Positions 1-64,000 of a DNA stretch of 64,000 bases are shown here, piece after piece (position 1 is the first letter of the stretch; every line of letters begins with the position of its first letter). The translations under genes were made by a program, and so were the position numbers. The notes beneath the pieces are model-generated. The model saw only the letters and a list, made by a program, of their open reading frames with translations, searched no databases and was not told where the DNA came from. Source of the DNA: Dioscorea cayenensis subsp. rotundata (taxonomy: Eukaryota; Streptophyta; Magnoliopsida; Dioscoreales; Dioscoreaceae); assembly GCF_009730915.1 (NCBI RefSeq), contig NC_052475.1:26969016-27033015 (forward strand). The letters run 5' to 3'.

Positions 1-1858
1 CATTAAATCCACTTTAAACCTTATTCTGCTCAATCTAAGGACTAAGGACAAAGTTTTAAAAACAAAAATGGATGTCTAGGTGCCAATCTCATCAAAGTTT
101 GTGCTTTGAAACTGTCCAAGCATCTACTCTTTTTTTTAATTATTATTATTTTTGTTAGAATGATAAGAATTCTTGTAATTTTATTCTCCTTTGCAATAAT
201 TATATCCTTCTCTTTTTATTATTTTTTTATTTTTTCTTTTGGGTGTTTTGATCACATAGAACCAATAAAGTCCATGGAATTACATATATAATCAATTAAT
301 CATGTCACAAAAACTAAGATTTTTTTAACATATATCTTTGTAGCATGTTAGTATTAATTAGCAAGTGTTGATTATTTAAGATTAATATGGTTGATCAACT
401 ATCTTTAAGCAAAATTAGGTAAATTATCTCACTCCGCTTTGAATGTTTTATAATTTTTGAGATTTTCAGGCAATATTACATGTATAATGAAAAACTCTAA
501 TATTGTGATTAAATAACTCTTTATAATAGAAACTATTGGCATACCTTCATTTTAAAAGCTCTTATAAGCATTTATTAATTAAACAAGTAAGTCCAATTAT
601 GTTTAATTATTATAAATATCAAATATAGTATAAACAAAAAATTTAAATATGATAAAAATATATAAATATGTTCCTTAAAACACCGGAGAGGCATATTATA
701 TATTTTCTTTAATAATATGTCTAGATTTATAGAGTATTTGTAAATACTTACAGGCTTGCACAGTATAAATTAAAACAAACAACAGTTGAGATCAATACAT
801 ATATATTTTTTTAATTTGAAGCAATAAATAACTTTTCAAAATAAAATATTTTAAATAGTGAAAAATAGATAAATCACCCATTCTCAAGATACTTAAGGTT
901 GGTTTTGGTTGAAATAATTTGAGTTACCGGATTGTTTAAATTTATTTTAGAGTTAAAATTTTGGCTTTATTAGTATTAATAAAGTATATTTTAAAAATAT
1001 TATAATTTTTTTACTTTTATAGTAATAAAACTTCTATTTATTTAATTAATTAAACCTTGAAAAACAATTTATTGATCACCCATGGATATCCCACAATGAA
1101 ATACAGAAATGGTAACCCTATTATATTTTTTTGTCATATATATATATACATGTATGTATGTATGTATATATATTGACAAATTGTTGTCTATATGGAAAAT
1201 AAATTTAATTTTATTTAATAGAAGTTCATCTTATTATGATTATTATTATTTATAGAATTGTGCAATCTAAAATAGAGTACTGTGTTTTGGATGAAATCAT
1301 TTGGGCTTTTATTCACTATTTTAGGCCCAAGCCGCCCAACCCCTTGATGATAATAAATCAATTCTTGTTGTAGAGCATTAAGCCCATGACTTTATAGAAA
1401 AGATAATACTTTGCCTAGCTCTCATAGTTTTATATTTTTTTTTAAATAAAAAAAATGATCAAACAACATCAATGTTTCTTAGTGGAATGAGGCCCAGTGA
1501 GTATATTATGTTTTATATATTTTTTAAATCATTATTTTTTTTTCTTGTTATCATGTGTATCACTATAGAAAATCTATTATATTATCGTTTGATCTATTGA
1601 CACCGGATCCTCTACATAAAACATTCATCCACCGTAAACATCATTTGTTTAAAACAAACAAAAAAAAAACATTAGTATATATTTTTTTAATATTATAAAG
1701 AAACTTAAATAAATTAATTAGATTACACAAAAATTATTTTTTATACAAATAGAAATAAATAAAATATAAAAGACACAAAATAAGAGAGAAGAGAGAACAA
1801 ATTAGATAGAAGATGAAGTGGATAAGAGACATGAGGGAGGGAGGAAAGCAATTGAGAG
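1..1858. other. AT-rich intergenic DNA, no gene seen
   Basis: Very AT-rich with many homopolymer and TA/TG runs, for example a TATATA/TATG tract near 1138-1175. Small open frames here are low complexity and look like chance ORFs. A GGCCCAAGCCGCCC stretch near 1324-1337 resembles the GCCCA-type promoter elements found upstream of plant housekeeping genes, but it lies about 500 bases upstream of the first gene, so I would not insist on it. Confidence 0.6.
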
Positions 1859-2785
1859 ATGTCTCAAAGCATAGTTCATCTCTTCTCTCAATTTCCCTCC
1901 ATCTTTGACATCAAACACCAACTTCCAACTGTCATACTTCATCTTCCCAAAACTAAAGGCCTTCTACTCTCCTCCATTGCTCCTCTTGCTCTTGCCATTG
2001 TTCTTAACTCACCTTCACCTTCTCTAGCTCTTCCTCCTACTACTCCCTTCACTCAATCTCAAGCTTTGGAGATTGGACTAGACAATGGGTACTAGTTCCT
2101 TCCCACCCAAGTCCATATATAAAACAGAAGTTGTGTTTAATTATGTTTATGGTTGATGAGTTTGGTGTGTTCTTCTTTGCAGAAAAATCAGGCCTTGTCC
2201 TTCTGTAAATCCTGGATGTGTCTCTTCCAATCCGAAATCCTCGTCTTTCTCTTTTCCATGGATCATACCTGAGAATTCTGATGAAAATGCCACTCAGGTT
2301 CACTTTACTTGATGTTTCAGTAATAATATATATGTGTCTGCATGTGTGTACAGATATGCTTGGTTTGTTTAATTTGATTTAATTTATTGTTAACTTTGCA
2401 GAAACTAAGAGATGCAATACTTAAAACTCAGAGGAATGTAGAGTTTCAGGTTGATCAAGAAACTCCAGATGGTACTTTTGATTTGCTGTTTTTCAATCAG
2501 TAGTTTTTATTTTGTAATTCATTGACATTATTTGAATGATTAACCTTGAGAATATGCTTTACAGGTCATTACTTGCAAGCAGAGGTTGATGGTGGATTTG
2601 GAAGAGATGTAATGGAGTTCTTGGTGAAGAGAGATGTAGTTGCATACCGATCAATGGCCACAAAAGTCACTTATGTTTACCCATTTACGACGGCATTCGG
2701 TGACTCGAAAGGCCAGAATGAAAGATTGAATAAAATTAAGGAAGAGTTAGGCTGGTATTCTCCCAATTTTGAGTCTATGAATTGA
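1859..2785 (+). CDS. DUF1499 family protein, probably plastid/thylakoid lumen
   Basis: Four-exon model: 1859-2088, 2183-2297, 2402-2471, 2565-2785. All introns are GT-AG, the phases match, and the product is 211 residues. The N-terminal ~60 residues are Ser/Leu/Pro rich with a hydrophobic stretch (APLALAIVL) ending in SLALPP, which resembles a bipartite plastid/thylakoid targeting peptide without a twin arginine. The mature part starts near KIRPCPSVNPGCVSS. It carries the DUF1499 signature: a Cys-Pro-Ser...Cys-Val-Ser opening, then a HYLQAEV strand, and the AYRSMATKVTY segment where the family has its conserved Arg-Ser. Plants have nuclear-encoded DUF1499 proteins predicted to be in chloroplasts, and no enzymatic role is established. 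The exact 3' splice choices are my reading; frame continuity across all four exons supports them. Confidence 0.82.
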
Positions 2786-3665
2786 TCATATATAGTTTTT
2801 TTTTCCATGCAAACTAGACATACTGTTCTGTCAGTTTCTTTCACAATTTGATTCTAGAATGCAGTACAAAAGACCAATGTACTGTTGCAATTATTGCAAG
2901 TGAGTTTGAGATGTTTGGATAAATTTATCATGATTCAGTATTAGTTTATAGTTTTTCATGAAAATATAATCAAATGTTTGGTAAATTTCTGCTTCTTGGT
3001 TTCAGATCATCTGCAGAAGAATACATAGAATTACATAATTCATTCAATCTTATGATTGTTTTTAACAATGAACTCTTTTCATTTATCACAAAATAAAAAG
3101 GCTCTTAATTTTCTTACGTAATAATGGAAAGAACAGTGTAATAAGTCTCATGTTGCCACCTTTTCTCTTCCATTGAATATATATATATATATAAAGGAAA
3201 GGAAAAAAGAAAACTTCTTGATGATTTGGATTGTTTGTTAGGATTAAAAAATTCCAATTGAGTGGTTTTTGAAGAAATGCAAGGAAAATTCTCACCTTTT
3301 ACTTGTTTCTCTGCAACTCTCCATCATTCCCATCTCTTGAGCTCAAATCAATCTCGTTCCTTTCGTTTGTTTTTAATCTGTGTTTTCTTATGTCTTCCCA
3401 ATTTTTGGAATGGTTTACCAGGATTATGAAATTCAATGGAGTTAGTTTTTGAAGAAAATAAAAATCCCATCTTTTTCTCATTTCTTTGGAACCCTCCATC
3501 ATTAACCACTAATTCTTGAGTACCCTCTAACAATCAGTGACCCTTGCTCAATGAGAGTGGAGAAAAGAATCCAATTAGGCCTCTTTCCCTCCATAAATCT
3601 CCATTAAAATGTGATAAAAATCCAAACTTTTCCTCAGTTCCAGCAAGTTGTTGACCCACGAAGCA
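2786..3665. repeat. Intergenic DNA with a 180-bp tandem duplication
   Basis: Between the DUF1499 gene and the transporter gene, the segment beginning at 3241 (GGATTAAAAAATTCCAATT) reappears in diverged form at 3421 (GGATTATGAAATTCAATG), a period of 180 bases. Both copies contain a TTTTTGAAGAAA core and end near an ACCCTCCATCATT or similar block. A TA microsatellite is at about 3178-3194. The second copy lies within 250 bases of the transporter start codon, so it is probably in its promoter or 5' leader. Confidence 0.6.
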
Positions 3666-6176
3666 ATGGGCAGGCATCAAGGGAAGCTCAGTGCCTTCCT
3701 GAGCAACAGGTGGCTGGTCTTTGTCGCTGCGACGTGGGTGCAATCCTGCGCTGGAATTGGGTATCTCTTTGGGAGCATTTCCCCAGTGATCAAGTACTCA
3801 TTGGGCTATAACCAGCGCCAGATTGCCCGCCTTGGTGTTGCCAAGGACTTGGGAGATTGTGTTGGTTTCTTGGCTGGGGCTCTCTGTGAGATTCTGCCAC
3901 TCTGGGCGGCGTTGCTCGTCGGTGCTCTCCAGAACCTTGTTGGTTATGGCTGGGTATGGCTCATTGTCACCGAGAGAGCACCAGCATTGCCTCTCTGGGG
4001 GGTGAGTCTACATACATCCTCATGCCAATAAAATTTCAATGAATTTATGTGCAATTAAATCCTTTGTTAGAATCCAATTTCAGATTATTGATGCTGCTAA
4101 TCTTAGTTTGTGAATTATAGCTTTATTCTCACAGTTGTTGAATTGAAAGGAGTTAAAACTTCTTATGAAGCTTAGGTGCTTGTTGTTTTGCCTCACTGGG
4201 TCACTGTGTTCTAATGACTTTGTCTTCATTGCAATCTGAATTATCATTAACTGTTGTGCAGATTTGCATTCTTATCTTTGTTGAGATTTCAAGGAATATG
4301 TCTGCATTTAATTTCTGAATTATGGCGCGGCCTATCCCGTCATTGAACTGAGAGTGAATTGAAACTTCTCGTGAAGCTTAAGTGCTTGTTTCCTTCACTG
4401 AGTCCCTTTGTCGTAATTACTTTGTTCTTTTTTTATTGCTTTTTGAATTGTGGTTAACTATTGTGCAGATTTACATTCTTTATCTTCATTGAGATTTTAA
4501 TTAATTTATCTGCATTTAAGTCTTTTGTTTTTAATCATAGTTTGTGATGCATTCCCAGTCATTTAATTGGAAATGAATTGAAACTCGTTCTTGTTTTACC
4601 TCACTGTCTCAATGTGGATAAATATCATGCAGATGTGCATTCTTATCTTTTTTGGGACTAATGGTGAGACGTACTTCAACACAGCTGCATTGGTTTCATG
4701 TGTACAGAATTTCCCCAAGAGTAGGGGTCCAATTGTTGGGATATTAAAAGGGTTTGCTGGATTAAGTGGTGCTATATTGACTCAGATATATGCTATGATG
4801 AACTCTCCTGATCACGCTGCTCTCATCTTCATGGTTGCTGTTGGACCTTCAATGGTGGTTATTTCTTTAATGTTCATTGTTAGACCTGTCGGAGGCCACA
4901 GACAAGTGCGATCCACCGATAAATCTAGCTTCATGTTTATTTATAGTGTCTGCTTGCTTCTTGCGTCGTACTTGATGGGAGTCATGCTTCTTGAAGATCT
5001 AGTGGAGTTGAACCAGGTTGTGATTATTTTGTTCACAACTGTGCTAGTGCTTCTTCTGGTAGTTCCAATTTTAATACCTTTGATGTTAACATTTTATTTC
5101 GATGCCACATCTCCAATTCAAGAGTGTCTCTTGCCAGAACCTGAGAAAGAAGAACTGAATAAATCTTCAGAGAATGCTGTACATAATGAAGTTATCCTTA
5201 GTGAAGTAGAAGACGAGAAGCCGAAGGATGTTGATTTGCTTCCTGAAGTAGAAAGGCAGAAGCAGATTGCACAACTGCAAGCAAAATTATTCCAAGCTGC
5301 AGCTGTCGGAGCTGTGCGTGTCAAGCGGAGGAAAGGCCCACGCAGAGGCGAGGATTTCACACTGATGCAAGCATTAATAAAGGCAGACTTCTGGCTTATT
5401 TTTGTGTCTCTATTGTTAGGAGCAGGTTCTGGCTTGACGGTCATTGACAATCTCGGCCAGATGAGTCAGTCTTTGGGTTATGATGATACACATATTTTTG
5501 TATCAATGATCAGCATTTGGAACTTTCTTGGGCGCATTGCTGGAGGCTATTTTTCTGAGATAGTCGTGAGGTTTGGTCGTTCTACATTGCACTCTACATC
5601 TTGATTTTGTTGATTTCATGCTATATTTGTCTCATCCTATTTGTGCATTTCATCTAATCAGGGACCATGCTTACCCGAGGCCTGTGGCTATGGCTGTTGC
5701 TCAGGTTGTTATGGCAGTTGGGCACCTCTTCTTCGCTATGGGTTGGCCGGGAACAATGTACATTGGCACTTTGCTCATTGGTCTCGGATTTGGAGCTCAT
5801 TGGGCAATTGTTCCTGCCGCCGCCTCTGAGTTGTTTGGCTTGAAAAACTTTGGCACTCTGTATAATTTCCTCACTGTTGCTAATCCCGCCGGCTCATTAA
5901 TCTTCTCAGGTCTCATTGCCAGTGTGATATATGATCATGAAGCAGAAAAACCAATCTCGCATGCATTACAGTGCAACATCTTTGGCCCGGAGATTACTCT
6001 ATGACACTCAGCCTTATCTCGATGAACCGTTAACATGTGAGGGCGCTATTTGCTTTTACCTCACTTCCTTGATAATGTCAGGATTGTGCATAATGGCAGT
6101 TATCCTTAGCATGATTCTTGTTCATAGAACTAAAATCGTCTATGCACACCTATACGGCAAAGCTCATACATAATGT
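3666..6176 (+). CDS. Nodulin-like / NFD4-type major facilitator protein, frameshifted near the 3' end
   Basis: Exons 3666-4001, 4633-5570 and 5662-6176; introns are GT-AG with phases 0 and 2. The product is a multi-helix membrane protein. The nodulin-like domain begins at about residue 10 (FLSNRWLVFVAATW), continues through GIGYLFGSISPVIK and the strongly conserved GTNGETYFNTAALVSCV and SRGPIVGILKGFAGLSGAI. A charged cytoplasmic loop (about residues 280-350) separates it from the second helix bundle (LGAGSGLTVIDNLGQ, SIWNFLGRIAGGYFSE). The family is usually ~550-600 residues. In the last exon the frame after EAEK hits a stop at 6001-6003, while the expected C-terminal helix (CEGAICFYLTSLIMSG) continues in the +1 frame to a stop at 6171-6173. 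One extra base in the AAAAACC run at 5946-5952 would explain this. Substrate unknown; Arabidopsis NFD4 relatives are membrane proteins linked to karyogamy and metal or osmotic responses. ATG 3666 is chosen because the residues after it match family N-termini. Confidence 0.85.
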
Positions 6177-7640
6177 TTGTTATCTTCATCATATCTTTTG
6201 TTCATAGGAATACAAAGTGATAGTAGAAACTCATCTGGAAAATAAGAGAAAAATCAAGTACCATATAGATATTTTATTTATACATATATATTTGTTCTGT
6301 AAAAAGGAAAGAATTCTTGTTCATCTCCTCTGAAGTTATTTACAGAATAGAGGATTGATTGGCTTCTCGTTGTGCTTGTTCATACTGTAATTAAACTCTG
6401 GCATTCTATCATGTTATTCTTGTTTCTGTAAATTGTTGAAGCTTAATGTCAGATATAAAATTTGTGTCATTGTGCACAAAATCAGTTATCGATTTTGTAC
6501 TTTTGCTATACATTTTTATTCAGAAAGATGTAAATGGCATACCATTTCTCATTTTTCATTGAGTTAGCCGATACTATTTTGTATTCCCGTTTGAAGAACA
6601 GTCATATTGCTGAAAATTCAGTAACATATGAGTGATTCAGCAGCACTTCACTTTGACTCCTCAAATTAGTCAGAAAAAATGATCCGATTCCGGCTTGAAT
6701 TATCAATTTCTGTCATTTAAGTACACTAATTGAATCATGTTCTTCTGAATTCAATTATGCAAAAACAATCAAACATGAAGAATTCAGCAATAATTCACTT
6801 CAATTCCTCAAATTACACAGTGTTGCTGATCCAATATCTGCTTGAATTATCAATTTCTGTCAATTAAGCATACTCATTGCAGCATGTTCTACTGAATTTG
6901 ACCATATAAACACTAAACAACCTAGCATCAACATGAAAACAGTTTAAACTAAATTTACTTCGATACTGATCAAATCATAGATTCGAACCCTCGATCTTTG
7001 AATTGAGAGAAGAATAAAAGACCAACTAATTTATTAGAAGGGTGATAGCAATGCATATCTATGATTTAACAAAAGATGGTAAAAATTATATGTATTTAAT
7101 TAATATATTAAGAGTAATAATGAAAATTAGAGAATTCTAGAAACAATGAAGGTGGTGGGGCCCAAAGGCCACCAATGTGGCACCAATCATGTTGGGGAGT
7201 TAGGGTTCTTTTGGGTGGTCCATGTAATTTCCCCTCCCAACCTAAAACAAGAGTTAATACATATATATAATATATTAATAGATTAAATAAATTATTTTAA
7301 AAAAACTAACCCAATACCCTGGTTAATCTAACCACACCCAAAGAATAAATCTCATCAACCTTGGGTTAAAAAAGAAAAAAAATACTCCCACACATTCACA
7401 ACCTCACCGAATTTGTGGGACCCACAAATGATGATATTTATCAATGGACTCAAATGAATATACTCCTCTCATGTGCTATACACTATGCTAATAATTTTAC
7501 TTTTTTTTTAAAAAAAAAATTTTAATTAAGTGAAAAAAAAAAAGAATAATATAAAGTTTGATAATATAATTATTAAATGTGTCATCAATTACTATATTTG
7601 GAAAAATGACAAACCTAGCCATAGGTTAGAAATTAACCCT
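6177..7640. other. 3' flank of the transporter gene and AT-rich intergenic DNA
   Basis: No coding region seen. The first ~250 bases are probably 3' UTR. Two diverged copies of one segment follow, around 6655-6735 and 6795-6870 (both contain CCTCAAATTA followed by GCTTGAATTATCAATTTCTGTCA), indicating a short tandem duplication of about 140 bases. From about 7140 the sequence is GC-richer (GTGGGGCCCAAAGGCC), then again AT-rich with long T and A runs near 7500-7550. Confidence 0.5.
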
Positions 7641-7670
7641 GGTTAGGGTTTGCAAGGGTAGATGTATAAA
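7641..7670 (+). promoter_or_regulatory. Telo-box and TATA box upstream of the J-domain gene
   Basis: GGTTAGGGTTTG at 7641-7652 is a telo-box (reverse of AAACCCTA), common near the transcription starts of plant housekeeping genes. TATAAAA begins at 7665. Together they place the transcription start near 7695, well upstream of the main start codon at 8734 and compatible with an intron in the 5' UTR. This is motif reading only; there are no transcript data. Confidence 0.5.
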
Positions 7671-7829
7671 AGGTGGTTAGGGTTAGCAAAAATTGTTTAT
7701 TTATTAAAAAATGAAAGGAAAGTGAGCATCTCTCTTTTTCCCCCCTGAGTATTTTGGTATTTGGGTTTTGACTAAAAAGAGGCTCTTTTTTCCCCCAAAT
7801 TTTTTTCAGATTTGGGTGGGAAAATTGGG

Positions 7830-7896
7830 ATGGAGATGCTTCAATGGCGGCGTTACAAGTCAAATTACTCCGACGTTGTGGATTTTCTCAAAATGG
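7830..7896 (+). other. Candidate upstream ORF in 5' UTR exon 1 of the J-domain gene
   Basis: An ATG at 7830 opens a frame reading MEMLQWRRYKSN then YSDVVDFLKM, followed by a good donor (G|GTAATT at 7896/7897). Joining to either plausible acceptor just before the main ATG (exon starting at 8714 or 8731) ends the frame within two to six codons, so the spliced mRNA would carry a uORF of about 23-27 codons that ends a few bases before, or overlaps, the main start. The residue composition (WRRY, aromatic and charged) looks like a conserved peptide rather than random UTR, but I cannot test conservation. Unspliced, the frame runs to 8039. Confidence 0.4.
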
Positions 7897-8733
7897 GTAA
7901 TTTATCTCGCGATTCTGCTTTTCTTGTGCTCTCTCTTGAATCTGGTTTTACTGAATGTCGACGTCTGTGGAGCGAGATCGGGTTTTGTAGGGTTTCTAGG
8001 GTCTGTGTGCTGAAAATAATTGAAAATTTTTGTTTTTGAGGTTTTCAATTGCTTGGCTGAGTGTTAATCTCTGTGGATCGGCTTCCCCACATGGTGTATG
8101 AGCTGGATGTTGAGTCTATGCTCGGGTTTTGCAATTTGAGTGGTGTTTGTGAGGTGCTTCTCGTTAGGGTTGCTGCTTTGCTACATTGTGATACTTCTAA
8201 GGAGTAGAGTTCTTAGAGAATTATGGTTTTGATGGTACAAACGGTGATTGATTGTTGGTTTCTTTGGAGGTTTTTTTGGATTAATTGGAAATTTAGCTAT
8301 ATAGCGCTTCAGTTTCTATTCTTGATTGTCTTGATCCCTTTTTAGTATGGTATTGCTTGAAAATTGTGATCTTGTCTTTGTTTGTTGTTCATGTCCGTAT
8401 TTCTGGAAATTAGGGTTTGATGAGAAAGGAGGAGGCTGTATCTTGTGATTTATATGTGTTGATCCTGTTTTCGCATGCCTTATTTTTTTCTTTCTTTCGT
8501 GCTTTCTTTCATTTTTGCTTATTTTTGAGCTCGTGGTCAGTGTTATCATTGGTTTTGTTGTCTTTATGACTTAGGATTTGAGAGAATCTGATAGAGGCTG
8601 TCAACTTCAACCATGAAAATTCTTCATAACAGTGGTCAACAAGTTTAGGCTGAAACAATTTGTGTAAGCTAAGTTTTTGTTTGTTGCGGGCTTGTATTGA
8701 TTTCTGGTGCAAGGCTGAGAAGGAGGTCAGGTA

Positions 8734-11031
8734 ATGGAATGCAATAGGGATGAGGCCCTTAGGGCTAAAGAAATTGCTGAAAGGAAGTTCAATGCTAGAG
8801 ATTTTTCGGGTGCAAAGAAGTTTGCTCTGAAGGCCCAGAATCTCTTTCCTGCTCTTGAAGGCATCAACCAGATGATCTCGACTATGGATGTTTACATTGC
8901 TGGGGAATTGAAAGTCAATGGTGAGAGAGATTGGTATGCCATTCTCTCTGTCCAAGCAATGGCGGACGAGGAAACCGTGAAGAAACAGTACAGGAAGCTA
9001 GCTCTCCAACTTCACCCTGATAAGAACAAGTCTTTAGGTGCGGAAGGTGCATTCCAGCTTATCTCCGAGGCTTGGAGTGTCCTGTCTGATAGGAGCAGGA
9101 AATTAATTTATGATCAGAAGAGGACTGTGAAAGGATGCCAGCAGAAAGCTTCCCAAGCTCACAGAGATCATCACTCTGCTCCTAATGCCAATGGGTTTTA
9201 TAATTTCACCAGCAAAACTAAATCCCATGCAAGAGCTCACAAGAAGAGTAACAGTAGCTCTAGATCTGCTGCAGTGCCACCTCGTCCTCCGAATGCTGAC
9301 ACATTTTGGACTTCGTGCCACCGTTGCAAAATGCAGTATGAGTACCTGAGAATATATCTCAATCACAATCTTCTCTGTCCAAATTGCAAGGAACCCTTTC
9401 TGGCTATAGAGACAGGGTTTCCAAGCAATGGGAATAATTGCAATGCTTCTTGGTCAGCTTCTCAGCATCACAATGTGAACCATAATTCCTCTGCCAAGGA
9501 CACTTATGATGCAGGTAGAAATCAGAACACTGTCCCAGGAAGCACTGTTTACCAGCATGGAACTAATTATGATGTGTATGCCAATCAAAACTACAATTGG
9601 GGCCCTTTCTCCAGGACTGCTGGGGCTGCAAGTGCAAATGCTTCATCAGCTGCTGCTGCTCAGGCAGCAAATGTGGTTCATCAGACATATGAGAAAGTGA
9701 GAAGAGATCGGGAAGAGTCACAGGCAGCGGCCAAACGAGAGGAGTCTCTCAGGAGAAGAAATCATGCTTCAAAGAGGAACTATAGTACTAGCACTTCTGG
9801 TAATTTTAGCGTGGGTGCTGGTGGCAGCGGGCATGATCGGGATAGGCCTGGAAAGAGGCGAAGAAGTATAACGGATGATTCTGGGATTAATTATGTGGGG
9901 ACCGAGTCAGAACAAATGGTCCAAGGCACAGTAAAATCTGGCAGCACTCTCCAGGGATTTAAGGTGCCATATAACTTGAGTAGAGAAACTGCACAACTGG
10001 ACATTCGAAGTATGCTTATGGAGAAAGCTAAAGCTGGCATTAAAAAGAAGTTGGAAGAATGGAACACTGCTGCGGCGGCCAAGTCAGCAGAAAAGGAGAA
10101 AGCAAAACATAAACAGAAACCAAAAGAAAATGATAATGGCAAATTATCTGCTGCGGCTTTTGTGGATGGGAATTCTACTGAGAAAGACATTCATGACGTT
10201 GCTGATAAGCAAGATCCCACTAAGAAGGATTCCTCCAATGATCCAAGTTCTGATTCAGAGAAGGAAAAAACTGGAACTGTGTCAATTGATGTTCCTGATC
10301 CAGATTTTCATGATTTTGACAAAGATCGTTCAGAGAAAGCTTTTTTTGGTGATCAGGTATGGGCTACATATGATGGTGAAGATGGGATGCCTCGTTTTTA
10401 TGCCCTGGTTCAAAAGGTCATCTCTTCGAAGCCATTTAAGATTCGCATGAGTTTTCTTACGTCAAAGACCAACAGTGAATTTGGGTCATTGAACTGGGTT
10501 GGCTCTGGATTTGCCAAGACATGTGGGGATTTCAGAGTTGGTAGATATGAAGTCAATGATACAGTCAACATCTTTTCTCACAAGGTCCAGTGGGAGAAAG
10601 GCCCACGTGGAGTTATAAAAATTATTCCGAGGAAAGGTGAAATCTGGGCTGTTTATAAAAACTGGTCGCCAGATTGGAATGAGCACACAACTGATGATGT
10701 GATATACAAATATGAGATGGTGGAAGTGCTGGATGATTACAATGAGGAGCAGGGTGTGTCTGTCACGCCCTTAGTGAAGGTTGCTGGTTTCAAAACAGTG
10801 TTCCATCGGCACATGGACCCAAAACAAACCAGGATGATCCCAAAAGAAGAAATGTTCCGTTTTTCACATCAGGTTCCTTCCTATATTCTCACTGGTGAAG
10901 AAGCTCCTAATGCTCCAAAGGGTTGCCGTGAGCTAGACCCAGCAGCTACTCCAGTGGAGCTTCTACAGGTAATAACAGAAGTTAAGGAAGATGAGCCAAT
11001 GGAGACTGATGAACAACAGCCAGTTAGCTGA
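8734..11031 (+). CDS. J-domain (DnaJ/HSP40) protein with C-terminal DUF3444
   Basis: One uninterrupted coding exon of 765 codons; a 5' UTR intron from about 7897 to 8713 or 8730 is likely. The N-terminus MECNRDEALRAKEIAE is the typical start of this plant family, with a helical segment at residues 1-60. The J domain follows at about 65-130 (DWYAILSV...), with the HPD tripeptide at residues 94-96 that stimulates Hsp70 ATPase. A Cys4 zinc-ribbon-like motif lies at C195, C198, C215 and C218. The middle is low complexity (Asn/Ser/Ala rich, basic). DUF3444 occupies about residues 515-745 (PDFHDFDKDRSEKAFF, GEIWAVYKNWSPDW). Plant members are nuclear or cytosolic co-chaperones of poorly defined role. 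Convergent with the adenylate kinase gene. Length and domain order are complete. Confidence 0.95.
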   Translation: MECNRDEALRAKEIAERKFNARDFSGAKKFALKAQNLFPALEGINQMISTMDVYIAGELKVNGERDWYAILSVQAMADEETVKKQYRKLALQLHPDKNKSLGAEGAFQLISEAWSVLSDRSRKLIYDQKRTVKGCQQKASQAHRDHHSAPNANGFYNFTSKTKSHARAHKKSNSSSRSAAVPPRPPNADTFWTSCHRCKMQYEYLRIYLNHNLLCPNCKEPFLAIETGFPSNGNNCNASWSASQHHNVNHNSSAKDTYDAGRNQNTVPGSTVYQHGTNYDVYANQNYNWGPFSRTAGAASANASSAAAAQAANVVHQTYEKVRRDREESQAAAKREESLRRRNHASKRNYSTSTSGNFSVGAGGSGHDRDRPGKRRRSITDDSGINYVGTESEQMVQGTVKSGSTLQGFKVPYNLSRETAQLDIRSMLMEKAKAGIKKKLEEWNTAAAAKSAEKEKAKHKQKPKENDNGKLSAAAFVDGNSTEKDIHDVADKQDPTKKDSSNDPSSDSEKEKTGTVSIDVPDPDFHDFDKDRSEKAFFGDQVWATYDGEDGMPRFYALVQKVISSKPFKIRMSFLTSKTNSEFGSLNWVGSGFAKTCGDFRVGRYEVNDTVNIFSHKVQWEKGPRGVIKIIPRKGEIWAVYKNWSPDWNEHTTDDVIYKYEMVEVLDDYNEEQGVSVTPLVKVAGFKTVFHRHMDPKQTRMIPKEEMFRFSHQVPSYILTGEEAPNAPKGCRELDPAATPVELLQVITEVKEDEPMETDEQQPVS

Positions 11032-12182
11032 TCAAAGATTCTTTTGCTATATTAACTGACTTGTTACTTTTGGTTCATGCCGGGCATTTGTTCATGGCTA
11101 TATAACATCTTCAGAGCTGAAGTTTCGCCAATGACAGCAATATGGTCCCAGGATGAAAGATTGTTCTGTGATAGTTGTTGGTGGGCATCACTAACCTAAG
11201 TTTTGTCTGCTCTGCAAGCTAGCGTAGAATGACCGAGGTATTGGGAGTTTATTTGAGGATACTTGGCATTTTGATCATTCCATTGACTGGAGTTTGAATG
11301 AATCTGGCGTTGGAGAAGGTTAGTTCCATTGTTTTACTGGTTGCAGCAACTCGCTTCATCAACAGAGAAGCTGCTTATGTTCCTCCTGGATGCATATCAT
11401 GCATCTTCATTTGCTTGTTGTCGTATTCTTGTTTATGATAGTCTGAGCATCCTTTGAACTTCGTGGTTATGATTAAAATACCAAGAAGACATTGCTGATT
11501 ATAAGAGGATATAAGCTCATTGTCATAGTAGTTCTTCAGTGTTGTATTGAAATTTATACAATTTCTAGTATTACTTTCCTTGACGCCATGTAAAGAACAG
11601 TAACATCACCGGGCATCTTTTGTTCTAATTGCTTTCAAGTTACATTTGCAGTTATGCAGGAAAATTTTCATTGCTTTCAATGTTCAGGGCCATATGTGTG
11701 AGATACACTTGAGATTTCCAGGTTTTGCTTATATTTATAGCAGCAGGAGGAATTTTATCAAGCAACTAAATGCTTTTTGAGAAGCATAGGATTATACTTG
11801 TTCATTTGTATATTTGTTTCACTTTGCTTCGATTTTAGTTATCCTTTTCATTACATTTGTCAGTTAAGACTTATTTGTCAATTTGTCTATGGATCATTGT
11901 TGGGAATGAGAAAATAACAATCCAAAAGTCACAAACAAGATTAAACTGAAAGTTAAAGACGAACAATGTCAAAATTTGGCAAACAAAATCACATCCTAAA
12001 CCAGAAAACAGAACCAACACCTTAATAAATCAACAAGGTAATTTCTACAGAAAGGATAAGGAACCCGTACATTAGGAACACTCTTATTGTCCTTAATTTT
12101 AGATATGGCAACCAAACATATCCTGCCGCCCAGAGCTCATACCACAATACGGGTTTTGTTATTCTCTCGAAACATAAGGGCA
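11032..12182. other. 3' UTR of the J-domain gene and intergenic DNA between convergent genes
   Basis: No ORF of note. The left part is probably the 3' UTR of the J-domain gene; the right part is probably the 3' UTR of the minus-strand adenylate kinase gene. Nothing repetitive seen. Confidence 0.5.
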
Positions 12183-13810
<1,628 letters not shown>

Positions 13811-14749
13811 TGGAGAGGATTGAACCCTGTGCTTACAGCTAGGGTTAGGGTAGTATTGAGTATTTGGGGGCACCGAGCTCTTCAAATCCTACATTACTTT
13901 TTTCATTTACCCCCTTGAAATCCCAGATATTTCTCGGTGCCTCCTTATGTCATATTTTCTTATATACCCCTTAAAAAAAAAGTTTCTAAACTCTTCATTG
14001 GTGAAAAATGGAGTAAATTTTTTGGTAGGTTACCTATCTTATGCCTTTTTTCGAAAAGGTATCCCACCTTTAATTTGTATCAAAAAGGTATCCAAAGTTG
14101 TGTTTTTATTTCATGCAGGGTGACCCCGACCAAATCCGGTCATTTAGGCGATGTGGCGGTTTAGGGCATTGTTTTTGTTGCCACGCCAGGCAAAAGCCAC
14201 ATCGACCAATAACCATGTGGACTTCACCTGGACTACCCTTTCATCCGAGAAGAGGGAGGTCGAGGCAATATGGATTTTTCATCATTTCTCCACTGGGAAA
14301 AACGAGATGCAATTCCTCTCATTAGAGAAGAGAGGCGGGCAATATAGATGCGGAGAAGGAGGATGGTTGAGTGAATTGAGAGAGCACAAAAACCTAGACT
14401 TCAAGGGAAGGAGGAAGTTGTTTTTGTGTTTTTCTTGTTTGTTTTAATTCTTTTTTTAGGGGAGCAAGATCATATTGTTTAGTCCCACAATTTTGCACAT
14501 CAAATCATATCGGTTGATTCAATCTGCGGGCTTAGCATGGTTGATCTTTGGAATCTTTGAGTTCGGGGTATAGATTCGAGGGTTCGATTGTGTAATGTGT
14601 TGTCTTTCATATTGATTAAGTTTAAAAATAACTTTGATGTACCACAACAATGAAGGTAGGATTTCAATGAATTGATGTGTTTGTGTTTTGAATTTGAGTA
14701 TGAATTTTTATTTTGGTGCGATGTTATCTTGACAAAAAACCAAATATTA

Positions 14750-15233
14750 ACTCACTCCAACTTTCGAATGCATAAGACTCACTTCAAAATTTTAAAGATT
14801 TCACCTGGACACTGCAAAAACAGTGAGAAAAAAAACTAGAGAAAATTGCATGTAACAAAGCGGAGAAAAGCGGAGAGCCGAATTGAAAAATTGTGTCTGC
14901 TATTGATTCAATGGTAATAATTTTTTTACAAAATTGTGTGCGAGGTTTAGAGAATTCTAACCCTCTCATCTGCGAGGGTTTACATAATATTAACTCACTC
15001 CAACCTGAATGCATAAGACTCACTTCAAAATTTTAAAGATTTCACCTGGACACTGCAAAAAGCAGTGAGGAAAAACTGAGAAAATTGCGGTGACAAAAGC
15101 GGAAAAAGCGGAGAAAAATAAAAGCGAATTGAAAAAGTTTGTATCGCTATTGATTCAATGGTAATAATTTTTTTACAAAAATTGTGTGCGGGGTTTAGAG
15201 AATTCTAACCCTTTCATACTGCAAGTTTACATA
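14750..15233. repeat. ~240-bp tandem duplication inside MULE-A
   Basis: The segment beginning TTAACTCACTCCAAC at 14750 and ending GTTTACATAAT near 14988 is repeated immediately at 14990-15233 with scattered mismatches and indels. The matching part of MULE-B (about 50560-50800, reverse complement) has a single copy, so the duplication arose in, or was introduced into, the A copy only. Confidence 0.8.
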
Positions 15234-15560
15234 ATACCAAAGCTGCAGAATTCTAAGTCTGCGAGGTTTACAAAATGAGCTATTTCCGAATATTGCAGTC
15301 TTTACAACATACATAGAACCAATGAAGTACCAGAATTCTATACCAAAATACATATGCAGGTTAACATAATACCAAGCCTCTGAGAATTCTAAGTCGCGGG
15401 TTTACAAAAATTGAGCGACATTCGGAAAGCAGTTTTTCCAAAATATTACGATTTTTACAACATACCTAGAACCGTTGAAGCACCAAAATTCTATACAAAA
15501 ATTCATTGAACCAATAAGATTGCGGTTGTAGTTGCATAGCAACTCTCTCATGGTAATTGG

Positions 15561-18500
15561 TCGATGGCCTCCAACCCCCAGTGGCAACCCGGATCTTCCT
15601 CTTTTTGTCGGCACATGTCGGAGTGCATTGGATTCCCCCCTTCTTTGTTTTTAACTTGAGTTTGGTTGTAATGGTTTGATTGTTTGTCTTTGTCTATATT
15701 GAAATTGCTGGAAAGTAGAATTAATCCAATCTATCAATAATAAAAAATTACAACAATATTCAAAATATTCTAAAAATAATTAACTTACATGTGTTTTTTT
15801 GCTATCCCTAACTTGAGTGCGCTTTTGTCACTGTTGCATCCTGCGAGATCTACGTGTATGTGTATTGAATGCACGCAATTGAGCCATTAGGGGAACTAAT
15901 CAAAAAAATTAATTACTACAACACAAGTTACAAAATAGATTGAGAGGTTCATATACCTGATCTTCCACTTGTGGATTTGGCAATTGTGTGGTAGGTGATT
16001 TTCCATATGATGCACCACAAAGCGAGAGCTGTAAAAAGCTGCGATGAAACACATAAAGGTGTCATCGGACTCATGGACAACTCTAATAGTAATTAACACA
16101 AACAATGCAAATTCTCACCTGTGGTGGTTTGGTGTACCTATGTTAGATGAATTTCCCTACGCCTAGAAGGGAAGTCCACCTCATGGAACCTTTTTATTGT
16201 GGCCTTGTGCACCACAAACACTGCAAGTCATCCTCATACCTTTCTTACTCACCTTTCCCTTGTTGTAGCCACTTGTTTCACCAAACTCCCTTTCTCCTAA
16301 GCATGGTTTTCCTGCCCTTTCTCTTGTTTATTGGATGTGGTGGGATGATGGGAGGATGATCACTCCTTGGCCAAGAATCCCTATCATGAGTAGGGTGAAG
16401 GATGTGCCTATATGTTGACATGAAAAGTGCTTGACTTTTGTAACAAGGGTCAAGATAGTCCTCGGGGCTTCTCCCTATTATGTCTGAGGACTGAAATTGA
16501 GTGACTACAAGGGATCCCACTAAAAGCTGCCACCTTCTACATGAACACTTGGACTCTGCTTTGTTGACCACAAATTGACCATCAGGACCAACAACTTGGT
16601 ACTTGTCCCCTCCCGACCATGTAGTATTATAGTACCAACTATGTTGTTTGGATTTCTCAAGCTTTTTTTAATATCTTAGGGGCAATGTGTGGTTTGTCAC
16701 CCTATGCATGGCATCTCTCCTCTTTTGGATCCTCTTCATCAATTGTGTTCTTATCATTTTAGTTCATTGTAATAACCCCTTAACCCTAGCTTCTAATATA
16801 TTCTTTCGTTGAAAACCTCACAAAGGTTATTTAGTAAGATGTCACACTTAAATTGGGTGTGGAAGTGTGATCTACTCAATGTTTTTGGTTCTATCTTTTT
16901 CATGAACTCAAATGCCCCTAACGACATCCCTTTCAACCCCTCCATTGCTCTCTCAAAAGGCGACAAGGTAGAAGCCTTAGCACATGACCAAAGTTGGTCC
17001 TTAATGGCTTTTCCTCTAAAGTTCTTTTTCAAATTGGTGTGAATATGCCTAAGGCAGATGCCGGTGCTCACTTTGTTTGGCAAAATATCGACTAGTGCGG
17101 GCATCAAACCCTAGTGTAGAAAATAATCAAGTGAACCATACCCATCAACCCATAATCACAACACATGCCAAGAAAAAAATAAAAAAAGAAAGAAAAAAAT
17201 TACATTAGAAACCATTGGTAAGAGCAAATTAATTAACAAGGAACTCATGTACTTATTGGTTGAAAAATCCAATCAAATAAATAAAGCAATTCATCTAAAA
17301 ACATTTTAATTAACATCAAAGCAATAACTTATACAGTTTAATAAAAATTATGTTAGAACCCTAAATCGAGAACAATTTTACAAATGTACTTATTGGATCG
17401 CATCCAATTAAATAAATAAAGCAATTCATCTAACAACAATTTAATTAACACTAAAAGCAAATATTTACACACAGATTTAATAAAATTTTGTTAGAAAATT
17501 AAATCAGAACAGTTTGTTAATGTACTTATTGGATGCAAATCCAATCAAATAAAAAGAATGTTAAAAGCAAATACTTACACACGATTTAATTAACATCAAA
17601 GCAAATACTTACACAGATTTAATAAAAGAATGTTCCTCACCTTACATGCATCGACATGAATGCCCAATCTTGGTCATCGGTGATCCTCGGATCTGTTTCA
17701 ACACTTGTAGAAACTTGGTCCAACTCTCTTTTGTTTCTCTGTTGACCATAGACCATGCTATGGGATAGATGCGATCATTGCCATCTATCCCAGCGTGATA
17801 ATAAGCGGCCTCCATACAATCCTTTGAGCCAGCATCCATCAAGTGACACAATTTTCCTCTGACTGCCGGAAACCAGCCCTCGGAGGGGCAAGGCAGGACA
17901 TACATACCTTGAAACACTCCTTCTTCACTGCGGTCGATGATGATAGTTGAGCCGAGGATGTGTCCTCATCAACTCCAACCTATAGTCATGCAACATGTGG
18001 ATGCGTGTCTCCTCATCACCATCAATGATCCTTGAAAAACAACAACCATACACAAAAAAACATATCGGTTAGAAGACATGTGAAGGTTAATACAACAAAA
18101 GATTTATAAAGAAAAAAATCACCTACATGCTAAACACTTAGCTACGTATGCCTTAAAGCCTGCTGATTTCTACTTCTTGATTTGTTTTCCACGACTTGTA
18201 TGATCCGGCTATTTTCCAAGTTGGATGCACTACTGAGCTGCTCTAAATAATGCCTTGCAATCCGATGCAGCTGACATGCACTGTTATTATGATCCCTAGA
18301 GCACTGCGTGCTCAAGCACTATTTGTTTTAATTTGTCTTTGTGGCTTTGTCCCTCACCATGGGTGATGCCCACAAGTAGAAAGGGCATCCCTTCTTACAA
18401 TAGGCCTTGCATTTTCTTCTTGGTGTTTGGCCTAAAATTCATCACATATCGATTCTTAATCCCATAATTTCGACTGCCTCCTTGAGCTGTTTGAAATCTC

Positions 18501-20303
18501 CGAATTTCATGCCAATTCTAAAATGGGGGGTTCTCCATGTCAACATCCCCATTAAATTCGGGATATCTACACTTGGGTGGAGCTAAATCTTCCTCATCGT
18601 GGAAGATCGCAGGGTATAAGTTATGCGAATCACCATAATCCTCCTCATCATCAAGGTCAGAACTAGCATGTGCTCCATACTTGCCTATGGGTTCTTCTTG
18701 TGACCTATCTTCATTCCCCAGGGGTTCATCATCAGATTTATCACTGAAACTATAATCAGAGTCATGGAAATCCCACTCTTCATCAACATTCTTTTCCTTC
18801 CCTTGACCACCAACTATAATTTCCTCCAATTTTTGCATCATCCATAATATCATCTCCATCATCTTCTACATCTTTCAATAGCCCCACATTTGCATGATCA
18901 TCTTCGTTGTCCCAATGTCATGATCCGAAGGGTGGCCACCACTAGGAAGATTGATATACACCCATGTCTCCTTAGTACTCCCCAGCAGGGACGTGGCCAT
19001 GTCTAAGGCTTCTAAATCGGTTTTTATCTCCTTATAAACCCCCACACAGTCCTTCCATCCAACCATCCAATTGAGAAGCCCTCTACATCCAAAACCAAAC
19101 TCCTTGGCCATGCTAACTAGTTCTAGCCTAGATATTTGGTCGACACTAGCGATAATCTATGTAACCAGCAAACCCTTCTATCTCATCCAATCTGTAATGA
19201 AGCCTTATTGTGAACAATTCAGCATCTGGCACTGTAAGAAAGCATGCATTTCAGTAAATTAATTAAAAACAAACTATGTAGACACAATCTAAAACTAAAA
19301 AACTAGGAAGTAATTAAATCATATGGCATATATCATTTGGCCACAATCAATTGAAGAACAAACAAAAAAATCGACCTTTGAAGTGTAACAAAAAAATATT
19401 TTTTTACGCTCAATTATGGTAGGGGTAATAACATGTACATAAAAAAAGCAGGACATTTATAATTGAGGGCTACAATTGAGACTAGCAATGGCCACTTAAA
19501 TATATGTAGACAATAATAAGCGACAAAGTTAGTCACCGGAATGGGTATCAAAAAAACAATAAAAACCATAGCAACCTAATTATTTTCACACAACTAAGAC
19601 CCCCCAGTGACATTAACACACTAACGAGAAAAGGAGGCGAGGGACAACTAATAACTCAATTGAATATGCAACTAGAATAGACAAAAATGGGGAGGCGGTG
19701 CCAAGACAAATGATTGGGGGGTAAGAAAGTTTCCTATTTTTTTCAATCGATTGGGAATTAAACTACAACACAATCACTTGGGTAAATGGCATCAACAGAA
19801 TGGCATTAAAAAATAAAAATAAAACCATAACAACCTAATTATTTCACACACCACACAAAAAGAAAAGGAGCAGGACAAACTAATAACTCAATTGAATATG
19901 CAACTAGAATAGACAAAATGGGGAGGCGGTGCCAAGACAAACATTGGGGGTAAGAAAGTTTCCTATTTTTTTCAATCAGTTTGGGAATTAAACTACAACA
20001 CAATCACTCGGGTAAATGCCATCAACAGAATGGGATTTAAAAACAATAAAACCATAACAAAACCATGACAACCTAATTATTTCACTCAACTAAGACCCCC
20101 ACTGACATTAACACACTAAAACAATAGGGACATCAACAATCGCGATGTACATCTAAGCGTATATAAACACATCGAAGCTTCTTGAAGCCAGCTGTTCATC
20201 ACAACAAACACAAGCATCACATCTCTTTGAAAAAGAAAATCACTTCGATGATCAGGTGCTTCCCTCAGCCCCTCACGTAGAATCTCCCAGGTTACCACGC
20301 CAT
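15561..20303 (-). pseudogene. Broken MULE transposase (MULE-A)
   Basis: Counterpart of the MULE-B transposase in reverse orientation. Recognisable blocks, 5' to 3' on the minus strand: start region near 20303, PB1-like N-terminal segment and acidic linker at 19200-18518, the MuDR DNA-binding region around 18480-18170, the catalytic core start (CMEAAYYHAGIDGND, where MULE-B reads YGGQLLSAVGIDGND) at 17917-17642, the IRHIHTNLKKNF-like helix region at 17107-16793, and a SWIM-like Cys block at 16571-16278. Many one- or two-base indels break the frame, and the stop codon position reads CGA instead of TGA near 15561. The catalytic SLDGCW segment is disturbed. It cannot encode a complete protein as written. 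Confidence 0.85.
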
Positions 20304-20741
20304 CTACGTCGTCGGAGAGCCCAAGTGAACTTGAAGCGGCGCTCCCTTCACCCGATTCACGATTCGCACAAAACCCTAAACTTTGTCTATCGCAATCTCG
20401 CGGTCGAGACAACGAGCCACTTGTCCAAATTCGAGATTCCAGCGAAGGGCTTCTCCAGAGCCCAGCGTGGCAGCGATGGCTTCATCTCACTCGACCCTAT
20501 CTTTTTGTTTTTGATGGGGTACAAACCAAATGACTCAGCGGCTAGATAGAAGCCAGGTTGGAATACCCCAGATGACTCAGCCACGTCGACTAAAATGACC
20601 CGGGATTTGGTCGAGTCACTTTCTTAGATTGAAATAAAACACAACTTTGGATACCTTTTTGATGCAAATTAAAGGTGGGATACACTTTTTGAAAAAGGCA
20701 TAAGATAAGTAACCTACCAAAAATTTACTCAGTGAAAAATG

Positions 20742-21554
20742 AGTTGATATATGTTTGGACTCATGAGAATTTAATTATTTTATAATTCAGTATACCTCTA
20801 GTAGTTGTTTCTATATTATTATTGTTTTGTGTTGTTATTTCATATTTAGGGTATAATTGGGTAGGCCAAAATTATTGTAATATATATTATTAAAATTTAA
20901 TTATTTTATAATTCATATTATTTTTTTTTAGCTTTTAGAGCTAATCCGTCTTTCTTCTTGTTGGTGTACTTTTATTTATTTAATATATATGATTTATTCA
21001 TCTTGAAAAAGAAATTAACTACTTTATCATGAGAAAGTCATGTGTGTACCATACTACCGTAAACAAGAGCCATGGTTTTTCACTTTTAAATGCATGATGT
21101 AATTATTAAAACGCATTCACACATTTTCTTTTAGAAAAATAAATAAATGATAAATTTATTTAAAAAATGCAAACAAACCCAAATAATAAAAAAAAAGCTT
21201 AAAAAAACCATAAAAAACAAGATGAGGTAGCAATCACAGAGTGAAGTCAACCAAAACAACCAATAGCCAAGCAAAATACAAAAAGAAAAAAAAAACAGTT
21301 AGAAAGACAAGGTATCAGCTAGAAAGGTGAAAAACATCTTCTAATGTCAGCCAAGGCTTGTACCATATACTCATTTTTATTGATAAAGAAATTCTATAAT
21401 TATTAAAATACATAATAATGATAATAAAAGAGGTGAGTTAATTTCATTTATACCCCTTGGAAAACATCAATTCAATAACAATTAACAAGTCACCTTGCAC
21501 ACCAACACCAACAACCTTACGTAACTTTTTCAAAGGGACTAAATCGGAAAAACA
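20742..21554. other. Spacer between MULE-A and the broken peroxidase copy
   Basis: AT-rich DNA without a gene. In reverse complement it matches 44405-45279 (between the intact peroxidase and MULE-B) along its whole length with indels, so it belongs to the inverted duplication. It includes the former 3' UTR of the peroxidase copy. Confidence 0.7.
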
Positions 21555-22857
21555 TCACGAATTGAAAGCCGCGCAATCTCTTCGAATCTCTCCATCAGTG
21601 CCCGTCTTCACCCCCGTCCGCCCGAGCTTCACCATCGCCGTCGCGAACGCCGCGAAGAAGTCGCCGGAGCTGGAGGCGAAAGTCGCTGACCGTCGGCTGC
21701 GAGATCTGGTCCGTGAACAGCACCTCATCGGACGTGAACGGCCCTTCCCTTGCAACAAATTCTGGTAATACGCGTTGTCGAAAAGCGTTGGGGTCGAAGG
21801 ATCCATGTTGATGGCGATGGTCGGATCGACGTTCGGCGGGCGATCGCGGATCAGCTGCTGCGCGTATGAAGAATCGAGCGGGGATCGATCTGGGAGGGCG
21901 AGTTGAAGGGTAGAGGCGGGCGGAGAACTTGGAGCAGTGGGAGAAGCCTACGGTGTGAGCGCCGGAGAGGGGCGATCATGTCGATCATCGAGAGGTTGTT
22001 CTTATTAAAGAGATCGAGTTCAGGAGGTTAAGATCGAAGGTCGGTTCCGGGGAGGTTGCCGGCGACACGGGATGCCTGTGGGGATGAGGGCCATCTCGCC
22101 GTCCGAGCTCAACGTTTGATTTGGACCGCCGCTCTGCCGGTGGTGTTTGATATTATGCGTCAATGGAGATGGGATTGAAAAATGGGGGAAGAAGGGCTTA
22201 CGAGGACGACGACGTCTCTGGCAGCGATGGCAAGGATGTCGGCGCAGGAGGACAACGTTGGGGCAGACGGCGTCAACGGCTTTGCCAGCTTTTGATGACG
22301 GTATCGAAGCCGTGCGCCGGCGAGGAGAGGTTGTCCGGCGCGTCCTTCTCCGCGTCTCCGTTTGGTGATGCTATCATCACTGATGCATCACAGCCCTGCA
22401 TTTTAAAAAGGTCATTTTTGCTCCTTTTATATTTTGAATCATCATTAATAATTTCTATATTTATTTAAATCATGCATAAATCTTCAATATTTTGTGCTTG
22501 TTTACAAGTATTTTAGGTTCAACTGAGGGCAGGTGAAAGTGACAGAGTGAAATAGAGAAGTGAAATATAAAACTAATCAAACAATAGTGTCCTCTTTGAG
22601 TATGCATGTATGTTGTAGCCATTTTAAGTTTGTTGTTAGTCAATGGCTTCGCCGAGAATATTGACTTCATAACTTGGGGTGGGACTGCCAGCTGAACTCA
22701 GATAATAAAGATAATGTGAAGACCAAAGAGAATATCCTAAAGTGGTGGACAAAACGAGCCACCCAAAGTGTAATTTGGTTGTCCTAGACAGCAACTAGCA
22801 ACTCAACATTTTCTGAAACTGTGGGTTCTGTTTGTAACATGAGGAAAATCAAACATG
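21555..22857 (-). pseudogene. Broken, partial class III peroxidase copy (arm A)
   Basis: Reverse-complement copy of the intact peroxidase at 42718-44404. The last exon corresponds to 22133-21555 (579 bases against 576) and the middle exon to 22395-22202 (194 against 192); the intervening intron and the start of the first intron are also present. Several small indels shift the frame, for example a 4-C versus 5-C run at the DPSTPN region, an extra T before the Ala-Ser-Ser block, and extra G residues near 22081-22091. The first exon would lie inside the N gap that starts at 22858. The small-indel pattern beside a contig end could also reflect poor consensus quality, so this may be an uncorrected copy rather than a true pseudogene. 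Confidence 0.8.
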
Positions 22858-23857
22858 NNNNNNNNNNNNNNNNNNNNNNNNNNNNNNNNNNNNNNNNNNN
22901 NNNNNNNNNNNNNNNNNNNNNNNNNNNNNNNNNNNNNNNNNNNNNNNNNNNNNNNNNNNNNNNNNNNNNNNNNNNNNNNNNNNNNNNNNNNNNNNNNNNN
23001 NNNNNNNNNNNNNNNNNNNNNNNNNNNNNNNNNNNNNNNNNNNNNNNNNNNNNNNNNNNNNNNNNNNNNNNNNNNNNNNNNNNNNNNNNNNNNNNNNNNN
23101 NNNNNNNNNNNNNNNNNNNNNNNNNNNNNNNNNNNNNNNNNNNNNNNNNNNNNNNNNNNNNNNNNNNNNNNNNNNNNNNNNNNNNNNNNNNNNNNNNNNN
23201 NNNNNNNNNNNNNNNNNNNNNNNNNNNNNNNNNNNNNNNNNNNNNNNNNNNNNNNNNNNNNNNNNNNNNNNNNNNNNNNNNNNNNNNNNNNNNNNNNNNN
23301 NNNNNNNNNNNNNNNNNNNNNNNNNNNNNNNNNNNNNNNNNNNNNNNNNNNNNNNNNNNNNNNNNNNNNNNNNNNNNNNNNNNNNNNNNNNNNNNNNNNN
23401 NNNNNNNNNNNNNNNNNNNNNNNNNNNNNNNNNNNNNNNNNNNNNNNNNNNNNNNNNNNNNNNNNNNNNNNNNNNNNNNNNNNNNNNNNNNNNNNNNNNN
23501 NNNNNNNNNNNNNNNNNNNNNNNNNNNNNNNNNNNNNNNNNNNNNNNNNNNNNNNNNNNNNNNNNNNNNNNNNNNNNNNNNNNNNNNNNNNNNNNNNNNN
23601 NNNNNNNNNNNNNNNNNNNNNNNNNNNNNNNNNNNNNNNNNNNNNNNNNNNNNNNNNNNNNNNNNNNNNNNNNNNNNNNNNNNNNNNNNNNNNNNNNNNN
23701 NNNNNNNNNNNNNNNNNNNNNNNNNNNNNNNNNNNNNNNNNNNNNNNNNNNNNNNNNNNNNNNNNNNNNNNNNNNNNNNNNNNNNNNNNNNNNNNNNNNN
23801 NNNNNNNNNNNNNNNNNNNNNNNNNNNNNNNNNNNNNNNNNNNNNNNNNNNNNNNNN
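22858..23857. other. Assembly gap of exactly 1000 N
   Basis: A run of N from 22858 to 23857, exactly 1000 positions, which is a common placeholder for a gap of unknown size between scaffolded contigs. The sequence to its left is homologous to an internal part of the right-hand contig in opposite orientation. Order, orientation and distance across this point are therefore uncertain. Confidence 0.97.
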
Positions 23858-24020
23858 ATGTATGTAATGGTTGTAGTATTAGTTTAAGCAATGACCCCCA
23901 TGACTCACTATTAAAATATAACTTTGTGGTCATGCTAGTGTTTGGTGGATGGTAGTAATGTAATGGTTTTATGAGATTAGAGCATTTTTTAAAATGTGAT
24001 TTATGATTCAAGGCCATGAG

Positions 24021-24072
<52 letters not shown>

Positions 24073-26172
24073 TGTTTAAATTGATGCATATAAATATATT
24101 GAAAAAAAAATTCATCTTCATGTAAATAATATGTTTATGATAGAGTTGTCTCTTCTTTATGATTGTTACCTTTTGGATACAATTCAAGAGGAATATACAT
24201 AAAGTGGACTCAATTCAAGGGTGGACCCTAAAGTGTACAACAAAAGCTAATATAACACTCTCTCCTTCTTGCCGTATTTATATTTTTTATCACTTAAAAG
24301 TAATTTCCTTTTATTTACGTGTTCATCAGTGAAGGTTGTCTTTTTTTTAATAATCAATTATAGAGTATTACTACAAATGGCAAATCAAAATTGACATTTT
24401 GAATTTTTTTTTAAAAATTAATTCATTCAAATTCTGTAAAATTTTATTTTATTTTTAAGTTGAAATGATAATTTTGTTCATGTAAAATTACATTTAGAAT
24501 TAATTTTTTTATTTGTCTATTAACATCTCATTTTGCGTGATTAATTTTTTTAGGAAATTGAATGTTAATATAATTCGATCCAAAATAAGTAAATTTAAGC
24601 TAAAATGATTTTTAGGCAATACAATTTTTGTTTTATAAATAATACAAAGGAAATTTTAGTTTTTAAGATTTATCATTGAGCATATTACATATACTTTTTA
24701 GAGTACCAATATAACTAGTATATGATTGAAACTGCCAATCTGGTAAGACCCACAAGATCATCATCATCATCAACACCGTCTCCACAAGGACCATAAATCA
24801 TTGTACTAAAAGCCCAAATGTAGGCCCTTTGGGTCAGAAATTCAGACCCGGATAACTTGGTCAAGTCCAATCAAATTTGGTGACAATCAATCAATCTTTT
24901 GAGCTTCATTTCCTTTCAATCATGTATATACATTCATTTGGGCTGTTTATTGGCCTGTTAACAGCCCACACCCCAAAACATAAAAACACTAATGAATCTC
25001 ATAATTTTTGTTTTTCCAACATGACTCAGGTGAGAAGTTAAACAGATTGATCTATTGTAAGACAAGCATTTGTCTTTATCTATACATACATTCTTGCATA
25101 CATATTTATATATTTTTATTAACTTGAATGAATGAATAAATGAATGAATGAAGGCATAGGAAAAGGGGAAATGTCTGACAGCTCTAAAGAGGAGGGCTTG
25201 AGAAAGAGCTACTCCACCTCTGAAAGTCAATGAGGGTGGTCACAAAGGACCACGCCACAACAAGGTCCACAACTGAAAAACAATGCCTTCCAGCCTTTGA
25301 GCAGACCCTTGCATAACGCCAAGCTCTTGTGCTTTTTTGGCCTGTGAATGCACATGCCAACCCTTTTTGTGTTGTAGATACGAAGTATTCTTTGTAGAAC
25401 ACTCCTTTAAAGACAAGAAGAATATGTGCATAATGGTTTTTTTTTTCTTTTCTTTTCTGTTATATTTTGTATAAATGGTCAATATATACACGTACACACA
25501 CACACGAGGATCGGTTACTAAGAACGTTCTCGTAGAAATGTTTTAGTAACCATTGAATTGAGTATCTAACGGCTACAGATTATCCATTAGAATGAGCAAT
25601 ATATGAAGCAGTGCTACAATTAGTATAATAGGGTGCACATTAACTTTGTGAACCATGCTATGAACAGTAAAGTGTGATGTGTATTATTTTGTTGACTATT
25701 GCCCGACCATTATATCAATAGTAATTATTTCAATTGTAGCAATTGGAACTAATTTACAACCCCATCTCACATAAAATTTTATAAACCAACAACATCCACC
25801 CATGCATTCTCTACCTTTTTGTTTCCTACGAACGTCTAATGTCTATATATATATACATTTTTTATGGTAGACAACAAACGCTCTCATAAAGAGAGTGCAC
25901 TAGTTACGATGGCTTGTATACCTCATTTTTAGAGAAAAATCTCATATGTTATGCAACTTTGAAATATAAGTGTAGATTATATAGACCTTTGATCATAAGG
26001 GACCTTGTGCTTATGTGTGTTGAGTGGCTCGAACTCAAGACCTCTCACAGCACCAAAGCCGGTGATACTATTGAGCTTTTATGTGTAGATGGTCAAAATA
26101 TGATAAATATATTTTATTTGTGTGCCAAAAACAGAATAGAATGGTTTGGAGTTCTTGCATTAATAAAATTAT
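23858..26172. other. AT-rich intergenic DNA
   Basis: No gene recognised. A pure (AT)n microsatellite spans about 24028-24067. A block at 24720-24960 is slightly GC-richer. Short open frames at 25184-25503 and 25914-26174 are on low-complexity or unrecognised sequence. Around 25505-25760 there is a region of moderate complexity (starting GAGGATCGGTTACTAAGAACG) that may be an old transposon fragment, but I found no convincing terminal repeats. Confidence 0.45.
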
Positions 26173-27075
26173 GAGTAATGTTATTCCTTTGGAATAGCTT
26201 CACCAAACTCCTAAGCTGAATGGCGTGATGCTCACGTGGCGTCCACGTTATCTCCGTTTGTCTCTCTGACTTAACATATTTAAATAATAATAATAATAAA
26301 AAAAATAAAATAAATAATGAGAATCCGAGAGTACCTCATGTATCTCTCTCTCTCTCTCTCTCCACTATTGTGAAAATATGCCAAAATTCTAACGGCATGT
26401 AGCTTCTTTTTCTATTATTTCTTTGTACAATTCAAAGAGTCTTAACATTTTGAGACCATTCAAGTGTAAAGAACTTGAAACTTAATGTTTAATGAAAAAT
26501 TAATCATGAACTTAAAAATGAAATTAAGGCTTCGTTTTTACAACAATGGAGAGAAAGAGGGTTGGTAAGTGATGGATGTAGATAGGAAGTGACAAGGTGG
26601 TGGATGAGAGCTCAGGATTGTGAGGATTTGGTGGAGCTGAAGATAAAGAGAGGAACGGTGCATAAAAAGAGTGTGGTTGGTGGCAATTGTAGGCAACGGG
26701 CGGTAGGACGGCGGAAGAGAATGCAAGATGAGGCCACGAGGGTCGGTAACATTGAAGACACATAAAACCGAAGAAATTTTATTTTTATTTTTGTTTTTGT
26801 TTTTGTTTTTGGTAATATACTGATTATGAGAGATGGAGGAAGATGATGTGGATGTCATGTGGACATCCACTTTATTTAACTTGCGAGTTTAATGAAGCTA
26901 ATTACTAATTAGAAGAGATAGCATTACTTTAAAATTATATAAATTAAAATTAAAAAAATTAATATGAAATTTAAGATTCTTAGAGATGTGAAATAAGAGA
27001 TAAGTGTAACATCCACGTCATTTGGCTTGGGAGTTTAATAAAACTATTCGGAATGAAATAACATTACTTTTAAGT
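26173..27075. mobile_element. Non-autonomous TIR element, ~0.9 kb
   Basis: The left end GAGTAATGTTATTCC at 26173, followed by a block containing CCAAACTCCTAAGCTGAATGG, is matched in inverted form at about 27010-27075 (GCTTGGGAGTTTAATAAA ... CATTACTTT). The inverted repeats extend ~60 bases with mismatches. The right end is tandemly duplicated: a related block sits at about 26860-26945 (ACATCCACTTTATTTAAC ... GCATTACTTT). The interior has a CT microsatellite (26343-26364) and a T/G-rich tract at 26778-26812, with no transposase. No clear target duplication, so the superfamily is not assigned. Confidence 0.6.
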
Positions 27076-28156
27076 AAAAATTGAAAGAATTGATGGCGAA
27101 CTCAAGATTTCTAGAGATGTGAGTTAGCTGGGAGATAAGATTTTCACTATTAAAGAAAAAGCCTTGATTTTCTTTGCACCTCTACCACCGCTCAGGAGAT
27201 TGCTTATGCATATGACAGCTGAGACCTTAGAACCTCCTAGAGAGCTATCATGACTATTAAAATCATTGAGTGACCATAGAAGATTAATCTTTTATGGACA
27301 CCATCACCTTAAGCTTTATCTATCTATTTATTTATTTATCTCTATATTTAATTAGTGATTTATCCTAGTTTTTATATCAATTTGTATTTGTTATCTTTGT
27401 ACCCCTTCATCCTACTCTTTTTAAAAAATAAAATAAAATTATGATTTATTCATTTTTATAAAAAATAGAAAAATAAAAAATTATATAATTTTTGAATTAT
27501 AAATGAAGTTTATATATTTTTTATTTTTAAACAAGTTGTTTATTAGAAAATATTGGAACAAGTGATTTAGTTAAAAAAAAAATCAAGGAAAAAAAAATAT
27601 ATTTTGCGTCCACAAATTTTAAAAACATAATCATAGACAATAATTATAAAAATAGTACAAACAAATTATTAACTCCAAGCCTATGTATATGTTAATGACT
27701 TTTTTTAAATAAAAGGTGTTTGTTGCTAATAAGCTAAAAAAAAAAAAACAAAACTAATAGAAAAGTAAATGGATAAATATAATCAAATTAAAGTAATTGA
27801 GTTGAATTTGAATTCAAAATAACTCATGAGTTGACCTTTTGATTTGTGTATTTCATCATGATTCATGAACATGAACACATTGGTATTATTTCTTACTTAA
27901 CTTTAAAGTAAACAAATCTTATTCCCATTCTCAAGAATGTCATGATAAAATTCATCACCCATATAAAATTCTATTTGAAATGAATTTGGGGGAGGTGGCC
28001 AAAAAAGTGTCATCAAGGATGGCATTGATTCTTGAAAGAACTTGATTGCATTTTTGATTTAAGAGGACATTTCCAATTGCACTCACTTGCAAGTCAGAAA
28101 AGGCAAAGTGTGAGAGCCCCATCCATTTAAGAAAATAATAATAATAATAAAATAAC

Positions 28157-28189
<33 letters not shown>

Positions 28190-29300
28190 TATTTTTTTAA
28201 AAATAATAATGGTGAGACACACTTAATAATGGCTCCCAACATGCCATTGATTGCCCACCCATTTTTTCCTCTTCTTTCTTACCTATCTTCATCATTCATC
28301 TTCCCTTTCTCTCCACCACCTTCAAATATTTCAACCAACAATAACATGTGTTCAACAAATTCTTCTAATAAATAATAATAATAATACTAAAATTAATTAA
28401 TTTGATGATTTTTTATACAGATATATCGTATTTAATAATTTAAATTGGCAAAATAAACTATGGGTAGAATCTCTAGTGTCACATATATACATACATATAT
28501 GTATGTATGTATATACACAATGATTTATGAATGGAGCTCATAAAATTTAATATATTAAAATTATACTATATATATGTATATATATATTTAAAATTTCATT
28601 TAGTTCCATTAGATTAGGGGTTTAGAGTTATTCACTAATTGAATTTGATAAAAAAAAAGCAATGAAAAATTAATAATTTCTACTATATTATTATATAAAA
28701 AATGTATTTATCTTTTTTGGCAAAATAATATACCATGGTTATTAGTTCTTCAAAGGTAATCTCACCGGTGGTGCACAGATGGAAGAGTCGTTATCAAGAT
28801 ATTCAAGTGTAATTATAAGGAATCATGAGTTTTGAAAACTAATCATCATGATAATCCAACGGCCAATAAGGCGTTTCGCGGAAAGCGACGTTGAAACCGA
28901 ATCTTGGCCGTTGGTTTGGTGATGCCCGTGCGGGAAAGCCAAGCCATCCGATCAGTGGGTCCCATGACGCACGTGTGAAGCACGGCGTCGTATGCTGGCC
29001 TTGGACGCTTTCAGGCCCATAAAGCCCACCCTTTGCCCTCTATTCTCCATAATGCCAGTCTCAAGGTTTTAGTTTTATAATATAATTATTATTCAAAAAA
29101 TTTATCTCTGAAACAAGGTTTAATAATTGATTTTTTCTTTTTTCTAAATAAAATGAATCTACTTGAATAAATAAATAAATAAATTTATAAAATTTAACCA
29201 GTCGAATTGTATGAGAAAGTCTCTGCTAAGAAGCGAGGAATCATAGTGGCATTCATCCGTAAATATCTCCATCATCAAACCCATATTCTAAACCCTTTGC
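27076..29300. other. Intergenic DNA upstream of the F-box gene
   Basis: AT-rich, no gene seen. An ATA/TAA trinucleotide microsatellite lies at about 28135-28190. TATG/TATA tracts are near 28475-28515 and 28565-28590. From about 28856 the composition becomes GC-rich and contains promoter-like elements (separate entries). Confidence 0.5.
28856..28975 (+). promoter_or_regulatory. Promoter-like block: 11-bp inverted repeat, E2F-like core and G-box
   Basis: CCAACGGCCAA at 28856-28866 and its perfect reverse complement TTGGCCGTTGG at 28904-28914 flank a GC-rich spacer with TTTCGCGGAAA (near 28874-28884), which resembles part of an E2F site. A perfect G-box, CACGTG, is at 28970-28975. The block is a GC-rich island in AT-rich DNA ~510-630 bases upstream of the F-box start codon. 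Function is inferred from motifs only. Confidence 0.4.
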
Positions 29301-29308
29301 TATATATA
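29301..29308 (+). promoter_or_regulatory. TATA box of the F-box gene
   Basis: TATATATA at 29301-29308, 180 bases upstream of the ATG at 29488. The intervening 5' UTR carries a GAGA/GGGA purine tract (about 29390-29440), typical of plant 5' leaders bound by GAGA-binding BPC proteins. Confidence 0.5.
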
Positions 29309-29387
29309 GTTCCCTGCATTTGCTGACGTGTGATGAAAAAATGAAATAAAAAAAGCCAAAAATAAAAAAAGTAAAGAAAAAGAACCA

Positions 29388-29441
29388 AGAGACAGAGAGA
29401 GAGAGAGAAAGAGAGGGAGGGAGGGAGGGAGAGAGAGGGCT
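29388..29441 (+). repeat. GA-rich microsatellite in the F-box 5' UTR
   Basis: An imperfect (GA)n followed by (GGGA)n and (GA)n purine tract immediately upstream of the coding exon. Such tracts occur in plant 5' leaders and can bind BASIC PENTACYSTEINE factors. Confidence 0.85.
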
Positions 29442-29487
29442 CGTCGGAGAGAGGAAGGAGGAGGTCAGGGGTGGCGGCCGGCGGCGC

Positions 29488-32400
29488 ATGGAAGCCGGAG
29501 AGGCGATGCTGAGGCAGCTCATCGGACAGATCCAGGAACTATGCGGCTCCCCTTCGCTCGATCGCAACCAGAGGTATAGCTCTCGCTTCATTTCCCTTCT
29601 CTATCTCGCAGGATGGATTTCATCGAGTTCTTGATTTGATTTTGAGTTGTTTGATCGTTTGGGGGATATTGATTTTTCTCTGTTTGTTGTTCTGGATGTG
29701 TTTTTATCTGGAATTATGTGATGCTTCTATGGTTCTTAGGGTTTTGGATTTATTCTAGGAATCGGAGGATGCTATCTATAAATCTTAAGCCCACTTGCAT
29801 TGCTGGTCCTGTTGGTTTTTCGCGCGGAAATAGGGGTGTCGTCGTGGGAATTTGTTGAAATGTTACAATCGAAAGCAGATTTCTTTGGAACTACATGCTT
29901 CTCCTTTTGTTGTTTTACTAGCGGAGTTTTCTTGGTTGGTGTATTCTGAATGCTCTCTGATTTGGTAGCTTAATCTTCAGCCTTTTTGTACTAGTTCATT
30001 GAAATTAGTTTTTAGTATGCCATAGCTAAATAGGATTTGTGAGTTTGCTTATTTCTATTGATTTTTTATGGTATATATATATGAACACAAACACACGCAC
30101 ACATAGAGACTTTTGAATGAATTCTGTTATTTATAAGTAAAATGATTATGTAACTTGTTAGATGAAAGGTTTGATACATGACATACAATTTTTACGTCAT
30201 TTGCATATTTTGATTGTTGACTACAATGTTATTTACGTCATTTGTAAACATGACTTGAAGAATGCTCGAGTATTAAGACGGATATAAGTAATCTTGACTT
30301 GGATATAAAGCATGTCATGCTCATTGATTGACTTTTTGGATTAGTGTGTGGTTTAAATCTTTGTTTGCTAGTTACCTTTTTTTTACATTGTTTCAGAGCG
30401 TCTTGTCTAAAACATATGCTTGAAGACAACTTAGTTGACGTTCCTTCTTTACGACTGGAATGAATGATCATGCTTTAGCTGAGATGATTGTTTGACATTA
30501 AACAATTATGTGTGATTTTCATTACATAATAATCCATAACTGTTTGATGGAATAACCTCTTTGTTTACTGTGGTTGTCAACCTGACAATGCCTGCCTAGA
30601 AGTTGTACTTGATTGTGTTTAATGCTGATGAGTAGTTCAATAGCTAGCATTATTAATTAAACAATTGCCTCATCAAACAATTACTCGTCAATTACAACAA
30701 ATAGTTTCCATGCGTCCTACATTTGCATTTGCGTATGCGTGAGAGGAATTTTATTTATCTCCATAGTATAATTCAACAATTGCATGAATGGTCATTGCCA
30801 TTCTTCAGTCAGGTGGTTTATGGTAGACATAGGGAGGTGTTGTTATAATTCTAGTTAATGGATCAAGACTTGGTCCTGAGTACTCACTTTTGATCCTCGA
30901 ACCTAACCAGTGTATGAAACCAGTTTGAGTTCAAAGTATGATAGCATTTATCTTTTATATTGGACCATTTTTTCCATAATTTCATGCTGTTCAACAATGC
31001 TAAGACTTGGCAACATACTGTGTAGTCCACGATCATAAGATCTATTTGAAGTCACCATCATGGATTGGTGTTCAATAGCATTTTCATTCTTTATTCAGAA
31101 TGAGCTAGCTTCTAACTGTTGTCTTATGGTTGGTATAAATACGTGCTAGACTGTTGATACTTAAGCATGAATTGTTGCTTTGCTTTCTAATTATTACTTG
31201 AATTTGATATAATATCTAAAGGTTAACGTAGTCAACACTGAGCACGTGGTACTCATTCTTCCATCTGCTTACACTAGTTTGCATGAATATTTCCTTTGTT
31301 GTTCAATATGCAATATTGCCTTAATGCACATGTTTCCTTAATTATGAAAATAAAGATATGCACGATTTTAGGCACTAACAGTATCCAAATTATCAAGAGC
31401 TTATCTCACATTATTATGGAAGAGAAATGTCAGATTTGCAGCCTAAACAAAAGCTAGAGGCGGCAATTAACTCGACTTTTATGCTTGGATTTATATACAA
31501 CTTTGTTGATTTTTATTGACTTATAGTCTGAGTCAACCTTATGTACAGCCATTTTTATGCTATATCTTCTGGTGAAGGAAGGCTGGTTTTTGCGCATTGC
31601 TTCTATCTTCAGATTCTTTTATACAAGGGATGTTGTTTATATGGAATGGCCAACTTCTGCCTTGAGCTAAGTAAGGAACAAATACGTGTTTCTGGTATCT
31701 ATTTTTGTAAGCATGGCAGGCTACCTTGTGATTTGGATTTAAAGTGGTCCCAAGCCACTTTTTAACCTGCAAATCTTGACTGAATTTAAATTTCCGACTG
31801 TGTGGTTTCAGCTTGTGGTTTATGAATTTCAAGCCAAATAGATTTGAAATTGGTAAGGTTTATAGAGTCCTACCCAATATGGATGTATGTTGTTCTGAAT
31901 CTGACCTAATTAATCAATTACAGGATTTTCTAACTTGATCCTTAATTCCACGTGTTCAATTTTAGATTTGTGATTATATTGCCTACTTGCCTTAGGACTA
32001 TTTTTTCTTGATAAATTCTTGCAATCAAGCTCTGGAGAATCAAAGAAGCAGGTAACGTAATGGGACTTATATTTAAACTCTGTTTCTTTGCGCAGATGCT
32101 ATATGCTTAATCTTGAGTACAATGTACTGGAGGATAGTCTAAGTGATCTTGTGGCGGAAAGAAAACCTGGGGCTCCTAAGTTGTTGGATTCTGACAAATC
32201 TCCTCCTGCAAAGAAATCTCGCGGTGAAAAGGTTTGTGAAAACTCCATTGCTGCTTCAAGTTCAACAGAGGTCATGGATGAGCAGATCTGGAAAGACTTC
32301 CCTGAAGATCTCATTGAAGCTGTTATTGCACGACTTCCTATAGCCACGTTCTTTCAATTCCGGTCTGTGTGCCGGAAATGGAACTCTTTACTAACCTCCC

Positions 32401-33338
32401 CCAGCTTCTCTGAGCAATGTGCGGATGTTCCAAGAGTAAATCCTTGGTTCTTTACCAATCACAGGCATGTGTTCACTGGAGCTATTTATGATCCTTCTCT
32501 AAAGAAATGGCACCACCCTGTTTTCCAATTTCTACCTGTGAGGATGGCAACACTTCCTGTGGCTTCAGCTGGCGGTCTCATCTGTTTATGGGATGTTAAT
32601 CAACTGAATTTCTACGTTTGCAATCCACTTACTCTTTCTTTCAAGGGAATACCTCCATGTTCAGACAGAGGCTTGGCACCTGCTGCTGTTGGGATGGTTT
32701 TGAATGGTCGCACTACTAGCAGTGGTTACAAATTGATTTGGTTGGATTGCAATGGGGATCATCAGGTCTATGATTCGCTACAGAACACTTGGACCTGTCC
32801 GGGAGTTGTTCCTCCAAGCATCAAACACCAACTCTCTTTAGACTTAAGATCACAAACTGTGTCCATTGGCAGCACACTTTACTTCATGTGTGCCAACCCA
32901 GATAGCGTTGTGTCTTATGACGCAGTCAGTGGTGCTTGGAAGCGGTTTGTAATTCCATCACCAAAGCATCTAACTGACCGCACACTAGCTGAGTGTGGTG
33001 GACAGTTGCTGCTTGTTGGGCTGCTCTCCAATAATGCTGCCACTTGCGTCTATGTGTGGGAGTTGCAGAAGATGACTCTTTTGTGGAAGGAGGTTGACAG
33101 AATGCCAAACATCTGGTGCTTAGAATTTTATGGAAAGCACGTTACGATGACATGCCTGGGCAACCGAGGTTTGCTCATGCTATCCCTGAGGTCAAAGCGG
33201 ATGAACCGTCTAGTTACCTTTGATGTGTCCAAGAGGGATTGGCAGAGGGTACCGGACTGCTCATTTCATCATGAGAAGATGAGGTTTTGGGATTCAATCG
33301 GCACAGCATTTTTTCCATGCCCCACTGCTCTGCCCTGA
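29488..33338 (+). CDS. F-box protein (F-box only protein 6 / LCR-like, kelch-type C-terminus)
   Basis: Two exons, 29488-29573 and 32096-33338, joined in phase 2 (AG|A codes Arg) across a 2.5-kb intron; 442 residues. Exon 1 encodes MEAGEAMLRQLIGQIQEL, an N-terminus seen in a conserved plant F-box group. The F-box is at about residues 95-137 (DFPEDLIEAVIARLP, FFQFRSVCRKWNSLL) and should bind SKP1 in an SCF ubiquitin ligase. The C-terminal ~290 residues (PWFFTNHRHVF..., GGLICLWD, YKLIWLDCNGDHQVYD, VWELQKMTLLWKEVDRMP) match the beta-propeller/FBA-like substrate region of the group that includes Arabidopsis At1g27340 (LCR, targeted by miR394) and At5g15710. Which of these is the closest relative I cannot decide by eye. 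Intact. Confidence 0.9.
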
Positions 33339-34696
33339 TTGTTCCCTCTTTAGCTGTGCATTACGGTATGATTTCTGATTCTTGTTGCATCCATCACTTT
33401 TTCTTATCACTTTTTGAAACTTTTATGATGTATGAAATAAATAGCTGAAATGATTTTAAAAAACTCATCGATGATGGTCATAATTTATTTTCAAGCACAT
33501 CAGCACCATGCTATTTTGGGTCACATTGGCCTAAATGTTGACTGCATTATGTAAATAATGCTTCTAAAGACTTTATATTTTATCCCAGCCGAAAGAAACT
33601 TGCAGCTGGAGGGAAAAGGATCTGAAGTTTTAACCTTCAGCATGGGCTTACCCTTTTGTCTACTCATATCACAAAATGGTGGTCTATGTTCTAAGTTCAA
33701 ACATTTTGTTCTTCTTGAAAAGGCCTCAAAAGTAGGAATTGGTGGAAATATAGTGGATGTTTTGGATATCTTCTTTAATTGTGTAGGTGGTTTATTTTAT
33801 CACATGTGTTGTAACCAGTGTTGCCTGCTTGGTGTGGTTCTTGTGACTGATTGAGTTTTTTATCCATTAACCAAAAAATGCTACTCGGCTAATTGCATCC
33901 TCAAGATGGGGAAACTGATTGATGAATTACAATATGATTTCTGTGTTTTGTGATACTTTGTTTAAATCAATGATTGATGATGGATTATGAGTTCTGTTTC
34001 GCCAGTCTGCCATGTTTGAATAACAATATGATTTCTGTGTTTTGTGATTCTTTGTTCAAATCAATGATCGATGATAGATTATCAGTTCTGTTTCGCCAGT
34101 ATGCCATATTTTACCAGGACTAGCTGGTTATGCAATGATAATCCATTCTCATTGTATTATTGTACCCTACCCTGTGAGCTGCTTTATTGCTATTAAGTGG
34201 AGTTGTGACCTAGGGTTAGCTTTTGATGAATTGTTATCGCCTATTGAACCAGTAATGTTCGTCAGAATTAGTGTTGTTACCTTTGTGTTTGTATCCCTTC
34301 ATATCCAGTGTTTTCTATTTATTATCTACTTTCTTTGTTGGATATCTAGGTGATAATAGTAAATTTACAAATGTAAGGTTTTTCCAGTCACAATCATAAA
34401 TCTTTAAAATTCAATGATTAGTTTTTTTTTAAAAAAAAAAAAACACCTGAAGGAAATAAGAAAAATAAAGGAAACTTTGTGCACCGACTTAAGCCGATAG
34501 TATTTATAATCTTTTCCAAAAACCTCTCCATTGTCAGCTACGAAAGTGCTGTTTGCAAATGTAGCCATCTAACACAGCATTTCACAAGAAACAAGTCACA
34601 ATACAAGGTTACAACATTTCATTCTGGCAAGAGCACTAATATCAATCATCATCACCATTAGCTGGCCACACATGGTTCCCAAGTCTTAAGGGACTG
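33339..34696. other. 3' flanks of two convergent genes
   Basis: No convincing gene. A short direct repeat occurs: ATGATTTCTGTGTTTTGTGAT near 33933 and again near 34027, each followed by a similar TCAATGATnGATGATnGATTAT segment, with a period of ~94 bases. An open frame at 33558-33854 has no recognisable features and probably lies in the 3' UTR. Confidence 0.45.
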
Positions 34697-37438
34697 CTAC
34701 CTCTTCTTAGTTGATTGAGATGGCCGGTTTGTGTTCTGTTGAACTGACCGGGGGAGGAAAGTGATACCACGGGAATGACGATGACCGAATCTAATGGATG
34801 TTGGGCTTGAATCCGATGTGCTTAACTTGGAGACAGCTGAAACAAGATCATTCATCTTCTCTTCATCAACCATTTCAGTATCTTTTATTTCTCCATCTTG
34901 ATGCGTCTGCATGAGAGCCTGTTGTTCAACATCCATGACTCTCTCCTTCATTTCCTCCCTCCTTTGGCCAGCTTGCTTATGCTGATGTTTCAGCCGATGT
35001 CGCTTGGATGGGTGTGCCTTCTTGAAAAATTCAAATGAAGCCGGGAATTTGTGCTTGTCCACTAGATGTTGTTGCCGACTTTTATAGCTCTTCAATTTCA
35101 TTCCACAGCCTTCTACCAAACATTCATACTGTTTAATAGAATACTCCAGGGTTAGACAAATAATCTCTGGGAAGTTTGTCTTATACCTGTAAAAGTTTTT
35201 GTCCTCAATTGTACAATAAACTTTAAAGAACTTCCCTAATCTACCATAACATGTATTTAATCAAAAAGTGCACTCTCCAGGACAGTCTAATTTCTTCCGT
35301 TTGAAACATGCTTGATGCATTGCACACACCCCTATCCAATAGTTCATTACAGAGTATTATTGACATTAAGTCAGATGTGGATATACTTAAGTTCGATGGC
35401 CACCCCAATGGTGATTGAGGTATACATAAGAATACAAGAGACTTGTGTATCATAAATGGAAAGCATAAAGAAACCATCCATGCTTACTGGCTGACCTTTG
35501 TTCATGGTTACTCTTATCATCCATATTTACGGTTACTCTGGTAAGCCCAAAGTACTAAAGAGAAGAGTGTTTCCTATCTCCAGGATCGAATGGCATGGAA
35601 CATCTCTTCACAGAAGATATATTTTGCTATGCATGCACAAGCAACAAGAAAGCACTAGAAAGCACTGTGGTATCCTTCAATAAGCATGCATAGGATTTCA
35701 AATATTTGCATAAATTGTAACAACTGAAAGCACAACTGAAAGCAAAATTGGGATGTAGCATGTACGAAATTCAAAACCTTAGCTATCATCAAGGAGAAAC
35801 AACTGACCATTGGAAAACCACGTGCGACTTTCGCTTGAAAGAAGGAATCATGAGCTTCAGAGATGTGAATACTAAGTAAAAGAGATGTCGGGTAAACTCT
35901 TGAGCACACAGAACAAGAGGCAGTATGACGTGCGTAGTAGTGATCCTCGAAGTCCTCCAAGCATTTCAACTTGGTGGCACAACCCACAATAGGACAGAAA
36001 ACACTGTCTCAATGAGCACACATTAAATTGAATTTCAGGAATATAAAAGCATCAAAATGAGAAAGGCAATTTATATACATTGTCATAAGATAGAACTTGC
36101 AATGACCCAATACAACATATCCAGTCAATGAAAAAGAGGAGGAAATAAACAAGAAAGAAAGAAAATCAAATATTTATGTTTGCAAAATGGATAAAGGAGG
36201 AAAAGTCACAGAAATTGGTCATGGATGAAACTTCCTATATTCTAAATTTACAATATAAAGGACAATTAAGTAAAAGGAAAACGAAGTTGATTTCAATCCA
36301 AACAGTTGCAGTACCACCAGCTAGTAAAATGCTAATTAAGATTTAGGAATGGCTAAGAGTGCTAGTAAACTGAAACTAATCCAGAAAAATATATCCAAAG
36401 TACATACTGATAGATTAAAGGATAGAGTAAACTGATAGATTATTCAGAAAAATATATCCAAAGTACATACTTGTTGTTACATGCATCTTCCATTTGGTGG
36501 ATCTGATATCTTTCATCTTCAGTTAGATCTAATGCAACCTGATCATGAAAAAAAGAAGAAGGAAGTCACTAGCATCACCATTGATCTAATATAAACCATT
36601 ATTTTAACTTGATATTGATTCAGATGACAGAGGCAGTGTGTGGCTTGAAGTATATAACATACTATGTTGACAGCATACCAAAATTGGCAGAGACGAAATG
36701 CATCACATTTTGTTGCTGGATTCTGACAGGGAACTAAATTTACTCGTCAACTACGAAATACACATGCACAGAAAGACAATATCTATATGTCCATTCCGTA
36801 AACTATAATGTTAAGTTCTAATTCATTTCTAGCATTATTACTCTTCCGGTCGGATCAATATAGACATTTGAATTTTTGTTTTAATGGAAACTAAAGTTAT
36901 CATGATAAAATCTAAATGTGGCTTGAGTTACACCCCTTATCCTCACTACAGGCAAAAAATGATCCCCAATTCAGATACTAGTCTTCAATTGTGTAACTTG
37001 TTGTATTTCAAATCTTCTACAAGTCTAGAATTCAACTAACAACAACTGCAAACCCTGTGCAACACTCATCGGCACTGAACTACACTACTTCATCAGATCA
37101 ATTCTCACTACACATTCATCGATTTAGGCATTTCATCAAACACAACAAAGACATAGACTGGTTTCTTTCAAAAAAGCCATTATAGATCATCTAATCAAGC
37201 CTTCTATATATAAAAGTCAACGAACGCCTACTAAAAAACACAAGAATTCACAAAAAACACCTCGACTCTTGAAACCCTAATCTATCAATCCAATGATTCA
37301 AGCTACCTGTTTGGCAAGAAGCTCACGCTCAATGTTCCCAGACGCGAAAAAAGAATCACCAAGCCCGAATCTCCGGCGAGCCGCCCGCCAGAAGGGAAAC
37401 CCTAACCATAAATTCTCACCAACTTCGTTCATTTCCAT
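34697..37438 (-). CDS. ZNF511-like C2H2 zinc-finger protein
   Basis: Four exons on the minus strand: 37438-37307, 36538-36471, 36003-35808, 35128-34697; GT-AG introns, phases agree, 275 residues. The N-terminus is MEMNEVGENLWLGFPFW with a basic RAARRRFGLGDSFF stretch. Three zinc-finger-like units follow: VFCPIVGCATKL (Cys pair at residues 70 and 75 with HYYARH), SCSVCSRVYP...HISEAH, and YECLVEGCGMKL with C135, C140, H153 and H158. The next part is basic (KRHRLKHQHKQ) and the C-terminal ~90 residues look disordered. This order matches the ZNF511 family, a conserved eukaryotic nuclear protein of poorly known role. It is divergent from acetolactate synthase, with 738 bases between start codons. 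Confidence 0.87.
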
Positions 37439-38176
37439 CTTCTTTCCCTCTCTCTTCTCTTTGAACTTTTTTTTCTTTAATTTTTTTTAGAAACCCTCTT
37501 TTCAAATTCGAATGCCTTTGTACAATATATATATACACACATGACATTATGACGTGTCCTCGATCTCTGTTTGCTGTTTGGTGGTTTATACAAAAAAAAA
37601 AAAAAATTTAATTTATTAAATAAATTAAAATTACAATATGTAAGATGCATTAAAATTTTTATAATTTTTCTAACAATATCATCAATTTAAAGCAGTATTA
37701 TTTATATAAGGTGTAAAATTCGATGGTGGCATGTGATACTATAATAAATATAGGAAATAAAGAGATTCCAATTTTTTGTTAAGTAAAAACTTAAAACCCC
37801 AACAACTGTCTGAAAAAATTACTTTCTAAATCATTTATTTATTTATTTTTTAAAAAAATCATTTTAATATTAATAAGCATTTATTTTAAGTTTAATTTAT
37901 TAATTGCACAAAAAAAGAAAAAAAACAACCAGGTGGTGATCACACCCGTCCTTCACTGACAACCACTCACTTTTCCACGCCGCATAAGCCCAAACCTTAA
38001 TCCACCGTTCGTAGTCCTCGAGATCAGATCTCTTTAATCCAAATCCAAACGTATTCCGTATTCGAAATCAACGGTGGATTCAAGAGTCCCACAGCATTCC
38101 TATGCGCCTTTCTCCTGACCATATATAATGAAATCCAAACCCTCGTCTCTCCCTTTTGATCTTTTGATCTCCAACG
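37439..38176. promoter_or_regulatory. Divergent promoter region between the zinc-finger and acetolactate synthase genes
   Basis: The 738 bases separate two outward-facing start codons. The left half is AT-rich with long A runs. A TATA box (TATATAA, 38122-38128) precedes the acetolactate synthase ATG by ~50 bases, so its 5' UTR is short. A GATCAGATCTCTTTAATCC stretch near 38021-38039 has a palindromic core. Telo-box-like AAACCCTAA occurs inside the zinc-finger gene region at 37272-37280, and ACCCTAACC is at 37400-37408. Confidence 0.5.
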
Positions 38177-40114
38177 ATGGCTTCCACCGTCGCCGCCGCC
38201 TTGACCGACGTCACCACAGTTCCTCGTTTCCCGAAATACCCCTTCTGCTTTACCAAAACACACTCCGTCCTTCCCAGAATACCCCTGAAACCCGTTCCCA
38301 GAACGCCCCTCTCCATCGTCTCTGCCCTTCCTCAACACCAAACCCCCATCCCCACCTCCCCCGCTATTCCCCACCGCTTCTCCCCCGACGAGCCCCGCAA
38401 GGGTGCCGATATTCTCGTCGAAGCCCTCGAGCTCGCTGGTGTCACCGATGTCTTCGCCTACCCCGGCGGTGCCTCCATGGAGATCCACCAAGCCCTCACC
38501 CGCTCCCCGATAATTCGAAACCATCTTCTACGGCATGAGCAAGGTGAATCCTTCGCCGCCGAGGGCTATGCCAGGTCCACCGGCCGCCCCGGCGTCTGCA
38601 TCGCCACATCCGGTCCTGGCGCGACCAACCTCGTCTCCGCCCTGGCTGACGGCCTTCTCGATTCCGTCCCCGTCGTCGCTGTCACTGGTCAGGTTCCCCG
38701 CCGCATGATCGGCACTGACGCCTTCCAAGAAACACCCATCGTTGAGGTCACCCGCTCCATCACCAAGCACAACTACCTTGTCCTCGACGTCGATGACATT
38801 CCGCGGATCATCAAGGAAGCCTTCTTCCTCGCCACCTCCGGTCGTCCAGGCCCCGTACTTGTCGACATTCCTAAGGACATCCAGCAGCAGATGACCGTAC
38901 CTGACTGGTCCACCCCAATACGCCTCCCTGGATACGTCTCTCGCCTTCCAAAAGCCCCAGAAAGGCCTCATCTTGAACAGATCTTCCGGCTGGTTTCCGA
39001 GTCTCGCCGCCCGGTTCTCTACGTTGGCGGCGGCTGCATCGATGCCAGTGCCGAGCTTCGCCGCTTTGTTGAGCTTACTGGCATCCCCGTCGCCAGCACT
39101 CTCATGGGCCTCGGTGTTTACCCGACGGATCACGAGCTTTCTCTGAAGATGCTCGGGATGCATGGGACCGTGTATGCCAACTATGCTGTTGATCGCTCTG
39201 ATTTGCTGCTCGCTTTTGGTGTCCGTTTTGATGACAGAGTCACTGGAAAGCTCGAAGCTTTTGCGAAAAGGGCAAAGATTGTGCACATTGATATCGATCC
39301 TGCAGAGATTGGGAAGAACAAGCTGCCGCATGTCTCCATATGCGCTGATATCAAGGTGGTACTGGAAGGGTTGAATACTGTGTTGCAGGACAATGATTCA
39401 AAGTTTGATTTTTCAGAATGGAGGGAGGAGTTGAATGAAAAGAAGAAGGAGTTCCCATTGACTTACAAGAATTTTGGGGATGCAATACCGCCTCAGTATG
39501 CTATTGAGGTGTTGAGTGAGCTGACGAATGGTGAGGCGATTATATCGACAGGGGTCGGCCAGCATCAGATGTGGGCAGCACAGTATTATACCTATAAGAG
39601 GCCGAGGCAGTGGTTGACCTCTGCGGGATTGGGAGCTATGGGCTTTGGACTGCCTGCTGCTGCTGGTGCGGCGGTTGGGAATCCTGGAGTCACTGTTGTT
39701 GACATTGATGGTGATGGGAGCTTTTTGATGAATATTCAGGAGCTTGCAATGATTCGGATAGAGAATTTACCTGTTAAGGTCATGGTGTTGAACAATCAGC
39801 ATTTGGGGATGGTGGTGCAATGGGAGGATAGGTTCTATAAGGCGAATCGAGCTCACACTTATTTGGGGAATCCTGCAAATGAGACGGAAATATATCCTGA
39901 TTTTGTGCAAATTGCCAAAGGGTTCAAGATTCCTTCTGCTCGTATAACAAAGAAGGAAGATGTTAGGGAGGCGATTAAGATGATGTTGGAAACACCGGGT
40001 CCGTTCTTGTTGGATGTGATTGTGCCTCATCAAGAACATGTTTTGCCTATGATCCCGAGTGGCGGGGCTTTCAAAGATGTCATTGTTGATGGAGATGGGA
40101 GATCATCATACTGA
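38177..40114 (+). CDS. ALS: Acetolactate (acetohydroxyacid) synthase catalytic subunit, plastid
   Basis: Intronless, 645 codons. Condenses two pyruvates, or pyruvate plus 2-oxobutyrate, in the first common step of valine, leucine and isoleucine synthesis in plastids; uses thiamine diphosphate, Mg2+ and FAD. Residues 1 to about 68 are a Ser/Pro/Thr-rich transit peptide. The TPP-binding N-domain starts near [12 protein letters not shown], and the catalytic Glu in [15 protein letters not shown] is E121. The central FAD-associated domain contains [12 protein letters not shown]. The C-terminal TPP domain has [15 protein letters not shown] for metal binding. All classical herbicide-target positions are wild type: A99, P174, A182, D353, R354, W549 and S628 (Arabidopsis 122, 197, 205, 376, 377, 574, 653). 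GC-rich wobble bases dominate the first half and fall sharply around 39120-39200. Full length and intact. Confidence 0.98.
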
Positions 40115-42717
40115 GTCTGGCATGGATTAGGTATATGTAGTTTTGTTTGTAATAATAAAGCAAAGAATCTTAGGAGTTAATCGGCTCTATCTGACGGTTG
40201 TTTGCTTTGCTGCCCCTTTGTTGGTACTATGTTTATGAAGATTAGCTTGTTAATTTTATGTAATGATGCTCTAATAGTCTCCTGTTGTCTTTTGGATATT
40301 GCTTGGATTGATCAATAAGTCTCGTCTAGTGGGGTATGCTCTACTTTCTTATTATTTCTATGATGATGCGATATTGAATCTGCATTATTGTGTTATATGG
40401 TTGTCCCAACCCATTTAACTTTTTACATGTTTATTTGTTGTGTCGAAATTTTTTTCTTGTAAGCTTAGATTGTTTCTATTTGAATTGTTGATCTAGCTTG
40501 ACCTTCCACTCTTATTTTAGAGACCAACGCATATCACCTATTTAGTGCCTTTATATAATTCTTGGTGGATTCCTTGGGAGCAAATGCATATCACTTATTT
40601 TAGAGCCTATTGAACTTCCATTCTTAATAAAATGCTACAGTTCTTTCTTTGGATGTGGATTCCTTTGGAGCAAATGCTTTGCTTGCTCTTATAGGCCAAT
40701 AGACTCCAGATTGATGGTTATGTATTTCATTTTGAATATATTGAATGTGATGCAATAGTTATTTATGCAATTGAAATTAATGCTTAGCTGTATGGGTATT
40801 ACGCATATTTTGTGAACATAGAATTTGGATGTGGTGAGTTCTAGCTCAAATGAAAAATGTAATTTGATATCTCTTGATGCTGTTTGTACTCAAGCTTGTG
40901 TTTTAAATTATCATCATTACTGCATTCATACTAAAGAATTTTGAAGGTTCTAGGACACAACAATAAGTCAGAGGTTGACGAAATTTTTGAAATTTTATTC
41001 CTACTTTTAGCAGATGTAAAGCTGATGGAAGAGTTTTGAGGTTTGTATAATAATTGGTTCGCCTTGAATGATATAGAACAACAAACATACTTCAATTGTT
41101 GCTTGCTGAATTTGTTTATGGTCATGAAAACATTTTCGTTTGATTTGTTGCAACTTTGATCCTTTGTCAGTGAAGTTGTTGGCTAAACGACATTGTTTTT
41201 TCCATTAGAAGCTGCCTCAAAGATACTTGGAAGTTTTATTGTAATTATTATTGTTTGGCATGTCCAATTATGCATTTGGGCTTTATATGCCTTACCGCCT
41301 ATTTACTTTTATGGTTGATATGCTCATAGCACATCTATGACTGATCTGTCATCTGAACTTCTTTTTACCCTGTTATTTCCTTTAAATTGTGGCTGTTGTT
41401 TGTCAGCTTGATTTTCTTAAATTATTTCGCACTTTTGGTTGGATCAGTAATATGTTGTGTTCATTGTTATGGCGTACGGAAGTTCCTATTGTTCTTACAT
41501 TACTTGTTTATGTTGATTTTGACTTTTCAAAACATCTGTTGTTATCATTTAGTTGTTACAGATTTAACTTTAAAACATAGGCATTGTTGTAATTAGAGGA
41601 GTATTTTGATAAATAATACAAGTAATTGGGCAGTAATTAGTATGTGTATCTTGTTTGCCTGAAACTCGAGATCGTAATTTCATTAGATGTCAATCCTAGA
41701 CCTGGGTGAGTCGCATATGCTGATATCCTGTTTCACTTTGTTTACAAAATTGATGTTATGTTTCCATTTGAGTTTTCTTTCGCACACCTTTTAAATTATT
41801 CTTAATTGATTTTTGCTATGTTGGGTTGTTTAATCTATTGGAGCACCGCCCTTCCATTTATATGTTGCAGAATAAATATTTAAATAACATTCATTGACAA
41901 AACCTCGGTTCAAGAGTAAGAAGCTAGCATTAAGCTGGGAATTTTGGAATTTGTACCAGATTGAAAGTTCGATCCCTCTAACTATGTGATCATCAGGTAA
42001 TTTGATACTATATCTAGTGTTTAAATATATGCTCAATTTGATCCAAGAATCAACTCATTTATCATTTTAACATAGACAAACTAAGATAAATGCTCCACAG
42101 TCAAAAAATCATGTTTTCTGAAATTATGTCTGTTCAACTTGATATTGATTCTGCTTAGTGTCATTATCTATTGATTATTGTCACAGATTAATAGGTAATG
42201 ACCGAGTATATAATTGAATCTTTCTCATCTACCAACTTTGCATGAATCTTTCTTATTGACCAAGTGCACATGATTTAACCTTTCTCTGAATTTTTTTCTA
42301 TCTAAACATTTCAAGCCTAACATACTTTGAATTTATGGTCTATTTGTTCCTGAAGCTGCAAAACAAACAATTCAATCACTCTGTATTAGTTGGTATGTCA
42401 ACATCCTCTCATATGGATGCCATCAAGACCATAACAAAACATGGGAAAGTAGCTGCAGTTAAGTAACCAAACCTAGAGGCTTATGATTGAGCAAGAGATT
42501 GAGATCATGCCATTTTCTTATTAGGAGGAATATTGTATTCTTAACATTGATTTTGACTTAAGCATGGGGCATTTGTTTAATTAGGTTTGCTTGCAAGGCT
42601 TACCCTAGACCAAGTTTAGATTGCTTAAATTAAGTGCAAATTGAGGTTGAGAGCATGCTCTGCTACTCCTTTATATCTAACAAGACAAACTAACAGCCAG
42701 TAGAGATTGTATTGGAG
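40115..42717. other. 3' UTR of acetolactate synthase and intergenic DNA
   Basis: AATAAA-type polyadenylation signals lie at about 40154-40159. The rest is T/A-rich with no recognisable gene. The phrase GGATTCCTTnGGAGCAAATGC recurs near 40569 and 40659 as part of a short direct repeat of ~90 bases. A weak TATA-like TTTATATC is at about 42670-42677, ~45 bases upstream of the peroxidase ATG. Confidence 0.5.
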
Positions 42718-44404
42718 ATGGAGTTATGGAAAACTACCTTTTTTACAGTGATGCTGCTCTTGGCTGTAGGAACAGGAGAAGGGCAACTGGTGGAGAACTT
42801 CTACAGCTTCACGTGTCCGAGTGTTGAAGCCATTGTTCGACAGGTTGTGACAAACAAGATAAGCCAGACATTCATCACCATTCCGGCGACTCTCAGGCTC
42901 TTCTTCCATGATTGTTTCGTTGAGGTAGTTGATATGCCATGCTCTTCTTTCTATTCATGTGATTCTGCCCATTGTTGCAAATTATGTCATTAAATTCATT
43001 GTTTCTCTTCTTGTTTTCTTCAATCCAAAGACAAGTCTTTCTTTTGGTTTTGTTGCTCTTCATTCAACCAAAACAACAGAATAAGCAAATTTCCATCATG
43101 TTTGATTTTCCTCAGTACAAACAGAACCTTATGTTTTAAGAAAATGTTGAGTTGCTAGCTGCTGTCTAGGACAACCAAATTACACTTTTGGGTGGCTCGT
43201 TTGTCCACTAATTTTATGATATTCTTTTGGTCTTCATTATCTTATTATTTGAGTTCAGCTGGCATCCCAAGTTATGAAGTCATTCTCATATGAAGCCATT
43301 GACTAACAAACTAAAATGGCTACAACATACATGCATACCAAAGAGGATAAAACTATTGTTTGATTAGTTTTATATTTCATTTCTCTATTTCACTTGTCAC
43401 TTACCTGCCTCAGTTGAACCTAAAAAATAGTTTTTTTTTTCTTTTTTGAAAATACACAAAAATATTGAAGATTTATGCATGATTTAAATAAATAAAAATA
43501 AAAATTATTAATGATGATTCAAAATATAAAAAAAAGGAGCAAAAAATGACCTTTTAAAATGCAGGGCTGTGATGCATCAGTGATGATAGCATCACCAAAC
43601 GGAGACGCGGAGAAGGACGCGCCGGACAGCCTCTCCCTCGCCGGCGACGGCTTCGATACCGTCATCAAAGCCAGGCAAGCCGTTGACGCCGTCTGCCCCA
43701 ACGTTGTCTCCTGCGCCGACATCCTTGCCATCGCTGCCAGAGACGTCGTCGTCCTCGTAAGCCCTTCTCTTCCCCCATTTCTCAATCCCATCTCCATTGA
43801 CGCATAATATCAAACACCTACCTGGCAGAGCGGCGGTCCAAACTTCAACGTTGAGCTCGGACGGCGAGATGGCCTCATCTCACAGGCATCCCGTGTCGCC
43901 GGCAACCTCCCGGAACCGACCTTCGACCTTAACCTCCTGAACTCGATCTTTAATAAGAACAACCTCTCGATGATCGACATGATCGCCCTCTCCGGCGCTC
44001 ACACCGTAGGCTTCTCCCACTGCTCCAAGTTCTCCGCCCGCCTCTACTCCTTCAACTCGCCCTCCCGGATCGATCCCTCGCTCGATTCTTCATACGCGCA
44101 GCAGCTGATCCGCGATTGCCCGCCGAACGTCGATCCGACCATCGCCATCAACATGGATCCTTCGACCCCCAACGCTTTCGACAACGCATATTACCAGAAT
44201 TTGTTGCAAGGGAAGGGGTTGTTCACGTCCGATGAGGTGCTGTTCACGGACCAGATCTCGCAGCCGACGGTCAGCGACTTCGCCTCCAGCTCCGGCGACT
44301 TCTTCGCGGCGTTCGCGACGGCGATGGTGAAGCTCGGGCGGACGGGGGTGAAGACGGGCACTGATGGAGAGATTCGAAGAGATTGCGCGGCTTTCAATTC
44401 GTGA
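42718..44404 (+). CDS. Class III secretory peroxidase (Arabidopsis PER16/PER45-like)
   Basis: Exons 42718-42924, 43565-43756, 43829-44404; phase-0 GT-AG introns; 324 residues. Heme peroxidase using H2O2 to oxidise phenolics in cell wall or vacuole. The signal peptide is residues 1-22 and the mature protein begins [15 protein letters not shown]. Distal active site [11 protein letters not shown] gives R60 and H64, and [14 protein letters not shown] continues it in exon 2. The proximal heme ligand is H191 in [26 protein letters not shown] and [15 protein letters not shown] are family blocks, and the C-terminal [12 protein letters not shown] is complete. The ATG at 42718 gives a clean signal peptide. 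Exon 1 is AT-richer than exons 2-3. A partial, broken copy lies inverted at 21555-22857. Nearest named relatives are the PER16/PER45 group by sequence pattern. Confidence 0.96.
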
Positions 44405-45279
44405 TGTTTTTCCGATTTAGTCCCTTTGAAAAAGTTACGTAAAGTTGTTGGTGTTGGTGTGTTAGGTGACTTGTTAATTGTTATTGAATTGATGTTTTCC
44501 AAGGGGTATAAATGAAATTAACTCACCCTTTTATTATCATTATTATGTATATATAAAGTTTTTAGTAATTATAGAATTTCTTTATCAATAAAAATGAGTA
44601 TATGGTACATGCATGAGTGATCTACTCTCATCTTCTCGGCTTGGGAAAGCCTTGGCTGGCATTAGAAGATGTTTTTCACCTTTATAGCTGATACCTTGTC
44701 TTTCTAATTGTTTTTTTTTTTTTTTTATTTTGCTTGGCTATTGGTTGTTTTGGTTGACTTCACTCTGTGACTGCTACCTATTTTTTTGTTTTTGTTTTTA
44801 TGGCTTTTTTAAGCTTTTTTTTTTTTATTTGGGTTTGTTTGCATTTTTTTTAAAAAAAATTTATCATTTATTTATTTTTCTAAAAGAAAATGTGTGAATG
44901 TGTTTTAATAATTACATCATGCATTTAAAAGTAAAAAACCATGGCTCTTGTTTACGGTAGTATGGTACACACATGACTCTCTCATGATAAAGTAGGTAAT
45001 TTTTTTTCAAGATGAATAAATCATACATATTAAACAAAATAAAAGTACACCAACATGAAGAAAGACAGATTAGCTCAAAAAGCTAACAAAAAATAATAAA
45101 AATTATAAAATAATTAAATTTTAATAATATATATTACAATAATTTTGGCCTACCCAAATATACCCTAAATATGGAATAACAACACAAAACAATAATAATA
45201 TAGAAACAACTACTAGAGGTATACGGATTATAAAATAATTAAATTTCATGAGTCCAAACATATATCAATCATTTTTCAC
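44405..45279. other. Spacer between the peroxidase gene and MULE-B
   Basis: Peroxidase 3' UTR and AT-rich DNA with T runs (44710-44727, 44817-44827). Matches 20742-21554 in reverse complement. It ends in CATTTTTCAC (45270-45279), the reverse complement of the target duplication that flanks MULE-A. Confidence 0.7.
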
Positions 45280-45705
45280 GAGTAAATTTTTTGGTAGGTT
45301 ACCTATCTTATGCCTTTTTTCAAAAAGGTATCCCACCTTTAATTTGTATCAAAAAGGTATCCAAAGTTGTGTTTTTATTTCAACGGCAGGTGACCCTGAC
45401 CAAATCCGGTCATTTAAGCTGATGTGGCCGCTGAGTCATCTGGGGTATTCCAACCTGGCTTCTATCTAGCAGCTGAGTCATTTGGTTTGTACCCCATCAA
45501 AACAAAAGATAGGCTGAGTGAGATGAAGCCATCGTGCCACGCGTCGGAGAAGCCCTTTCGCGGGAATCTCGAATTTGGACAGTGGGTTCGTTGTCTTGAC
45601 CGGGCGGAGATTGCGATAGACAAAGTTTAGGGTTTTGTGGCGGACTGTGAATCGGGTGAAGGAGCGCTGTCGGCTGAAGTTCAGTTGGCTCTCCGACGTA
45701 CGTAG

Positions 45706-48700
45706 ATGGCGGTTAACTGGGAGATTCGGCGTGAGGGTGAGGAAGCACCGGACTACTGTAAGTGATTTTCTTTTTCAGTAGATGTGATGCTTGTGTTTGT
45801 TGTGATGAACAGTGGCTTCAAGAAGCTTCGATGTGTTTATATACGCCTAGATGTACATCGCATTGTTGATGTCCTATTGTTTTAGTGTGTTAATGTCAGT
45901 GGGGGTCTTAGTTGAGTGAAATAATTAGGTTGTCATGGTTTTGTTATGGTTTTATTGTTTTTAAATCCCATTCTGTTGATGGCATTTACCCGAAGGATTG
46001 TGTTGTAGTTTAATTCCCAGCCGATTGAAAAAAAAAATAGGAAACTTTCTTACCCTCATTTGTCTTGGCAATCAGTTCCCCATTTTGTCTATTCTAGTTG
46101 CATATTCAATTGAGTTATTAGTTGTCCTGCTCCTTTTCTGTTAATGTGTTAATGTCAGTGGGGGTCTTAGTTGTGTGAAATAATTAGGTTGCTATGGTTT
46201 TATTGTTTTTGATACCCATTCTGGTGACTAACTTTGCTGCTTATTATTGTCTACATATATTTAAGTGGCCATTGCTAGTCTCAATTGTAGCCTCAATTAT
46301 AAATGTCCTGTTTTTTTATGTACATGTTATTACCCTACCATAATTGAGCAGAAAAATATTTTTTGTTACACTTCAAAGGTGATTTTTGTTTGTTCTTCAA
46401 TTGATTGTGGCCAAATGATATATGCCATATGATTTAATTACTTCCTAGTTTTTCAGTTTTAGATTGTGTCTACATAGTTTGTTTTTAATTAATTTACTGA
46501 AATGCATGCTTTCTTACAGTGCCAGATGCTGAATTGTTCACAATAAGGCTTCATTACAGATTGGATGAGATAGAAGGGTTTGCTGGGTACATAGATTACT
46601 GTTGTGCTGACCAAATATCTAGGCTAGAACTAGTTAGCATGGCCAAGGAGTTTGGTTTGGATGTAGAGGGCTTCTCAATTGGATGGTTGGATGGAAGGAC
46701 TGGTGTGGGGGTTTATAAGGAGATAAAAACTGATTTAGAAGCCTTAGACATGGCCACGTCTGTTGGGAGTACTAAGGAGACATGGGTGTATATCAATCTT
46801 CCTAGTGGTGGCCACCCTTCAGATCATGACATTGGGACAACAGAAGATGATCATGCAAATGTGGGGCTATTGAAAGATGTAGAAGATGATGGAGATGATA
46901 TTATGGATGATGCAAAATTGGAGGAAATTATAGTTGGTGGTCAAGGGAAGGAAAAGAATGTTGATGAAGAGTGGGATTTCCATGACTCTGATTATAGTTT
47001 CAGTGATAAATCTGATGATGAACCCCTGGGGAATGAAGATAGGTCACAAGAAGAACCCATAGGCAAGTATGGAGCACATGCTAGTGCTGACCTTGATGAT
47101 GAGGGGGATTATGGTGATTCAGACAACTTACAGTCTGCATCTTCCACAGATGAGGAAGATTTAGCTCCACCCAAGTGTAGATATCCTGAATTTAATGGGG
47201 ATGTTGACATGGAGAACCCCCATTTTAGAATTGGCATGAAATTCAGAGATTTCAAACAGTTCAAGGAGGCAGTCAGAAATTATGGGATTAAGAATCGATA
47301 TGTGATGAATTTTAGGCCAAACACCAAGAAGAAATGCAAGGCCTATTGTAAGAAGGGATGCCCTTTCTACTTGTGGGCATCACCCATGGTGAGTGACAAA
47401 GCCACAGTACAAATTAAAACAGGTGTGCTTGAGCACGAGTGCTCTAGGGATCATAATAACAGGCATGTCAGTGCAGACTGGATTGCAAGGCATTATTTAG
47501 AGCAGTTCAGGGCAGATCCAACTTGGAAAATAGCTGGGATCATACAAGCTGTGAAAACAAATCAAGAAGTAGAAATCAGCAGGCTTAAGGCATACAGGGC
47601 TAAGTGTTTAGCACAGAGGTGATTTTTTTTCTTTATAAATCTTTTGTTGTATTAACCTTCACATGTCTTCTAACTGATATGTTTTTTTGTGTATGGTTGT
47701 TGTTTTCAAGGATCATTGATGGTGATGAGGAGACACAGATCCACATGTTGCATGACTATAGGTTGGAGTTGATGAGGACACATCCTGGATCAACTATAAT
47801 CATTGACTGCAGTGAAGAAGGAGTGTTTCAAGGTATGTATGTCTGTCTTGCCCCTCTGAGGGCTGGTTTCCTGGCAGGCTGCAGGAAAATTGTGTCACTT
47901 GATGGATGCTGGCTCAAAGGATTGTATGGAGGCCAGTTATTATCTGCTGTTGGGATAGATGGCAATGACTGCATCTATCCCATAGCATGGTCTATGGTCA
48001 ACAGAGAAACCAAAGAGAGTTGGACCAAGTTTCTACAAGTGTTGAAACAGGATCTGAGGATCACTGACAGCCAAGATTGGGCATTCATGTCAGACAGACA
48101 GAAGGTGAGGAACATTCTTTTATTAAATCTGTGTGTAAGTATTTGCTTTGATGTTAATTAAATCTGTGTGTAAGTATTTGCTTTAACATTCTTTTATTTG
48201 ATTGGATTTGCATCCAATAAGTATATTAACAAACTGTTCTGATTTAATTTTCTAACAAAATTTTATTAAATCTGTGTGTAAATATTTGCTTTAGTGTTAA
48301 TTAAATTGTTGTTAGATGAATTGCTTATTTATTTAATTGGATGCAGATCCAATAAGTACATTTGTAAATTGTTCTGATTTAGGGTTCTAACATAATTTTA
48401 TTAAATCTGTGTATAAGTTATTGCTTTGATGTTAATTAAAATGTTTTAGATGAATTGCTTATTTATTTGATTGGATTTTCAACCAATAAGTACATGAGTT
48501 CCTTGTTAATTAATTTGCTCTTACCAATGGTTTCTAACAGAATTTTTTTCTTTCTTTTTATTTTTTCTTGGCATGTGTTGTGATTATGGGTTGGTGGGTA
48601 TGGTTCACTTGATTATTTCTACACTAGGGTTTGATGCCCGCACTAGCTGATATTTTGCCAAACAGTGAGCACCGGTACTGTCTTAGGCATATTCACACCA

Positions 48701-50156
48701 ATTTGAAAAAGAACTTTAGAGGAAAAGCCATTAAGGACCAACTTTGGTCATGTGCTAAGGCTTCTTACCTTGCTGCCTTTGAGAGAGCAATGGAGGGGTT
48801 GAAAGGGATGTCGTTAGGGGCATTTGAGTTCATGAAAAAGATAGAACCAAAACATTGGAGTAGATCACACTTCCACACCCAATTTAAGTGTGACATCTTA
48901 CTAAATAACCTTTGTGAGGTTTTCAACAGCAATATATTAGAAGCTAGGGTTAAGGGGGTCATTACAATGAACGAAATGATAAGAACACAATTGATGAAGA
49001 GGATCCAAAAGAGGAGAGATGCCATGCATAGGGCGACAACCACACATTGCCCTAAGATATTAAAAAAGCTTGAGAAATCCAAACAACATAGCTGGTACTA
49101 TAATACTACATGGTCGGGAGGGGACAAGTACCAAGTTGTTGGTCCTGATGGTCAATTTGTGGTCAACAAAGCAGAGTCCAATTGTTCATGTAGAAGGTGG
49201 CAGCTTAGTGGGATCCCTTGTAGTCACTCAATTTCAGTCCTGTATTACAATAGGGAGAAGCCTGACGACTATCTTCACCCTTGTTACAAAGTCAGTACCT
49301 TCATGTCAACATATAGGCACATCCTTCACCCTACTCATGATAGGGATTCTTGGCCAAGGAGTGATCATCCTCCCATCATCCCACCACATCCAATAAACAA
49401 GAGAAAGGGAAGGAAAACCATGCTTAGGAGAAGGGAGTTTGGTGAAACAAGTGGCTACAACAAGGGAAAGGTGAGTAAGAAAGGTATGAGGATGACTTGC
49501 AGTGTTTGTGGTGCACAAGGCCACAATAAAAAGTTCCATGGTGTGGACTTCCCTTCTAGGCAGAAGGGAAATTCATCTAACATAGGTACACCAAACCAGT
49601 CACAGGTGAGACTTTGCATTGTTTGTGTTAATTACTATTAGAATTGTACATGAGTCTGATGACACCTTTATGTGTTTCACTGCAGTTTTTTACAGTTCCT
49701 GTTTGTGGTGCATCATATGGAAAATCACCTACCACACAATTGCCAAATCCACAAGTGGAAGATCAGGTATGTGAACCTCTCAATCTATTTTGTAACTTGT
49801 GTTGTAGTAATTAATTTTTGATTAGTTCCCTAATGGCTCAATTGCAGGCATTCAATACACATACACAGAGATCTGCAGGATGCAGTCAGGTGACAAGAGC
49901 AGACCAAGTTAGGGTTAGCAAAAAAGCACATGTAAGTTAATTATTTTTAGAATATTTTGAATACTGTTGTAATTTTTTATTATTAATAGATTGGATTAAT
50001 TCTACTTTCCAGGCAGCTCAATATAGACAAAGACAAACAATCAAACCATTACAACCAGCTCAAGTTAAAAACAAAGAAGGAGGGGAATCCAACAGACCCA
50101 GATGTGCTGACAAAAAGAGGAAGATCTGGTTGCCACCAGGGGTTGGAGGACATTGA
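45706..50156 (+). CDS. MULE transposase (MuDR-type, PB1-like N-terminus, SWIM zinc finger)
   Basis: Seven-exon model: 45706-45757, 46520-47618, 47711-48104, 48628-49605, 49686-49766, 49848-49931, 50013-50156. Every junction is GT-AG and in frame; 943 residues. Order: a PB1-like domain at about 18-100 (LFTIRLHYRLDEIEGF), an acidic linker, the MuDR DNA-binding region at about 255-375 (PHFRIGMKFRDFKQFK, Cys pairs CKAYCKKGC), and the DDE core with candidate residues D448 (SLDGCWLKG), D512 (FMSDRQKGL) and E612 (LCEVFN). The SWIM finger is C701-x-C703-x9-C713-x-H715. A zinc-knuckle remnant CSVCGAQGHNKKFHG lacks the last Cys. The small first exon is the least certain part. The protein would cut and insert the element via its terminal repeats in the nucleus. 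Whether it is expressed is unknown. Confidence 0.83.
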
Positions 50157-50190
50157 CCAATTACCATTTTTTTTTTTTTGAAAGAGTTGC

Positions 50191-50600
50191 TATGCAACTA
50201 CAACTGCAGTCATATTGGTTCTATGTATTTTTTATAAAATTTTGGTGCTTCACTGGTTCTAGGTATGTTGTAAAAACTGCAATATTTTGGAAAACTGTTT
50301 CCAGAATGTCAGTTCAATTTTGTAAACCTGCAGACTTAGAATTCTGCAGGCTTGGTATTATGTAAACCTGCATATAAGAGTGTTAGAATTCTGCACACTT
50401 ATTATGCAACTACAGTCTTACTAGTTCTATGTATTTTGGTATAGAATTCTGGTACTTCATTGGTTCTATGTATGTTGTAAAGACTGCAATATTCTGGAAA
50501 CAGTTCAATTTTGTAAACCTGCAGACTTAGAATTCTGCAGGCTTGGTATTATGTAAACCTGCAGATGAGAGGGTTAGAATTCTCTAAACCTGCACACAAT
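50191..50600. repeat. ~210-bp tandem duplication in MULE-B subterminal region
   Basis: The segment starting TATGCAACTACA at 50191 is repeated at 50403 (period 212) with mismatches. Both copies contain GGTTCTATGTATnTTGTAAA and AAACCTGCAGACTTAGAATT blocks (50323 and 50516). Subterminal repeat arrays of this kind can hold transposase-binding sites in DNA transposons, but that role is not shown here. Confidence 0.75.
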
Positions 50601-51719
50601 TTTGTAAAAAAAATTATTACCATTGAATCAATAGCAGATACAGCTTTTCAATTCAGTTTTTTTTTTCTCCAGTTTTCTCCAGTTTTGTCAATGCAATTTT
50701 CTCTAGTTTTTTCTGTCGCTTTTTGCAAAAGTGTCCAGTGAAATCTTTTAAAATTTTGAAGTGAGTCTTATGCATTCAAAGTTGGAGTGAGTTAATATTT
50801 GGTTTTTGTCGAAAGATAACATCGGACTCAAAAATAAAAATTCATACTCAAATTCAAAACACAAACACATCCATTCATTGAAATCCTACCTTCATTGTTG
50901 TGGTACATCAAAGTTATTTTAAACTTAATCAATATGAAAGACAACACATTACACAATGAACCCTAAATCTATACCCGCAACCAGCATTCCAGCATCAACC
51001 ATGCTAAGCCCGCAGATTGAATCAACCGATATGATTTGATGTGCAAAATTGTGGGACTAAACAATATGATCTTGCTCCCTAAAAAAAGAATTAAAACAAA
51101 CAAGAAAAACAAAAAAACAACTTCTTCCTTCCCTTGCAGTCTAGAGTCTAGGTTTTGTGCCTCTCTCAATTCACTCGACCATCCTCCTTCTCCGCATCTA
51201 TATTGCCCGCCTTCTTCTCTAATGAGAGGAATTGCATCCGCTTTTCCCGTGGAGAAATGATGAAAATCCATATCGCCTCGACCTCCTCTTCTCGAGATGA
51301 AAGGGTAGTCCGTGGTGAAGTCCACATGGTTATCGGGTGATGTGGCTTTGCTCAGGGCGTGGCAACAAAAACAATGCCCCTCAACGGCCACATCACCTTA
51401 AATGACCGGATTTGGTCGTGGTCACCCTCGCTGAAATAAAAACACAACTTTGGATACCTTTTTGATACAAATTAAAGGTGGGATACCTTTTTGAAAAAAG
51501 GCATAAGATAGGTAACCTACCAAAAAAATTAACTCCGTGTTTTTTTACTAGTGATGTGCACAAACTTGACAATGGCTTGAGTTATAAGAATTTTAAGCCC
51601 CATTATTATGTAATATTTTTATTCTTTAAAGCTATCTTTAACATACCAATAAATAAATAAATAAATAGGCTTAAGAATTTTTGTAAAAAAATTAACACTA
51701 AATCCATAAATAAATGTAG

Positions 51720-52190
51720 ATAAACCACATATTTATTGAAAAAGAAAAAAACAAAGACAGAATCAAGAGCCTCTCACCGTAGTGAGGGGTACAACAAACA
51801 CAACGTAAAAAATACAAAAAAGCGTAATAACAAGAGGGGAGTCTAGAGAGGCGGAAGGCACCATCCGGGCAACCTCAGCCCTGCTTTAGACAGAAGCTCG
51901 AGCAACTACTCCTGAGCTATATCATGAGCAGGATCACTGTGATCGTAGTCTCAAGTCGAGGGAGTGCTTAATTTTATGAGAAGCTTCATTGAGTGATTAT
52001 CGATGTCTCATCGCCAGCCTATCGAAAAACCGTAAAATGAGTATATTAGCAATTTTAAAGATAATATTAATGTATGGCAAAGCATTTAAAATGAAAAAAA
52101 TACGAGTGTTTCTTTTCAATCTAGATATTCCAAAGAACAAAGACGGGAGACAAGATCCCGTGAGAATTCGTGTTGAGAGTCAATAGAGGG
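51720..52190 (-). mobile_element. 5'-truncated LINE fragment (3' end only)
   Basis: Contains the block AGCCTCTCACCGTAGTGAGGG (51767-51787), parallel to AGCCCCTCTCACCAGAAGGTGAGG (52253-52276) of the longer LINE next to it. Further shared blocks are a Cys/Arg-type region AGCTCGAGCAACTACTC, parallel to ATCGAGCAGCGAGGGACTACTC, and TTTCAATCTAGATATTCCA, parallel to CGCTCAATCCAGATATATTCCA. It appears to be the 3' ~470 bases of a related LINE, truncated at about 52190. Confidence 0.6.
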
Positions 52191-52615
52191 TAGCCATTTT
52201 GAAAAATGCGATAAAACCACGCCTTTTATCAAATAGCAAAGGATACAAGAGATAGCCCCTCTCACCAGAAGGTGAGGAACAAAAACTAAGTACAACATAA
52301 CAACAACGATTTAGAAAACGAGAAAAGCCAAAGATAAAAAGTCGGATGTATTTAAAAACACCGGCTCGATCATCGTCCCCGCCCAATCGAGCAGCGAGGG
52401 ACTACTCGGCTACATCCGGATCTTGATCGCTGTAATGAGTGGAGACTCGCACCAAGGAAATTGAGAGAGCGCTTTGATTCGTAGGGGATGCCTCGAGAGA
52501 GATTGTCGGTTACTACGAAGCTAAAGAAAACCAAGAGAGCAAAGATGTTAGCGTGATTTAAAAATAATAGTGTAGAACTAGTAAAGCATTGTTGAAAAAA
52601 ATATGGGTATTCCGC

Positions 52616-55600
52616 TCAATCCAGATATATTCCATAAGATCGCCGAAATGAAACCCTGATGCATCGGAGTTGAAGATTAATGGATGGTAAACCGTGTAGT
52701 CCAGAGCGAGGAGATAGATCTGTGAGGGAAGATCGGGTCAAAGAGTTGAAGAAAAATGCCCAGTATCTGCTTGAGAAGGGCACTAAGAAAAAGATGATCA
52801 AGGTCCTCCGAGGTATCGCGGGTATAAAACACAAGTATCGTGAGGTGTTTTGAAAGTCAGCACCTTCTTTTGAAAAAGATTTGTAAGAGTGAGAATTTTA
52901 TCCTCTCCAGAAGCCGCCAGTAAAAAGAGTTATTTTTTGCTAGGACTACGAGTTTTCCAGAAATGCGAGTAGAGTGGACTACGCAATCCACCGCCAATAA
53001 GGAATTTGTAAAAGGATTTGATGATGAACTTCCCATTTTTCCAAAACACAGCTTAGGAGAATCGTCCCCGGTTTAATTTTATGCAAGACCGAAAGGGGTA
53101 AAAGAGCTGGAATAACACCCTCCGTAAGAAAGATTTGTTTCGGGTGGAGTATAAGACAAAAACTCCAGTTGGGCTTCGCTTTAGGTAGTTGATGTATATG
53201 ATTTTGGCCCGACCCACAATTTGGGTTGCAAGATAGTTTCCACCACCATTTCCCAAGCAAGGCTATATTAAAATCACGAAGATTGAGAATTCCCCGCACC
53301 CACCCATGTCTTTGGGTCTAGTGATCCTATTCCAAGCAACCAACCTAATACCTTTTGGAACCCAAATCAAGTCCTTTCCATAAGAAATCTCTACTGATTT
53401 GATCAATATCTTTGATCACCCAGTGGGTAGTTTTGAATATCGACATCCAAAGTAGACTGGAACAGCTTGAGAGCACTCGAATTAATAAGAGTTAAACGAC
53501 CACCTAGGGATAAGTAATTTGCTTTCCAAGGGGTGAGTCTAGAGCGCACCGCTCCAATGAGTTTATCCCGCCCTAGGCGCTCTGGCCTTTTTCCGTAAAA
53601 GGGGGACCCCTAAATAGGGTGATGGGTAAACAATTTCTAGAGCAGATTAAGGATTCGGCGCTTGAGGAATGTGGTTGGAAACCATAATTTGTTGAATACA
53701 AACAGCTCTTAGAGAAATTAATTGACAGGCCAGAGGAACCTTCAAAAACATAAAGAATAAGCTTCATGATTCGGAGATCATCTTGACCCCCGGCAGAGAA
53801 AATTAACGAGTCATCAAGATATTGAAGGTGGCGGATGCTATCAAATTGGTTCAAAGGAACTCCCACGAGTACTTTTGGATCTAAGAGCATGAAAAGAACA
53901 TAGCGCCAAGACATCGCAGACCCAAAGCAAATAGAAGAGGGTGAAAGAGGATCACCTTGTCGCAATCCTCTTCTACATCGGATATACCCCGGGTAGTACC
54001 ATTGATGATGAATTGGGTCTTTACTAGCAGGGTAGAATAGTGTGAATCCAAGATAGCCATCTAGGTCCAAAACCCTCTAGCAAAGAAGGGACATCAAGAA
54101 GGAAATTCCAATCAAGAGAGTCAAAGGCTTTAGCAAAGTCAACTTTGAAAACATAGCCAAGTGATTTCCGTTTTTGCAGATTGAAAATTACTTGAGCTCC
54201 AATAATATTATCCGCAATACATCCGCCCTCTAATAAAGCCGGATTGGAAATCATCCACCAGGTTGCTAATCACTGAGCTTAAGCGAGAGGCGAGAATCTT
54301 AGAAATGATTTTACAAGTGGAGTTAATTAGACTAATAGGACGATAGTCAGAGACCTCCCCTGGTGCATTGGTTTTTGCAATGAGAGCGATGTGAATCCAA
54401 TTTAGATGCTCGTAGTTGAGGGATCCGTCATAGAAATCGTCAAAAAGTTTAACTAAAGTGTCCTCGAAGGGTGGTCCAGTGTTTTTGGAAAAATAAAGGA
54501 AATCCATCCCACTGGGAGCTTTATCGAGGGTTTAAGTCAAAGACAAAGCATGTTTTATCTCATCTAAGGAGAAAAGGGTGATTCAAGATGAGAAAGATCA
54601 ATTCTCTTTTATAATCAAATAAGTGTTTGCCAATCAAGTAGAAACCTATTAGGTAGAGGAGAACCAAAGAGAGTATGATAATAATCATTGAAGATTCTAC
54701 CAATTTGCACATTACCTTCAGATCCAGATGGGTCATGTTATGGCGAATGCGAGGAATATGATTTTTTTGTTTTTTTCCGCCATTAGCAAATTGGTGAAAG
54801 AATTTTTGTGTTTAGATCCCCTCTTTAAGCCAAGTGATTCTCGGATCTCTGCTCCAGAGAATTTCCTCCGATTTAGAATAGAGTAGAGCTCCGATCGAAT
54901 TTGGGATAGGCGATTGGATTCATCCACCGAGAGAATTCTACTTTCGCCAATGGTGTCAAGGGAGTTTAATTCAGCTAGTAAATTTTTTTCTTAAGGAGAT
55001 TTGAAGCATCAAATGTATTCTTTGACCAAAGGCGAAGATTGGCTTTTTAAAATGAGATAGTTTTTTTGGATAGGGATGTAAGCTCATGCACCCAATAGGG
55101 TTAATTTCCATCCACCACTCCCTCGAATAAGGGATTCTAATTGAGGGTTGGTGTACCGAATTTCTCAACTCTAAAAAGTCGGGATCGCAAAAGATGATCT
55201 CCGAAATCGAGACAAATAGGAGAATGATCGGATCCAATTCTGGGGAGAGCAAGTTGAGAAGATCTAGGGAATAAGGAAGGCCAATTATGAGAGTACAAGA
55301 ATCTGTCTAAACGAATCCAAATGGGATCAGCTTGACCATTGGTCCAGGTAAATTTTCTCCCGATAATGGGAGGGTCAATGAGATTAAGTTCGCAAAGTAT
55401 GTTTTGAGAGATGGAGATGTCCCTAGGGTTGAAAATACCATTATTTTTATCATCAAGAGTGAACACAGTATTGAAGTCTCCACAGATCACCCAAGGAATA
55501 GTGATGAGATTTCTTAAATAACGGAGTTCATTCCAGAAATCAGATCTAGTGGAACGAGAGTTTGGGCCATAAACACTGGTACAAGCCCAGATAGAGTTGT

Positions 55601-55905
55601 TAACTCTGTTGGAAAATTTAATGGTGATGGAGAATGACCCTTTATGAAATAGGGTTCCAAAAAAACTTGGGAGTCGTCCCCAGTGCAACAATAATACCTC
55701 CAGCAGTACCAAGTGCCGGTAAGAAATCAAAGGTATCTAGGCGCTTACCACCAATCGATCTCCAGGTGGAACAATGGAGATCAAGAAGTTTGATTCTCAA
55801 GACAAGCTATGTCTACTTGTGAAGATAAAATGACATCTTTAACTAGGTGGCGCTTTTGAGGGTCCGCCAAGACCCTCTAACGCTCCAGACTTTTAGAATT
55901 TTCAT
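52616..55905 (-). pseudogene. LINE ORF2: endonuclease and reverse transcriptase, broken
   Basis: Starts near the ATG at 55905 (MKILKVWSVRG, the usual LINE endonuclease opening) but shifts frame within 25 codons. The endonuclease is clear at 55730-55137: WACTSVYGPN, ICGDFNTV, KFTWTNG, LDRFL and GSDHSPI hold the catalytic Asn, Asp and His. The reverse transcriptase spans ~54507-53573: YRPISLINSTCKIISKILA, VDFAKAFDSLDW (first Asp), GLRQGDPLSP and YLDDSLIF (the catalytic Asp pair, Leu where Ala is usual). The C-terminal part at 53299-52616 resembles the zinc-binding reverse-transcriptase tail. At least five frame breaks are visible. Confidence 0.88.
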
Positions 55906-55980
55906 AAGAAACAAGTAGAACTAGCGCTGATCTCGGAGGAGATCCAGTAGCGATTAGAGGTTCTTTCCTTTTCAACCGAG

Positions 55981-58575
55981 CTAATTTTTTTCTAGGCATT
56001 TGGATTTATGATTAGGAGATCCAAGGAATTTAATGCCACAAGAGTTGCTATAATTAATAAGTTGAGCATCAGTCCAAGAAGAGAAAACTGAGTTAATGAG
56101 GTTAGGCGTACCTTCTCGTGGATCATCAGGTATTTTCTTCTTTGAAGATCTAGGCGGATGTGGGACAAAACCTGCTTCTTCGTTCCAACGCCCAGAAGGT
56201 TTCTTGGGCCTGTCGCTTCTTCTAATTTGCTTCGCTACAATTGGCTGTAAGTCTGGAGTATTTCCCATTGTACCAGTTTCTTCTGAAGCAATATCAGCTG
56301 CAGTGGAGAAGGATAAAGCATCAGGCATCTGCTCATCTTCTGTGTCAGGTGGTTGAACAATTTGATCAGTGTGACTGAGATATTCATCTTCTAGAAGGAT
56401 GTCATCATCGCAATTTCATTCTCAAGAATGTCCTCATCATCGCCCCCAATCAAGAAGTTCTTCATCAGAGGGATCCTCTAAAGAGACGTCTTGGGGTGAG
56501 GGGTCTTGAGTGTAGAATTTGTCCGAGTTGATACTTGGAATCAAGGTCCAGCCACCATGAATAAAAATCCATTTATACCCAACTGGAATTGGGATAGTCG
56601 GGGGAAGAAGTTCCAAGTGAATGGGGAGATTCCCCTGTGGATGTGTCTCGTAGGATAGGGATCACGTAATCATTTTTGAAGAGGAGGAAGTGTTTCCGGG
56701 ATCGAATTAGCCGATTTAATGGGCTCCAAAAATGGTTGGAGTAGGAAGCCTATCACGAGGCAATGGATTTTTTTAAGAGGAGGATGTGTTAAATCTGAAG
56801 ATTGCTTATCTTGAGGCAAAAAATCATCAGTTGATTGCCTATCTAGAAGCATTAAATCATCAGTGGATTGCATATCTTGAGGCATTAAATCATCAGTGAA
56901 TGAGTGATCAATGATATGAGAATCTCGAGGCAAGCTCTACGTTGTGTGAGTAGAAAGCTTATCACAAGGCACCTGATCAGAAATAATGGGAGAGATCTGA
57001 TCAGAAATCTGATCCCGAGGAAGTGAGTGAGTGGGATTCTCTTCTGGGATTTGATCGTGGGATCATGTGAGGTAGCACGGGAATCCAGGGAGATGTTCTC
57101 ACCATGCAAGAGGGACGTATGCATGGTTCCAAATTGTATTTCGAAATCCCTATCTCGAGGCAAACCCACGGCCAAAGAGCGACCAATCAACCCTTTGCAC
57201 CGTATGCATAACAGATGCATCTCCGCTCATCGGGTTTCTCATGAAAAACCGACGAAGAACCAATGTATCCGGTCAGCTTCCGATCACCGGAAGGTTGTGG
57301 TTTAGCTCCCAGAGAATTACAACAATCAATCCTCGTCGGATGGCCAAGACCGGAGCTATGCTCAATGGTCTCGCCGGGATTATCATCGACGGAAATTGTA
57401 AAAAGAGTCCCTTTACCTTTTGTCGACTTTTGGATGGACGTAAGAGAGTCATGGGGTAATGGAGCCGAAGGTAGAGAGCTGGGATTATCCGACAATCGCT
57501 TTGAGAGGATTTATGGGTCACCGGGCCCTGAACAACCTTCGATCGAAGCACATGAGTCCCATCGTCTTCTAGTTTCACTCTGAAGCTTCGAACACCAACA
57601 TCCACTGTGACTTCTAACGGGAAGCTGATCGGTTTATTAAGTCTAATCAGAGTTCTCAAATGTTCGAGGGAAATGTGCTCTTTCTTTTGAACATATATTA
57701 AGTCTCCAATTGGCCGAAGCACATCAACAATTGAGTCCCAATTCCAACAATGGAGTGGGAGGTTAGTTAGTCTCGATCCAGCTTGTAGCTTCCCAGGCAA
57801 AGAATCGCAGTGCGAACCAAGCTCGGCCGTCCAGAGAGAGAAGCTAATTTTGCAATGGCCAAGAGATGTGTTCGAGACAAAGGACTTCTCTTAACAACCG
57901 CGGTGGCATCTCTAGCTGATGCCATTGTAAGGACAAAATCGTCTGCAAAAGGAGTGATATGTTCACAAAGGGCGCTGCCCAGGCATTGTGGAAGACAGTC
58001 ATGGAGAGACTTCACACTTGCATTGCCAGATATTACACGAATAATGATCATTTTTTTGAGATCATCCTTGGATTTAAGGATTTCTTGGTGTCAGGATAAT
58101 GTGGAGAAGAGCAAAACGGGCACCTGATAGCAAGATGACCAGCTCCGTAGCAGCGCCTACAAGTGAGTAGATGTCTACAATCCTCAGATTTATGGCCAGG
58201 TCTAAGGCATTTTTTACAAACTTCGCCGGAATCCGGCGAGCGGCGACGCTTCGAAGGAGGTTGACCTGCAGCAGGGACAATGAGAGAAGAAGGATTGGCC
58301 TCCAAAGACGGAGGCGAATGTGCCACAGCAGCAGCATAAGATACGCCTTCCCTCACTGGGGAAACTTTGAAATCCAGACAGGCGGAAGAATATTGTGGGT
58401 TAGTGGTAAGATCCGGCCTAGAGGATCCAGAGTTTGCAACGAAAGAACGAGCACCCCTTCTAGATCCACCACGGTAACCCCCACGAGCTCCTCCGCGAAA
58501 GTACCGAGAGCTACCATGACCATCGTAAGCACCACCAGAGCCATCGCGAGAGCTTCCAAGGAATCTCATATCCAC
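55981..58575 (-). pseudogene. LINE ORF1: nucleic-acid-binding protein, broken
   Basis: N-terminus is Gly/Arg/Ser-rich (RYFRGGARGGYRGGSRRG), followed by two CCHC-type knuckles, CKKCLRPGHKSEDC and CRRCYGAGHLAIRC, near 58262-58105. The frame then shifts into a DUF4283-like segment (57800-57500; LPLHCWNWDSIVDVLRPIG). An Asp/Gln-rich tail contains an 11-residue repeat (56790-56910). The C-terminal end is DDPREGTPNLINSVFSSW at 56328-55981. Having the knuckles before the DUF4283-like region is the reverse of many dicot LINE ORF1 proteins. Function would be RNA binding during retrotransposition. Confidence 0.75.
56785..56900 (-). repeat. 33-bp coding minisatellite in LINE ORF1
   Basis: Three tandem copies encode TDDLMPQDMQS, TDDLMLLDRQS and TDDFLPQDKQS on the minus strand; on the plus strand the unit includes AAATCATCAGTKGATTGCMTATCT. 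A degenerate fourth copy follows (FTDDLMPQD). The unit length is a multiple of three, so expansion keeps the frame. Confidence 0.8.
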
Positions 58576-58620
58576 GCAGGAAATTGAAGATCCTCAACGA
58601 ATGGTCACATGTCGTAGATT

Positions 58621-59320
58621 ATTAATGAGAATAAGAAATGTATCTGATTTTCTTAATTTCAATATTTTTGTTATTTTAATCACAAGTCAGTTTGGTGTCG
58701 AAGCTACTCCAACAAATAATGAAAAGTACAAAAAGTAGATAAAAGATACTAGTAGTTTATTGTGAATATATCCTTTAAGACCTTACCAAATTGCATAATG
58801 ATTTGATTATGTTTTGATAGTCTTGGCCCAGACTGAGATGTTGAGAAAGTACTGGATAATGCTTGTGTAGCCGCACCCAACCTAGGGGCCTTTCTGGTGC
58901 TGAGAACTCTTCCTGCCACATAAGAGCCTTGTTGTGCAGGACTAACGGTTTGTCTTTCATAATGTCAACATTTTCTCTTGTTGAAGCTTCAATAATATCA
59001 GTAAATTAGCAGCTTCTGAAAATCAATTGATTAATTAATGATGGAGGATTTATTGAAGTATATGATGTTAAAGGACACACTATTGAAAGTGCCTTCAATG
59101 TTGCGTTTCATAATGCAGTGCATCCATCAAGGGCCTCATGCTTTATGGACATTTCAACTCATGTAGTAATTGAGTTATATTATAGATTCTTGTCGGCACT
59201 TTAGGAGAGACTTTCTTTGAGTAAAATTTGCCACTAGTTTGAGAAGGAAAGCTGTGGGAATCGTTGTTATGTGGAGGTTTGGATGTAATATATCAAAAAC
59301 TTTGTGCCAAGAAAGTTTGA
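58621..59320. other. Intergenic DNA with two unassigned open fragments
   Basis: A minus-strand open frame at 58960-58775 (MKDKPLVLHNKALMW...) and a plus-strand open stretch around 59049-59204 (FIEVYDVKGHTIESAF...) look more protein-like than random AT-rich DNA. Neither belongs to a family I recognise. Both may be remnants of a transposon or gene fragments. Confidence 0.3.
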
Positions 59321-60720
59321 TGATTTGTGATTTCCGCAAGTGCAGGGGTCGTATTAAATAATAATAGTGCGTAATAATGTAGAGTTGTTGATTTGCGAGG
59401 ACAAGAAGTACTAGTACTAACTAATTGTCTATTATCTAGTCAAATAAAAGCAAGATTGATAAACAAATTAAAAATGAATCAAAAGCTAAACAAACACAGT
59501 GCATTGGCAAAGACTCTATCTAGTATGGAAAAAAGGTATCCAGACAAGGAATCCCCCTAGGATGTTTTATTAAGTTCTAGATTAGGATATCCGACTATTA
59601 TTGAGATGATTAGACTATGAGAGTTCGTAAATCATGTTCACCCCTTTCTCAAGGAGATGGATGACTAATCCCTTGTTGAGTTAGGTTGAAATCGCTTCCC
59701 TACCTAGATACAATATGTTTGCATGAACACTTTATGACCTATAACAAGATTAACTCGGACTTCCTAAATCACACTAATCCCATCCTCAAGGCAATTAGTG
59801 ACTAATCCCCTACATGAATCATAGTCGGAATCTTTTCTTTACCTTTATGCAATATGATTGCAAGAACATTTGGCGAAATCTGGAGGTAAGGTAATTGCAA
59901 CTGGGTGAATTGAAGTATTCAACCCTCTACCCCTAGGTCTATGCTCACTTCACTTCAATTATGGTAGATTTATGTATAGAGATTTCTTAATCCCCTACAC
60001 ATGTATCAAGCATGAATTCGAGCTACACTATATAGAAATCATGGCATTAAAACATACAATTGAATCACAATCATAATGAACACAAAATGCATAGCTGAAA
60101 TCCAATGTTAAATACAAAAATTACATCTTAGGGTTCATCAATGTCCGAATACCTATAGAGGTTTAGTACCTTGTATAAAGGAGCGTGATACAATCAAAAG
60201 GAATGCAAATGCTATAAATAACATGATGAAGAAAAACCCGTTATGCTTCACACTCTTCTCCATATTAGGTTGCTAATTATATCTTCCCTAAAGAGCACTT
60301 GAGAATTTCCCCACTAGACGGTGCCTGTAATCCCCAAGAAGATTGGGTAGAATCTCCTCCCAAGGACCCATAGAAAATGCCCTTAAATCATTGCCAAAAC
60401 CCTTACCAAAAGATACCCAAAAACCTAGTGTTGGCCTTTTATAGTTCAAGAATTGGGCCCAGACATAGGGGGTGTGTAGTAGGCTGTGTATTTTAATTTG
60501 AACCGAAACCTTAAAACTTCATGAGAAGAACATGAGGTTGACCCTCAATTACACATGGTGTGTAAATTTACACGGCCTTGTATTAGGGTCTTGCTCTTTG
60601 GAGTCTTAATACTTAATCAATTTGACTCAAAATCACTCCAAATTCACTTCTTTTGCTACAAACATATAATTTGTGACCTAACCATGAATAAAAAATGAAT
60701 TAACTATTAAAAAAATATTA
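59321..60720. mobile_element. Possible LTR retrotransposon fragment
   Basis: The segment starts with TGATTTCCGCAAGTGCAGGGGTCG, resembling the primer-proximal or LTR-start motif (CGCAAGTGCACGGGTCG) common in several plant Gypsy-like elements. It is followed by phrases such as GACAAGGAATCCCCCTAGG and two related blocks (GAGTTCGTAAATCATGTTCACC at 59618-59640 and GACTTCCTAAATCACACTAATCC at 59758-59780, each followed by CAAGG and GACTAATCCC). No gag/pol domains seen and no second LTR found in the window. Low confidence. Confidence 0.35.
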
Positions 60721-62358
60721 ATTTGCTAAAAAGGACAAGCTAAGTACATCAATGTGTATATATAGTAGAAAACATGTTATTCAAGAACTTATCATTTGAC
60801 CTATGGTGTTTTATCAAAAAGGAAAGGGGAGAGAGATAAGATTCAACCTATGGTGTTTAAAAGGAAGTTGTTGATTATTCCACATTAAAAAGTCAACACA
60901 AGGCGAGGCTAGGTTTTCAAACTTAATTACCTCAATTTTCCAATATAGGTGTTACTTGATTTTAAAATTGTTGTTGGAATCCATACAAATTATAAACTTG
61001 GAACATCTTAATCAACACACACTATTAACTGAGAGCAGTTACTATTATTTTTTATTATTAAAGCTACATAAAGAATCAGAAAATAAATTAGACAATACTC
61101 TATAAATAAACATGATTACATATCCTATCATGATGAGACTAAAAGATAATAAATTTTATGGTTAGCATTCCAAATAGGATATCATGTCGCAAACAAGAAA
61201 CAAGTTTGGAGGCATGAAAACTGGGTCTTAGAGCAATATGATTTGAGCATATTGCAATAAGGACTTGTAAGTATTAAAAGATTTGCTTAGCTAACAACAA
61301 GTGTTAAAGATACAAAATAAAAGTCAAAAATGAAAATGCTCAGCTCAGTTAATGCCTTTCACCAAGAGTTATGATATGCTAAGATGGTAAAAACTAAGAT
61401 TTCTAGCATATTATTTAAGGAATAATGAAAAAAATCATTAATTGGCAGAAGAAGAAAAAGAATACTCATTAGGACTGAGGCTAGGAAGAGATAGTAAGTT
61501 ACATTGGATTAGTCCTTGATGAAGCACTAAATGGTCGCATCTCTTAGTCCATGTTATTAGCATATATAGACAGAATGAAAAACTGTCTTACACACTTATC
61601 GAGCAAAGATTAACATTAATTTAGAATTTTAAAAGCAATCAAAGGCATATAATTAAGGATTTGACAATGTAAAGAATAAACACAAAAGAAATACTTTTTT
61701 CAAAGACACATGTAAAGTGAGCTTTCCATATATTTATGGATTATTGATGATCTCATGACACATTTCCCTCTAAGATTAGCAAAAAACAACATATACAACA
61801 ACCTTTTGTTGGAACAAGTTGATGAACAATAACTGAACAATGAAAAAGAGAAGAATAGTTCCACATCGGATAATTACAAGGATGAATAGTAACATAAATA
61901 GTGATAGGGTTAAGCTAAAATGACCTCAAGGTGTTTTTAGTATCAGACCTTTGCTACACCTCCCTGAGAAAAAGAAAAGAATAGTCCCATATTAGATAAT
62001 TACAAGGATGGACAGTGATATACATATTGATGGAGGTTAAGCCAAAGTGGCTTCAAGGTCTTTTGGTATTAGACCTCTACCACACCTTCTTAGGGCTTAC
62101 TCACAATTCCAACACATTTTCCATGAAGGCTAGAGACCCTTGCTTTCCTCTAATCTTGTAATAATGTTCAAGTATATCGGGAGGAAGACTCACCCAACAA
62201 CTATCCTAAAACAATAAGCCCTTCATAAAAGTTTCCATTGTGTAGGCCAAAATATTTTGCCTCAAAAAGTCCTTGATATGGTCCCAAGATCAAAAATGGA
62301 ATATGAAGGGTAATCCTCTAGTCTTTAATGCCATAACACCATCAACTAAAACCTCTAA
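60721..62358. other. AT-rich intergenic DNA with a ~124-bp tandem repeat
   Basis: No gene. Two adjacent copies of a ~124-base unit occur at 61842-61965 and 61966-62090; each starts GAAAAAGA(G/A)AAGAATAGT and contains GATAATTACAAGGATG and CAAGGT...TTTnGTAT(C/T)AGACCT. The phrase TCCCACATNGGATAATTACAAGG occurs in several plant LTR-type repeats, so this may be a remnant of one. Confidence 0.5.
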
Positions 62359-62748
62359 GGGGTGTTTGGTATAATGTTTGAAATATTGCCATAAGAATAT
62401 GGACAACTAAGATTCTTAGAAATAATATACCCATGAATCTTTCATTCCCTTAGCTAAGAATGTAGATTCGTAGGAATAATAAACCCATGAATACTTCATT
62501 CCCTTGTTTGGTTTACAAAAAAATATTCATGGGAATATGTTACTAATATTAAGAATGGGAATGACACATGGAATATTTTATACACAACCTTTCTCTCATG
62601 GAAATATAGAAAGACTGGGAATAATATGTACCTGGGAATAATGATTTCTAGGAATAATTTCATAAATTTTATATCAAACATAAAAATAATACATTCCCTT
62701 CTTTATATTTAAGAGAATGTTAGATTAATCTTTGTACCAAGCACACCC
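62359..62748. mobile_element. Tourist-like MITE (PIF/Harbinger type), 390 bp
   Basis: The left end GGGGTGTTTGGTATAATG at 62359 and the right end TTGTACCAAGCACACCC ending at 62748 are imperfect inverted repeats. A TAA trinucleotide flanks both ends (62356-62358, 62749-62751), fitting the 3-bp TTA/TAA target duplication of PIF/Harbinger-derived MITEs. The interior is AT-rich with several AGGAATAAT/ATTCCC motifs that could fold, and has no coding capacity. Confidence 0.75.
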
Positions 62749-62751
62749 TAA

Positions 62752-64000
62752 AAGATGCATTGCAAGCTACAAGTTTGGCATGTCATGTTCAACAAGATTT
62801 TTTCAAAGATAGAAATAAAATAATCTGTGAAGACAGTTATGGTTTATGATAAGGACATGATTAATAAAACTCCTATTCAAGTTCTAATTGGTCTAGCTAG
62901 TCACTCGTTCGTGAAGTAAGCAATTCAAAGAGGTTTTAAATGAGCCGATTAAAGAAGTTTGGGCCCAAGCTAATTTGTGGAGGACCATTGAAAGTGATGA
63001 AGATGGCGGGAAATCTATCATTCAAACTCAACTTTGTGAAGAAATGTTCAAGTATACAACATAAAAGACACAAATCAAAATTAAAGATTACTTACCATTT
63101 TAGCTTTACTAGAGAATCAACTTTAGCAAAATAATTGTTATTTTGTTCCTTATATAGTTTGGCCTAATTTGGAGATTCTAATGTTTGCATGCAAAGAAAT
63201 TAGAATAAGTCTTGCATGCCAAAAAATTAGTATTTTTTCTATTTAGTTTGAATAATTTAGAAATTTTGGCATTAATTTAGAGATTTTGTTAGTTGCCAAA
63301 ATTCATTGACTCCTCTATTTAAAAAGCTTTTTTTTTGGTTGAATTCTCTTTTGGTTTTTTGAAAACTATTTTAGCTTATTGGAATTTCCATGGCGTTCAA
63401 CCACATCGACTTATCGAATAGCCTTCCGCAACTATTTGTGGCGTCTTCACATACTCAGGTTCTTGCTTGACATAAGCAACAGGTCGAGGTTCCTTCCTAA
63501 GCTAGCACTAGCAAACAGTCCGGGCTAGTTTTGTTACAGGTTTTGTCAAGTGTTGGCGGGGTTAATATCAATTTAGATGTTAGACTTCTGGATACCTGCA
63601 TGCATGACCTTTATGTTGATCATTTGTATAGCCACTTGCTTATTAATTAGCATTTCCCTCTGTGTGCTCTGGTTTGAATTCTAGATGGTCATTGCTCTTA
63701 ATACTTGGCAGTAGTAGTTTTGTTGTCTATGCTTAAGCTTCATATCCTTGTGTTCATCATGCATGTGCCTACTTTAAAACCTTGAAACTCGTTTACATTC
63801 AATTTTCACTTTGTTTTATTGCATACATGCTTTAGTTTTAAATTGAAATCTAGATGTGGGTTCCCCTCCTCAATTACATATGGACTATTGAGTTTGTCTT
63901 CCAATTTATTGGTGCTTGGTTGGTTTCTTTTTATCTTGAGTTAAATCTAGTTTCAATTGTTTAATTTTAGAAAGATGGCTTGTTCTTGTAGCACCTTTAC
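62752..64000. other. Intergenic DNA, no gene recognised
   Basis: AT-rich, no recognisable gene or repeat structure. The open frame at 62940-63134 is short and basic without family features. Confidence 0.5.

Follow-up and report, generated by a model that had tools for sequence, protein, structure and literature searches.

The window, as we call the whole stretch of 64,000 nucleotides that was analysed (C5:26969016-27033015, in an assembly of 584 Mb and 2249 contigs), contains identified genes that are all of plant type, and is interrupted by a single run of N, exactly 1000 long, at 22858-23857. The sequence before this placeholder gap (1-22857) is referred to here as contig 1, and that from 23858 onward as contig 2. 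Contig 1 carries, at 3618-13888, a nodulin-like MFS gene (+), a DnaJ/DUF3444 frame of 770 aa (+) and an adenylate kinase 6 (AK6) exon (-), while the left part of contig 2 carries peroxidase exon 1 and the genes for acetolactate synthase (ALS), an F-box protein and a zinc-finger protein. Comparing the window with itself by BLAST returned three inverted matches, at 14004-14989/51542-50547 (90.0%), 14986-19850/50799-45913 (91.1%) and 19792-22857/46227-43097 (89.0%), and chance is excluded as the source of this similarity. The original prediction had thus placed the two inverted arms correctly, arm A at 14011-22857 and arm B at 43097-51535, with 89-91% identity by BLAST, and had rightly seen that arm A ends at the gap, its last base being 22857 and the N run starting at 22858. 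Its description of a base by base match did not survive, as the three BLAST matches together contain 405 mismatched positions and open 248 gaps, and two additional tandem copies of ~250 bp (within 14743-15236 and 19533-20088) are present in arm A.

Each arm consists of a Mutator-like element (MULE) with terminal inverted repeats of ~150 bp, the outer end of which is the outer boundary of the arm (14011 in A; 51535 in B), and of peroxidase exons 3 and 2 on the inner side. The arm B MULE (45280-51535, +) has open frames with DBD_Tnp_Mut, MULE and SWIM domains (PF03108, PF10551 and PF04434), and in the arm A MULE (14011-20730, -) the transposase is broken. Assignment to the MULE class follows from the terminal repeats, the MuDR-type transposase domains of arm B and a 10-bp target duplication in arm A. 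MULE target duplications are typically about 9-10 bp long. The target site duplication GTGAAAAATG lies on the outer side of the arm A MULE at 14001-14010 (+) and again on its inner side at 20732-20741, after one extra A, and a further copy is found on the inner side of the arm B MULE at 45270-45279; an equally good match arose in 84 of 2,000,000 random pairs. In arm B, a search at the outer end of the MULE found no such duplication. Among 12 other MULE copies, perfect 10-bp duplications flank L009, L010, L012 and L013, and L016 retains 6 exact bp; the ends of L014 and L015 sit in AT repeats, L011 showed no target duplication, and for L017-L020 the search motif was absent at one or both ends.

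Two tandem structures also distinguish the elements. The ~250 bp duplication at 14743-15236 is shared by arm A with L009, L010 and L012 and is single in arm B, and the ~240-260 bp repeat at 19533-20088 is double in 10 of the 12 other MULEs and single in arm B, L019 and L020. Since other MULE copies carry them, we rejected the notion that the tandem copies of arm A are badly joined reads. Only 3 derived MULE letters are common to A and B and absent from all other copies, compared with 21 unique to B, so the case for A and B as one insertion rests on the target duplication and the gene flank. As a side observation, the polished MULE (46501-51000) is strongly depleted in CG, with an observed to expected ratio of 0.05-0.14, even though its transposase frames are open.

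The gene bordering arm B is an intact class III peroxidase at 42722-44404 (+), with three exons at ~42722-42930, 43565-43757 and 43828-44404 by our own reading of their limits. By the arm alignment, the gene part of arm B spans 43097-45269 (+) and that of arm A 20742-22857 (-), the latter comprising the 3' flank, exons 3 and 2 and part of intron 1. As predicted, the arm A peroxidase is left without exon 1, its sequence running out within intron 1. The frames of both peroxidase and transposase are open in arm B and broken in arm A, and between the arms exons 2 and 3 differ by 11 substitutions and 17 indels, all 17 of them frame-shifting. The gene part gave 19 matches in the assembly, with full length only at arms A and B, and a third complete copy elsewhere was rejected on these grounds. 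Two paralogues, at C5:10.99 Mb and C12:11.89 Mb, differ from the peroxidase by 109 substitutions and 18 gaps and by 110 substitutions and 13 gaps, respectively.

Differences between the arms are rich in indels, with a gap to mismatch ratio of 274:281 (0.98) compared with 13:116 (0.11) for control repeat pairs of the window (eight pairs, one of which was aligned to itself and contributed nothing). Stiff gaps gave 0.59 for the arms and 0.08 for the controls; the ratio is aligner-dependent, at 248:405 (0.61) with BLAST and 155:603 (0.26) with MAFFT, both without controls. These differences lie predominantly on arm A. At gene-part positions where both paralogues agree, 72 substitutions side with B and 8 with A, as do 64 and 14 indel columns (the signal was divided at 16 substitutions and 3 indel columns, and 4 sites fit neither arm), and at 97 sites the two arms share a state that neither paralogue has. 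The 12 other MULE copies likewise favour B, at 243 substitutions versus 42 for A; their indel columns are less one-sided, with 289 for B and 209 for A (376 columns being ambiguous and 13 fitting neither arm), and in this comparison the private changes of arm B were also indel-rich (39 to 53). Restricting the comparison to the five copies with CG below 10 per kb gave 292 substitutions for B and 47 for A, with 356 ambiguous columns. Outside arm A, contig 1 looks clean, and the DnaJ frame of contig 1 (770 aa), the ALS frame (648 aa) and the F-box frame (425 aa) are unbroken. To judge from these comparisons, arm A is unpolished sequence. Relative to B it has more extra than missing bases (183 versus 100 events), an excess suggestive of PacBio CLR noise, but this source was rejected because the sequence context of the errors, described below, fits nanopore reads better. 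Homopolymer errors account for at most a modest share of the noise, given that 53% of the short insertions (88 of 166) repeat a neighbouring base, with 43% expected, and that 40% of the short deletions (31 of 78) fall in runs, with 50% expected.

The errors of arm A concentrate at CHG and CG sites. An error was found at 136 of 218 CAG/CTG sites, and the maximum over 500 shifts of the error track was 66. In the MULE, triplets in error comprised 128/181 CAG/CTG, 23/36 CCG/CGG, 44/86 other CG-containing and 931/5879 remaining triplets, and the corresponding counts in the exons were 2/21, 2/45, 7/130 and 67/570. The change is one-sided, with 117 of 180 CAG/CTG sites of B altered in A and 31 of 94 sites of A altered in B (counts from the first of four gap settings, the other three being alike). 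We rejected deamination of methylated sites as the cause: among the 120 CAG/CTG sites altered in the MULE, just 7 fit simple deamination and 67 acquired a CG, the opposite of what decay would produce. Plant transposons carry CHG methylation (PMC8514461), and in unpolished nanopore assemblies mismatches and indels cluster at 5mC positions (PMC12506013), a pattern that arm A resembles. It differs from what the consulted portions of PMC12506013 and of PMC9749173, which concerns plant basecaller accuracy, describe in that the affected contexts here are those of a plant transposon, CHG and CG, and in that a CG often results from the miscall. A literature search for CHG miscalls in plants found no direct description among the papers listed. 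These observations suggest that the arm A errors are nanopore miscalls at methylated cytosines (5mC in CHG and CG), and that they may persist as a methylation imprint of a silenced MULE.

A strong CHG-to-CG imprint was also present in 4 of the 12 other MULEs, L012, L014, L015 and L017, with 24-33 gained CGs each; L009, L010, L011 and L019 show a partial one (8-13), and L013, L016, L018 and L020 gained 1-2. Two of the four strongly imprinted copies lie on large contigs (C13 and C14) and two on small ones (C118 and C1548), L014 and L015 being unpolished copies on large contigs. Because unpolished MULE copies occur assembly-wide, noise in the MULE does not by itself prove arm A false, and the noise in the peroxidase, which was found in full only twice, is more telling.

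Comparison with the other copies also points to a difference in the composition of the two MULEs. Subfamilies I (L009, L010 and L012) and II (L011, L014, L015 and L017) were assigned after viewing the alignment, and the limits of the segments compared were picked after seeing the comparison data. In the inner part (45281-49260, 72 diagnostic events) arm B reads I at 57, II at 11 and neither at 4, and arm A reads I at 49, II at 17 and neither at 6, and a tree places both within group I with an ultrafast bootstrap of 96. Of 29 events in the outer segment (50150-51535), A reads I and B reads II at 20, the reverse holds at 4, both read I at 2, and B reads I with A fitting neither at 3, which brings the events at which arm B reads I to 9 of 29; here the tree places A in group I (95) and B in group II (93). 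Taken together, these data indicate that the arm A MULE is one element, of subfamily I end to end, with the 10-bp target duplication on both sides, and that the arm B MULE looks like a chimera, of subfamily I beside the peroxidase and mostly II from ~49.3-50.2 kb outwards, with a presumed switch interval of 49260-50150 whose limits were chosen post hoc. Within the inner part of arm B, some stretches are most like one copy and others like another, probably owing to cross-polishing; the larger indels, of 27, 8, 12 and 201 columns and all with A as I and B as II, are firmer. Under a criterion of our own for a chimeric contig, a join in conflict with the element that it runs through, the subfamily switch and the missing outer target duplication would fit, as they would fit real recombination; we infer that the assembler produced the chimera.

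Outward of arm B lies a LINE (51536-58599, -) with endonuclease and reverse transcriptase spread across several reading frames, which is also found on C4 beside the same MULE end. There, near 394 kb, L011 has this MULE end and nearly identical flanking letters to the outer junction of arm B, and the match extends through the LINE to window position 58599. Beyond this point the two places differ, and a simple jump into C4 therefore does not explain contig 2. Of the two LINEs that on C4 is cleaner, with a frame of 661 aa versus at most 205 aa in the window; 75 of its 180 CAG/CTG sites are changed in the window, compared with 32 of 137 in the opposite direction. After the MULE, the C4 sequence continues with a ~400 bp copy, at 96%, of what precedes that MULE, and this transposon nest is complex. 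A LINE adjoining a MULE, with an embedded remnant of a terminal repeat and a 400-bp flank that is repeated, was observed on both C5 (window 51536-58599) and C4 (L032/L033, C4:384300-394299 and 400800-410799). Base composition, tried as a test of flank B that needs no reference, was suggestive only.

Flank A gave three matches in the assembly and is found at full length only at its own locus. A related segment on C14 carries an MFS gene (+) with a peroxidase (-) 5 kb beyond it, in the same order and orientation as contig 1 with arm A. The C14 segment supports the reading that flank A is the native neighbour. Within the 40 kb of this paralogous segment (L040-L043, C14:18074000-18113999), DnaJ and AK6 had no match, and neither did ALS, the F-box gene or the zinc-finger gene at E 0.001. 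In Arabidopsis, we take the gene order to be MFS, peroxidase 55 and zinc finger. A search for literature that mentions two of these genes found none.

Based on the data presented above, it is most probable that one peroxidase locus has been written twice, and that contig 2 is chimeric through the MULE with its left part inverted relative to contig 1, a reading that accounts for most of the observations. Contig 1 would end in an unpolished long-read copy of the peroxidase-MULE locus, and contig 2 would hold a polished copy and be chimeric within the MULE: inward of ~49.3-50.2 kb it would represent the peroxidase-linked subfamily-I element, and outward of it the end of a subfamily-II element with the LINE nest also present on C4. 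Polishing by short reads may have skipped arm A because these reads fit arm B better. The coherent order would be that of contig 1, running from the AK6 side through target duplication, MULE and target duplication to the peroxidase, and the left part of contig 2, with exon 1, acetolactate synthase, F-box and zinc finger, would then follow in reverse. Of the two options that the original prediction had offered, the contig to be merged, or alternative haplotype, is hence the better supported, on the basis of the unpolished arm A, the chimera-like arm B MULE without an outer target duplication and the placeholder gap, and a real inverted segmental duplication the less supported.

The two written copies are probably two haplotypes, given the residual differences between them. 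The B branch has an own change of about 0.6% in the gene (8 sites in ~1.4 kb), and away from CG and CHG the arms differ at 15/2488 positions in the transposase, 23/750 in the 3' flank and 17/376 in intron 1. Clean 10- and 38-bp indels also separate them, and these, as well as the 3'-flank differences, look real. The true divergence may be ~1% in the gene and up to 3% in the 3' flank.

A real, young inverted duplication is an unlikely alternative, in which ectopic recombination between subfamily-I and -II MULEs copied the peroxidase and the inner MULE. The new copy, arm B, would carry the chimeric MULE, and arm A would have the original. This would account for the I/II chimeric look of the arm B MULE and its missing outer target duplication, for the original appearance of arm A, which shares the MFS (+) and peroxidase (-) arrangement with C14, and for a true divergence that is low yet above zero. 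The noise fits as well, since short reads from a nearly identical real copy (~1% off) would likewise be drawn to the cleaner arm, and arm B would be polished preferentially. The peroxidase gene would then have been duplicated and inverted within 20 kb, with a potential hairpin source as a result, and the assembly errors would record CHG methylation of a silenced element. However, arm A halts at the placeholder gap, flank B is also present on C4, in keeping with an assembler that jumped through repeats, the divergence varies along the arm from transposase to 3' flank and intron 1, and the second junction was not seen.

An old inverted duplication whose arm A decayed neutrally to a pseudogene could explain why raw identity is just 89-91% and why the arm A peroxidase and transposase are broken, but has very little probability left. 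Frameshifts in the exons exceed substitutions (17 versus 11), whereas the paralogues differ mainly by substitutions; altered CHG sites gain CG; and substitutions fall mostly on arm A (243:42 in the MULE and 72:8 in the gene part) rather than being spread over both copies. Least probable of all is a fold-back long-read artefact, one molecule read forwards and backwards, for although the inverted copy carries read-like noise, fold-back copies should be adjacent and the arms lie 20 kb apart, with different genes between them and different outer flanks.

A locus written twice has parallels among described false duplications. A gap between the copies is one criterion for these in Ko et al. 2022 (PMC9516828), and here 1000 N separate the copies and arm A has the sequencing-type errors; as with the heterotype and homotype duplications treated there, one scaffold holds two copies with a gap between them and errors in one. 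The present case is unlike them in its inverted orientation and its chimeric join through a transposon. Maize Mu killer (PMC3440606) is likewise an inverted duplication involving a Mutator element and the natural model for the double-stranded RNA idea of the original prediction, but the present duplication is unlikely to be genuine and has 20 kb between its copies.

Annotated as it stands, the scaffold would gain a false peroxidase pseudogene and a false inverted repeat, and the gene order around acetolactate synthase would probably be wrong. Acetolactate synthase is the target of many herbicides. A cheap test can be suggested: when a transposon in a plant assembly has fewer CAG/CTG and more CG than its family would predict, the copy is probably unpolished nanopore sequence, with errors that may even report its methylation.

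Finally, we noted features of the two dispersed partial peroxidase copies, L027 (C5:10984600-10994500, at 4168-6304) and L028 (C12:11889700-11899600, at 4188-6022). L029-L031 and L037-L039 showed no similarity to the window. Both partial copies start at the position corresponding to window 42307, share 2.8 kb of other upstream sequence and have a stop codon in exon 1, and possibly represent a gene fragment captured by a transposon.
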